Assembly: GCA_009746045.1 (NCBI GenBank)
Contig: RPFO01000256.1
Coordinates: 293,501 to 357,500, forward strand
DNA from: Mesostigma viride
Lineage: Eukaryota; Streptophyta; Mesostigmatophyceae; Mesostigmatales; Mesostigmataceae
Direction of reading: 5' to 3'
Length of the DNA stretch: 64,000 bases
Shown here: positions 1 through 64,000 of the stretch, piece by piece
Layout: each line of letters starts with the position of its first letter
How positions within the stretch are numbered: the stretch's first letter is position 1
Program-made: the position numbers and the translations under genes
The notes under the pieces: generated by a model
The model's input: only the letters and a program-made list of their open reading frames with translations
Database searches by the model: none
What the model was told of the DNA's origin: nothing

Positions 1-353
1 TTACTATGTTGGCCCATGCACCTGCCTTGGTGAAAATTGAAAACACGTTGACCTCCTAACTGTAGGCTACCCTATGTAACCTAGCAGCCAGCAAAGAGTA
101 GACTACCGGGCCAACCCAGTTGCCTAGGTGATCTTTGACGTGACAATCAGCCCTAGGTAATGAACCGCTTACCTTTGCGTTGTAATAAACCCTCACATCA
201 TGAGTGGCTTACCTCAGCGGCATTGCATGTGAGAAAGGACTTCCCGCCCCCATGCTAACCTTGGCGGCGTTCGACTTGACACAGTACTCCCTAACCCAAC
301 GCTTCCCTTGGCAGTGTAGCACGCGACATAAGACTCCCCACCCCCAAGCTTAC

Positions 354-3300
354 CTTGGTGACGTTGGACTTGACAAAGTACTCCCCGCTGGGCGTTTTTG
401 TCATCTGGTCCGCGGACAGGAATTGCACCTCATTGCTGGGGACCTGGGGGACGCAGCAGAAGGGGGGGTAGTTGCAACATTATTATATACTAGTACTGCG
501 ATATTCGTAGGCAACCGCACCTTGTTATGGGGGACCAGGGGGACGCAACAGAAGGGAAGGAGAGTGACGGCTAGCCGCAGCGTTATAGTAGATACTCGAA
601 TGCAAGTGTACCTCGTTGCCGGGGACCTGGGGGGCAGGGCAGCAGAGGCAGAGGGTGCAGGCTACCAGCACTGCCATAAATTCATGCACCTGCATCTTGT
701 TGGTGGAGACCGGGGGCAGAAGACTTGGTTTACTTTTTATGTGGGTATTCAAGAAGCTATTGCTTATCGACATGCCAGAAGCGGTCGAGGGTTGGCAACT
801 ATTAGCTGTGCCATTAAAGAAATGGGAGGTATCCGTTGGCCGTTGCCACAAATGGTCATCATGGATAGGTCTTTCATTTTACTAAACATGGAGTTGTTGT
901 GGCCAGCAGCCAGTAGAGAGCCAAGGAAAGGGAAAAGGAAGGAAACGGAAAAGAAAGGAAAGGGAAAAGGAAGGAAACGGAAAAGAAAGGAAAGGGAAAA
1001 GGAAGGAAACGGGTAAGAAAGGAAAGGAAAAAGGAAGGAAAGGGAAAGGAAAGGAAAGGGAAAAGAAAGGCAAGGGAAAGGAAAGGAAAGGAAAAAGAAA
1101 GGAAATGGGTAAGAAAGGAAAGGAAGGAAAAGGGAGAATAACATGAACCACGGCACCACGAGGTAACCCCACTTGTCCCCAGGGGGGTGTCTCCGATTGT
1201 CCCAAGGGACAAGCTAAAGAAGAACGGTCAGGTGAGCAGGGAGCTCGTGAGCACAGGTAGTGCGCCTACCACCCAGCAGCGACGAGCATAAGCTGTTCAG
1301 TAGCACAGGTTGCAACACTCCCTCCCAAACACCCCCACTCCCCCCGCTCACAACATCATCGGAAGCACCAAGTCCAGTTGGTTCCCCACACACTCAGCAG
1401 CGTGCACCAGCAGCGGATGCGCGGTTACCAGCCGCCAGCATCAACCCTCAGGTAAGACACAGCCAGTACTATAGTAACTTCAATATCCACTCCCCAGCGT
1501 GCAGAAGCATGGGTAGCACGCCTATCAACCGCCGGCATCACCTGCAGCATCACCCCATAAACTCATCCGCTCACCTGCGTGCACTAGCAGAGGGCATGGT
1601 CCGGCCCCACCCGTCAAGCACACACCTAGTTGATTCCCACCCACTCCCCAGCGTGCCGTAGCAGAGGTGTGCGGTTACCAGACGCCAGCATCATCCCTTG
1701 ACTACTATACTTAGTAATGGCACTGCCCACCCACCAGCGTGCAGTCGCACTGCCCACCCACCAGCGTGCAGTAGCACAGGTTGTGCGCCATCATGATGGA
1801 GGGATACAGCGACGCAAAGTCCAGCGTCGCGATCGGGTCCTCGTAGAAGCGCGCTTTCGGTTCCAGCACCTGTCACCGCGGGATGAGAGGACAAGGAACC
1901 AAGCGGGCAAGTAGGGATGACAGGGCGTCAGCGAGAAGGATGTTGGGTCCCAGCACCTGCCACAAACGTTGCGGACCGGCGGGCAACAAGCATGTCACTG
2001 CGCAGGCAATCGCTTTCACTTCCAGCACCTGTCACCGCATGATGAGAGAGCGCAAGGAACCAAGCGGCAAGAATATGAGCAGGGAAGTGCCTACATGGTC
2101 CGCGACAAGGAGGCACTTTTGGTTCCAGCAACTGGCACAAACATTACGTGCATGTGAGCACCAAGCACGCCACCGAGCAAGCAATGAACCACCCAAAATT
2201 GTCAGCCAAGCTCCCAGAGTGCCACCGAGCAAGCAACCAACTACCCATATTTGTCAGCCAAAGGCAGCCAGGAAGCACCAAACTTGTAACTGAGCACGCA
2301 CGCACCAAAGGTGCGGTTATTGGAGACGTGCAGGTCACCCAACACAGGACAGTATGATGTTTCATTATTTGAATGGTAAGGCAATAGGAAGTACGCACCA
2401 TACAAACATGCATGATGCCAATCCTGTTTTCATTCAACAAATTACATTAAGTTTGATGGCCATCCATGCATGTGTACCCCAGCATGCCGCACGAGTGCCC
2501 ACGATGGCTTTTTCCTACGGGGGGGGCGGGGGGGGGGGGCGAGTAGTCTTTAGAACCATGCATGCCCATGGCTGCAGCGGGAGCTAGTACTCACACTGGC
2601 CCCTCTGACCCTCTAGGTACACAAAAGGGTTGCATTGTGGGCGCCAGTAGTACTCAGCATGGCCGTCTCGTGCGGAAGAGTGCCGCAAGCAAAAGTACTG
2701 ACCGTGGCCAGTATAAGCCTCTATCTCCGCAAAAGTGCTGTATGCGCTACATCTCACCATGTTCTCTATAAGCAACACAGCTGTCTGTGTCTGCGGCCGC
2801 ACTGCGGGAGCCAGCACTCACCGTGGCCTCTATAAGCAAGAAAACCATCTGTGTGTGCAACCGCGTCACGGGAGCCAGCACTCACCGTGGCGCCCTCGTA
2901 CGTCTCCTGCCCCCCCTCCCCCTTCATGTTGGGGACGAGAAGGTTGCGCTGCTTGGCCTTGCGCAATATCTGGGACATGACCTGGGTAGGATGGCCACCG
3001 CGCGTCGATGTGGGCACAGCACGGCCGCGCATGGGTGCACAACGGGGTCGCAAATGTGGGTACATTAGGGGCCCAAATGTGGGCACAACAGGACGCAAAT
3101 GTGGGTACGATAGGGCCGCAAATGTGGGCACAACAGGACGACAAAATGCTTGATCTTGCACAGAAGAAGGGACATTACCTGGGGCCAGCGCTGTTTGTGA
3201 ATTTGGACACCAAAAGGGCTACCTTTGTGGACCCAGAAATGCCATGGGTGTCTACACACACAAGGGCAGCCTTTGTGGACACAGAAACGCAGTGGGTTAA

Positions 3301-6300
3301 GGCACGAAAATGGGCAGCGCTTGTGGACGCGCAAAGATGCCACAACAGGGAAACCCCACCGGGTGATTACGACGAGGGGGTCCACTGGGTGTTTACTAAA
3401 AGGGGGCCCACCGGGTCTTAACTAAAAGGGGGCCCACCGGGTGTTAACTAAAAGGGGGTCCACCGGGTCTTACATAAAAGGTTTCACCGGGTGTTAACTA
3501 AAAGGGGGCCCACCGGGTCTTAACTAAAAGGTTTCACCGGGTGTTAACTAAAAGGGGGCCCACCGGGTCTTAACTAAAAGGTTTCACCGGATGTTAACTA
3601 CAAGGGGGCCCACCGGGTCTTAACTAAAAGGCTTCACCGGGTGTTAACTACAAGGTTCACAAGGTGATTACTAGAAGGGGGGTAACCGGGTGATTACTGA
3701 ATGGAGATTAACCGGGTCTTTACCACTCGACACGCACCGGCGAGCCTTTTATTATTATTATTACTACTATTTGGTTGTGGTTGCCAAAGGGGCCGTCAAC
3801 GATTGGCACGGAGGCAAGGCGGCACACCTTGGTGCTCTGGCTGGGTGCCAGCAGAAACAAGCGCGGTGGATTGGAACAGGAAGATGCCAGTAGGTGTGGG
3901 ACACGTAAAGGGCAGTCGATGTGGACACATAAAGCATTGGATGCAAAACGGCAGTCAATGTGGACACATCAAGCATTGCTTGTAACGAGAAACCCCACGC
4001 CCCATACACCAGTAGATCGCGCCTTGGTGCTCTAGCCGCTCGCCAGCAGAAAGGGAGCTAGCCGACGTGGACACGCAGGGCAGAAGACACAAGGGCCGAA
4101 AAGGGCAGAAGAGGGCTGAAAAGAGCCAAACAGGGCCGAAAAAGGCCGAACAGGGCCGAAAAGGGCCGACAAGGGCCGGAAAGGGTAGAAGGGCAGAAAA
4201 GGGCACGACACAAAAGAGGCAGAAGATTTGGACTTGGAAATGGCAGCAGGCATGGACAGGAAGCCACGCCCGAAACAGCAAGACACGGTACCTTGATGCT
4301 CTGGCCGCGTGCCAGCAGGAAGGATAAGGGCACGCCCGTCACGCGCGCCATCTCGATGTAGTTGTACATGAACATGAGCTTGTCCAGTAGCCGCTGGGGG
4401 AGGTAGGCGTCCTGAAGCAGTTCGTGGGGGGGAGGGTGTTCCATGGTTGGTCCATGGTGGGTCGGTTGTTCACAGAACCGTGATCTATATATATAGTGAT
4501 CTATATATAGTGATCTATATATAGTGATCTACCACGTGGCTGTAGATTCCCATAGTCTTGTAGATCAACATGAGCTTGACCAACAGCCAGTGAGGGAGGG
4601 AGGTGCCATGCATATAGGGAGTATCTGGGGGGGAGAACATGGGTCGGGCCGATCATCCCGAGTACAGTGTTGTAGAACAGACTGGTTGTCCAGCAGGCAA
4701 TGGGGAAGGCAGCAGGCAATGCGGAAGGCACATGTCCTGCAAACAGCATGCCCGGTAGGCATGCACACCGCACAAGCAGTACTTGGGCAACTTGCAAGCC
4801 ACATCACCAAGCCTGGCTTGCTTCTGCGCATGGCATGCAAATACTTCTTTACTTGCTTAGCAAGCCTGGCCATGATGCATACCTTTCAGCAGGACACAAC
4901 TAGGTGCAGTACCCACATCAAGTGACGGCTACGTTCCAGACTTGAGCACTTCGAATTAGGCTTTCTTTCTGGAAGTCTTTGTGCAATAAATTCTCACACG
5001 GCTACCTTGCAAACCACATCCATTCTGTCAATGCACAGATTTTTTATACATCCACAGGCCTCTTGTTGCGATGTGTACATCCAAACAGGACATCGCTACG
5101 TGCACTACCCAGCTGAGGTGGCAAACCCACGTGCCGTGTGAAAGCACCCACCTTGAGGCAGTTGTCGCCTACTTTGAAAATCACACTTTGAGGTGAATGA
5201 TATGCACGTCTGGTTTTGAGAACACCTTGGAATGGCGATTTGCGGCCAGAGTAAGGCCCCCACCTTGAGGCAGTATCCCCGCGAGGTGGACACCATACCT
5301 TGAGGGCATGCAAAAAATGGCGTGCCGGAATACAGTACCCACTGTGACGCAGCTACCACCGTGAAACAGCTACTTCTTCGATAGCACTTTGACGTGCCAG
5401 GTAATACTGCCAACCTTGAGGCAATAGACGGCTACTTTCCAACCATATCCGCGCGCAGGGATATACGATTACTCCGACAGCATGATGCCCACAATGAGGA
5501 AGGAAACGGATCGTTCGAAACCATCTCCATAGCCAGGCTATAGTACCCACCTTCAGGCAGTAGACGGCGAGGCGGTGGCGCGTGGAGTCATTGCCGTTGA
5601 AGAGGTCGCTGATGATCGAGTGGTGCACGTCTTCTTTCTGTGTGATTGGCCACCGATAGGTAGCCAAGGCAAAAAAAAGAAAGAAGTTGCAAAGCAGGCG
5701 GACATGTTAACCCATTTCTGTGGTTAGCCGCCAGAGTATGGAACGGGAAATAAAGCAAGGAAGGTAATTGCTTCCTTAAAAACAAGTTGGGCAGCAAGAT
5801 TGGCCAACAAGGTCCACGAAACGATGCAGGTGTAAAGTAGCGAGTAAAGGGGAGCCATGATCTCAAGCGCTTACTTGAACCAAAGACGTTCAAGACTTCA
5901 TGATAGCCATGTTGTTAAATAAGGCATTGTAACTCTGTATCTTAGCCATTATATTCCAAGCAAAAGCGTTAATGACTGCACGTTAGCCATTATTTTCAAA
6001 GCAAAGGCGTTCAAGGCTGCACGTCCGCCACTAATCGACCATTTGCCCTCAACCAGCCACCTCTACCGAGCATTTCTTCGCGCCCACCTGCTCGCCTAGG
6101 AAGTGCGCGGAAACAGCATTGAGGGAGTAGGACGACAGCTTGTGGTCGCGCTGGATGGCCTGATGAGGGAAACAAGCAGGGAGGGAGGGGGTAGCAGATA
6201 ACCAGGTAAGAAATTAATAAAGCACACATTTCAAGGGTCTTGTTTAGACGACAGCCTGTGGTCGCGCTGGGTGGCCTAGTGTGTGGGAGAGAGGGAAGAG

Positions 6301-9300
6301 GAAGCAAATAGACATGAAAGTGTTTTACGAATGAATAGAAAAAGGCTCTTGTTAGCACAAAGGCTTGTTGGCGTGGCGCGCGAGGCACACACACCAAGAG
6401 ATAGAGGGGAGGGGGGGGAGGTTGAGAAAGGTATGCCAGTAAGAAAAACACAGGAATTGTATTATGGGGGTACGTGCGACCACACTGTGAGGCTTAAGAC
6501 AAACAAGAAGGCGATGTCAGAAAAAATGGCAAAGCATGGAGAGACCGCAAGATGTTTTATTCATGCTTCAAGATGGCCACAGTTAAACATTAGTCCTATG
6601 ATAATCGTTATTAGACTTACAACTAGTGCTATAATAATCATACTACTAGTACATTTAAACGTGAGTGCTATGATAACTCAAATTTCGCAGCCCAGCACCA
6701 GAAAATTATATCATGGGCGAGTCAACTCGGCACATGTCACCCCCCAAACGCATGACAGCGGTATCGCCTCCACCGACAGTGGTATCGCCTCCACATTGGT
6801 CACGTGCCATGTTACTTGACCGCCATGCGTCCATGCTTGCTTGACAGCCTGGTGGCATACCTTGCTTGACGGCCTGGTGGCATACCGATCAAGATGCTCG
6901 TGCCCAGGCCACCACAAGGTGGAGGATGGCCGACATCGTGTCGATGTATCATACACGAGCCACGTGCCGACGTGCCGCCACCGGGCGACAGCCACGGTGG
7001 CGTATCACAACGACTTGTACACGGCGCAATCGATCACTATGCAGTTTCTCTCGCCAGCCTTTTCCCTCCGTTGCCCTCATCATTTGCGCCCCTTACCATC
7101 ACTTGAAAATGATTTGCGTACGTACAACCCCCTACTTTTGTAGTTACACAGACCGCGCATGGCGGCCGACATCCATGACAGAGTGCCTGTGTGGATGTCC
7201 CAAGGGTCGCCGGGGACCGTGGGGAGCAAAACGCCATGCCGGTGAGCCACGGCGGTGGGATCACCCACCTGCAGCAGGTCAAACTGCACACGGCCCTCGA
7301 TGGTGATCTCCTTGCTCTCTCGCGTGCCGTACGCCCTGGGAAGGGCACGGGTAAAAAGCACAGAAACATTCGGTTGAGACTCACGAAAAGCACAACATGG
7401 TCACATATCGCAGTAGGATTCTCTCATTAACATGGCGAGCAAAGGGCGTCCCGCCAGGGGAACTGGCGAAAACAATGGCATGCCGTGAAGGTGGTCACCT
7501 TGCCACGCGCGAGTGAATGATTGCATTGATAATATTCGTTGCCCTGGTAAGAAATGGGGGTGCGTAGGTATGGTGGACAAAAGGCCACGGACCGCCAGGG
7601 GAAAAAAAATTGTTTTCTCGCCATAGACGCCCGGGTCTCTCAACCGGCGAGAATGGCACAAAAGTGACGGCACAAGAAAGGGGGGGTGGGGGTGGTGGGT
7701 AGGGAGGGAGGCATGCAGACACACAGATGCGCACGTACATACTTATATGTAGATCAGCCATACATACAACCATAGTACCCTGTAGAGAGACTGAGGGAGA
7801 CAAAAGCAGAAGGGGGCATTGTGTGAGTGTGTGCGAGCATGTACGTGTACGGGTGCCAGTATGTACTTCCCACCTCCACTGCCCATTTTACTCCTGAGCC
7901 CCCAGCCTCCCCTCTCCGCTTCGCCGACTCGCTTGGAGGGGAACATTGTGTCACGCTTCACCATGGCCCATTCCTCCCCTAAGCCCAAAAACACATACCC
8001 ACAAACCCGTGACCCGCAGCGACTCACTTGGAGGAGAACGTGGTGTCGCGCACGCGAACTTTGCTGTGCTTGACGCGGCCCAGCAGCTCGAAGCCTTCCA
8101 CGCCCAGCGCCTTGGCACGCTGGGGGACATCACCATAGTGCATGGGTGGTGGCGAAGAGTAGTGGCGAAGAGGTAAGAATAGGTGCATGAGTACAACGAA
8201 GCAGCTCAATGCCCTCCACGCCCAGATCCTTGGCAAACTGGGCAATACAACGCGTGAGTACCCAGTACGCATGAATGCACCAGTACATGGGGGAGAGGGA
8301 GGAAGAGGGGGAGAGGAAAGAAGAGGGGGAGAGGGGAGAAGAGGCGAAGAGGGAGGAAGAGGGGCAGAGGGGAGAAGAGGGGAAGAGGGAGGAAGAGGGG
8401 GAGAGGGGAAAAGAGGGGGAGAAGGAGGAAGAGGGGGAGAGGGGAAAAGAGGGGGAGAGGGGAGAAGAGGGGAAGAGGGAGGAAGAGGGGGAGAGGGGAA
8501 AAGAGGGGGAGAGGGGAGAAGAGGGGAAGAGGGAGGAAGAGGGGGAGAGGCGAGAAGAGGGGGAGAGGGAGGAAGAGGGGGAAAGGGGAAAAGAGGGGCA
8601 GAAGGAGGAAGAGGGGGAGAGGGGAGAAGAGGGGGAGAGGGATCAAGAGGGGGAGAGCGAGGAAGAGGGGAAAGGGAAGAAGAGGGGGAGAGGGGAGAAG
8701 AGGGTGAGGCGACGGCATAAGAAGGGCACGCTGGAGATGTCCCGCGACGCATATGTGACGGCGGACAGCAAAGAGATGCTCCGCAATGCGTGAGTGGTGG
8801 CGAAGAGTAATCCATAGTTGCATGGGTAAATGGGAGTGAGGGCAAACAAAGGGACAGTGCACCTAGATGAAGAAGGGAGAGGGGGCAAAAGCGAGGGGTG
8901 ATGGAAGGAGAAAGAGGAGGGGCGAAACTAACGACGCAGGATCGGAGAACAAGTGGCAGACTTTGCCTTGTGCAGCAAAGGCAGGGATTGCAGGGAAATA
9001 ATGGCCTTATGAACGTGCTGCAGCTGCTGTGATGAAGAAGCAGAGTGGAGCCTGGACAGGCTTGACCATTGGGCCATAAAGGAGCCTATCGATCGGCATC
9101 CTTGGCCGTGTTTCCGGCAACACAGACATGTATTGCACCCTGGCTATGAGGAAAGGCAGAGGCCTATGAATATGCCGCAACCACATGCAAGGGAACGTAA
9201 GAAGTAGAAAACCCGGCAAAAAGCGTGTTGTGTGAACAGATGTCTGCTAGTCCTGATTATGACATACTCTTTCGAAAGGACTCCTTGGAAAAACTTATTG

Positions 9301-12300
9301 CTGCCATACGTACGTCGATCAGGTATGGCATGTCAAAGTTGACGATGTTGTAGCCAATCAGAATGTCCGGATCCGCCACGTTGATCAGGTCCTGTGGTGT
9401 GGGGGTGGTGCGCAGGGAACCACCCAAGCCAAGGCCGTGCAACCGTGATGCCAGGTAGGTGCAATCGTAACCAGGGGGCGGTCGTCAGCAGCCTCGTACC
9501 CAAACAGCTTCCGTTGAGGATAAAACCCAGATCTATGACAGAGGCTGGATGTACGCGCATGCGAGTGCGATGGACATACACACCCGTATTGCTCAAGTGG
9601 ACCGGCGGGCGCAGCAAGTTGCGCCACCGTTCCAAGATAAACAAGGGGTGGGAGAGGGAGCCAGCGACACCAACAGGACGAATCACCGGCACAGCTAAGG
9701 ACCAGCAGGGGCTCTGCATCCTAGGACGCATACGGCAAAACCTCTCCGACATCGAGGTATTAAGTAGACAGGTATCATGTCGCAGTTGAGCAAGGAATGG
9801 TACACTAAATGCTGTTGACAGTGCGCAGAAAAAGTATACAGGCATACTACTATCCACACAATGTGTAGTCTAGTACTGGGTATACTTATAATATATAGTA
9901 CTGTATATATAAGTTTATAATAGTATATCCTCACTACAGATGTGTAGCCTGGCGTCGCCCCTCACCCGCCACACCTTCAACAGCTGGCGCTCATCGACGT
10001 ATCAAAGCACAAGCAGGAACCATAGAAAGATTTTTAACCTAGCAGCCGTCACAAAACTCAAAGGACACTTAACCACCACGCCTTCAACAGCATCCGTTCG
10101 TAGTTGTAGCAGAGCACATGCAACATTGATAGGAGGAACGACTTGACTAGCACGTGGCAATAAGTTTCTACTACTTACTTAACTGGCATCCGGCTCCAAC
10201 CTAGGAGGGCACGTACCCGCCACGCCTTCAGCAGCTGGCGCTCATCGTCGTAGCAAAGCACATCTGTGCCTACGATGGGGGAGCAGCCGCGCAGGCAGAG
10301 CACGTTGCGGATGATGGGTTTACTCTGCCCCTGCAGCGTGACCAGGTTGGCGATCTGTGGGGGTGGGGCAGAGGGAAAGGGTGGAGGGTAGGGATGGATT
10401 GCGTGGGTCAACGGGCAAGAAACGTCATGAGTTTTATTTCACCCTGCTGCAGCCTACGTACTGGCAGGCATGTCACCAAAGTCAGTCAGATTAATCTCAT
10501 GGAAGGCAGGTTCATAAATTCGATGCTGCGGTGTCTCGTCCGCACCCGGATGACCGAGTCTCGCTCCGTAGCACAAACATTATCGCACTTATACATAGTA
10601 TATGCTGTATTGTGGAAATTTATACTACTATGTAAATGCCGCTGCCTGCTTATATGTACCTGAATGACCGAGTCGTGTTGCGCCTCTGGGAAGTGGCCCT
10701 TGCGGCCTGCGCACTCAATGTCAAAGCTGAGCACACGGAAGGGGGCCAGCCGCGCGAATCGGCCTTCCGGCTTGTGGCTGATGAGGTCCGCGAACCTGCA
10801 AAAAGGGGCCAGTGTGCCAGAAGAATGGTACAGTTGTGCATGGTGATTGATGTAACGGTAATTCATCAGTAGTGAATGATTAGTGCATCGAGAGTCAATA
10901 CAATCATCTTGTACCACTTCGGACGGCAGCACCCTTAACACAGTGGTGGACCGCCGGCAACACGGTGGGGGTGGGGGTGGATGCGTGCGCACTGGCAACA
11001 CGGGGGCGGATGGGAGCAACTATAATACGACCGAGGCCGAGCCACAATTCTGGTGTGGATTGCTTAAACTTGAGCTGATGCAGACTAAACACAGGGCCCC
11101 ATAGGACGTGCTATATTAGAGCCTATGGATGCTCTATTAGGGACAATAGGATCGGCAAAATAAGAGACCATGGGATGCCACAGGAATAACAATTGAGCTG
11201 GATTGCAGGTGATCCTCATGTCATATTCATTAGAACCCTTCAGGCGGGGGGCCTTTCTGCAAGAGCGCACAAAGGCATGGCCATACCAATCAGCCTTCCT
11301 TCCTCGCCTTCTATTCTTTTTCCCACAACGGGGAGGGCGCACTACGGGGGCTCTCTATTCTTGATCCCACAACGGGGGCTGGACAAGAACGCTTATGCCA
11401 TCCCAACACGCTCCACACACTTATTACTTAATCAACGAATTAATCAATCAAGTAAACATGTTCCCCGCAAGGATAAGGCAGGCAAAACACAGCCGCCACC
11501 TACTGGAGGTCGATCTCCAGGCAGCAGTCGGTGAGCTTGTCGCTGGCCGCCCTCACGCGGTAGCTGCCTGCGCACGCCTCGAGCCACATCCCCCCCCCGA
11601 TGTCGCGGTCGACCATGAAGCGCAGCGTGAAGAGCACGTTGCTCTCGTACGTAGTGAAGGACTGCGTCCCGATGTCGAGTCCTGGGATGGCGAAGCCCCG
11701 CTCGAGGATGCCTGGGGCAGGGGGTGCATGGGGAGGGTGAGGGGGGGGGTAAAGCGTGTGGGTGCATGAGCGTGAGGGGTGGGGGGTTAAAGCGTATGGG
11801 TGCATCGGGCAGGGTGTTGGGGGGGGGCCGGAAAGGGGAGGGGGAGAAAGGGGGGCGGGGGGGGAAATGAGAAAATGAATGGAAACGATTTCAAGATGTG
11901 CCCACTGGTTTCCACCTTCCTGGGGAGCATGAAGAAAAGAGGGAGTAGGTGGAGAGGGAAGGCAAATATGAGGAGTCTTTCTGTGAAACTAACAGCAAGG
12001 AAACACATACATGAACTAAACAGGATAAGTTGCTCCCCACGAGCATGCTGTACCCGTGTCAGCTAGTACCCTAATAGCCCCAGACCCCACATGACGCTCA
12101 CTCATCAAGCGCTCCGCTCGTGCAGTGGGCAACCCGTTGGACACGTCGAATCGCCAAGTCATGTCCCACCATCACTAGCAGCCCCATAGCCCTCCACCAG
12201 TCGCCACCCCACGCCCTGTATTACTCCTCTGTCTACAACCCTCACCTCGCGCGGAGGGAATCGTCATGAGCTCACCCGTGGCCCCCACCAACCCCCAACT

Positions 12301-15300
12301 AACAACACATTCACGAATAAAACACTTGTAATACTGCTACTAAGTATATATATCTAATATATAATTACTAAATATATATAGAGAGAGAGAGCGATCCCAT
12401 CGAGTACTCGGCAGTATCAGGACCTCCTCCACCCCATGCACGACCAACCCCACCAAACCATGTACTATAAGCCCTCACCTCGCGAGGTGGGCACCATGGT
12501 GGGCAGCACCCTACACAACCCCAACAAACCGTATGCTATAACGCGGTCACTATAAGCCCTCACCTCGCGCGGTCGGCACCATGGTGGGCAGCGCGAGGGT
12601 GATCTTGAGGAAGAGCTTGGCCTTGCTGCGCTGGTAGTACATCAGGCTCTCCTTCTCGGAGATGGAAACACTCAGCACGTAGAGAGGCTCCTTGTCTGCA
12701 CGGCGGCTCGATGCCTTGACGGCCGCCTGGAGGGAGGTGGCCGAGAGTATGAGCGAGTTGAAAAGGGGGGGTGAACGGAAGGACCGAGCGAGCCGCCAAG
12801 CAATCGATAAATATTTGCGACGTGACATTCAACATCACAACGGTTGCTACGTGACACCACCCGTGTGCCAAAAACAACGTCACTATTGAAATTAGTTGTA
12901 ATACCCCCAATCTGATGCTATCTCATGTTTGTCCCATATCCCCATCACTCGGCCTCTATTTGTCCGGTTGCCACGTGACATGGCATGGGATACACAATAC
13001 GGCCACGCATAACGTGGCTTTGAAATCCCATCACGAGCCATGCATCCATGCTCAGGCGGTGGCGGAACAGCGCAAACGTAGCTTATGCTGGCGCACAAAA
13101 GGGACACAAGCTAGCACACTACATGGGGTACAACAGTACACCAGTCCGTGCCTCAACAAATCTCAACCTAGCATGTATCCCGTATCCCTATCCGCGGTAC
13201 GTCCGTGTCGACCGCACAGCACAGAACGCTCACATTCAGGCTGCTCCGGGTGTTCCGGGATGTACTCTCCCATTCTTCAGGCCGTTCCGGAATATAGCCC
13301 CCACCTAGCACCTAGGACGCATGTGTCCACATCCTCGCGACTCCTATTCATGGGCTGTTTCAGAGTTCGGAAGGTCTTGCACTCTACCCACACCAACCGC
13401 ACACTCACGTTCACGCTAGTTCAAAACTCTCTTTTAATTGCCCAGGTCACTCACGTTCAGGCTGTTGCGGAAGCTCTCGCAGTGGTCGGGCTGGAATCCC
13501 CGTGGCATCGCGATGTAGAAGTAGGGCAGGAAGCCGTGCACAAACGCGCACACGCTGTTGCCTGTCGGGAAGGGCAAGAAAGCAAAGGCAAAAGAAGAAC
13601 GAAGTTTGTGCGGAGGGCGTGGGAGCAAGGGCTAGCATGCAGGCAGTCAGCGGGCAGCAGCCAGCAGAAAGGTTGGATTATGAATTATTCCAGGCGAATG
13701 TGAACAGGCAACAAAGCGCAGGCAAAGAGAAATGGGCAGGACCAAGATTGCATTACTGAGAAGGCGTGGGTGTGGGTGTGGGTGTGGGTGTGGGTGTGGG
13801 TGTGGGTGTGGGTGTGGGTGTGGGTGTGGGTGTGGGTGTGGGTGTGGGTGTGGGTGTGGGTGTGGGTGTGGGTGTGGGTGTGGGTGTGGGTGTGGGTGTG
13901 GGTGTGGGTGTGGGTGTGGGTGTGGGTGTGGGTGTGGGTGTGGGTGTGGGTGTGGGTGTGGGTGTGGGTGTGGGTGTGGGTGTGGATACATGCATGCACA
14001 GCAAGAGGTTGAACAAGTGTCAGCACTCTGGCCGAGATGCGAGGAAAACTACTCTCTACTGCTTGCTCTTCATGCAAGGCGACTCGGTATGGACCGGACT
14101 GCCGCAGCCACTTGAAACCAGTCTCAACTATATACTCTTCTATATTAAGTCACCACCAATCCCAAACGATTCAAGGGGCCCAATCCCAGCTTACCCGAAG
14201 TGCCACCACGAGTCTCACCGTATCTTCAAGGTCACCAGCCCTTTCCTGGCTCCCCACATGAGGGGCCTTCAACTGGTGCTAATGATATGGTGAGCCCGCG
14301 CCATGACATTCGAATCCAAACTCCAAGCACCTAACAAAAGCCATTGCCTTGCAAGACTACAGCTCGCCATGCAAAACCGTAAAGTACTCTTCAAGCCACG
14401 CGACTTTCCCAAAAGAGTGCTACATGAGGAGTGCTTCTTGCGGAATTCGTGCGTCCCAATTCGCCCAAAAGATATCCGCAAGGCATGGCTGGCAGCTCGC
14501 CGGCATGACTCCAGGGAGATTGTGGACATTAAAGTTAGGGAGTTCACGTGCACTATCAACATTAAAGAGCGCGAAATGCTCTACAAAGTACACTCCAGTA
14601 GCTGGCTACTGTAGCCTACACGCCATGCCAAACCAAGGTCCATGAAAACAATGCCCTCGACTCGTATTCCAGTTATACTCTACAAATACGATATCCCCTA
14701 GGACGCCTCTGGATGGGGGGTCACCCTGGCCAACCTAGCATCTGATTACGCCAGAAAAAGTGGCTGTACCTTCTTCGGTCACCCCGGCAAACCCTAGCAT
14801 CTCATTATGCCAGGAACTAGAGGGTGGCTGTACCTTCTTCGGTCACCCCAAAGACACGGAGGATGGGGGCCTGCGCCCTCGAGGGGAACGATGGTAGATA
14901 CTCCGCATCCGGCTTGCCAATAATGTAGTCGATCTCGAGCTGCTGGAAGACTGATACAACAGATAGAACAGATAGGACAGATAGAAGGAATAGACCAATA
15001 GATGATGTAGTCAATCTCGAGATGCTGGATGACTGGTACAACAAATGGAGTAATTAAAACAGATAACACAGCAATATATATTACCTTACAAATGTTTCAA
15101 TGCCTTTATGCCCGGTAAGCGTCTAGGCAGTTAATGGCAGCACTAACTTGAGCCGTGTGCACGGGGGGGGGGGGGGGGGGGGGGGGGGGGAGAGCTTAGA
15201 TACAGAGATGTTTCGGGAAAGACGCCAGACAGTGGATCAGCCATTCAAATGTGCACCTTTGCACAAAAAAGGGGTACCTATATTAGTTTGTGTGCACCCC

Positions 15301-15727
15301 TCCGCCATCAAGACATAGCTATCCTTAATCCTGAAAGGGTTAGAAATTACTAAAATGACCAGGAGTAGAAGGATTACCATTACGTAGTCGGAATTGAAAA
15401 TGCCTTTAAAGAAGAGTAAAATCAAATACTGCTGTGGACATATACCGTCAAGTACAAACACTCTTCTTGTATACCTATGTCTTTTTCCTTGGGGTCGAAG
15501 GGTGGCAAGTCCGGTCGCTTCCATCGTTCGCCACGCTCTGCAATGTTCTCCAGGATAACAGCCTCTTCCGCAGCCACTTCATCGATGTCTTCAGGCATGT
15601 AGCCCGCTTCATCCTCCTCGTACAACATTTCAAGCATTTCATTTTCCGTGGGAGCCCCATCCTCATTGAAAACGCGCTTTGCCGGTGGCGGAGGCCCCCC
15701 GGGAGTAGGCCGCTTTCGCGCATCCAT
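354..15727 (-). CDS. POLD1: DNA polymerase delta catalytic subunit (partial, 16 exons, 3' part beyond left edge)
   Basis: Family-B replicative polymerase: 5'-3' synthesis plus 3'-5' proofreading in the nucleus. Exons on the minus strand: 15475-15727, 14834-14950, 13455-13561, 12564-12726, 11504-11711, 10660-10795, 10217-10354, 9314-9391, 8028-8119, 7269-7335, 6088-6159, 5551-5637, 4292-4411, 2886-2981, 1762-1869, 354-443. All have GT-AG borders and the frame is kept throughout, giving 644 codons. The start is the ATG opening [11 protein letters not shown], a short basic N-terminus. Exonuclease motifs: Exo I FDIEC (D308, E310), Exo [10 protein letters not shown] (D394), Exo III YCLKD (D507). 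Polymerase motif A is DFASLYPSI (D595), about 7-8 residues earlier than in the human enzyme as I remember it. Motifs B and C and the C-terminal cysteine clusters fall outside the window. Introns carry many copies of exon ends. Junctions are inferred from protein conservation; small shifts are possible. Confidence 0.93.
918..1137. repeat. GGAAA-type polypurine repeat
   Basis: Imperfect array of GGAAA, GGGAAA and AAGGAAGG units, nearly pure purine on the plus strand, within POLD1 intron 15. The gene's sense strand is therefore polypyrimidine here. Confidence 0.9.
1260..1761 (-). repeat. Donor-side echo array of POLD1 exon 15
   Basis: The real exon 3' end starts at 1762, read on the plus strand as CCAGCGTGCAGTAGCAC. 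Degenerate copies of this junction begin near 1733, 1648, 1576, 1494, 1396 and 1270. The copy at 1733 keeps the flanking CCCACC that reads as a GTGGG donor on the sense strand. Linking segments such as GGTTACCAG..CGCCAGCATCA also recur (near 1422 and 1674), so the duplicated unit spans exon end plus intron. Confidence 0.75.
1925..2150 (-). repeat. Acceptor-side echoes of POLD1 exon 15
   Basis: The real acceptor region at 1862-1912 (TTCCAGCACCTGTCACCG, then a stretch containing AAGGAACCAAGCGGG) recurs at about 2018-2070 almost intact. More weakly it recurs at about 1949-1966 and 2120-2137. These lie upstream of the exon on the sense strand. Confidence 0.65.
3354..3735. repeat. Minisatellite, ~25 bp unit, in POLD1 intron 13
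   Basis: About a dozen imperfect units of the type AACTAAAAGGGGGCCCACCG, each followed by GGTCTT or GGTGTT. They alternate with a shortened form (AAAAGGTTTCACCGGG), giving a visible 50 bp higher-order period. Confidence 0.9.
3826..4055 (-). repeat. Donor-side echoes of POLD1 exon 13
   Basis: The exon 13 end, read on the plus strand as CCTTGATGCTCTGGCC followed by GCGTGCCAGCAGGAA, is repeated as CCTTGGTGCTCTAGCC at about 4022 and CCTTGGTGCTCTGGC at about 3828. Both include the CCAGCAGAAA continuation. Confidence 0.7.
4077..4215. repeat. Degenerate AAAAGGGC-type short repeat
   Basis: Repeating GGGCCGAAAAGGGCAGAAG-like units of about 10-11 bp in POLD1 intron 13. A similar but independent array lies at 62290-62715 in the phosphodiesterase gene. 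Confidence 0.8.
5140..5550 (-). repeat. Donor-side echoes of POLD1 exon 12
   Basis: The real junction at 5544-5570 (TACCCACCTTCAGGCAGTAG on plus) is echoed near 5407, 5266 and 5146 as CCAACCTTGAGGCAATAG, CCCACCTTGAGGCAGTAT and CCCACCTTGAGGCAGTTG. Spacing is 120-140 bp. Another weak copy is near 5290. Confidence 0.75.
8185..8262 (-). repeat. Acceptor-side echo of POLD1 exon 9
   Basis: The stretch around 8205-8248 (CCCTCCACGCCCAGATCCTT then GGCAAACTGGGC) copies the exon 9 5' end at 8085-8125 (CCTTCCACGCCCAGCGCCTT then GGCACGCTGGGG). It lies upstream of the exon on the minus strand. Confidence 0.75.
8284..8706. repeat. Long polypurine tract (GAGGGGGAGAGGG units)
   Basis: About 420 bp of almost uninterrupted purines on plus, built from GAGGGGGAGAGGGGAGAAGA-like units. 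It lies in the POLD1 intron between exons 8 and 9. Mirror-symmetric purine runs of this kind can form triplex (H-DNA). Long open frames in it, for example a proline-rich one on minus, are composition artefacts. Confidence 0.9.
9955..10120 (-). repeat. Donor-side echoes of POLD1 exon 7
   Basis: The exon 7 3' end (10211-10265, plus strand CCGCCACGCCTTCAGCAGCT, then GGCGCTCATCGTCGTAGCAA) is repeated at 10065-10120 and again at 9958-10014. The farther copy is the better preserved and still contains CAGCTGGCGCTCATCGACGT. Confidence 0.85.
12235..12520 (-). repeat. Donor-side echoes of POLD1 exon 4
   Basis: The real junction (about 12551-12600, GCCCTCACCTCGCGCGGTCG then GCACCATGGTGGGCAGC) is copied near 12471-12508 with GCACCATGGTGGGCAGC intact. 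A weaker copy lies near 12238-12270. The closer copy sits about 86 bp from the real site and keeps the CTCAC that reads as a GTGAG donor. Confidence 0.85.
13766..13985. repeat. (TGTGGG)n hexanucleotide microsatellite
   Basis: 220 bp, about 37 perfect copies, in POLD1 intron 2. Translates in all frames (VG, CG, HP, TP) and so produces false open frames. It does not match the plant-type telomere repeat and is internal. Confidence 0.98.
15163..15190. repeat. Poly(G) run of 28
   Basis: Uninterrupted G28 in POLD1 intron 1. Other homopolymers in the window are G21 at 33353-33373 and about C19 at 33682-33700, both in SecA introns. Confidence 0.95.
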
Positions 15728-16985
15728 TCTAGATTTAAAATAGTTGACGTTTTCTACGAGAGGTTCGCGTAGACGATAGCTATCCCGCCATACTGCATGC
15801 TACACCTCGGAAATTACGATGTACAGCCGTCCATGAGTTCCAGGTGCGCTTATTTTCGCTGCAAGGTAGGGAAATGCTGGGTTAGGCATGAGATATACAG
15901 TCCACAACTCCAAGGTGCATTCTCGAATAACAGTGCGGCAGCGTCTTCTAAAATTTAAGATTTGATTCTCTGTATTCTCGCTTGATGCTCAACTCTGTTT
16001 ATTTTCTAATGATGCTGGCCACCATGATCGTGGTACTGCACCAGGAAACAATTTGCGGTAAGCCATCTTCATCGCTTGAATCCTCCCCAGTTTGGCGGGA
16101 AAACGGGACAAGCACCAAGGCCTTGGAAATTGCCGCGAGACCGCCAGTGCCAAGCGGGACCTGTTGCGCGGACCGATGCGACGCGATGCGCGGTGCTCCC
16201 GTCTCGAAACTGGATCGGCCAGGACCCGGGGGGCGGCGCGCAGGTCCGCTCCGGGCCGTGCTACTGTACGGGCACGCCGGCATCAGTTAAATTGCGTGAT
16301 CCGCTGGCAGGGACTGACTGAAAGAGATTCTAATGAAAGTACAAAGCCCGCCGGCGTTGGGCAAGGTATAGTTGGACCACAAGTGGGAGCTTACTGTTAG
16401 CACCAGCCACGGCTGAGTTACAGCCTTAAATAGAACTATGATATGCAAATTCAAGTCACGGACTAGTGGACGGGTCTCCGGGACTGAATGCCCGGCGCGG
16501 CCGCCAACTCTATGGCAGTTTGTTGGGCAAGAGTTAACATTGATCACAGCTAGGCTAGCTGCCGTGATGACTATGTTAACTCCTGCCCTACATAAAGCCC
16601 CGATTGACTCAGGTAGTCATGTTGAGGCTATCAATATGTCTTTACGTTGTTTAAACAATTATCGAGCTAGTTCTTGGCCGATCCCTAACCGGTCCGCACC
16701 AATGAAGGTGCCGCACGTACATCCTGCCCTTACACGCAGGCGGGTGCTCCACATCGAATCACTTGGATCGTTTCAACGATCCATCAAGACAATAATGCCA
16801 TTTACGTTTTGTGGTATTCTTTCATGCTTAATTAACCCATAGTCCGCTGACCCATTTTTGGCACTTTTGTACCCCTGAAAATGAAAAAAAACATAACTCA
16901 CAGGCCACAACTCCAAATACCCCTAACCAAGATGCTTGAGCTAGGAGTATCTACACTTCAAGGGCTTTCAGAATATGCAATAATA
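15728..16985. other. Intergenic stretch upstream of POLD1, no recognised gene
   Basis: Contains the presumed POLD1 promoter (minus strand) next to 15728, but no clear TATA-like element was seen. An open frame of 134 codons at 16438-16842 (+) and one of about 100 codons at 15982-16290 (+) match nothing I recognise. They lack supporting splice or motif evidence. Confidence 0.5.
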
Positions 16986-16999
16986 CCTTGGCTTTTTCA

Positions 17000-17397
17000 A
17001 ACCAGGGCTGCGTGCTGTCGCCCTACCTGTTCATTATTGTGGTCGAATACGTAATGATTCAGGCACGCAAGCGATTTACCCGCATCGTGGGTAGGGAACC
17101 AGGGGTGCAGGTTCAGTTGCCAACCACGTCTGGCATGGCGGAGCGGAAACGGAGATTCGGCTAGCGGACATCATCTACGCAGACGACACCACCCTCTTCG
17201 AGGACACTAGGCACGTGCAGACGTGGCTTGACTGCCTGGCTATCGAGGCCCGTGAAGTGGGGCTTGAGGTCAGCAAGAAGACCGAGGCTCTGGCGGTTGG
17301 GCTCACGGGCCGCTCACCCACTCACCGCCCGACCTCTTTCTCCTTGACGGCCCTCGAGTCCTGTATCGGGACCATGTCAAGCTGCTGGGCAGCCTAA
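17000..17397 (+). pseudogene. Non-LTR retrotransposon reverse transcriptase fragment (broken)
   Basis: Around 17000 the reading NQGCVLSPYLFIIVVEYVM is the conserved RT segment before the active site. At about 17166, in another frame, LADIIYADDTTLFEDT carries the catalytic YADD box, followed by WLDCLAIEAREVGLEVSKKT typical of LINE-type RT. The frame difference shows at least one frameshift. The match stops near 17397 at the HVKLLGSL segment, where an AAGT tetranucleotide run (about 17396-17430) begins. The logical continuation (SCEADVEHRISLAW) appears 2.2 kb away near 19624, so this copy looks interrupted by other insertions. No endonuclease domain of the same element was found upstream. Confidence 0.85.
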
Positions 17398-17433
17398 GTA
17401 AGTAAGTAGGTAAGTAAGTAAGTAATTAAGTAC

Positions 17434-17815
17434 TTGCGTGTCATGCGCAAAGGCATGCCACGGATGCGCAAAGGCATGGGGGGCCTACTAAGGCCTCTTC
17501 GTGATTTGGACGAAGATGATGGACAAGGCCAAGTGGGCCCAGGTCATAGAGGACAACGAGCCCCCCCCAGTGGGGAAGCGCCCGCGTGTGCAAACCCGTG
17601 GGAGGCACGCCAGACAGGTCCCCTAGGGCAGCGTGAGGCTGTCTAGATAGATGTTGTAGTTAGAATGTTGTTAGATAGATGTCATAGGTAGCGGATGTAG
17701 ATAGCTTAGACCGGTAGGACTGTTTGCACCCATCCATCCATCCATCCATCCATCGGGGTTAATGCTCCGTGACTCCCCAACGGGAGCACGAGACTAATTA
17801 ATTAATTAATTAATG
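17434..17815 (+). mobile_element. LINE 3' end copy with stem-loop and (TTAA)n tail
   Basis: Matches the 3' end at 20338-20698: the coding tail MMDKAKWAQVIEDNEPPPVG (here frame-broken upstream), then a UTR with TAGATAGATGTTGTAG and ACCGGTAGGACTG, then a (CATC)n run. It ends in GACTCCCCAACGGGAGCAC, which can fold as CTCCC/GGGAG, followed by TTAA repeats. Conserved hairpin plus simple tail is what LINE reverse transcriptases recognise at the RNA 3' end. Confidence 0.85.
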
Positions 17816-17836
17816 CCACGGAGTACTATTAATTAG

Positions 17837-18112
17837 GAACATAACTCCGTTGGGAGTATATGTAGCACATAGCCCAGAGAAGGGGCATATGAGCCTATAA
17901 TACATTCTAAGCTATACTTCCTGCAAGAGTGGGAATGTAAACAACACTTGCGCTAGCTAGGTGCACCAGGGTACCTGCATCCCCATGATCTATCAAGCTA
18001 TGCCCAGCGAAGGGAGAGCCTGTCATGGCCCGGGGGAAGATCATCATAGCTATACAAAAGCTAGAGCGTGACATCTCAGCAGAGAGCAGCTCTCTGCATG
18101 GGCACAGCATAA
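17837..18112 (+). mobile_element. Short interspersed element, CTCCGTTGGGAG family
   Basis: Begins GGAACATAACTCCGTTGGGA next to TTAA repeats and includes AGAAGGGGCATATG, CTTCCTGCAAG, GGTGCACCAGGG and GGGGAAGATCATCAT blocks. Related copies: 45259-45525 (+), 20735-20873 (-), 47680-47965 (-), and fragments at 45770-45815 (+) and 48366-48410 (-). No coding capacity. Its CTCCGTTGGGAG end resembles the stem of the LINE tail, so it may be a non-autonomous partner (inference). Confidence 0.75.
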
Positions 18113-18239
18113 CTAAATAAAGCTAGGCATCATCTGGAGTGTGGCACATCATCGGCACGCATGTACATGGTTAAATAAACTATAAAGCGCGTGGCTTAGC
18201 TAGTATAGTGCCTGTACGAGGCGTACATGTACATGGCGC

Positions 18240-19208
18240 CACGGTCTATCTATTCTACACTACTACTGCTGTATTCCCCTAGGCTGGGGCTTCTGGAGTC
18301 GCTGGGGCCGCGGTGGTCGAGGGGGTCGCGTGCCAGGGCTTGTAGCCGACGTAGATGGCCGCCCCCTTCCAGTACACCGGCTGGCCCGCCTTGGTCTGCC
18401 GGAGCTGGAGGTAGGTCGGCCATAGCTCCCGTCGCCTTTGTTGCTGCATGCGCCAGGGTCAAGTCGTCGTCCACGGTGAAGGGAGTCTTCTCGAGCCGCT
18501 TGCGGCGTCTGAGAAACGAAATCTTGTCCAGGGGGCTCTCAAAGATGAGAAGAAGCAGAGGCGCCCCGGCCTGACCCGGCCCGCACGCGGGGGAGGCGGT
18601 GGGCGGTCAGCTTAATCTCACCAAGGAGGCCCATGCGTGCAAGGATTTTGCTCTCAAACACACGTGCAAGCTTCTCGGAATTCTCACCTTCCTCCATGTC
18701 GAAGTTCTTGACGATGACGTTGAGGCTGCGCTAATGGCGAGCTCGGCCTCCTAGCTCGCGGAGGTCAAGCGTCTGCCGTTGGAGCTGGGCGGCGACGGCG
18801 GAGGTGGTGGAGGTGGTATGTTGCTTAAGCATGTCCGCCCAGGTCGATCGTGATGGGAGGAGCATCGCCGGCCAGGCCAGCAGGGGCTGGCTTGGCGGCA
18901 ATGTCCTTCACTGCCTGGGCGGTGAGGCCGGCGGTGTTCTGCAGGACCTCGATAGCGATTGCATTATCCTTGAGGCGCTGGTCGATGTCGCGGAGCTGGG
19001 CGGTGATGGCGTCGGAGGAGGGGAGGGTGGCGGTGGAGGAGGCGAGGAGGGTGGAGGTGGCGGTGGAAATGGTGGGAAGCTCAGCAGCCAGCGTGCCTCC
19101 AATTGCCGCCACATCTGTGGTGGCAAGGGGGGTCACGTGCTGCTCGAAAGCTTGACGGAGTACTATGCTAATCTCATTAGAAAAGTAATTACACAAAAGT
19201 TTAAACAA
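18240..19208 (-). pseudogene. LINE ORF1-like protein fragment (coiled-coil plus RNA-binding region), frameshifted
   Basis: The upstream part on minus (19208-18825) is an alanine/threonine/leucine-rich helical segment with ITAQLRDIDQRLKDNAIAIE, heptad-like. Further downstream (about 18500-18280) comes FLRRRKRLEKTPFTVDDDLT. After a one-base slip this is followed by RRELWPTYLQLRQTKAGQPV and YWKGAAIYVGYKPW. The order 'DDDLT, QQQRR, LWP, YWKG' matches the ORF1-like fragment at 46090-47160. It lies antisense to the flanking RT pieces, so it belongs to a separate insertion. Confidence 0.7.
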
Positions 19209-19241
19209 ATATCGTCTGCCTCATCCCCCAACCGTTAAGCA

Positions 19242-19493
19242 CTAGATGGGGATGTAATCCTCATCCGAGCTGTCCTCTACTGTAATGGCAGACGAGGCGG
19301 TAGTGTAGCAGCTATCCTCAGGACCAATAACCTCCACCTGCGGACTTCTACCCTGGCTAGCAACGGGCCGCGGGGCCCGTGGGGAGAAAACAGGAGCATA
19401 CCCCTCGGGAAGGTGCTCATCGCAGATGGCAGCCCATTTCTCCTTGTCAATCATGCGGGCGCGGAGTACGGATAGTCCCAGAAGCATCTTCAA
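19242..19493 (-). pseudogene. LINE ORF2 C-terminal tail-like fragment
   Basis: An 83-codon open frame with RMIDKEKWAAICDEHLPEGY, paralleling KKMMDKAKWAQVIEDNEPPP at the end of the plus-strand LINE. It is followed by an acidic serine-rich end (EDSSDEDYIPI) and a stop. Probably the end of a different LINE subfamily on the minus strand. Assigned only by this resemblance. Confidence 0.5.
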
Positions 19494-19617
19494 GCAGTTG
19501 TGTCACATAGGTCCGGGTCGCGCCGCGCCGGTGCCCGGCGCGCGCAAGTTTGCCAGTGGGTTGCGATGGGACAAGGGGACCCTGCCATAATAGGAGGAGG
19601 TGTCTACCTAGTGCCCC

Positions 19618-20698
19618 GCAGCCTGCTCCCCAGCTGCGAGGCCGATGTGGAACACCGCATCTCCCTTGCCTGGCACGCGTTACGCCAATACCGGGCCCTG
19701 TGGCGCAAGCCCCTGGCCAAGATCGAGAAACAGGACCTGTTCAAGGTCCTCGTCCTTCCTGTTCTCACGTATGGGACCGAGACGCGTGGACCCTTACCGC
19801 CGACCTGGCCCGCAAGCTAGACGGCGCGGTCACCAACATGCTGAGATCCATTTTCCGAGTAGGATATGCTGCGCACGTCCGCAATGAGGACCTGTACCTT
19901 GGCATGCCATATATCAAGGAGACAACATGCCATATATCACCAGCACCATCAAGCAGCGGCGCCTGCAGCTCATAGGGCACCTAGCTCGCACCAACCAGGT
20001 AGACACCTCACGTGGCCCCCCCGCGGGACTGCAACCAGCCCAGCCTGGCCGCCACCTCCTGACGTGGGCTTATACATCATCCATTCCATCCCATGTTCCC
20101 CTCCCACTGAGGACTTATGCATGCTCATGTGACGCAGTCACGTGTCTATTAATTAAATGTCCATTAAGCAGCGACGCCTGCAGCTAGTAGGGCACCTAGC
20201 TCGCACCAACCAGGTAGACACCTCACGTGGCCCCCCCGCAGGACTGCGACCAGCCCAGCCTGGCCGGCACCTCCTGACGTGGGCCGGGCCCAGTGATGTT
20301 AGACGCCGCAAGGCCCGCACCTTCAAAGAACAGCTAGTAGAGGACATGGGGGGCCTAGGCCTCTCCGTGATTTGGAAGAAGATGATGGACAAGGCCAAGT
20401 GGGCCCAGGTCATAGAGGACAACGAGCCCCCCCCAGTGGGGAAGCGCCCGCGTGTGCAATCCCGTGGGAGGCACGCCAGACAGCTCCCCTAGGGCAGCGT
20501 GCGGCTGTCTAGATAGATGTTGTAGTTAGAATGCTGTTAGATAGATGTAGTGTGTAGCTGATGTAGATAGCTTAGACCGGTAGGACTGTTTGCACCCATC
20601 CATCCATCCATCGGGGTTAATGCTCCGTGACTCCCCAACGGGAGCACGAGTCTAATTAATTAATTAATTAATTAATTAATTAATTAATTAAATAATTA
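19618..20698 (+). pseudogene. LINE ORF2 C-terminal region and 3' end, internally duplicated
   Basis: From about 19624: CEADVEHRISLAWHALRQYR and FKVLVLPVLTYGTET, then after a frameshift WTLTADLARKLDGAVTNMLR and RNEDLYLGMPYI. This is the usual end of LINE-type ORF2. The segment SIKQRRLQLVGHLARTNQVD occurs twice (about 19939 and 20158). A roughly 90 bp stretch between the copies is itself repeated at 52838-52916. The second copy reads to a natural stop at 20490-20492 with the basic end GKRPRVQSRGRHARQLP. The UTR, stem-loop (GACTCCCCAACGGGAGCAC) and (TTAA)n tail follow to 20698. Confidence 0.88.
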
Positions 20699-20734
20699 AT
20701 CTTCCACCCTAGCTGCTGGAATACATCGCTAGTG

Positions 20735-20873
20735 GTGCAGGTGCACTTCGCGTGCACCCAGAGCTTGTGTAGTTTACACCCTACCCTTGCAGGAAGTAGC
20801 CCAGAATGTATTACAAGCCATATGCCCCTTCTCAGGGATATGTGCTACATGTACTCCCAACGGAGTTATGTTC
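20735..20873 (-). mobile_element. Short interspersed element, CTCCGTTGGGAG family (partial, inverted)
   Basis: Reverse complement of the 5' half of the 17837-18112 element, with CATATGCCCCTTCTC and ACTCCCAACGGAGTTATGTT. It directly follows the LINE tail and is bordered by TTAATT-rich DNA on both sides. Confidence 0.75.
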
Positions 20874-21187
20874 TTAATAATTTAAATTAATTAACTAATT
20901 AATTAATTAATGATGGAGGACCCACAAGAGCCTTCATGCATGCAGCCAGTGGTTTGACATCTTGTTTGTTTAGAAGATATCAGCAGTTTCAAGTAATCGC
21001 CAATGCCCCAAGTACTGGTTTTGTGCATCTAGAAGAAAGATGCATCAAACCACTGGGTGGATACAAACATGCTTAACGCAAAAGTTTCGGTTACCTCAAA
21101 TTACACACAAAATTTGTCATCCTGCCGCAAAACGGGCTGCAGATTGCATGCCCTTTGGCTGAGAAGCCCGTGCCATTTGCTCCCTGG

Positions 21188-24100
21188 TCAAGCTAGGGTT
21201 GCTAAAGCTCCGCTGGCAGCTAGCTCGCGCAGGCATTGGCCTGCCGAAGCCGAGCGCGTCACCTTCATTACCGCGATGCCACGGTTCACGCTGTCTGCTG
21301 TCCTATTCCCCCGTCCTCGCCAGATGCCGCTATGCCCGCTCGTTCTCTGTGCGGGCGCAGACGAGCAAGGCAGGCACGGAGGGGAGAACAAGGCGTGTGG
21401 CACGTTCAGCTTGACAGGACATGGCCCCAAACCCAGGGACCCAGGCGGGCTGAGCGGGTCTTGCCCTACTGTCCTCCCCCTAGGCACCGGCCACTCAAAC
21501 CTGCCACCCCTAGGCGTACGTCCACCATCAAGCACAACCATGGACGGCGTTATCACACCCATTGCGTGAGCAATACCAGCCACCGCGAAGTTTGCTGGAA
21601 GTGCAAGACAGCCGAGCCCGAATGATCGCGCGGTGCTGGCTGCAGCAGCCCTGACATTGCGGCCTAGCTCCTCCACCTCCTCATTCGATCCGGCATCGCT
21701 CTCGGAGACACCGGTCCCTCGCTCACCTTCCACGCTCGCGCTACTGCCGACGGCACACCCGTTGCTAGGCGCGGCCGTGACCCTCAGATCGGCGGCGATG
21801 AGGATGTGATCTGATGGCTCGTCCGCGTTCGGGAACGGCCCCTTGACCTGCGAGCGATGAGGGAGCGGCTCCACGGCCTCCACCGCGATCCCGCTCGACA
21901 GAAAGATGTAGTCGAGCGTGTCGATGAAGGGCTCTTGCTCCTTGATCTTTGCAAAGTTTGTGAAGTCGGGCTCGGCGCCGTTGGCGACGGCGTACGCGCT
22001 GCGCAGGCCGCCGCCCTTCATGATCGGGCGCCAGGACTCCCAGGAGGGTGCGTCAGGGAATGCGGCGCTGGATTCGTCAAGGGAGCCTTGGATGATCATC
22101 TGCGATGCGGGCAGGTGATGTAAGGTAGGTTCAAAAATTGGTATCAAGAGAGAGTGAGAAAAGCCAATATGCGGCCAATATTTCCTGCACAAAATCCCAG
22201 GGTGGGAGACCAGCGGGTAGACATGACCCTCATACCCATACGTCCAGCATTGGTGTCTCATAAATAATTACTACTAGTATAAAATAATTAGGAGAATCAG
22301 TATGAAATAATTACTATCAGTACTCTACAATTTCTAGACGTAGCCTCAATCTCCACAGGATCAAGCTGCTTTCTGAAGTAAAAATTGCCGGCTCGCTACC
22401 TGTCAGCGCCTTGCGTGTACCCGTCGTATAGCTTAACTGTGTACATACCAAACGACCCGCTAGGCCGAGTGCCCACCTTGACACTGAAAGAAGTTGCAGG
22501 CGGGCTCGCATATAACAATCCTTCACCTAACTTGCCGGCACCCAAACTGCCAGCACCCACCTTGTAGCAGTCATCGCCGGGCTTGATGTTGAAGTCGCCA
22601 CCGAGCACAAACGGGTCCCCCCCCGCGACCTTGTGCATGTACTGCACCGCCATGGCCGCATGGATGGCCATCACCTGCGTGGCAGCAGGGGGTAGGTGAA
22701 GCACATAGGCGAGTTGCTATTGTTATTGTTATTCGCCATGGCTGCGTAGATGGCCATCACCTGCGGGGCAGCAGGGGATTGCAAGGAGCACGTTTGTTGC
22801 TTGTTATTCAAGTACTACTGACCAATGACTCGACACGCACATTCTTATTTCGCAACGGCTGGGCAGTGACGTGTGGACCTGCATCTGACTTGGGCAGATT
22901 TACAAGTCTAACAAAAAATATAATCCGCGCGAAAACCCCAGAATGCTATATAACATCCCAACCGACGCATGCGAATCTGATTAAGAACTAGTAGCACTGT
23001 GGTAACACCTGGGTGCAAACTGTGCGGGCAACAGTAATGCTTCCTCTGCCCTTCTAAGCCCTCCACATCTAATCATAGGTTGACAGCCGTTGCTTTGCCT
23101 TTCCCCCCCAAACCACGCACCTTCTCTCTCGAGAACACAAACCTTATAGTTCCAAACCACCTACCAAATGTAATACAGTGATACCTCTAAAGTCCCGGAC
23201 ACTGACCTACTATTTCGAAACCACACACCAAACCAAATGTGCTACAGTAATAATAAATGTGCCACTGTAGTAATAGCAACCAATACCAGATGTAGTACGG
23301 TACTAAACAAACCAAGGCGCAACCAACCTTCTCGTTCCAGTACACGCACGGCATGTGGTACGTGCCGACAACCAGCACGCCCCCGCTCTCTCTCTCCTTG
23401 AGCCGCACAAAAGCGATCACATTAAACCGGTTGCGCGAGTAGTCAAAGTGGTCCACTGGAGGCTCCGGCCGGCGCAGCACCCACTTGCCCAGCTTCCCTA
23501 GAGCCGTGAGGGGGGGGGACACCAGGGGGGAGACCAGGGACGTTACGGCGCGCAGCAGCGCGGGCGGCTGGTAGGGATTGCGGGGCCACTTGCGGGTGTC
23601 GGAGAGCCGCACGACCTCTGCACCCGTCAACTGCCACGCATCCACGAGATTGGACACATCAATTCACACCCCAATTCAGCGCATACTCTGGGTCTGTCAA
23701 CTGCCATGTGTCCATGAAATCGAACACATAGACCAACAAAGAACCAGCCCGTGTTCTGAGACGGCCCATAAGCTGAACGCAAGTCCATAATAATCAAACA
23801 CATAAATCAACCCAGATTATGTGTCGTTCAATTGCCACGTGGCCATCGCACTTGTCCCACACATACCCAACACAACCTCCACATGCGTCAGCTGCCGTGT
23901 GTTTTTGATTGAATCCGTGTTGAACTTATATCCCATGCATGTTCAACGCAAGCTCTATATCCATTTCAACACACCTGCAATGTCCCTCATCCGACATATC
24001 CTAGTTTCCTCACAAATTCGTCACAGATTCCAACACATAGTCAACACGTCTGTTGACAATTCTCTTCACGTCATACCCCGCATCTGCTATTTGCCACGCA

Positions 24101-24915
24101 TCGCAACGCAAAACTTGCATGAGAAGGTTAACAAACTAGGTCAGGGCTAACCGACTCCCTGGGAGAGGGGTGGCTCTCGCGAAGCCTAGAACATTAAACT
24201 TGAGTCAGCATCAAATGCGCGTTTGATGAAGGGAGCGTACCTCGTACTTGCCGTTTGGGAATGCCAGGGCCACGCCCATATACCCATTCTTCTTGTTTCC
24301 ATCTGTCACACAGCAAATCGATTTGGAAACGCAAGCCGGTATGTCCTCGAAAGTGCAATGAGCGCAATAAGGCACGTTGGATCGTGTATTAAAAATATTG
24401 GTAATGCCGGCGTGTCGTACACAGGGAGAAGCCCGCCATTCAACCAAAACAAAACTGCAATAGACGTTACGTGAGGCTCGCGATGCGCGCCCAAATGCGT
24501 GCACAAGTTCTCCGGGCTTACATGTGTCCGACAAAAACGTGTAGCTGCGCGTCTGAAAGAACACTAAGAATTTCCCGACCCAGTCGCGGCTGACCTCCTG
24601 CAGAAGGATAACTGCATCCTTCTCAATTTCGGCATCTAGCTTCTTCAGGATTTTCAACAAGCGATTTTCTGGCTTCAGGTGCTCCGGCTCGCATGCTGTG
24701 AAGTAGTCTGGGGGCGAGAGCGAGCTAGAGAGTACGTTGTAGCTCACGATGCGGTGTTTACTGTCCATTGCAGCGACACAAGAAGGCAATTCAGATGCGA
24801 AATTCTCCCAAATGCCACTCCGTGGCATGTGCTTTTGCTTGGAGCCAAACGCCGTCTCGTAGCATGTGCTCTGGAAAACAATTAGAACAGTAAGAGCGTG
24901 AAAGGAAAAGCGCAT
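21188..24915 (-). CDS. EEP-family (CCR4/endonuclease-exonuclease-phosphatase) hydrolase with signal-peptide-like start
   Basis: Metal-dependent phosphodiesterase fold; the substrate (RNA, DNA or phospho-compound) cannot be told. Exons on minus: 24522-24915, 24241-24302, 23328-23630, 22561-22674, 21188-22099. The frame is kept and gives 594 aa. Residues 1-24 (MRFSFHALTVLIVFQSTCYE..) look like a secretory or organelle-entry signal. Family motifs: SYNVLSS (N60), ILLQEVSRDW (E107), GTYHMPC (H244), GGDFNIKPGD (D280, N282), DTLDYIFLS (D354), PSDHILIAADL (D388, H389). The exon 3 donor is GTTGGT, a weak but valid GT. After about residue 400 a tail of some 195 aa, rich in Ser/Ala/Gly, shows no homology to the fold and may be lineage-specific or mis-predicted. 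Introns plus this motif spacing separate it from a LINE endonuclease. Divergent from secA. Confidence 0.85.
22700..22785 (-). repeat. Acceptor-side echo of EEP exon 4
   Basis: TAGATGGCCATCACCTGCGG at about 22747 copies the real acceptor region GGATGGCCATCACCTGCGTG at 22661-22680, including the following GGCAGCAGGGG. Offset is about 86 bp. Confidence 0.8.
23680..24110 (-). repeat. Acceptor-side echoes of EEP exon 3
   Basis: The exon 3 acceptor (plus strand GTCAACTGCCACGCATCCAC at 23626-23645) recurs as GTCAACTGCCATGTGTCCAT near 23696, TTCAATTGCCACGTGGCCAT near 23827 and GTCAGCTGCCGTGTG near 23887. A weak form (TATTTGCCACGCATC) is near 24088. All lie in the preceding intron. Confidence 0.75.
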
Positions 24916-24969
24916 GCCTCAAACGCGCGCCCCCGGTAACAGGGCGCAGCGGCCCGAAACGCGCATGCC

Positions 24970-24977
24970 TATTTAAA
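24970..24977 (-). promoter_or_regulatory. Possible TATA-like box for the EEP gene
   Basis: TTTAAATA on minus, about 55 bp upstream of the ATG at 24915, inside the 0.95 kb spacer shared with divergent secA. Position fits a core promoter with a very short 5' UTR. The assignment is by eye only. Confidence 0.3.
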
Positions 24978-25870
24978 GGCGTGCCTACAATTGGTCAAAG
25001 AGATTGCTGACGTTCTAGGCTTACAGCACTCCACCTTTTACGGAGTGTGATAGTTAAGACAGGATCATCAACCATCATCGTCAATTCTATAGCGTAAGAA
25101 ACACGCATCACCTGCGTGCTGCGTGGCTGCGTTCCTCGACCAGGCTTGAGAGTTGAGGCTAGGCGTGGCACACTGGCATGCCTACAAACCGCCGGCAATT
25201 CTGGCGGCAATTATAATTTGGCCCTGACTTGGCCCGAATGTGCTGCAGTACGTGAGTCAGTTAGTTAGTTAGGATCCAGTTAGTTGATTCCCACGGCGCA
25301 CATGGGCAGCAGAGTCTACTGTATAGTGGCCGTACGTGAGTACGGGGGAGGCAGGCTGCATGTTGGATATCGCCTGTTCTTCGCCTGTTCTTCGCCTGTT
25401 CTTCGCCTGTTGCTGCTTTCCGGCAAATCTGCACGTGGTCCCTGCGTGGTCTCTTACCGATGATGGCGCATGGCGACTCGTGGCAACTTCCGCCAGTTGT
25501 TTGTAGTAAGCGGTATCTTAATGTACGTGCAATGCTAGCAAGCAACCAATTGTTGATGAGTTATCTCGTTCCTGGCTGAAATTCAGCTGTTGTTTACAAT
25601 CAGTTTCGCTTACATAGGTGCCTCTCGTTTCGATGATCCCGTGATCCGGGATTACATTGTGAGCTGACTTGACCAGGTACAAACGTCCGCGTGGCAGCGC
25701 CCAGCACTAGGAAAAAAGTATGGGCGTGCTGCCAAGGAACTGGCATCTCCAACCTCCATACTCTCTATTCACCGGCCACGACAGACATTATCCCGTGCGA
25801 TGTAGGAAGGACCGGCATCGCCGACTTGACTAGAGTGGCCATTTGCTCTCGTAGAGGCGTGAAGGCCACC

Positions 25871-28814
25871 ATGGAAACGGTGACGGTTCCCCGATGTCTG
25901 TCAGCTAGCATCGCCAGTTCGGCAGGTCTCGCAGCTACTTCGCGCAGGGCCTCGAGTTTGACCCCACAAGTTGTAGTGCCAGGTTACAACGGCTTGCGGC
26001 CGGCCCAATTTAATCCTCAATCATCCCCGGAGGCTTTTGTCAGTGCGCAGCGTGATAGGCCTCATCTCCCTTACAAGGGCAGAGTGCAGCCATGTACAGC
26101 TCTGTTTGGTGGTTTGAGTAATCTCTTCGAAGGCGGGAGCACGCCGGAGGGCACTAAGAAAAAGTACGCCGGTCGCGTGGCCGAGATTAATGCTCTCGAG
26201 AATTCGCTGGTAAACTTGACCGATGAACAGCTCCGCGGGAAAACGGTCGAGCTTAAGGCAAAACTGAACAATGGCGCTACGCTTGACTCCATAGCAAAGG
26301 TAGGGACAAGTATAGCTGGAACGCACGCAAGAGTAATTATAGCGGCATGTATATCGAGATAGCTGGTACTCGTTTTTATAAAACATAAATTAATGTTGGC
26401 AGTTGCGGCTTGTTTCTCGTTTGACAGGAAGCGTTTGCCGTCGTCAGGGAGGCCTCCAAGCGAGTGCTGGGGCTCCGGCCATTCGACGTGCAGCTGATTG
26501 GTGAGTTTTCTATGTTCACCCCCTTCTGTTGTGTCAATGCAATTAAACTCACTTCGAAGGAAGTTGTTTTTTGCGAGATGCCCTGGCGTCTATAATTTCT
26601 CTCATTGCCTCACTTACAGCCACATTTTTCTGGCAACCTCCCTGCGTATCACCCCACAACCCATGTATCAATCCCAATATTTTTTCCCTCAAGGACCAAT
26701 GCCGTCCTTTTCGCGACTCTCATCCCCACTGTCTCTGAAAAATTGACACGACATTGTGGTTACATAATGTCGCATTTTTTGCCACCATTCCAGTCAGTCT
26801 GCTCGTGCTTCGCCTGAATTCTGGTTGCCACAGAATTCAGGGTCGTTGCGAACCAGATACCCATGCAAAGTCTGTATGCCTGGTCTGGCACCCCTCTATC
26901 TACCTCTTCCTTAGAATGACGAGTCTGATTTTAAAAGTGCGACATTCGTTGCCGGCTGCAAATACAGCATCCCTTCCTTCCCTCTCCCACTTTCCACCCC
27001 CATGTTTTTTCAATTTCTTTTTTCGGATGTTGCTTATCCCTTTTCCTGGTATAGACATCACATTTTCCATTTCTGGATAATTCACTTTCCATTGTTCATG
27101 GTCCGTCTTTCATTTTTATAATATATTATTTTCCATTTATTCATGTTCCATTTTCCATTGTGGACGTATCGTTGCGCCAGGTGGCATGCTCCTGCACGAG
27201 GGCCGCATCGCCGAGATGAAGACAGGAGAAGGCAAGACGCTGGTGGCCGTGCTGCCCGCGTACCTCAACGCGCTCACGGGCAAGGGCGTGCACGTGGTCA
27301 CCGTCAACGACTACCTCGCGCGCAGGGACTGCGAGTGGGTTGGGCAGGTGCACCGCTACCTGGGACTCCAGGTCGGCCTCATTCAGGGTGAGTCCTATCT
27401 GTGCTTGCCCTCATCCAGGGTGAGTCCCCATTTGTGATTGGTCTCATTCAGGGAAAGTCATTTTTTTAATAGCCTCATCTGGACTGCTGCATCGCAGGGC
27501 AATTGGGTAGACACGTTTGGGTTCCAATGTTCCAGGGGGTGAGCGCCACTTGTACAATTGTTTGCTATTCTTACATGTTCACCCTGGAGTATTACCCTCA
27601 TTCGTGACCCTATCTTGACCCCATGTCTGCGTTCGCCTGTGCCCCTTTTTGCCCTCCTCTCCCCCCCCCGTTGCCCCACATTGCAACCTATTTTTCCCCC
27701 CCACAGCCGGCATGGATGACGCGGAGCGCCGCGCGAGCTACCTGTGCGACGTCACGTACGTCACCAACAGCGAGCTGGGCTTTGACTATCTGCGCGACAA
27801 CCTGGCGCAGGTGAGGGGAGGGGCAGAAGCATGACGTATGATATGTGACCTGCTTGCTCCACCGCGAGTGCGGATTTGACTATCTGTGCGGATTCGACTA
27901 TCTGGCGCAGGTAAAAACAAAGTATGGGAACCAATGGAGAAATGGGAGATGCTGACAACGGAAGAAGCAGAAGGCGGAGCGAGGGGGGACATGGGTAGGG
28001 GGCATGGGTAGTTTATTGCACGACAACCTGGCACGGGTGATGTATAGTATAGTAGTGGGTCCACGGGTATAGTAAAGTAGTGGGTCCACGCGTATAGTAT
28101 AGTAGTGGGTCCACGGGTATAGTATTGTAGTGGGTCCACGGGTATAGTATAGTAGTGGGTCCACGGGTATAGTGTTGTAGTGGGTCCACGCGTATAGTAT
28201 AGTGGTGGGTCCACACGTATAGTATAGTAGTGGGTCCACGTGTATAGTGTTGTAGTGGGTCCACACGTATAGTATAGTGGTGGGTCCACGCGTATAGTAT
28301 AGTGGTGGGTCCACGGGTATAGTATAGTAGTGGGTCCACCGGAATGCCGTGGCAGCAAGTGCGCTACGGATGCCTCTGCCAGCTTGCCACCTTGCCATCA
28401 AATGAACATGGACTCCTCACCGCATGTAGTTCATGGTTCGTACTACATTGCACGTGTTTAGGCATCTTCTTTGAAGGACCACTCCGTGTTTGTTCATCCC
28501 CCGCCTCCCCCCCCCTCATCCCCCCCCCTGCGCTTTTCTGCCATTCAATTTCTGCTTTTCTACCATTCATCACTCCATCCCACCGTGTACACTAGTGTGT
28601 ACACCTCCCTCCTTGCTCTTAACCAACTTCTGTCTTTTTTTGCAAACCACCTGCACTTCCTTCGTTTCGTTTCCTCCTCTTGTTCACTTGCCCATGTTCT
28701 TCCGTTGATCTGTTGTCCCTGGCTTTTTAAAACATTATATATTTATTTGTCTTTTCTCTTGTCTCGCTCGACCCAGACGGCGGACGAGCTGGTTCTCCGC
28801 CCCTTCAATTACTG

Positions 28815-28847
<33 letters not shown>

Positions 28848-31800
28848 CGAGGCACGCACGCCGCTCATCATCTCGGGCACCGCAGCCAAGCCGAGCGAGC
28901 GCTACGTCAAGGCCGCCAAGATCGCCTCTGCGTTTGAGCGCGACGTGCATTACAAGGTGGGGGAGTGTAGCCACAGGAACTTGGACAGCGACTAGAGGGA
29001 GGGTGGGAGGGAGGGAGGGAGGGAGGGAGGGAGGGAGGGTGGGAGGGAGGGAGGGAGGGAGGGAGGGAGGGAGGGAGGGAGGGAGGGAGGGAGGGAGGGA
29101 GGGAGGGAGGGAGGGAGGGAGGGAGGGAGGAGGGAGGGAGGGAGGGAGGGAGGGAGGGAGGGAGGGAGGGAGGGAGGGTGACCAGACGGTGGCCGAGATA
29201 GTGAGTGCAAAGAGCGAGCGCGAGGTGGGAAGGTCACTCAGATATGCCGCCGCGTTGGAGCGCGACACGCACTGCGAGGTTGGTCATCATGTGTGTGGGG
29301 GGGGGAGAAGATGGGAGGAAATGACAGGTCACTGTCCAGAATGATGGTAATTGAACAGAATGAGAGAGGGGGGGCACACAGTGAGTGTGTACAGCGAGCA
29401 ATACGCAAAGACCGCGTAGGAGCGCAACGTGCACTGCGAGGTTAGGACCACGGGCCCAGGAAGGGGGAGGGCAGGGAGGGGGAGGCTAAAGAGATATTGG
29501 CTTGTTGGTGATAGTAGCTTTGGAGATTAGAGTGACAACGTGGCTAGATTGTGGTTTTTTACTTGCCTGCTTGAATGCTTGTATGTTGTGGTGCTTGACG
29601 CACTTGGCTGCGCACTCTCCGTGCCTCTCTGGATGCCGCTTTTCTTGCCCCTTTTTATGCCCCTTTCCACGCCCCTTTTCATCCCCCTTTGCATGGCCTT
29701 GCCCCTTGGCATGCCCCTTACCTTGCCTCATGCAATGTTTTTTGCAATGGCCCTTGCCATGCCCCATGCCGTCCCCCTTTCCACGCCGCTTCCCCCCACC
29801 CATTCTGTGTTGCCCCTTTCAATGCCTCTTGCCCTGCGCAGGTGGAGGAGAAGCAGAAGCAGATCATCTTGACCGAGGAGGGCTATGAGGCTGCCGAGGA
29901 CATCCTGCAGGTATGCACTCCCTACGCACACGGGCGATTCCTCTTGACGATCACTACCTGCGCACACGGGCCGTACACACGGGCCGTACGCAGTACCTAC
30001 GCACACGGGCTGTGCACTCTTGAAGGGCACTACCAGGATCAGAACGCAGTAGTATGCATCTAAAAAGAGCACTGCTAGAGTTTGATCACACGAGTCGTTA
30101 CGTTCAAGAAATGATAACTAGGATGTGAACGCAGCAGTCAGCATGCTGTCAGAAAGAGCACCGCTAGAGGTTCAACACACTAGTCGTACGTTCAAAGAAT
30201 AACTACTAGGATTTGTGCGTGGTAATCGTATGCTTCAAAAGAGTACTACTAGTATTCGAGCGCAGTAGTTGTAGTGGCCGCGCAGGTGCGCACTTGTTGT
30301 GGCGGCCGCGTGCCCCTGTATCACACACTGCACCTCGGCAGGCACGGGCGGCTATGTACTGACCATTGCCGGTAGTGAGTCCACACGCTATAGTGTGTTG
30401 TTGCACACTACGTAGCATAAGTGATGCCTGGCAGTTGGCTCGAGGCAGCTGCTTTGTCCCAGTGCTTTCCCCAGAGCCTGCCTAAACTTGCTGCAACCCC
30501 ATCCACCCATTTTACTAGGATTGCCCCGGCCATGAGATCTGAAGACGGCTGCCTAACTGAACCGCACCTACCAGAAGGCTGTTGCAAGCCTACCTGTGAA
30601 CCGCCATGTGCAAGTTCGACCGGCCAACTGGTACCCCCTGCGACGTAGACACCGCGTGACCACCCCCTTGTGTCCCCAGTGAGGTGTGTAGCATACCTAC
30701 GCGCGCCACTGAACTAACGATTCCTCCGCTGCACGACCTTTTTAATGCTGCCCCTGTGAAGCCTGCCGGCGATCTGGCCCTCGGGAACCTAAACTGCGAT
30801 TTCTGCCCGTGAACCAGCCCATGCCATCCCTGCCTGCAAGCTGATCATGCCTCGTCAAAGGCGTTCCCCGTGCCCCCGGAGTATAATGTCCCAGGAACCC
30901 CTGTTCCTTGGCCCAGAATTTCGTTTCCCAGGAACCCCCTTTTAATGGTCTAGGTGAGGGACCTGTAGAACCAACTGCTGGAGGTGTGTGATCCATACAA
31001 CCTCGAACATAATTCATGGTGCGCCCCGGTGCCCCCCCCTGCGTAATTGAGAACCTGCACACCCTTTCCGTGGCGGATGCATGCGCAGGTGACGGACCTG
31101 TACAACCCGCGCGAGCAGTGGGCCATGTACCTGATCAACGCGCTCAAGGCCAAGGAGCTGCAGAAGCGCGACGTCAACTACATCGTGCGCGGAGACGAGA
31201 TATTGATCGTCGACGAGTTCACCGGACGTGTGCTGCCGGTGCGTACAAGTCTAGGCTACACGCTTGTGCGTGTGGTTTCTGTGCGTGTGTACCGAAAGAG
31301 TCATGCGGTAGAATGGGTCACGTGAGTGGTCTTCGACGACATCAGTGTGTGAGCGAAGAGATCTTGCGCGTGCTGCCGGTAGGTGCGCATTTTGGATGGT
31401 TGTGGGGAAGTACCTACTTGATGGAGAAGTCATGCGCACAGACATGTCCACCGAGCGTGTGCTGCCTATATGTACGCATTAGAATCCACTGTACAACTCA
31501 CTCGATGCAAGTTTCTTTTTACATCCGCGGTAATAATAACATTGGTTACACTGCTAGATGCTGATTGCATTTGACTTCTTGCCTCCTCCTCGCCACTCCA
31601 TTGTGTGCTGCCAACCGCGCCTGTCCCCCAGGGCCGCCGCTGGGGCGAGGGCCTTCACCAGGCGGTGGAGGCCAAGGAGGGCGTCAAGATCCAGAACGAG
31701 ACCGTCACGCTCGCGTCTATCACCTACCAGAACTTCTTCCTGCAGGTGGGGTTTTCACCTACCAGAACTTCTTCCTGCAGGTGACATCTAGAGCCTGCAC

Positions 31801-34800
31801 AGCAGGACCACTGCAGCCGCCCATCCCACATGTTTGCTTCCCATCCCACAGGTTTGCTTCCCATCCCACAGGTTTGCTTCCCATGCCCACGCTGCATCCT
31901 CCCATTCCCACACTTTCCCCTTTTATATCGGCTTTTCCCTGCAGATGCGCCTACTCGCATCCCATGCTTGCTCCCTTAGCTTCACTTACTAGCACAGAAA
32001 CAGCGTAGCAACGTTGTACTAGTGTACCAGGCTTTGACCAGGTAACTATATATTTGCATATTCAATAGTCATGTATTGTAGACTGAAGTCTAACTACAAA
32101 AGTCTTTGGGGTGGGGGCCAAGAGGTAGGTGATACGCGGACGCCAGCTCTGCAGAATTCTGTTGTAAACATATTTCCCCTTGGTCAGCTTTGCTCAATCC
32201 ATTTTCTGCTCAGGCAGCTCCATTAAAGATATCATTGGAGACCTTTCCCCTAACATGATGTATAGTAAGCTTTCCCTTTTTACTGCCCATAGAACATGCT
32301 GGAACTAGAACGCAGTGACAGCTAGCTTGCCACCCACATGGCAGCTGCAAACGCTGGCTGCTCCCTTTCCCGTCACAGGCCATTTTCCCAGTTTCTGCCA
32401 TGTTGCAGTGTTATGTTGGAAATTTTTGCGTTGCTCATTCTTTGGTGGTAAGTGCGTGCCCTGCATAGTGTGCGTTGTGGCTTGTTATATGCCTATTGGG
32501 CCCTATTTGCCCATTTTGCCAGCAATGTGCTCACTTCTTTTCCCCCTGTCCATTGGCTGCTGTGTGTTTTTTTTCCCTCTCTTCTTTTTCCCTCCCCCCA
32601 CCCCCTCCCTCCTCTTCTCAATATTTTTCGACCTCTATTTCCACGCCTTTCCCCCGCTCTTGGCCCCCCCAACCCCCTCCACTGTCCCTCCCACACACAC
32701 ACACACCGTTTTCCCTCTCCCTCTCCCTCTCCCTCTCCCTATCTCCCTCTCCATCCCTCCCCCCCCCTCCTCCCCCTCTCCCCACCTTTCTTTCTCCACC
32801 CCTTCCCCCTCCACTGTCCACCTCCCCCCCCCCTCTCTCTCTGCCCCCCCACTCTATGTTTTCCCTTGACATCTCATGTTACGTTTGCCAGTACCCCAAG
32901 ATGTCCGGCATGACGGGCACGGCAGCCACCGAGAAGAAGGAGTTCAAGAACATCTACAACCTGGAGGTGGACGTGGTGCCCACCAACCGCACGATGACGC
33001 GCAAGGACTACTCGGACGTGGTCTACCGCGTGCCCGAGGGCAAGTGGAACGCCGTGGTCAAGGAGGTGGGTGAAGGGGGCCCGTTTGCTGAGGAGAGCAA
33101 GGGGATGTGGGTGGGAGGGAGCAAATGGACAAGGCGGTTGGCGTAGAGGGAGGAAAAGGGCACCATGGTTGTCACAGCACAGGGAGGAGACCAAGTGCAG
33201 CTGGGTGGAGGAGTGAGTTGGGGAGGTGGGGCCGGGGGAAGGTGGAGCATTGACAGTTAGGTTATTGAGGGAGTTCCTGAGGTGGAGGGGGCGGGGAATC
33301 AATTGGGGAGGATAGCGAATGGAGGTCGGTGGGTGAGGGAGGAAAGGGAGGAGGGGGGGGGGGGGGGGGGGGGCGCAAAGGGAGGGTTGACAATCTGGTG
33401 ACTATGATGAATTACCCCCTGAGGTGGGTGGAGCACTTCAACCATTCTTTGCCCCTTTACTTTTGCGTCCAGTTATGCACCCAGGTGTGATCCAGGTGGA
33501 GCGCGTGCACAAGGTGGGTCGGTGCGGTCCAGATAGAACACACCAAGTTGGTGAATCAGGTATCCAGTATTCAATACCTAACAGATCCATGATGTTCATG
33601 AATTAATAAGATATATTTACTATGTATGTAGTATATATTTATGTGATGCTCAGTAGTAAATTTATATGATGCAAGCTATCTCCCCCCCCCCCCCCCCCCC
33701 TCTCCGCCATTTGCCCCTTGCCCAGTTGCCTGCACTAGACGCGGTCGTTACCTCAGGCGTCCAAGACCTTGCCAGATTTTAATTTAAACTCTTCCCTTGT
33801 TGCTCTCTTCCCAGGTGGAGCGCATGCACAAGAGCGGGCGGCCCGTGCTGGTGGGCACCACAAGCGTCGAGACCAGCGAGATGCTGTCCGGCTTGCTCAA
33901 GGAGATCGGCATCAAGCACCAGGTATATAGCAGTGGTCAAACAGGGACAGCGGCTGCTAATTATCAATGAGAGGCGAGCAAGATGCTGTCTGGCCTGCTC
34001 AAAGAGACCAGCACGAGCACCAGGTATATAGCAGTGGTCAAATAGGGACCGTAGTTGCTAGTAGTAATAAAGCAAAGAACATGTAGATGGGTGCCTTAAC
34101 TCCTAAGCATTTGCTGCAGCACGACTGCTCATTCTTGCCTCCTGCCCCCCTTCATCTCTGGTTCAAGGGTGCTTCACACCAAGCCTGAGGACAGCGTGTG
34201 GTTTGTCATCCCCCCTTTGCTTGCCCTGCTGCCCTGCTGCCCTGCTGCGTGCACCCCTGGCCGCGTCTCAAGCCCGCCCCTATCCGCCAGGGCCCGATGC
34301 CAGCCGGAGAACGAGATTCCTAGTTCTTTCTAGTTGATCCCTCGTTCTCTCTAGTTGATCCCTAGCTCTTTCTAGCTGATTCCTAGTCCTTTCTACTTAA
34401 TCCCTAGTTCGTTCTAGTTTATTCCTAGCGTTTCTAGCTTATTCCTAGTTCTTTCTAGTCGGTTCCTAATTCTTTCTAGTTGATTCCTAACTCTTCTGGC
34501 CCTCTTGCTGCTTTTTGCTCTTGCTTTTCCCCTCCTTAATGCATCGTTTAAGGTGGTGGGCATGCCCAAGAATGTTGTGTGATTATAGGCACAGAACATG
34601 GGTGGGTGCTGCAGCGATCCCTAGTTCCTGCTGCACGGCTGCGTGACGCTGTGCCTAGCCCATCTCTGCCAGGTGCTGAAAACTAATTCAGAGAACATGG
34701 CTGGTGACGGATGCAGAACATGGTTGGTTGCGGATCCACGTCCTAGGTCTGCTACACTGCTGCATACGCTTTTAAAAAAGGAAACTATGATCATAATCGA

Positions 34801-36363
34801 TCGTAACTTTTCGTTCCAGGTGCTGAACGCCAAGCCCGAGAACGTGGAGCGTGAGGCCGAGATCGTGGCGCAGAGCGGGCGCAAGGGGGCGGTGACGATC
34901 GCCACCAACATGGCCGGGCGCGGGACAGATATCATCCTCGGGGGCAACGCCGAGTACATGGCGCGGCTCAAGCTGCGCGAGGTCATCATGCCCAAGTGAG
35001 TGCACATGCGCGAGGTCATCATGCCCAAGTGAGCGGACCCTGGCGCTGCCACGATTGGCAGTCGGGCTCATGAGTGTGTGAATGGCATGCAGTGCAGTAC
35101 CTGGCGCAGCTCAAGCCGCGCAAGGTCATCATGCCCAAGTGAGCCGTAATGGCAAGAGGCACAACGGCTATCCCCGGCAGGGTGCATATGCCCCTGGCAG
35201 TGGGCAAGGATGATGCCCCATTTCTTTAGTGTATCTGAATTGCAGGTTAATCGCCATCCAGCTGAAGTGCTGCACAGCAGGCAGCGTGTGCTGATGACCC
35301 GTATCTCGCTGTGGCCGGATATGCCGCGGATGCCAGATGCCGCTCACCGGTCGTCTGTGCATGGTTTTTTCACCGGTCGGACGGCACTTGCCGATCCTCT
35401 GTGCACGGTGTTACTTTCTCCACCGGTCGGACAGCACTTGCCGATCCTCTGTGCACGGTGTTACTTTTTCCACCGGTCGGACAGCACTTGCCGATCCTCT
35501 GTGCACGGTGTTACTTTTTCCACCGGTCGGACAGCACTTGCCGATCCTCTGTGCACGGTGTTACTTTTTCCACCGGTCGGACAGCACTTGCCGATCCTCT
35601 GTGCACGGTGTTACTTTCTCCACCGGTCGGACAGCACTTGCCGATCCTCTGTGCACGGTGTTACTTTCTCCACCGGTCGGACAGCACTTGCCGATCCTCT
35701 GTGCATGGTTTTACTTACTACAATTTGTTTTGCTCTTATGGAGCTTGCCTACACTAGGACGAGGGTTTGTGACCCCCCGAAGGAGTGGCCCTCGCGAAGC
35801 CTAGTTTTCTGCGCATCGGCCCTCTTTTCTTTTTCTTTTTATTGCTCTGACACGGAATGGGCGGGTTGCGGTACCATTTTTTTTCCCGTTTGGTTTGCTT
35901 TTGTTTATATTTGGTTTTTTGCGTGTGCCAGGATCGTGATGTCCGACGACGACGAGATCAACTTTGAGAAGGGCAAGCAGCTCAAGCGCAAGCGCACGTG
36001 GGCGGTGAGTCCAGGAACTTGTTTTGGACTTTAGGGGCAGGAGGTAGGCATCCATAAGCATGTACATGACTGGCAGATAAGGAAGTTGCATTCACACTCT
36101 GTGCCATCTAGTATGTGTTCCCTGTGCGTGTCCATCCGTCCACTTACATGGGCACATAATTATAGACACACCGGTGTCCCCTGAGCCCTTCCCCGTCAGC
36201 ATCACTTATTCTTGTGTAAAACTCATTTGGCAAAATCTTTCCTTCTCCCGCATTACACAGGTGTGCCCTGACCTCCTCTCTGTCAACATCAGCATCAACA
36301 TGCGACAAAACAATAGCTTGCATAGCCATCGCTCGAGATATTGTTTCCAAAAACTTTTGCCTG

Positions 36364-36439
<76 letters not shown>

Positions 36440-39400
36440 TCAAAACTTCTGGTTTCCATACACAACCGCAGGTGTCGCCCGACCTCTTCCCCGTCGACAT
36501 CAGCGCCGAGGCCAAGAAGCTGCTGGAGGACGCGGCCGACGCGGCGGTGGCCGCGTGGGGCGCCAACGGTCTCGAGGCGCTGGTGGCAGAGGACCGCGTC
36601 GCGGTGGCGTGCGAGAAGTACCCGACGTCGGACCCCGTGCTGATCAAGATGCGTGCGGCGTTCGAGAGGATGTTTGACGAGTTCTCCGTCGAAACGAACA
36701 AGGAGAAGCAGGAGGTGGGTGGGTGGGTGGGTGGGTGGGTGGGTGGGTGGGTGGGTGGGTGGGTGGGTGGGTGGGTGGGTGGGTGGGTGGGTGGGTGGGT
36801 GGGTGGGTGGGTGGGTGGGTGGGTGGTGTGGGCGGGCGGGCGGGCGGGCGGGCGGGCGGGTGGGTGGGTGGGTGGGTGGGTATCTTGTTTTTTTTTGAAG
36901 TGCTGCAGCTAGCACGGGGCTGACTTAGAGGATTGCGTGATGTCCTTGTGGGCGGGAGTGTGGGTACCGTGCTCATCCAGGCGCGGGCCGTGTAAGAGGA
37001 TTTCAATTCATGTGTTTTGATGGTCTAAGTCATCATGTGTTTTGACAATTTTTTGGATTGAGGCCAACAGGGAGTAGCAGTTTGAGAGAAGCAGGGTTGG
37101 GTGGGGACAAAGGAAGGGGAAGCAGGAGGTGGGATGTTTTGATTATCCGTGTGTGGGTTGTGTTTAGTCCTTGTGTGTTTATTGGTGGAGACCAATGGTC
37201 AGACTGGAAGGAAAAGGAGGGGTTCAAAACTTGTGTGGAGATTTCGCAATCTCAAACAAAATCGGATTGTTCCCAGCAGTAGAAATTGTGCGTGGTGCTC
37301 AATCCGTTGAATTTATGACTACATTGGTCCTGCTGCGCTAAATGCTTTTACTTTTGCTGGCGCGCTCCTTGTTTGCACCACCTGCCAGGTCATCGAGCTG
37401 GGTGGCCTGCACGTGGTGGGCACAGAGCGCCATGAGTCACGCCGTATTGACAACCAGGTGCGTGTGAGAGAACACACTGGCCACAAGCAGGTAGCAGAAT
37501 ACGGTGGACCTAGTACTAATATACTCTATAGCCATTTAGTATATGCCCCACGTGGTGGCAACAGAGCAGCACTAGTCGCGCCGTATTTGCAACCAGGTGT
37601 GCGTGATAGAACGCACTTGCCACAATAGTACATGCCTCACGCGGTGCCACTAGTCGCGCCGTATTTGCAACCAGGTGCGCGCTCTTGGCAATCCAACCAT
37701 GTACCCCTTTGCTGCAACTGGCATGTACCCTGGAAGTTGAGGGATCCTTTAGCTTGCTTTGTGGACGAATCTGCATGACGAGACAGTGCTGTGTCGTGCC
37801 AAGCTTTGTCGGGAGCTGGGTGGGGTGTGTAGGGACAGTAGGCCTACACAGGTAGTACTTTTTCATTTTTGTTGCCATTCAGCCTTTTTTGAAATTTGCT
37901 GGCTGCCAAGAAATCGCATCCCCTTGTTATAGACCAAGGCTCCCAGCTTGCACATGCATGGCCTTCCTTTCTCTTCCCTTTGCCCCCACCCACCCCCACC
38001 CACCCACCACCCACCCACCCACCCACCCACCCACCCACCCACCCACCCACCCACCCACCCACCCACCCACCCACCCACCCACCCACCCACCCCACACTCA
38101 CACAATTTTTTCCCTTCCCCTCCCCACACACACCATCGGTGATGTGGCGCACATATGCACCCATCCACCCAAAGCGCCCACGCACACACGCAGACGCACG
38201 CTGGCACACGCACATGCACACGCGCACACACCCATACACACATGCTCCCTCATCCATACGCTCACTCATCCATACGCTCACTCATCCTTATGCTCACTCA
38301 TCCATATGCTCACTCATCCATACGCTCACATGCGGCCTATCCGTAACGTTGGCAACCTCAGCTGCGTGGGCGCAGCGGCCGCCAGGGTGACCCTGGCAGC
38401 ACCCGCTTCTTCCTGTCACTGGGGGACAACATCTTCCGCATCTTTGGCGGCGACCGCATCCAGGTGCGAGTCGCTTCCCTTTGGGCTGATCAATGACCTT
38501 GTTGTTAGCTCTCCCTATTGCGGCTCTCCGTATTGCGGCTCTCCTTATTGCGGCTCTCCCTGTTGCATCGTAAGCAATTGAACCTTGCCATCCAGGTGCC
38601 CGCCGCTTCTTGTGCACTTGCAAGTTTTGCTTCTGTATTGCTTTTTTGTGGCATTTCCATCCAGTGCGCGCCGCGTCCCTGCTTAGTGAACAAACAAACT
38701 TTTTCATCCAAGTGCTCACTTCTGTTTCGTATAACTTGGTCTGTAATTCAGCTTTCCCTTGCATGGCGAATGCACAGTGCTATCCAGTATGCATGCACCG
38801 GTTCCCGCCTTGGCAACCAAATCCCACGGCATGTTGTCCGTGTTTCATGTCCCGTGTGCCATGTTGAAGATCTGATGAGGAGAGGGCCTGATGCCAAGCT
38901 CCTGTCGAGGACCTGTGGAAGACCTGCCGATCAAATCACTTCGCCTCACACGTCTCTCTATATATATCTAGTTTACAACATTGTCACAATCCAGCCCCCT
39001 TCGCAAATGGGCTTGCCTTGCCTTGCCTTGCCTTGCCTTGCGAAGCCGTACTAATGCCTTCATCTCCCACATCCCCCCCCCCTGCTTTAGGTCATGAAGA
39101 GCATGTTTCGCGCTGAGGACCTGCCAAAGCGTGCCTCTTGTACCAAAGGCCTCGTGGCTTCTCTCGTGATTGCACCTCCAACCCCACCCACCACCTTAGG
39201 CACGACGAGTGCATTCCTCGGGGGGGCCTCTGCCAACCACCTCAAACAATACCAAAGTAACGACTACGCTACCTGCTAGTAGTACTCTTGTTCTCTCCCC
39301 TTCCGTTCCCGGCGCACTATCGGCGGATGTCGAGTGCATTCCTCGCGGAGGACCCGCTAACCTTCCCGTTGAATGCACGACAGCCCCCTGGCTGCTATTC

Positions 39401-42400
39401 CCTCCTTCCTCACCCTCACCCCCAGTGCATGATGTCCGCATTCCGCGTTGAAAGCAAGACCGGCTGACCCTTCTATTTACCTAGCGGGATCCCGTGAAAG
39501 GGCGCGATAGCTCATTTGAAAGTTCTCATGAAAAGAAACTAGAGGCACGTGCACAACACAAAATTCGAGCAATAATTTGGTTTGTAGGTAGTAACTAGTG
39601 CCCCCAAAAGTACCTGCCGGCACTTTTTCTCAGATATTCTTGCAAGAGCTTGCAAAAAGCTTGTGGGGTCGTTCAAAGAGATGTTTCCTGCCCAACCCCA
39701 GGTCAAACAGAGATGATTTCATGTTTAGGGGGTCAAATCTTCTTTTGGGGGTATCTCTGGACCTAAAATGACGAACTTGAGCCAGCCACCGCTAAAAATG
39801 GGGCTAAATGCATGGGCTAACCGGACAACCCACTGGCTGGAGCTTCCACGGTCCGATTCGCCAAATTTTCGGCCTGCGCTGGTTGTCTCATTGGTACTTT
39901 CCCCTGGCTTTCATTCCCTCCTTGCTCCACCCCCAGGGCATGATGTCGGCCTTCCGCGTGGAGGACCTCCCAATCGAGTCGGACATGCTCACGCGCTCGC
40001 TGGACGAGGCGCAGAAGAAGGTGGAGACCTATTTCTACGACATCCGCAAGCAGCTGTTTGAGTACGATGAGGTGCTCAACAGCCAGCGCGAGAAGCTGTA
40101 CGCGATCCGGCGCGCAGCGCTCAACGCGGACACGCTCACGGACCTCATGTACGAGTACGCCACGGCAACGATGGACGACATCCTGCAGGTGAGTGAGGAG
40201 GGGGCGGTGGCTGGGCGTGCCGTGCCGTGCCGTGGCATGGGCATGGATGCGAATGTGGGGGGAAAGTGGAGCGGGCATGTATTGGTTCGCCAAGGTGGCT
40301 GGTGGGCTAGCTTCACTGTGTTCGAGTACACGACTGCGGCCGCGGACGACATCTTGCAGGTGAGGAGGGGGCAGTGTTTCCATGACCTTAGTTTATAAGC
40401 TTGGAGAAGGGGTGGCTGTGTCGCAAAGTTTTCCATTGCAGCGCTTAACGGCCTGTATCAGTATGAGTACACGACGACCACCACGGACGAGAGGTTGCCC
40501 GTGGGTGGCATGGTTTTCCAAACTTAGTACCCCATGTCTGGAGTCGGGGTGTTTGTCTTGCCAAAAACTTGGTTGTGGCGCAGTTGGTTGGCGGGCGCAG
40601 CAGACAGTGGGTGCAGCCATGCAGCCTCGTTGCCTCGTAGCCTCATTGCCTTGCAGCCGCGCAGCCCTAGATTGTGGCACTTTGCATGTGTGTAGCGGTA
40701 TGCAACGGGCCATTGTGAGGGCAATGCTTGGGGCCACTTTGCCTTTTGTTCCCGTCCCTTGTTGGGTAGCGCATGGTTCGCTAGGGATTGGTGCTTGTGG
40801 GGTCTGTCGCAACCAGGTGGTCTCTGTCCCCAGTGATCCGTTCTGCCTCCCACATGATCCGTTCTGCCTCCCTTGCTCGGCGCTGCCGTGTCGACCTGTA
40901 TGTGGGTGCTGTGCATGTGGGTGTTTAGCGTGTAATAGATTCTACTGGGTGGGCGTTCCAATTCTGGCATTGGCGCATGTATATTTTGTGCATGTATGCG
41001 CGTTTCAGAATCCATCGGTCTCCCACTCTTTTGTCCGTGTGCCTCCCTTTGCGTGCCCCCCATCTGTACGCCCCCGCGCTGGCGCTTTGTTTTCCTGTTG
41101 CCCAGGCCAACGTGAATTCCACGCTGCCGCCCGAGGAGTGGCCGTTTGAGACGCTCTGCACCAAGCTCAAGCAGTGAGTGAATACGTGGATACGAGTACC
41201 TGTTTAAGAATAAAACACTTCTTTCTTAGTGAGGCCATGTGCCAAGCTGAAGCAGTGAGTTTATGGTGAACGACGTGTTTATAAAGAAACAAGGCTTTTC
41301 TTGTACAAGCGGTGTATTTGAGTCAGGCTATGCATCAGGGCTGCAGGAAAGCCAAGCGGAAGCTAGTTCCCCCTTGTGGCTACCAGCTTGCAGGCGGAAG
41401 CTAGTGGCCGAAAGGATTTGCCGAGAGGCTGCGCACCAAGCGGTGGCAGTGAGCGACTGTAATGGAATGCTGTGTGTTACTATTAGCAACGACCGCTGGC
41501 AAGTGCCCCCCTTCCCCTGTCCCCCTCCCCTTCAGGTACTGCTACCTGCTGGAGGACATTGCATTCGAGCTGCTCGACTTACTGTTTATTGCTCGCATCA
41601 CACTAGTGTTATCATCATCATCATTTTATTATCATCATTATTATTATTATCATCATCATACTACTACTACTACTGTCCTCGCTGGCATGCGCCCCCCTTC
41701 CCTCTTTTCCCCCCAGGTACTGCTACCTGCTGGAGGACATCACGCCCGAGCTGCTCAAGGAGAAGGCGGGCGGCGACTACGAGGCGCTGCGCGCGTACAT
41801 GCACAAGCGTGGTGTGGAGGCCTATGAGACGCGCAAGGTGAGGGGCGGATGCGATAAACACTGGATGCGGAACAGTTTACAAGACGGGATGCAAGTAGAA
41901 GCGCTTGGGTTAGGCTATGATTGTATGCCTTGTACTCGTATGATCGCCTGCTCACTCGTGTGCTTCAATTGGGGGTTGCTTTTTACTTGTCACTCCCCCA
42001 CCGCATGACAGGCAATGGTGGACAAGCTGGACCTTTGCGTGCATGCCTTGTCCTGCTGTGTGTCATGCTCACGCCTGTCACCTACATGAAACCACTTTGT
42101 CCCTGGATATGCTTACTCGCCCTCATCCCCCTCGTGACAGGCTGCAGTGGGCAAGGTGGACCTAGGATTGCCTTGACTGGTGTGGTGCTTAGTCCTTTGT
42201 GCCTCTTTGTCTCCCCATCTTGCCGCCCTGCCACTCCCTGCCCACCAGGCGGCGGTGGACAAGCTGGACCCGGAGTTGATGCAGGAGGCGGAGCGCTACT
42301 TTGTGCTCTCACAGACCGACCGACTGTGGCAGCAACACCTTGAGCAGATCAAGTTCATCCAGCAGGTACGCGGCGCGGGTCACGCGTGAGGGCGCTGCTC

Positions 42401-44122
42401 ATGTGTGTGGGGCGCTAGTCGTTTGGGCAAGCGCCCAAGAATAAACCTGCCGGTGACAGATGGCAGCAGCACCTGGAGCAAATCAAGTTCATTAGCAGAT
42501 GACTTCATAACTTCTGTCTGTGAATCCCCTTATCATTCATGGGCGTCACCCTCACCCTCGCGAAGCCCTGCCTGATAAGTGATTGAGCAACGCGAGGCCC
42601 AGTTGGAGTGTCACAGACCCAATGCAGAGGTTATGCGTGATCGTAGCTTGCACCGAATCTAGCCAGCAAAGGGTGCTCGTTGGTAGGGCATGCACACTGG
42701 CAGTAACGGATGCTAGTCGGTAGGGAGCCCTCTTGTCCACCCGTGATGGGCACTGGCCACTAGGGTGCCCCTCCGTCCAGCAGGTGGCGAAAGGTGGCAG
42801 CGCGTAGAGCAATGCAGGAGGCAACAGTTGCTGGCAAAGCCGATGGGTGAAAAATGAAAATAAACGGACTGGGGTTTTCTGAACAGGTGCATCGGTTGGC
42901 GCTGTGCCATTGGTACCGCCCATCCCATGTGGCTCTCCTTGGCCCGCCTGCTGCCCGGACCCAAAGCAGGTTACAGATGCTAGTCAATAGGCACCAAATC
43001 CTTGCCCACCTGTTTCACGTTTCTTTCACCACTCGCCTATTTCTCTTTGTATGTAACCCCGTACCTGTTTTTTCTTGTCTCTTTCACCGCTCGCCATCGC
43101 CCTGGCACGCGTGCGGTGTGATCTACCAGCGATGCCCTGGTTTGGCCACCACCACCACCTCACGCAACACCTCCCCCCCCCCCCCCCCCCCGCCACACAC
43201 ACACACACCACCACATTACCACAACAGCATTACTACTAACGTCACCACTCACATAAACGCACGCATCTCCCCCTTTGCTTTTCTCTGCATTTTGTCCCTC
43301 TTTGCTTTTTTAAAACCCCACAGGCGGTCTCCCTGCGTGGCTACGCGCAAAAGGACCCCCTTACCGAGTACAAGCTGGAAGGGTACAACCTGTTTGTGGA
43401 GATGATCGGCCAGATTCGCCGCAACGTCATCTACTCCGTCTACATGGTGAGTGCGTGCGGTCTATTACCCATCTACTCCGTCTACATGGTGAGTGTGTGC
43501 GGTCTATTACCCATCTACTTCGTCTACTTGGTGAGTGCGTGCGGTCTATTACCCATCTTCTCCCCCTACATGGTGAGTGCGTGTGGTCTAATACCCATCT
43601 CCTCTGTCTACATGGTGCGGCCTTTAGTACCCATCTACTCTAGGCGGTGATGTGCCACATGTATAGTGGGGATGATGTACCAGATCTGCCGCAATGTCAT
43701 CTACTCCGTCTACATGGTGAGCGCGGCCTATTAGATTCCGTGCTTTAACCCCGTTGTCATGTCCCATTGTTTAAATAAGGTTGTCTCGTGACTGCATCAG
43801 GAAGGACAAATCCTCTATGGCCGTTCGGCATTTTGCAACCATCCTGTTCCTCCAGTGTCCCAATCATCTATAACCCATATGAGGATTTATGTATGATTTC
43901 TGCTTTATTGCGAATTATGATTAACTAACTGTTCCGCTAGTCAATCCTGCGGTCGGCATGTTGCAACAGTTTCAACCAGTGGCGCCCGTGAAAGGGGCGG
44001 GAGGTTCCAAGGAGGAAGGAGCCGCAGGCAAGGATAAGGAGCCTGCTGCTGCGGGGGCAGTTTCTAGTGCGGGCGGCAAGCGGAAGGGCGGAGCTCCCCA
44101 GAAGAAGAAGGGCTCCAAGTAA
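25871..44122 (+). CDS. secA: Plastid preprotein translocase ATPase SecA (SecA1 type), 21 exons
   Basis: Motor ATPase driving proteins through the thylakoid SecYE channel. Exons: 25871-26299, 26428-26500, 27181-27387, 27707-27810, 28777-28956, 29842-29910, 31089-31238, 31632-31745, 32892-33065, 33815-33922, 34820-34995, 35932-36004, 36472-36714, 37389-37457, 38362-38463, 39937-40188, 41106-41173, 41717-41837, 42249-42365, 43324-43446, 43970-44122. All are GT-AG and in frame, total 1034 aa. The start ATG sits in ACCATGG. The first ~70 residues are Ser/Ala/Arg-rich, like a transit peptide. Motifs: Walker A MKTGEGKT (180-187), DEVD (287-290), [10 protein letters not shown] (565-574), [15 protein letters not shown] (from 724). 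The end is lysine-rich ([14 protein letters not shown]) without the bacterial zinc-binding cysteines. Introns make up about 83% of the gene. Confidence 0.96.
28036..28340. repeat. Minisatellite, 25 bp unit, SecA intron 4
   Basis: About 12 copies of TATAGTATAGTAGTGGGTCC plus ACGGG, with small variants (ACGCG, ACACG, GTGTTG for GTATAG). Translates as a repeated WTHYYTI-type peptide on minus; not a gene. Confidence 0.95.
28995..29179. repeat. (GGGA)n microsatellite, SecA intron 5
   Basis: About 185 bp of GGGA units with a few GGGT and one GGA slip. It lies between the donor of exon 5 and a decayed copy of exon 5. Confidence 0.97.
29181..29445 (+). repeat. Two decayed copies of SecA exon 5
   Basis: 29182-29278 has CCAGACGGTGGCCGAG (compare exon 5 start CCAGACGGCGGACGAG), then AGCGAGCGCGAGGT and GCCGCCGCGTTGGAGCGCGA leading to CACTGCGAG before GT. 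29392-29440 repeats the 3' part again (ACAGCGAGCAATACGCAAAG to GCACTGCGAG before GT). Exon 5 itself ends GAGCGCGACGTGCATTACAAG before GT. Confidence 0.8.
31700..31790 (+). repeat. Fresh 35 bp duplication of the SecA exon 8 donor junction
   Basis: TCACCTACCAGAACTTCTTC followed by CTGCAGGTG occurs twice without a mismatch; the two donor positions are 31746 and 31781. The 35 bp offset is out of frame. Confidence 0.95.
32577..32870. repeat. Long polypyrimidine tract, SecA intron 8
   Basis: About 290 bp rich in CCCTCTCCCTCT-like units plus a short (CA)n, immediately ahead of exon 9. It may serve as an unusually long polypyrimidine tract for the acceptor at 32891. Confidence 0.85.
33945..34035 (+). 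repeat. Donor-side echo of SecA exon 10
   Basis: Sequence 33971-34045 (AGCAAGATGCTGTCTGGCCT then GCTCAAAGAGA, CACCAGGTATATAGCAGTGG) copies the exon 10 end and the first ~25 bases of its intron. Offset is about 100 bp. Confidence 0.9.
34996..35145 (+). repeat. Donor-side echoes of SecA exon 11
   Basis: GCGCGAGGTCATCATGCCCA plus AGTGAG is present at the real junction (donor 34996) and perfectly again 33 bp later (donor 35029). A third copy, GCAAGGTCATCATGCCCAAG, lies near 35120-35142 together with a copy of the upstream CTGGCGCAGCTCAAGC. Confidence 0.92.
35346..35715. repeat. Minisatellite, 50 bp unit, SecA intron 11
   Basis: About seven near-identical units starting CACCGGTCGGACAGCACTTG and containing CCGATCCTCTGTGCACGGTG. 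Period is exactly 50 bp. Differences between units are single T/C or deletion events. Confidence 0.97.
36160..36300 (+). repeat. Acceptor-side echoes of SecA exon 13
   Basis: The exon 13 start (CAGGTGTCGCCCGACCTCTT, CCCCGTCGACATCAGC) is echoed at 36172-36203 (GGTGTCCCCTGAGCCCTTCC, CCGTCAGCATCA). It is echoed again at 36258-36293 (CAGGTGTGCCCTGACCTCCT, CTGTCAACATCAGC). Confidence 0.88.
36366..36436. repeat. (CA)n microsatellite, SecA intron 12
   Basis: About 71 bp of perfect CA dinucleotide, 35 bp before the exon 13 acceptor. Confidence 0.98.
36713..36880. repeat. (GGGT)n/(GGGC)n tetranucleotide array at the exon 13 donor
   Basis: About 110 bp of GGGT, then about 30 bp of GGGC, then GGGT again. 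The array starts at the GT donor itself (exon ends GAGGAG before GTGGGTGG), so every unit contains a GT. Confidence 0.95.
37540..37680 (+). repeat. Donor-side echoes of SecA exon 14
   Basis: Real exon end: CGCCGTATTGACAACCAG before GTGCGTG. Copies end at 37596 (CGCCGTATTTGCAACCAG before GTGTGCGTGATAGAACGCAC) and 37674 (the same before GTGCGCGC). Both also carry CACGTGGTGG- or CACGCGGTG-like upstream exon sequence. Exon-derived and intron-derived parts were duplicated together. Confidence 0.92.
37985..38092. repeat. (CCCA)n tetranucleotide array, SecA intron 14
   Basis: About 108 bp of CCCA units with two slips. It is followed at about 38247-38330 by six copies of a 16 bp unit (CTCACTCATCCATACG). 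Confidence 0.95.
39090..39465 (+). repeat. Four acceptor-side echoes of SecA exon 16
   Basis: Exon 16 begins GGCATGATGTCGGCCTTCCG then CGTGGAGGACCTCCCAAT. Echoes: 39091 (GTCATGAAGAGCATGTTTCG, CGCTGAGGACCTGCCAA), about 39198 (GCACGACGAGTGCATTCCTC), about 39327 (ATGTCGAGTGCATTCCTCGC, GGAGGACCCGCTAA) and 39424 (TGCATGATGTCCGCATTCCG, CGTTGAAAG). Confidence 0.85.
39480..39900. other. Unassigned insert within SecA intron 15
   Basis: Between the last exon 16 echo and exon 16 lies about 420 bp of lower-GC sequence lacking the echo motifs, for example CTAAAATGACGAACTTGAGC. It may be an old insertion; no ends or coding signals are visible. Confidence 0.35.
40315..40495 (+). repeat. Donor-side echoes of SecA exon 16
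   Basis: Exon end GAGTACGCCACGGCAACGAT GGACGACATCCTGCAG before GTGAG. Echo 1 ends at 40359 (TTCGAGTACACGACTGCGGC, CGCGGACGACATCTTGCAG before GTGAGGAGGGGGC). Echo 2 is at 40460-40491 (TATGAGTACACGACGACCAC, CACGGACGAGAG before GT). Confidence 0.9.
41530..41580 (+). repeat. Acceptor-side echo of SecA exon 18
   Basis: 41532-41578 reads TCAGGTACTGCTACCTGCTG GAGGACATTGCATTCGAGCT GCTC. It closely copies the true start at 41717 (CAGGTACTGCTACCTGCTGG AGGACATCACGCCCGAGCTG). The upstream pyrimidine tract is copied as well, so it is a full decoy acceptor. Confidence 0.93.
42005..42170 (+). repeat. Acceptor-side echoes of SecA exon 19
   Basis: Exon 19 opens CAGGCGGCGGTGGACAAGCT GGACC. Echoes at 42009 (CAGGCAATGGTGGACAAGCT GGACC) and 42138 (CAGGCTGCAGTGGGCAAGGT GGACC) keep the AG acceptor. 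Confidence 0.9.
42440..42502 (+). repeat. Donor-side echo of SecA exon 19
   Basis: CAGATGGCAGCAGCACCTGG AGCAAATCAAGTTCATTAGCAG at about 42458-42499 copies exon end TGTGGCAGCAACACCTTGAG CAGATCAAGTTCATCCAGCAG. The GT that would follow is lost (AT). Confidence 0.85.
43447..43735 (+). repeat. Tandem 42 bp donor-side echoes of SecA exon 20
   Basis: The exon end ATCTACTCCGTCTACATG before GTGAGTG is followed by four further copies with donors after 43488, 43530, 43572 and 43614, each exactly 42 bp apart. Another, longer echo ends at 43716 (CAGATCTGCCGCAATGTCAT then CTACTCCGTCTACATG before GTGAG). The 42 bp period is in frame and the repeats are open. Confidence 0.95.
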
Positions 44123-44374
44123 AGGTCTCACAGTTCTAGGCATTCCTTATAATAAGAGCTCTGCTTCGTTAATCGCTGGTGAGGAGGTCAGCGCCAGATG
44201 AGCTCGTGTGTGCCTTCCTGAATTTCTTGAAGCAAAGAGGGCGGGCACGCCCTCGAGTACAGCTGCTATTAGGATTGAGTGGCTGCAGGCATGATCATTG
44301 GTGTGCATTGCGTTAGAGCTTGTGCCATTGTACAATACATCTAGCGCAGCATTAACCTACTCTCGTGCAAATTT

Positions 44375-44380
44375 AATAAA
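44375..44380 (+). terminator. Possible poly(A) signal of secA
   Basis: AATAAA about 253 bp after the stop codon at 44120-44122, followed by a T-rich stretch, ahead of the retroelement copy at 44440. Position suits a 3' UTR end; other hexamers are possible. Confidence 0.4.
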
Positions 44381-44439
44381 GGCCTTTTTTGTTATGTTTT
44401 TTGTGATTGCAGGCATCCTCATACCACAGGGCATTTTAA

Positions 44440-44755
44440 GGGACATGTAGAGGACATGGGGGGGCTAGGCCTCTCGGTGATTTGGACTGGCAAGATGATG
44501 GACAAGGCCAAGTGGGCCCAGGTCATAGAGAACAAGGAACCCCTCCCGTCAGTGGGGAAGCGCCCGCGTGTTTGCAAACGCGGGAAGCACGCTAGACAGG
44601 ACCCCTAGGTTAGAGAGCTTAGAATTTAAAGTTGGCTTGATGTTGTAGATAGATTAGACCGGTAGGATTGTGTGTCCTCATCCATCCATCCATCGGGGTT
44701 AATGCTCCGTGACTCCCCAACGGGAGCACGAGTTTAATTAATTAATTAATTAATT
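44440..44755 (+). mobile_element. LINE 3' end copy with stem-loop and (TTAA)n tail
   Basis: Begins near GTAGAGGACATGGGGGGGCT and includes the coding tail MMDKAKWAQVIE in one frame, the ACCGGTAGGATTG block and the (CATC)n run. It ends in GACTCCCCAACGGGAGCAC with TTAA repeats. 5'-truncated to about 300 bp, as is usual for LINE insertions, and placed just after secA. Confidence 0.85.
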
Positions 44756-45258
44756 TAAGGGAGGAGCTGTTATCTTGCGTGGGGGGCTCGGGGCTAATTA
44801 AATAAATTAATGAAAAAAACGTAGACTGCATGCGTCACTTGGGTATCAATAAAGGAACCTTCAATTAACCCCTATACACAACGAGAAGTAGGGAGGGCGC
44901 CTAGCTAGCTTTTCTACCTGCCTCAAGTGGGCAGGCCACTCAGGACACTCTCTGCATGCATGATGATGCAGGCCCAACTGTGGGTGCAATACAACAGGAA
45001 GTAGCAAGAGCATAGCGGATGCAGTAAGGCTGCCCCATTGATCGCCCAGAGGCCACAGATAGGCTTGGAACTCATTAAGAGAGCTGCCGGTTTGGGAGTG
45101 AATATCAAGTAACGTGCGTGCTAACTTTCACGGTCGTCGGCAGAGCCCATTTTCGGAAGAGCCAAGGTTTGAAGAAGGGGTGAAGCCAATCATTGGAGAG
45201 GTGCGTGAAGTGCGGGCGCACCTCAACGACTTCCATTAATTAATTAATTAACTAATTA

Positions 45259-45525
45259 GAAACATAACTCCGTCGGGAGTATCTGTAGCACATATCCCTG
45301 AGAAGGGGCATATGGCCTATCATACATTCTAGGCTACTTCCTGCAAGGGTGGGAATGTAAGCGACCCTTGCTCTAGGTGCACCAGGGCACCTGCACCCTC
45401 ATGACATGTATCACGCTATGCCCAGCTAAGGGGGAGCATGGCATGTGGGGGAAGATCATCATGGCTATACAAGAGCTAGGGCATGGCTTCTCGACAAAGA
45501 GCATCTCTCTGCATAGGCATAGCAA
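45259..45525 (+). mobile_element. Short interspersed element, CTCCGTTGGGAG family
   Basis: Starts GAAACATAACTCCGTCGGGA beside TTAA repeats and carries the same ordered blocks as 17837-18112, ending at GCATAGGCATAGCAACG. A further fragment of the same start lies at about 45770-45815 (CTCCATTGGAAGCATATGTT). Confidence 0.8.
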
Positions 45526-46089
45526 CGACTTCCATTGGCGTCTACTGATTGGACGATGGATCTTGGTGCAAAACTCCTGACTCCGCAAAAAATATGGTAC
45601 GACAAAAACAGGATCTTTATAATTGGCGCAGAAGTCCTGACTCTGTGCACATTCATCGCACGCGTCGCCAGGACTTCAATGGGCCTTATGCTTGCGAATA
45701 AGCATAAATTGAGAGGTTGTCTCTTTGATAAATTGAGAGGATTGAAATTGTAATTAAATAATCATCTAGCTCCATTGGAAGCATATGTTACACATAGCCC
45801 TGAGAAGAGAGGGGCATCTATGGTTACAACCTGCAGGCGGGCTATAATCTGGGCTGCATGCAACCTGCAGGTGGAGGATGTTAACTGTCACCTGCTCGGG
45901 GTGCACAATGTGCACCTGCACCACCATGATGGATCATGCATCCCGATCATGCTCGCATGCACGGGGCGATCGACATGGGGAGATGGCCTAGAAGGCCTGC
46001 ATATGACGTATGGTGGAAGATGTATATGGCTAGGCTACAACTGGTGCATGGCATCTCAGCCTCGCTATCATGTGCAGCTTCTTCCAGCT

Positions 46090-47160
46090 ACCTATGGACA
46101 AAATCGCCGCCAAGATCCGCACCCCAGCCTAGCCTGTGCGGCCGACAGCCACAACGGCTCCCTCCCTCTGCAAGGATGACATCCGAGCAGTGCTGGAGGA
46201 GCACGTGACCTGGCCGTTGGCCGAGAAGCTGACCTCGCTGAACACGACGCTCAACACGGTGGAGGCCCGGGTCTCCAATGTGGAAAACAAGGTTGTCCAC
46301 AAGCTCCAAGGTTCCCCAGTACACGACGCTGCACACCGCGGCGCAGGCATCTGAGACGCACGCTGCACTTGTCTCTCGCCTAAACCAGGTGGAGGGCAAG
46401 TGCGGCATGCTCATGATCACCGCCCACATGCACCGAGGCCTTGGCCTCACAGGTCCCAAAGAATGCGGAGCAGACAGCCACCATCGCATCCCAGCCACCC
46501 CGGCAGCTAGGATGCTGGCGACCACCTGCGCCCCTCTCCTATGCAGACCTGCATGTGCAGACAGCGACCGCCTCCACTACCGACGCCATCGCTACGAAAC
46601 TCCAGGAGCTTGAAGACCTTCGCCAGGCACAACAACGGGAGGCCACCGATTGCCCCGCCGCGACTGCCGCCGGGGTGGTGCTGCGTCGCTTCCCCCAGAA
46701 GCCAAGTGAGACGTCAACCACCCTTGCCGACGAGCTTTTAAAAGGACCAGCTCCTTACCCTCATGGGCCTGGTAGGTGAGCTAGGTAGAACTGCGTGGGT
46801 GTCACCGCCTTCCCCACGCACGGGACAAGGCGGCTCCCCCACCAGTCCTGCTCACCTTCCCCTCCCTTGATGACAAGCAGCGGTTCCTTTCTCGTCGTCA
46901 GAGGTTGCACGACCTCACCTGGACGCTGGACGACGACCTGACCCCCGCCCAGCAACAGCAGCGACGCGACCTGTGGCCGGAATACCTCCGCCACAAGCAG
47001 GACCCCCAGAAGCCCAAGGTGTACTGGAGGGGCGGGGACCTGATGATCAACCACAAGATGTGGACGCCCCCCAGTGCGGGCTGGAATAGCTTGAATAGCC
47101 CTAGCTTGTATCCATTGGTAGTCACTGCCGCCATGGCAGCCATGCCTAGAATGTTTGCCT
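46090..47160 (+). pseudogene. LINE ORF1-like protein remnant
   Basis: Segments in changing frames: DDIRAVLEEHVTWPLAEKLT and SLNTTLNTVEARVSNVENKV (heptad-like coiled coil) near 46176-46300. Near 46880 come RFLSRRQRLHDLTWTLDDDL, TPAQQQQRRDLWPEYLRHKQ and YWRGGDLMINHK. This order (coiled coil, then DDDLTPAQ..LWP..W+G) is typical of LINE ORF1 RNA-chaperone-like proteins. Frameshifts make it non-functional. The downstream 47160-47400 stretch is repeated at 52471-52710. Confidence 0.7.
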
Positions 47161-47410
47161 AGCTGTGCCATACCTAGCCGCGTGCACCGCCAACACACGG
47201 TACCGGCACCACCAGCCATAGCCTTAGTTAATTAGTCCTCGTACAGCCAATGATGATGCTACGTCCTGGCTATGCTCACTATTACTTGCCCACGCTCCTT
47301 GTTATGATATGCTCACATGGGTCTTATTGCACCCACAGATCTTGCCGGGCCGTTTATCGGGCCCAATTGCAGCTGTGGCATGCCTCTGGCATGATCAGGA
47401 GAAAGGTGGC
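47135..47410 (+). mobile_element. Retroelement 3' UTR segment shared with 52471-52720
   Basis: CTTGCCCACGCTCCTTGTTA, TATGCTCACATGGGTCTTAT and GCAGCTGTGGCATGCCT occur here and, in the same order, at about 52590-52715. There they lead straight into the LINE stem-loop end. This links the ORF1-like remnant to the same 3' end family. Confidence 0.75.
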
Positions 47411-47469
47411 CTCGTGGAGGGGAGTAAAGGGCCGACAGTGAGCCACCCGCATGCACTGGCCTGATGTCA

Positions 47470-47560
47470 GAGCACGCACTTGGGCGCCGGCATGACTCAA
47501 GGTGGATTCAAACCCCTGACCTCCAAGGTGCACAGGTTTTAGTTAGCTTAAATAGTGTCG
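47470..47560 (-). other. tRNA-like B-box sequence, possible SINE head
   Basis: On minus: GAGGTCAGGGGTTTGAATCC, close to a tRNA T-arm (GGTTCGAATCC), preceded at about 47555-47568 by GGTGGCAACAGTT, weakly A-box-like. No foldable acceptor or anticodon arm could be completed, so this is not called as a tRNA gene. Confidence 0.3.
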
Positions 47561-47679
47561 GAAACTGTTGCCACCTGCGGCAAACAGGTCCGAAACACTA
47601 TTTTTACCCGGAAGAACCACTTCCGAGCACCCAAGTTAATTCGGCCCCGTGTGGCCGCTGCGGTTTCCCGGCGGACGCA

Positions 47680-47965
47680 GGGCCGGGATCCACATGCGTT
47701 CCCCTTATTAGAGGGGCGCATCCCAGTGCTTTTTTTTGCCAAGCTCTGCCTATGCAGAGAGTCACTCTCTGTCGAGAAGCCATGCCCTAGCCTTTGTATA
47801 GCCATGATGATCTTCCCATCTCTGTCGGCGCCCCTAGGTGCCTGAATACAGTGGTGTGCAGGTACCCTTTGTGCACCCAGAGCAGGTGTAGTTTACATCC
47901 CTACCCTTGAAGGAAGTAGCCTAGAATGTATTAAAAGCCATATGCCCCCCTTCTCAGGGACATTA
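47680..47965 (-). mobile_element. Short interspersed element, CTCCGTTGGGAG family (inverted)
   Basis: Reverse-strand copy with TATAGCCATGATGATCTTCC, GTGCACCCAGAGC, CTTGAAGGAAGTAGCC and CATATGCCCCCCTTCTCAGG. AT-rich DNA separates it from a CCTCCGTTGGGAG at about 48000. Confidence 0.75.
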
Positions 47966-48113
47966 TAAAACTAAATTAAATTATTAAATTATAACATGCC
48001 TCCGTTGGGAGATCATGTGCCTGGATTCATTTGCAGATCGCGTTTTTCCGCGTTTTCCGCGGACCGGCACTGAACGCAAATGGTTTTCACCTTTGCGGCG
48101 TGCCAAATCAGAA

Positions 48114-48323
48114 TCATGTAGCACATATTCCATGATGATGGATGGGTGGAGTGGAGGAAGCCGCGTAATCGAACGAACCTAACTCTAAGCTATCTAGTCT
48201 AGAAAATCCTATAACTACACTACTCATCAAAACGCCTCCTCCGTTTGTGGGGGGAGGTGGCTTGCCCACAGGGGCTGGCGTGTGGGCCTTGACAATCTTC
48301 TGCCACCGCGTCTTGTTCTGCAT
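48114..48323 (-). pseudogene. LINE ORF2 C-terminal tail fragment
   Basis: NKTRWQKIVKAHTPAPVGKP on minus resembles the WAQVIEDNEPPPVGKR end of the LINE at 20400-20460. Its neighbour 48366-48410 (-) is a remnant of the short CTCCGTTGGGAG element. Small and decayed. Confidence 0.5.
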
Positions 48324-48689
48324 GGCAGTCCAAAGAAGGGAGAGAGAGTGGGATATGCACCCAGCTCAGGGATATGTGCTACTACATATACTCCCAACGA
48401 AGTTATGTTCCAAATTAATTAATTTGCCAGAACATAATTAATTAATCCCAGTGCTACTTTAGGACTTATGCCACCTGGGAATGTCTCCAGCTCACCCAAC
48501 CACCAGCACCAGCCCACCGGCAAAGCCGCTGGGATTTCCCGAGGGTAGAGCCACTGCCACCGGCTCTATATTCCCCCCATCGTGATCAATGATAATGATG
48601 GCTGCGGACCTCCTAGCGCCAAGGCTCTCCATCGCCATGGTGTCAAGCGCCTTGACGCAGCCGCAGCCCGGATTCGAGCTTTATTATGG

Positions 48690-48957
48690 TATGTATGTGC
48701 TACACTAGACGTGCCGGGCTCACACCCGGGCAGCCTCCTGGTTCGTCTGTAATATGGAGACAGATGGTGCGCAAGGATAGATGGCAAGTGGTGATGAAGG
48801 AAACCACCCCCAAGCCTGCGGGGGCTCCGCAACGGTCCGAGCCCCGCCAAAAACGACCATCTTACTCCGTCACCAAATTGGCGCGAGATCCCGAAAATCT
48901 GGTGGGCGGGAAGGTGACGACGAGGCAAAAAGTCACGCAGCACCCATGGCGGCCGTG
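48690..48957 (+). pseudogene. LINE ORF2 C-terminal tail fragment, second subfamily
   Basis: Reads VRKDRWQVVMKETTPKPAGA then a basic tail (PQRSEPRQKRPSYSVTK) and a stop. Same architecture as the other ORF2 ends but diverged in sequence. Confidence 0.45.
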
Positions 48958-49330
48958 AAAATCCTAGCGACCGTCCTGAGAACACATTACGGACAGCGAA
49001 TTGATTTTGAGCCTTCATAACTCATCTACTTCACGTAGATATTTTTTTATCCTAAAGAAATCGGTCCATTTTTTCAGGAAAACAGAAAAAGGGCGGGCAT
49101 TTTCGCGAGGTCGGGTCAGGTCCGCTGCATTTTGCAGTGGACCCCCAAAAAGTCACACCGGAAACTTATCGAAAACGGCGACAGTGTAGTTCAAGGTAAG
49201 CCGCTCGCACGATTCTATGACTAATTCAAAAAATTTTGACCGAAAAACTTTTTGTTAAAACGACTGCCATTGTAAATGCCTCGTTGCCGCAGCAGTTGGA
49301 ACTGCCGGGAGGGTGCGTGCGGGGCTGATC

Positions 49331-49576
49331 ATGGCAACGCACGTAAAAATATGCCACTCCCTCGTTTCTTTCATTTTTGTCATCCCATTTGCGCAGGGCG
49401 CTTCAACAACTTCTAGAGCGAAGCCCAGCCTGATTTTTTGCTGGCTCTGTAGTGTAGACCTGCGCTCATCACTGAATATCGCCTGCGATCGTTGCGAAAT
49501 GAAGCATGAATACGCATTGCGCTGGTTGAGTCGACGCTGTACAGTGGAACCTGCTTTTTCGGCATCCGGATCCAAG
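49331..49576 (+). CDS. Hypothetical first exon with signal-like N-terminus
   Basis: The ATG at 49331 opens 82 codons: MATHVKICHSLVSFIFVIPF then AQGAS, a signal-peptide-like hydrophobic start with AxGA cleavage context. Four cysteines in CWLC and CDRC spacing follow, then a GT donor at 49577 (TCCAAG before GTAGGG). No downstream exon was recognised and no family is known to me; it may be chance. Confidence 0.2.
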
Positions 49577-52470
49577 GTAGGGTGAAGCCAGCCCCGTTCC
49601 CCTTCCAGATTTTCTGCCTGTCTCTTTCCCCGAGGCTCGTGAAAGCGCCTCGTTCATGTTACGCCGGACGCCTCGTCAAGCATCGCTGCTCGAGAGGGAG
49701 ACGTAAGCCATGGCCAGCCTCCCCAAACAGCGTGATGTGCGCCTGTTCATTCTTCCAAGTGTAATTCATGGCGTAGGAAGCTGAGCCTGAAGGCAACAAA
49801 CAGAAGGTACATGTCCTGTATTCAACAGTCAGCACATATAGGTGTGTTGATGTGCAACCCTGGAGCTTATCCAGCTTTCACAGGCCATACAACACGCTGC
49901 TGGGGCTCCACTTTAGCGGACCTGTTGGTAAGTATTTCAACCTCTTTCCTTGGCCAGATTATAATGCACCATGTTTATCAATGATGGGCGGCGTGTTCTG
50001 ATCTGGGGCTGGGAGGCACGAAGAAACCAGGGGGGAGCCCAGGTATGTGAAGTGCGCAGATGTTGTTGCTGCCTTGGGAAACCCAGGATTCATTGCCCTT
50101 GTTACATTCAGATATGTTGAAGCAGGCTGAGAATTAAGTACTATACATGGAAGGGGGCTGATTTGTCTTTGATATGGTTGCTGCCTATGATGATGAATAT
50201 TGTTGCGGGCACAACAGAGTGCACAATGGGCTTACAGCATTGCGTAAGAGGCATGAATCTCACCAGGACACCTTCTACGGGCTCACAACAACATCACAAT
50301 AACGATTACCAAAGTGCTTGCTGCCACACCACTGCCACATCACTCCCCACCACCCCAACACACCTACCACTGTTACGCCGTTGTTAGCAGTGCCACGATT
50401 GCATAGCAATACCAACATTCCTGTCGTTAGCATGGAGGACCACCAGGTGCATCGTGTGCGCATACCCATGTGACAGATATTATAGACTCCCACCAGGAGC
50501 AACGTCCACCACCATGAGTCTCGCCTGTTGGTGTAACTGCTGGCAGTGTCCCTACAACTCAGTATGGAATCTGCCATTAACGATAACGCCAGGCCCTGCA
50601 CCATTGCTGCCACAATCTGCCATATTGACTTCGCCCATCGCAGCCTTGATCGTGATTGCAGCCACAAGTTCCTGCCGGCCCTCTTCATCTCTTCTATCGT
50701 AGCACCAGAAACTGGGGCCACATTTAGCAGCATCGGCAGCTGACATAGCTGGCACCTGGCACAACAGATAATGCCAGTAGTATCAAAGAAGGCACCCTAC
50801 TGCTCACCATTGCTATCAATCACTGGCATGATCAATCTGTCACTACCACTTGCCAGCACCACAGAATATCATGACCTGGTGTGTTGCCACGGAAATCTGA
50901 ATGGAGAGCTTTCACCACAAGCCCACCCCAATGAGTTGGTTTGCACACTACACCACTGTTGGCTGTACCGTGCCACCTGCCACATAAATTTCCCTTCCAT
51001 CATGCAGCAGTAGCAACATAACCTCAAGGCTAGACCATAACGTCTATCTGCATAACGATAGCCTTCATGATCGCTGCCTCGTGCCACTGGCCATACTACT
51101 GCCATCTGCATTACTTTCTACCACATGTGCCACTCTCTTCTGCATCACTAGATCCCACTACTGCTGCCTGACCTGCCTGCTGCCAGCACCTTCGCTGGCA
51201 TCTGCTCATGGCATGCCCATGGCCACATCCTCCATCTGCCGTGCATAGCCCATGCTTCACTAGGATCCATGCTTCACTAGGATCCATGCTTCACTAGGAT
51301 CCATGCTTCACTAGGATGTAGTCCAGGGTGCACGATGAACAACACATAAAAAAATGCCCATGCACCTTTAGAAGATTGTTTGGCATGCGAGCTAGCTGGC
51401 TAGTTAATGTGCTAGAGATGTTAGATAGCAACTGCAAGCAAATGTAGTGTGCAGCCATGTTTGCTTCGAACCACTATTTGACTTGCCAACTAGTTGCTCT
51501 CTCTCAACACGCCCCACCATTGGAATGTTGGTAGTTAATACTATTGATGTATCAAAGAGACAACTGTTCATGTATTTCCATGATGAAGTGCATGCCACAT
51601 GTATGGGTGGAGATAACCAAGTTGGAGTTCAACCTTACCTCAGCTCGTACTGTTATGGGGTATGAACTTGTAAGGAAATATTATATGATGTTGGCTGCTG
51701 TCACGTGTCACTGTGACACATCGTCATCTGTGGTGTGACTGAGGTAATACTTGGCAATCATGTTCAGCATGCTCTATTTAAATTGCATTAAAAATTTCAG
51801 CTCTGTCTGAACTCATTTGCGCTACCTGTGGTGCATTATATATCCAAATTTTGCGCGAGAGTGACGCGTGACAGCAGAATCATGTAACTAGTTGGTGTTC
51901 AATCAAGGTGCAACTTTGCAGCCAGCCTGCAGATGTTGCAAGTGTTTGCTTACTTCCAGCTTAATCTGAGCTCATTTGCACTGTTGGGTGCATTTAATGA
52001 TCCATAAAATGCTCCAAATGACCGTATTTGTGACGGTTGACAGCATAATTTCTGGCCATCCCATCTCTATTTCGGGTGCAACTTAGTACTTGAGCTGCAT
52101 ATGTTATATTTAATGTGTCTGCCCATTTCCAGGTCAAAACGACATTAATTGTGTTGTTTGTGGAATTAATTATGAATAAAACTGGCAATTTTGGCGTTTT
52201 TTATGCTTTTGGACGTCACCATTCTGTGAGCACCAAGTGGCCAACCAAGGTGTGACTTGGCACAGTAAATCTGGGTACCATGGAGAAGCCAGCCAACAAG
52301 TTTGACCATCATCCGAATATTAGTGCAGCTAGGAGGAGTAAGATGGGTGTTTTTTGGCACTTTCAGACCGTTGCGCGCGCGTGTGATCAAGTATGGCATT
52401 CATAGCGATTCGGGCCGCGGTGCCCACACCCCTGTAACTAGGACCTAGATAGCTGACACCATTCCATCCC
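49577..52470. other. Unassigned intergenic DNA
   Basis: No recognisable gene. 50200-51200 is rich in CTGCCAC/CACCAC words. 51243-51317 holds four copies of a 17 bp unit (CATGCTTCACTAGGATC). 51770-52230 contains about three diverged copies of a roughly 190 bp unit, visible as GAACTCATTTGCGCT/GAGCTCATTTGCACT and GACAGCAGAATCATG/GACAGCATAATTTCT. Confidence 0.5.
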
Positions 52471-52840
52471 AGGCCTAGAATGTTGCCTAGCTGTGCCAAC
52501 ACACCTAGTCACGTGCCGCCAACGCACGGTACACAACCAGCCATAGCCTTAGCCTAGTCCTAGTACAGCCATGCTACGCCCTGGCTATGTTCAGATTACT
52601 TGCCCACGCTCCTTGCTATGATATGCTCACATGGGTCTTATTGCACCCACAGTTTGCCGGATCGTTAGCCTGTCCTTTTAGCTAGCCGCGCCCGATTGCA
52701 GCTGTGGCATGCCTTTGGCATGAAGGAGACTGGGGGTCTCTGCCCTTTCTCCTGTAGTGCACACACAGGGATTAAAAGCACTTCGGTGCTCCGTGACTCC
52801 CCAACGGGAGCACGAGTTTAATTAATTAATTAATTAATTC
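52471..52840 (+). mobile_element. Retroelement 3' end (ORF1-linked UTR plus stem-loop tail)
   Basis: Repeats the 47135-47410 UTR, then GGTGCTCCGTGACTCCCCAA CGGGAGCACGAG and (TTAA)n. It shows that ORF1-like and ORF2-like remnants share one 3' terminus. 52838-52916 repeats a segment found at 20066-20150. Confidence 0.8.
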
Positions 52841-52924
52841 CATCCCATGTTCCCCTCCCACTGAGGACTTATTATATGCTCACGTGACGCAGTCACGTGT
52901 CTATTAATTAATTTATTAATGGTA

Positions 52925-53850
52925 TATAATGCATTTTCCGTTAAAACAACCCCCGACCCCACTGCCGGGTTCCATGCGCACCCCCCCTCGAGGGGGGCGC
53001 TGGAAAACGGCAACAGCAAAGCGGAGCCTGCTGCGAGGGGAAATTTTTTTTCCAGGCTTGGCAGGCACTGTAGCATTTTTCAAACAGATTTTTATAAGTG
53101 CGCATGAATTCCCACGGTTTACCGCGGCTTCCCACCTCTCCCTTATCGCCAAGGGCAGAAGGAGCCTGCTCGCCAGAGCGCCGAGAGGGTACAGGGCGCC
53201 TGCCGCCCTCCCCATGCCGACAGGACTCCCCCGACCCACGGCAGCCGCTGCCATTGGTGCACCCCCCTTTCTTCGCGCTGTACGTCCTTTCGCAGGTCTC
53301 TCCGCCAAAATCCACCTTCTCTAAAAACCGCCTTCCCTCTTCCTTGACTTTCGAAATTTACGTCACTACGGGCTCCCAACTGGAGCCCGGCCGGCGCACC
53401 CCAGCGCCATGGGGGAACACCCTAGGACCAGCACTACAACCCTTAACCAATATTTCGAAAAACAGGGGGTCACCTCTCCGTAACCCGGGGAGGCTGGCTA
53501 CGTCGACTTACATTGGGCGTAACAGCCATATGTCGTGGCCGCAAAGCGGCCCCCCTAGCGGCCAGCCCACCGTTCCTCACATTGGAAAGTTGCGAGCTGC
53601 AAAAAGGCCTCCCTACGTTCACCACACCACTCTAAGTACGGTGTGAAAATGAAAAACAAAGCACAGGTCTCAAGGCGCCGCGCCCCCCTCAATCAAGGGC
53701 GGGCATGTTTGCCAGTATAGGCACTAGTACCAGCGCAACGCCGGTCCCCTTCTCTCCAGTCCTATGTAACAACAAGCACCTTACAAGGTGTATGTGACGT
53801 ACGGTAGAGCTACGCTACACGCGGCAGATCGGCCCCCTTTGAGCCCGCCG
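52925..53850. other. GC-richer unassigned block
   Basis: Differs in texture from neighbours, with perfect inverted motifs (CCCCCCCTCGAGGGGGG near 52982; GCCGCAAAGCGGC near 53538; CTTACAAGGTGTATG near 53780). Open frames on both strands, the longest 53098-53646 (+), are unrecognised. It could be an organelle-derived insert or a fragment of another element; undetermined. Confidence 0.35.
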
Positions 53851-53918
53851 CAACATAATTATAAAATGAGCAAATTATCTAGAAAATAAAATAATAAATA
53901 AATCCATTTATTTATTTA

Positions 53919-55745
53919 TTCATTCATTCATTCATTCATTCATTCATAATTTCATTCATTCATTCATTCATTCATTCGTTCGTTCGTTCGTTCGTTCGTT
54001 CGTTCGTTCGTTCGTTCGTTCGTTCGTTCGTTCGTTCGTTCGTTCGTTCGTTCGTTCGTTCGTTCGTTCGTTCGTTCGTTCGTTCGTTCGTTCGTTCGTT
54101 CGTTCGTTCGTTCGTTCGTTCGTTCGTTCGTTCGTTCGTTCGTTCGTTCGTTCGTTCGTTCGTTCGTTCGTTCGTTCGTTCGTTCGTTCGTTCGTTCGTT
54201 CGTTCGTTCGTTCGTTCGTTCGTTTCGTTCGTTCGTTCGTTCGTTCGTTCGTTCGTTCGTTCGTTCGTTCGTTCGTTCGTTCGTTCGTTCGTTCGTTCGT
54301 TCGTTCGTTCGTTCGTTCGTTCGTTCGTTCGTTCGTTCGTTCGTTCGTTCGTTCGTTCGTTCGTTCGTTCGTTCGTTCGTTCGTTCGTTCGTTCGTTCGT
54401 TCGTTCGTTCGTTCGTTCGTTCGTTCGTTCGTTCGTTCGTTCGTTCGTTCGTTCGTTCGTTCGTTCGTTCGTTCGTTCGTTCGTTCGTTCGTTCGTTCGT
54501 TCGTTCGTTCGTTCGTTCGTTCGTTCGTTCGTTCGTTCGTTCGTTCGTTCGTTCGTTCGTTCGTTCGTTCGTTCGTTCGTTCGTTCGTTCGTTCGTTCGT
54601 TCGTTCGTTCGTTCGTTCGTTCGTTCGTTCGTTCGTTCGTTCGTTCGTTCGTTCGTTCGTTCGTTCGTTCGTTCGTTCGTTCGTTCGTTCGTTCGTTCGT
54701 TCGTTCGTTCGTTCGTTCGTTCGTTCGTTCGTTCGTTCGTTCGTTCGTTCGTTCGTTCGTTCGTTCGTTCGTTCGTTCGTTCGTTCGTTCGTTCGTTCGT
54801 TCGTTCGTTCGTTCGTTCGTTCGTTCGTTCGTTCGTTCGTTCGTTCGTTCGTTCGTTCGTTCGTTCGTTCGTTCGTTCGTTCGTTCGTTCGTTCGTTCGT
54901 TCGTTCGTTCGTTCGTTCGTTCGTTCGTTCGTTCGTTCGTTCGTTCGTTCGTTCGTTCGTTCGTTCGTTCGTTCGTTCGTTCGTTCGTTCGTTCGTTCGT
55001 TCGTTCGTTCGTTCGTTCGTTCGTTCGTTCGTTCGTTCGTTCGTTCGTTCGTTCGTTCGTTCGTTCGTTCGTTCGTTCGTTCGTTCGTTCGTTCGTTCGT
55101 TCGTTCGTTCGTTCGTTCGTTCGTTCGTTCGTTCGTTCGTTCGTTCGTTCGTTCGTTCGTTCGTTCGTTCGTTCGTTCGTTCGTTCGTTCGTTCGTTCGT
55201 TCGTTCGTTCGTTCGTTCGTTCGTTCGTTCGTTCGTTCGTTCGTTCGTTCGTTCGTTCGTTCGTTCGTTCGTTCGTTCGTTCGTTCGTTCGTTCGTTCGT
55301 TCGTTCGTTCGTTCGTTCGTTCGTTCGTTCGTTCGTTCGTTCGTTCGTTCGTTCGTTCGTTCGTTCGTTCGTTCGTTCGTTCGTTCGTTCGTTCGTTCGT
55401 TCGTTCGTTCGTTCGTTCGTTCGTTCGTTCGTTCGTTCGTTCGTTCGTTCGTTCGTTCGTTCGTTCGTTCGTTCGTTCGTTCGTTCGTTCGTTCGTTCGT
55501 TCGTTCGTTCGTTCGTTCGTTCGTTCGTTCGTTCGTTCGTTCGTTCGTTCGTTCGTTCGTTCGTTCGTTCGTTCGTTCGTTCGTTCGTTCGTTCGTTCGT
55601 TCGTTCGTTCGTTCGTTCGTTCGTTCGTTCGTTCGTTCGTTCGTTCGTTCGTTCGTTCGTTCGTTCGTTCGTTCGTTCGTTCGTTCGTTCGTTCGTTCGT
55701 TCGTTCGTTCGTTCGCTCGCTCGCTCGCTCGCTCGCTCGCTCGCT

Positions 55746-55776
<31 letters not shown>

Positions 55777-56095
55777 TCGTTCGTTCGTTCGTTCGTTCGT
55801 TCGTTCGTTCGTTCGTTCGTTCGTTCGTTCGTTCGTTCGTTCGTTCGTTCGTTCGTTCGTTCGTTCGTTCGTTCGTTCGTTCGTTCGTTCGTTCGTTCGT
55901 TCGTTCGTTCGTTCGTTCGTTCGTTCGTTCGTTCGTTCGTTCGTTCATTCAATCATTCAATCATTCAATCATTCAATCATTCATTCATTCATTCATTCAT
56001 TCATTCATTCATTCATTCATTCATTCATTCATTCATTCATTCATTCATTCATTCATTCATTCATTCATTCATTCATTCATTCATTCATTCATTCA
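53919..56095. repeat. Giant (TTCG)n array with (TTCA)n borders
   Basis: 53975-55943 is about 1.97 kb (roughly 490 units) of TTCG. The only interruptions are one extra T near 54224 and a block of about nine CTCG units at 55716-55751. Borders are TTCA/ATTC repeats at 53919-53974 and 55944-56095, including AATCATTC variants. Reads as (NERT)n on minus; no gene. Confidence 0.99.
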
Positions 56096-56099
56096 ATGA

Positions 56100-57040
56100 T
56101 GAATGAATAAAAGAATTAACGAATTAATGAATCGCGCTATCAGCGACTGGTGGAATTTGATCACCAGTCCGTACATTACTACATCAATAAATATACACGT
56201 TCCATCACTAGTCCATACATGGTTGAAACCAGAACCAAAAGTGCAATAGGCATGTGGCACTGCGGCCTCCAACGACCCTGCTCACTCACCCGGAAGCTAG
56301 CATTAGGCGGAGCCTGAGGGGTTAGCTTGCTAGGGCGTAGCCAAGGGTGGCTACACTATATTGTACAAAGGTTGCTGTGCCCGTGGCAAGGCCAGGCAAT
56401 CACATAAAGTGGTCAACAGTAAAAATATCTTATGCCAGGATTCTTGTCCCGGGTGGCACGCTACCTACAAGAGCTTTGTACGAAACAGAAACAGAACGCA
56501 ATAACTAGTCATGAGATCAAGGCTCATGCTCGCAAACTACTATACAAACACAATCATGATACTACTAACAGCTTATTCATATCTCCCCGCTGGAAAGTGC
56601 AGTCGTCGTGGCATAGTACTATGTGGCATGAGTCGTCGTGGCATAGTACTATGTGGCATGCCAATGCGCATGACACGGGTTACTTACTATTTACTTAGTC
56701 GTCGTGAGATCGGGTCATGTGTCACATGTGTGTGCCACACAAGCACGTGCGTGTCATGGGCAGAGGCATGCTACCGAGTACTACGCTGTGCCACCTGTCA
56801 CATGTGGCTCACGTGGATGAGAGTTGACACACTGCTCCGGTCACCGAGCCGGTATATCTGACACCAGCTCCAACCAACGTCTCGTCTCAGGTGGGTCCAT
56901 TGCTTCGGGCATTCCCCACTGGATCATCGAGGCAACCTCGCCTTTCTTATCCGACGCTTTCTTATCTCCCTGGAACATCTGCCAGGATCAACCAAACCAC
57001 TGGCAGCATCACATTGCTTGTAGAGCACCGCGCCCCGGCT
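56100..57040. other. Intergenic or possible 3' part of the phosphodiesterase gene, unassigned
   Basis: No recognised gene. A 28 bp unit (GTCGTGGCATAGTACTATGT GGCATGA) is repeated at about 56607 and 56635. CACGTG/TCACATGTG words cluster near 56715-56815. Confidence 0.4.
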
Positions 57041-57049
57041 GTGGTCGTC

Positions 57050-57482
57050 CCCTCCACCGGCGGAACCGCTGTAGCAACCTCCCCCTCAAAGGCGAAATGG
57101 CGCTAGCATGCAATGCCGCGATGGCCCACCCCGCCCTGGCTCTGGTACGACAAGAGATACTGCACTTGTACAACCAGAACCGAAACCGAACCCCTTGCCT
57201 CGCGATGCCATAGAAGCCCGGCTCTGGTAGTATAGCTCCGCCTTGCTCGAAGCCCCGCCGTGCTCGTTATATCACTTTGATTGCAGGTCCCCCCTCGTTC
57301 GATATTTCCCCCCCAAGTGCCGGAATGGCTCTAGCATTCCACGCCTTTCCATGCCACACCCCTTCAATACACGGGCCCGCCTCTTCAGTTCTATTGTACA
57401 CCTCACGGCCGGAACGGCTCGCGAGTCCCCCCCTCACGTGCAAAATGTCCACACACACACACATTACTATTGTGTTATAGTG

Positions 57483-57546
<64 letters not shown>

Positions 57547-57776
57547 ATTCACTGGCGGAAAGAGTCTGGACCCCCCCTCCCCCGCCCCCCGGCTCACTGC
57601 CGGAACGAGTGACGTCCCCCATTTGCTGCCGGAAAGGCTCGCGCCCGCCCCACATTGCGTACAGGCACGGGAGAAAACTTATCATGAACAGGCACGGCCC
57701 TCCCCCCTCACTGGCAAAATCATTCTACTCTGCCCCCCCCCACCCACCCACCCCCGCCCAACTTCTTGAAAAAAAG
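57050..57776 (-). repeat. Echo array beyond the last phosphodiesterase exon
   Basis: The plus-strand motif CTGCCAAAACGGCTCGCC at 57792-57809 recurs in decayed form at about 57058, 57317, 57402, 57551, 57594, 57622 and 57710 (for example ACTGCCGGAACGAGTGA, GCTGCCGGAAAGGCTCGCGC, ACGGCCGGAACGGCTCGCG). Several keep CTCAC, a GTGAG donor on the sense strand. A (CA)n run lies at 57485-57544. Confidence 0.65.
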
Positions 57777-60700
57777 CTACTTCGCCTCGACCTGCCAAAA
57801 CGGCTCGCCCGGCGTATGCTTCTGGGTCTCCCAGTACGCAATGTTCGACAGCATCTGGTCCAGGATGTTCTGGGAGGCCGGGAACGCAGCCGCCCACGCC
57901 TCAAAGAGAGGCATTGCGATGAACTTGAAGAAGCTGGTCTGGCTCTTGGGCACATTGGTGTTGAGGCGGTCCATGAATGAGGACACGGGGAGCTTGAGCC
58001 GGCGCTCCTCGTCGCCTTGCTTGAAGAACTCCTCGGTGATCGCGTCCGTCCACTTCTTGTGGATCTCGAGCGACTTGGCCGAGTGGCCGATGTCCGCGAC
58101 TTTCAGCGCGACCTGTGGGCAGGTGGCGTAAATACGCAAGAGCAGGGAAGTAGGGGTAAAACCAGGTCAGGAGTAGGTTATTTAAGTGGCATCTTGCGAG
58201 CGGACTGACAGCTGAGGTATGAAGAAAAAAAGTGAGAGAGGCAAAGATGAGAGAGGTAGAAATGAGCGATCAAGGAGTCAAAGTCCGCCGTCAAGCGCAA
58301 ACCACCGAGGGAAGTGCCGATCACATCAAGTACCGCAACAATATATCAGCAACCACAACAATATACAATACCAATAGGGGGGATGAAAAGCCTTAAGGAT
58401 CCACATGCTCATATCCACCCGCGAACACTGTTATTGAGTAGTAGCCTCCTGTAGCCCATTTGTAGCAGCATGCTGTTAGTGGGCCTGGGGTATCAGCAGG
58501 CTAATTATTATTTTTTTTATTTTTTTTTACCGGTCTTACTTTGATGAATAACAGTTACTTGCATAGTGGCTATTGGATACATCGGTAAACCCACCTGCAG
58601 CAGAAGCAAGCGCTCGGTTGGCTTGAAGCACCGAAAGGCTGGCTTGTCAACAAAGCCGCTATTCCACATGCCTAATTTGATCGCATCAGCATGTGGTCCG
58701 GCCCCTACGGCATCGGGTGCATAAACCAAACAGTTAAAACTCCTAGTTACCTGATACCGCATCAGACCGCCCAACTGCAGCAGCAGCATGCCCCGGTGGG
58801 CGTAGGGTACCGGGAAACTCGGTCGTCAAAAACGAACCCCTTTAATTCTTTAATCAGGTCCCTATTCAGTTAGCTCACCTGCAGCGGCAGCACGCCATCT
58901 GTCCATTGGCCCAGGGTCAGTCAAGTAGCATCTACAAGCTTAAAAACTAATGTAAACGGCCTTGTGATCCAACGTGCCGCAGCGGCACGAGGTCCGTCAA
59001 GTGGGTCAGGGGCGGCAGAATAGGATCTACAAGCTAAATAACAAAAGTAGTCAACCCAATAACAAATTTTACATAATAAATGTTACATAGCAATTGTTAA
59101 ACAACATATGTCTTGGGTAGGAGATATCACGGGCCCACTTGCTGCAGCGGCACGCGGTCCATCAATATACGTACGTCAATAATATAATATAATACCATTT
59201 CGTGACAATCAATGGTATAATATGATACCAGGTCGTGACAAACTCGTCAAGTCCCCCCCACTTGCGAATTTGATACCCCTCGTTTTCAATAGCCTAGCCG
59301 CCGCAGCGTCACGCCGTCTGTCGAGTGGGTCAGGGGCAGCAGAATGGTACGTACAAGCCAAATAATAAATGCATTCTCTATTTCTTTATCATGGGCCCAC
59401 CTGCAGCAGCAGCACGCGGTCTGTGGGGGAGATCGTCTCCGGGTCCAGCGGCTTGGCCTTGTCCTGCGTGCGCTTCTTGAACAGGTCCAAGATCTCAAAG
59501 TGGCGCTTAAGGTCCGACCCAAGCACCATCTCGATGATCGTCGCACGCAGCAGCCGGAAATCCTCCGGGTCGAGCCCTTCGAGAAAGTTCAAGTCTGGCC
59601 GCCGCAACAGCTTGAACGCCTCCGCCACGTGCATGTTCTCCAGCACGGTCCGGTCGTTGTAGAAGAGCGCGAGCTCGCCCTCGGAGCGGACCAGGAAGTC
59701 GTTGTTGCGGCCCGGGTGCTTGTAGTCGTGTACAAGGGCCGCGGTGATGGCAGCCAGCACGTCAATGCGGGACAGGAAGCGGCCGACGCCCGAGTGCTTA
59801 ATGAGGTGGTAGGTGGAGTTGGCGACGTCCGCCACATGGGTGGAGTTGTGGTAGTCGTTGTTGCACATGTTGCTGCGGGGCCCGGGGGGGGAGGGGGGAG
59901 GGAAGCGCTTGAAGAGGTGAGCTTGATGGAGTTCCGCATGAAGAGGTGGGCATGAAGTGGTGGGCATGAGGAGGTCAAGGGGGAGGGGAAGGGGGAGAGC
60001 TTAGGGACGAGATCGGGTGGAGAGGATGGGTAAGAGCCAGGGGGTTGCGGTGGGTGGAGTGCAGCAGGGGGGGAAGTTGGGGCTGGAGGAAGAGAAAACG
60101 GACGAGCGGGGGTGGGGTGGGGTGGGGTGGGGTGGGGTGGGGTGGGGTGGGGTGGGGTGGGGTGGGGGTGGGCTTGAGTCAATGGTCTGGGAAGAGGCTT
60201 GCGTGGCTGGGTGGGTGGGGATGAGAGTGCCAAGCAATCGCTCACCCAGGAATATTGAGCGCCAGAAGTATATATTCTGCTCCGTGGGAAAAAAACACAC
60301 TAAACAATTAGGTGGGACAACCACTACCGTAGACACGCGTCACCGCCCCCTTCTTGTCGTGCATCAACCAGGGATGAATGGTACCTCTAGTCAAACAGAT
60401 TGTACCCTCCCAAACGAATGTACACATATGAATCAATGGATGGATGGATGGATGGATGGATGGACGGACGGACGGACGGACGGGCGGGCGGGCGGGCGGG
60501 CGGGCGGGCGGGGGCGGGCGGCGGGCGGCGGGCGGGCGGGCGGCGGGCGGGCGGCGGGCGGGCGGGCGGCGGCGGGCGGGCGGGCGGGCGGGCGGGCGGG
60601 CGGGCGGCGGCGGGCGGGCGGGCGGGCGGGCGGGCGGACGGACGGACGGACGGATGGACGGACGGACGGACGGACGGACGGACGGACGGACGGACGGACG

Positions 60701-63700
60701 GACGGACGGACGGACGGACGGACAGATGGACGGCCGGACAGCGTAACGGACGTAACGGACGGACGTAACGGACGTAAGGGACAGCCGTACGTACGGATAA
60801 ATGGATGGACACACGAATGAAGGAACAAAGAACAAGTGAAAAGACACGCACCCGTCGATGACCGAGAGGAACCGAATCAGCTTGTTCTGGGGGAGGTGGA
60901 ACTGCCGCAACAGCCCCGCCTGCTGGTACAGTGTGAGCCCCATGAACAGCGTAGGCATCCCGTTGCTCGCCTTTTCCAGCTTCCACGTGTCGTAGTTCCA
61001 CTGGCCGACCGACGCCAGGCACCGCCGCGCCTCGTCCGACGTGCCCAGAACGTCCGACACCCGCTGCATGCGCCGGACGGCCGGAATGGGCTGGTCTATG
61101 CCCAGGTGAATTATGCCCCCCTGCGCGGCGAAAGCATTATTGGTGCCATTCCCACAGCTTACGCTGCGGCGCTGGGGCGTCCCAGGCCCCACAGGGATCA
61201 TAATCGGGAGGCCCGTGCTGGGGTCTAGTTTCAGCTGCATGTCGTCAAGCTGGGCCGGGCTGCGGAGCGCCTCGGCAACCGCGGCCACGGTCCACTCGGA
61301 GAGCGACTCGCCCGCCGTGTCGGTGCCTGAGTCCATGGGGGTCCCTGGGACCGTCTCGCCAGTGAAGAAGGGCGTCTCGGCCGACATGGAAGTGCGGGAG
61401 CGGCGGTCGTTCACGGTCCCTTGGATCCGCATCACGGACGAGCGGAGCCAGCGCTGGGTGTCCTCATCCACCTCCTCATAGATGGCCTTGGGCCGGTGCT
61501 GCACAAGTATAAACATTCAGAGTATATTCACAGAGTATGTATAGGCACATTCAAGGGCGTGTGTGCAAGGAAACGAGATTGTGAGTCATGAGGCGTATAG
61601 CGACTTCCTCGTATACAAGCGGGCGGTTGTTGCGAAGAACGATTCCAGGATGCCCATGACAAGAAACAAGGATATGCATAGCATGACTTCCTCAAACACC
61701 TCTTCGTGTTACCGTCTGGGGGCGTTGCTGGCTAAGTATATTCAAGGGTTCAAGGGCACGAGACAAGGCTGTAGGTAACCTCAGCCCCGCAAACAAATTA
61801 CCCGGCAAATTCTGCACCCTCCCCACCCCTTCACATTAGCCAGCGCACAAAACACTCAGTGACCCCATCCACCCCGCCCTGCTGCCCCTCACCTTGGATA
61901 GAAGGGACGGCATCGTCAGCTTCCCTGGTTGTGGCATGCCCAGCTGGTAGCCCAAATTGCCCACCACGTCGCTCTCTTGGAAAATGGCGGGCATGTGAGG
62001 GTCCGGCATCTCCAACAACTTGGCCATCTCGGATAGGACCTCGGGGCCGGGCTGACGAACGCCTTGGGACAGCTCACTGGGGGGACGAGAATAATGATAA
62101 ACAAGTTAGGTGCACCAAAGATTTCATGCATTGTGAGCACCGATGGAGTCATTTCACACCATGTGTGCACGACAGCAATGTCGCTAAGGCTGCGTCTATT
62201 TTATACGCGATGATCTAGAGAGCTGACTAGTGTTATCTAGAAAAATGCAAGGGATTGCCTGGCGAAGCGGGTAAATAAACATTAAGAGAGCCAAGGGAGG
62301 TCAGTCAGAAAAAAGGCCAGAAAAGGGCAAGAAAAGGGCAAGAAAAGGGCGAGAAAAGGGCAAGAACAGGACAAGAAAAAGGGCCGAAAAAGGGCAAGAA
62401 AAGGACAAGAAAAGGGCAAGAAAACGGCAAGAAAAAGGGCTAGCAGAGCGCAGGTAAAAGGCTCAAAAAGGGCTCCATAAGGGCTCAAAAAGGGCTTCAA
62501 AAGGGCCTCTAACGGTCTCAAGATGGCCTCAAAAAGGCCTTGAAAAGGGCTCGACAAGGGCACAACAAGGGCTCGACAAGGGCTCAACAAGGGCTCAACA
62601 AGGGCTCGACAAGGGCTCAACAAGGGCCCAAGAAGGGCTCCAAAAGGGCTCAACAACGGCTCAATAAGGGCACAATGACGGCTCAACAACGGCTCAACAA
62701 CGGCTCCAAAAGGGCAGAAAAAAGACAAAAACACAATAAACGACCAGAAACGGCGGCGGGCCAAGATGTGGTGCTTGGGGGAGGGAGACCAGAGAGAAAA
62801 TCTCGAACAGAAGGTGGCAGGACCTTAGCATGGAGAATGGGGAAAATTCACAGCGGGGAGGAGTCCTAAAGGAAATCCTTGCTTGTGGAAGGGAGGGTGC
62901 CTACTTTGCTGGTATAATCATGGGGTACACAACTGCTTGTGCACTAGGATGCCTATCTCAGCAGGTTGAGCGCCATATGTCCGAATCATCCATTCATCAT
63001 GCCTGAATCTACTGTGCATTAAAGACACCGCGGACAGCCAAACTACTGGTACACCATCCCGCCTACCCCAGTATGTTGTGCAGCTTCTCGAGCGGCGTGC
63101 GCATGTCAATCGACGGCTCCATCCCATGCTGGAGGCTCGCGAGGTCCATCCTCGAGCCCTCACTGCCCCCCATGCCGGCCGCGGCAACCGTATCAAACGC
63201 GCCCCCCAGCCCCAACGGGACCACCTTGCCCGCCCCTACCCCCCCATGGCCCGACGACGTCGAGATCCTGCCGGCTGCCTTGACCCCCCCTCCCCCCCCA
63301 TGGATCGACGTTGAGATCCTCGCGGCCACCTTGACCCCCCCACCCCCACCATGGCCCGACGTCGAGAGCCTCGGACCCTCCTTTGGTGATGTCAGGGAGT
63401 CGTCGGTCTGAGGGTCAATCTTCCCCCCAACGAGCGCGCCCGCGCTGTTGATGTTCTGGCGCAGCCGCCGGTACAGAGCGGTGCCGTCAAAGGGGGCGTT
63501 GGTGGCGAGCGCTGTGAGGAAGGTCACGGCGGCCAGGATTATGATCCAGATGGAGAGCACGCGGGGCGCCGGGTCGCGCCTCTCGTTGATGATGGACTCG
63601 AGCGCGGCGACGGGCGTCAGTATGACCGCCACGAGGGGAAGTTGCGCCGAGCGGCCGTACACGCGCCCGCGACAGAGGAGCTTCCAGGCACGGCCGTGGG

Positions 63701-63707
63701 CTTGGAT
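57777..63707 (-). CDS. Membrane-associated cyclic-nucleotide phosphodiesterase (partial, 5' part beyond right edge)
   Basis: Class I PDE: hydrolyses cAMP and/or cGMP. Visible exons on minus: 63067-63707, 61893-62076, 60852-61498, 59401-59872, 57777-58112, in frame, 759 aa counted from the first visible residue. Near the start two hydrophobic helices (LPLVAVILTPVAALESII and VLSIWIIILAAVTFLTALAT) suggest membrane anchoring. A long Gly/Ser-rich linker follows, then the catalytic domain: YHNSTHVADV (H499, H503), HDYKHPGRNND (H539, D540, H543), KVADIGHSAKS (D655), EEFFKQGDEE and the glutamine segment SQTSFFKFIAMPLFEAW. The metal-binding H/H/D/D set is therefore complete. The stop at 57777-57779 may be intronic: a GT donor at 57791 fits the echo pattern beyond it. 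Upstream exons are outside the window. Confidence 0.88.
58590..59325 (-). repeat. Six donor-side echoes of the phosphodiesterase exon ending at 59401
   Basis: The true junction on plus is GGGCCCACCTGCAGCAGCAG CACGCGGTCTGT. Copies lie near 59298 (GCCGCAGCGTCACGCCGTCT), 59131 (GGGCCCACTTGCTGCAGCGG CACGCGGTCC), 58975 (TGCCGCAGCGGCACGAGGTC), 58874 (CTCACCTGCAGCGGCAGCAC), 58772 and 58590 (CCCACCTGCAGCAGAAGCAA). Intron words (GTGGGTCAGG, ATCTACAAGC) are shared between copies too. Confidence 0.9.
60112..60170. repeat. (GGGGT)n pentanucleotide array
   Basis: About 11 copies in the phosphodiesterase intron before the exon at 59401-59872 (sense orientation CCCCA). Confidence 0.95.
60436..60740. repeat. 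Compound tetranucleotide array (GGAT, GGAC, GGGC, GGAC)
   Basis: About 300 bp: GGAT units, then GGAC, then GGGC with GGC slips, then GGAC again. The neighbouring units differ by single transitions, suggesting one array drifting by point change and spreading by slippage. It is intronic. Confidence 0.95.
62285..62720. repeat. Degenerate AAAAGGGC / CAAGGGCTCAA repeat
   Basis: About 430 bp of decamer-like units (AAGAAAAGGGC, then CAACAAGGGCTCGA) in the phosphodiesterase intron. Open frames here (QGLNKGSTRAQ type) are artefacts. Confidence 0.9.
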
Positions 63708-64000
63708 CTGGGGGTGGGAGGGAGGGGGGTGATTGGGAGAAGGAAACAGGCATTTAGGATGGGGGAAAGGGGGGGATTTTGAAGGTGGGGGGGAGGGCGT
63801 GATTGCAGGAACGAGAGAGTGGGCATTCAGGGGTGGAAGGGAGGGGGGCGAGTGGGGGGGAGAGTGAGGGGGGTGATTGGGTGCTTGCGGATTGGGAGGG
63901 AGAGGAACGGTTATGCCACATTCGGGGTTAGGGTATGGATTAGAGGACATTGCAACTAAAAATCGCAACCTACTATGATGTAAACTTGCAGTCACACACA
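63708..64000 (-). other. Phosphodiesterase intron running off the right edge
   Basis: Pyrimidine-rich on the sense strand and ending in an AG acceptor at 63708; no exon was recognised within it. Confidence 0.6.

Follow-up and report, generated by a model that had tools for sequence, protein, structure and literature searches.

Minisatellites are head-to-tail arrays of units of tens of nucleotides that expand locally, and within-gene duplications and intron creation are reportedly, going by its title, the subject of a 2009 paper by Gao and Lynch. Intron gain by tandem duplication has been the topic of a review (PMC3443670) and of case studies in potato (PMC4974935) and Drosophila (PMC2891723). 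The potato study describes a gene with a duplication of the intron-exon border itself, and it also mentions an 83-bp tandem duplication within an intron (PMC4974935). For Lipomyces, the report on stwintron formation proposes a duplication of an existing donor, with units of 4-7 nt, and suggests fill-in end joining as the cause (PMC7138796).

The introns of Mesostigma viride described here resemble the tandem-duplication cases in that duplication of DNA within a gene supplies or copies splice sites and one of the copies turns into intron. In those sources (PMC3443670, PMC4974935, PMC2891723), however, the outcome is a new intron made in a separate event, whereas here existing introns were apparently lengthened by repeated duplication of their borders, with coding kept; intron positions would have stayed unchanged during growth. 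Duplication in place of an existing intron's donor also recalls the stwintrons of Lipomyces, but that report deals with units of 4-7 nt and nested introns (PMC7138796), and here the units measure from tens of nt to ~140 nt, include exon sequence, occur in rows and imply no nested splicing. Among the titles and opening abstract lines of the open-licence papers listed in our searches we found no description of intron growth by serial border duplication.

The window, i.e. the whole stretch of DNA analysed, comprises 64 kb of contig C1646, from an assembly of 440 Mb in 2243 contigs. It holds four intron-bearing genes:

25871 to 44122, plus strand: SecA, apparently of the plastid type; 21 exons and 20 introns, from tblastn with E. 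coli SecA, splice-site reading and Pfam SecA domains.
1 to 15727, minus strand: POLD1, the DNA polymerase delta catalytic subunit; 16 exons in the window, the gene running past its left edge; Pfam.
21191 to 24768, minus strand: EEP, of the endonuclease/exonuclease/phosphatase family; 5 exons modelled; Pfam.
about 63527 to 57777, minus strand: PDEase, a 3'5'-cyclic nucleotide phosphodiesterase; 5 exons modelled, 5' end provisional; Pfam.

These are predicted splice models, built from homology and open frames alone; family motifs guided the choice of exon ends for POLD1, EEP, PDEase and parts of other genes. Spliced reading frames are open in the models of all four genes, Pfam is consistent with all four modelled proteins, and each of the 43 modelled window introns starts with GT and ends with AG.

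We extended the sample to 78 introns in nine gene sets, 76 of them testable (two, shorter than 200 nt, were dropped). Added to the window genes were the rest of POLD1 (L055), which brings that gene to 24 introns, nine of them wholly or partly beyond the window; a glutamyl-tRNA synthetase gene (GluRS, L058) on the same contig, in a stretch picked irrespective of content; a mitochondrial-type HSP70 (mtHSP70, L050) and other HSP70 genes; one CCT8 intron (L060); and two CCT3 introns (L062). Excluded from the counts were GluRS introns 1-2, 4-5 and those after exon 8, all incompletely delimited; the HSP70 candidates L052, L053 and L057, together with single weak junctions in L040, L043, L044 and L051; and the CCT piece L063. 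The GluRS 3-4 donor was placed 2 nt short in the counted set.

Exon-end copies in the adjoining introns are genuine, and their extent is less than first claimed. Our main test took the 36-nt coding exon end alone, a query that avoids the splice-site consensus, and searched it in the adjoining intron and in 100 dinucleotide shuffles of that intron. Donor ends scored above the best of the 100 shuffles in 22 of the 43 window introns and acceptor ends in 14 of 43. With reverse complements, this happened in 1/43 and 2/43 cases, respectively; with the intron at the exon's opposite end, in 1/39 and 2/39. The earlier note had placed copies of an exon's 3' end downstream and copies of its 5' end upstream, and these figures bear it out. 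Repeats detected by BLAST in the window introns plus at most 60 nt of flanking exon were also strongly oriented: 84 direct pairs and 2 inverted ones, with a single pair in Markov-random sequence.

What is copied is the end of the exon. On the donor side (41 introns of at least 250 nt), copies were found for 59% of the windows starting 24 nt into the exon and for 12% of those at 60 nt, and there were none from 72 nt inward (72-108 nt; 26-36 windows per offset). On the acceptor side of introns of at least 250 nt, the proportion peaked at 34% and fell to about 1/37 at 72 nt, with none deeper. Deeper exon windows being essentially uncopied, these are not tandem duplications of whole exons, in which both splice sites are copied.

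Among the 76 testable introns, significant copies were found for 31 donor and 17 acceptor ends, that is, for either end in 45 introns and for both in three, and for one reverse-complemented end of each kind. The 152 ends had 72 copies in their own introns, one in the reverse complement and none in a random other intron, of which one was taken per end. Equally good matches from shuffled or non-adjacent exon ends would, according to the earlier note, have refuted the idea; neither the test of 43 introns nor that of the 152 ends gave them. Copies were present in most introns of SecA (16/19) and POLD1 (19/24), in GluRS (3/5), mtHSP70 (4/5) and CCT3 (1/2), and in one of four introns each in EEP and PDEase. 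They were absent from the 12 introns of the other HSP70-family genes (an earlier run had one marginal donor match among 13) and from the single CCT8 intron. No copy was seen at 108 of the 152 ends, one at 27 and two at 13; three, four, five and seven copies occurred at one end each. The claim of two to seven copies in most long introns of all four window genes is thus too strong: most introns of SecA and POLD1 do carry copies, though usually one or two per end, and those of EEP and PDEase mostly do not. The effect is seen on at least three contigs, mtHSP70 and CCT3 included, yet it is strongly gene-dependent, and the HSP70 family and CCT8 leave the label "genome-wide" unsupported.

Introns with copies are longer than those without (median 916 nt vs 680 nt; P=0.008, or 0.03 excluding the HSP70 family). 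A search for new duplications between two HSP70 paralogues (L042 and L043, 97% identical) found just 8 small gaps of 1-8 nt. The same CCT8 exons occur on contigs C887 and C1641, and the length of one intron differs between the two by ~3.2 kb; its short version, the only one of the two in our sample, has no exon-end copies. A tie of copies to G-rich donors proved weak: G made up a fraction of 0.386 of the first 30 nt in introns with donor copies and of 0.346 in those without (P=0.16), and copies by donor type, leaving out the HSP70 family, were 22/33 for GTGG/GTGA, 8/19 for GTA and 2/6 for GTGC.

Individual arrays and copies in the window are as follows:

43428 to 43617, plus strand: 42-nt tandem array at the SecA exon 20 donor (exon end 43446), from TRF and alignments; 4.5 units, 89% matches, each unit made of 19 nt of exon, the donor and 23 nt of intron.
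43671 to 43733, plus strand: one more copy of the end and donor of SecA exon 20; its exon part matches at 87%.
33977 to 34060, plus strand: SecA exon 10 end with donor and 37 nt of intron, copied with a period of 101.
35096 to 35143, plus strand: copy of 48 nt from the SecA exon 11 end, gtgag included; 92%, 143 nt away.
33 nt from the SecA exon 11 donor, plus strand: second, shorter copy of the same exon end, exact, 22 nt of exon.
37549 to 37625 and 37646 to 37679, plus strand: SecA exon 14 end and donor, copied twice, with a stop in the exon frame of either copy.
41494 to 41575, plus strand: SecA exon 18 start and its acceptor, copied upstream; 88% in the exon part and 89% in the intron part.
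207 to 386, minus strand: array of 47-nt units across the POLD1 exon 16 donor (exon end 354); TRF, 67% matches.
1640 to 1673, 1567 to 1593, 1487 to 1527 and 1366 to 1423, minus strand: POLD1 exon 15 end, present downstream of the donor in four decayed copies.
2011 to 2071 and 2097 to 2181, minus strand: POLD1 exon 15 start and acceptor, copied at two places upstream.
9964 to 10119, minus strand: POLD1 exon 7 end, copied twice, with better preservation of the farther copy (91% vs 79%).
12464 to 12507, 12233 to 12271 and 12091 to 12143, minus strand: three copies of the POLD1 exon 4 end, the nearest best kept.
22734 to 22808, minus strand: EEP exon 4 start and acceptor, copied upstream (the exon itself starts at 22674).
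58590 to 59321, minus strand: six decayed copies of a PDEase exon end and donor region (exon end 59401).

In the alignments, donor-side copies sit within introns at 33-988 nt from the donor, and GT still follows many of them; the filter of this alignment set excluded copies abutting the next exon. The clearest array is beyond the window, at GluRS exon 6 (exon end 5323 in L058), where a 91-nt unit of ~30 nt of exon, the donor and ~60 nt of intron occurs in five near-identical contiguous units, counting the exon's own, with decayed ones beyond. Copies at 455 and 635 nt have exon identities of 0.90 and 0.81; another decayed copy, judged by eye, lies between them. Like minisatellites, the GluRS 91-nt and SecA 42-nt arrays consist of contiguous head-to-tail units of tens of nt with local expansion. 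Unlike minisatellites, one edge of the array is pinned in a coding exon, so that one unit is conserved and the others decay.

Tandem origin leaves its mark on the DNA around many of the copies. We compared the DNA between exon and copy with the DNA beyond the copy, for copies at most 320 nt from the border; copies farther away and two with too short a spacer were left out. Tandem flank homology was present in 26 of the 50 testable copies, against 1 of 200 unrelated pairs. In the other 24 of these 50 copies within 320 nt no copied flank was detectable, which makes later indels or a second, patch-like process possible. Taking the 24 copies with an exon identity of at least 0.90, the intron flank was at or below the 95th percentile of unrelated flanks in 12, and several high-identity copies end within a few bases of the splice site. 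The POLD1 intron 4 copy is broken after 15 nt in an ungapped comparison, yet has significant flank homology with gaps.

Decay is staged. The nearer copy scored higher at 11 ends, lower at 4 and equal at 2, and copy score fell with distance (Spearman -0.31; P=0.009; 72 copies, several per end being counted as independent). POLD1 intron 7, where the farther copy is the better one, is an exception to this age order. Serial tandem duplication across splice junctions followed by decay, as had been proposed for this DNA, is well borne out by the GluRS units, which grade from near-identical to decayed, by the SecA units and by the excess of homologous flanks.

The best account of these direct, one-sided copies, of the tandem units in the clear cases and of their staged decay is that introns lengthen by repeated tandem duplication of short segments spanning the border, with the inner copies decaying; we give it a probability of roughly 0.78. 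The segments would be ~30-140 nt long, as in the clear cases, and span the exon-intron border, and each round would place on the intron side a copy of tens of nt of exon end together with the splice site and, in most cases, a piece of intron. The outermost copy would stay coding, since selection maintains it; the inner ones would turn into intron and decay, and their splice sites would remain as a series of dead sites or decoys. Slippage or fill-in repair of staggered breaks may be the origin, and an array once begun may seed additional copies. Splicing would skip the inner copies, a half exon without a nearby partner site going unrecognised. With internal exons of mostly ~60-250 nt and introns of a median 897 nt in SecA and POLD1, splicing here would work by exon definition, recognising whole exons and ignoring such partnerless copies.

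Many copies might instead be patches, pieces of exon end copied in during break repair with template switching, a reading that we find unlikely though worth keeping in mind. It would suit the 24 testable copies without flank homology, as well as SecA intron 11 and POLD1 intron 7, where 48-nt copies (both 92%, 143 and 251 nt away) end at the splice site or immediately beyond it. Insertions templated during repair should appear in either orientation, so the bias of 84 direct pairs to 2 inverted ones counts against patches, as do the contiguous arrays of SecA and GluRS; moreover, indels in fast-changing intron DNA can mask tandem flanks, as happened at POLD1 intron 4. To a dispersed repeat or introner-like family we give hardly any credence. 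The window does have dispersed repeats (17475-17814, 20345-20672, 44455-44754, 47140-47413 and 52469-52740), but the copied part at exon ends is the coding sequence of the adjoining exon, the other neighbouring intron hardly ever matches it, and exon-end copies did not behave as dispersed elements when one random other intron was searched for each of the 152 ends. Selection on the copies as functional decoys or alternative exon ends is quite improbable too. Acceptor AG was intact in 20 of 23 copies (mean exon identity 0.81), or 14 of 17 under another filter (0.85), which is somewhat above the expectation from identity squared, in small samples with alignments anchored near the border. Donor GT was intact in 28 of 41 copies (mean exon identity 0.82), or 31 of 49 under the other filter (0.88), at or below neutral decay at the measured exon identity squared to within about one copy; being kept no better than neutral, it leaves selection or use of donor copies unsupported. 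The staged decay and the frame stops in both SecA exon 14 copies also speak against function.

Tandem duplication could also be uniform through intron DNA, exon-end copies standing out as their coding partner remains recognisable; its chance is low, a little below that of patches. The exon part of a copy should remain recognisable for longer than the rest, and intron interiors too are rich in local direct duplicates: these occur in 24% of the complex windows remote from borders, in 28% of those close to a border, in 37% of those crossing a junction and in 7% of those in intergenic DNA, and in 12-44% of unfiltered windows at most 250 nt from a border. Against a placement null, in which repeat families were shifted randomly within their own region and those without a possible placement were dropped, 46 of 78 families touched an exon end, vs 8.5 expected. 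The excess persisted among families of at least 90% identity (14/27 vs 2.3 expected), which are informative because the faster decay of intron-only pairs matters least there. The BLAST low-complexity filter hides some interior repeats, so the border excess is perhaps inflated. For window pairs, 41 of 84 touched an exon end vs 8.9 expected, a ratio of 4.6; simulated uniform duplication with slowly changing exons gave a touching fraction of 0.17-0.31 and a ratio of 0.9-1.8, in introns that averaged 530-660 nt and were shorter than the real ones. Borders are likely, if not proven, to be preferred as duplication sites.

Growth by border duplication also seems to favour one end of an intron. Copies at both ends were rarer than expected (Fisher P=0.048; 76 introns, three with both), and in copy-rich genes, a set chosen post hoc, 5 of 55 introns had them (P=0.007). 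That copy-rich genes tend to extend their introns from one end is supported, not proven. More tentatively, and with the odds somewhat against it, borders may be true hot spots of tandem duplication, and a border-pinned, mainly one-ended process, perhaps linked to transcription or splicing at the border, may in some genes be a major contributor of intron DNA.

The origin of intron DNA is usually hard to trace, as its source decays. With one copy pinned as coding exon, the sequence itself shows from what an intron grew, in which direction, and how old the steps of growth are relative to one another. Competing splice sites are thereby set in natural rows, such as the five near-identical GluRS donors, the true one included, in one intron, and the choice of the true site by the spliceosome thereby becomes directly testable.

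In the expanded HSP70 family (loci L040-L048 and L051), none of the 12 introns tested contained exon-end copies, i.e. decayed direct copies of the end of the adjoining exon together with its splice site. The mitochondrial-type HSP70 (L050), by contrast, carries such copies in 4 of 5 introns. For CCT8, the same exons are found on two contigs of the assembly, C887 and C1641, with matching exon spacing save at a single intron, which differs in size between the two by approximately 3.2 kb; the CCT8 intron sequence examined is exclusively the C887 version (L060). Contig C2011 (1.49 Mb; L010) carries HSP70 alongside Cpn60, both genes being intronless and bacterial in appearance. GC content is 36% in the portion of this contig examined, and C2011 is probably DNA of a bacterial associate within the assembly.

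Dispersed repeat copies in the window show pairwise identities of 76-93%, and all lie between modelled genes:

17475-17814, dispersed repeat copy
20345-20672, dispersed repeat copy
44455-44754, dispersed repeat copy
47140-47413, dispersed repeat copy
52469-52740, dispersed repeat copy

A 2.2 kb stretch (53905-56095) is a (CATT)n array in which the unit is repeated about 547 times; along most of it all six reading frames are open.

Intron 2 of POLD1, a minus-strand gene, holds about 37 perfect tandem repeats (13766-13985) of a 6-nt unit that reads GTGGGT on the plus strand. The donor of SecA exon 13 is the exact start of a (GGTG)n array (36714-36881) with roughly 42 repeats of the unit; the array looks as if it had expanded from the donor motif itself.
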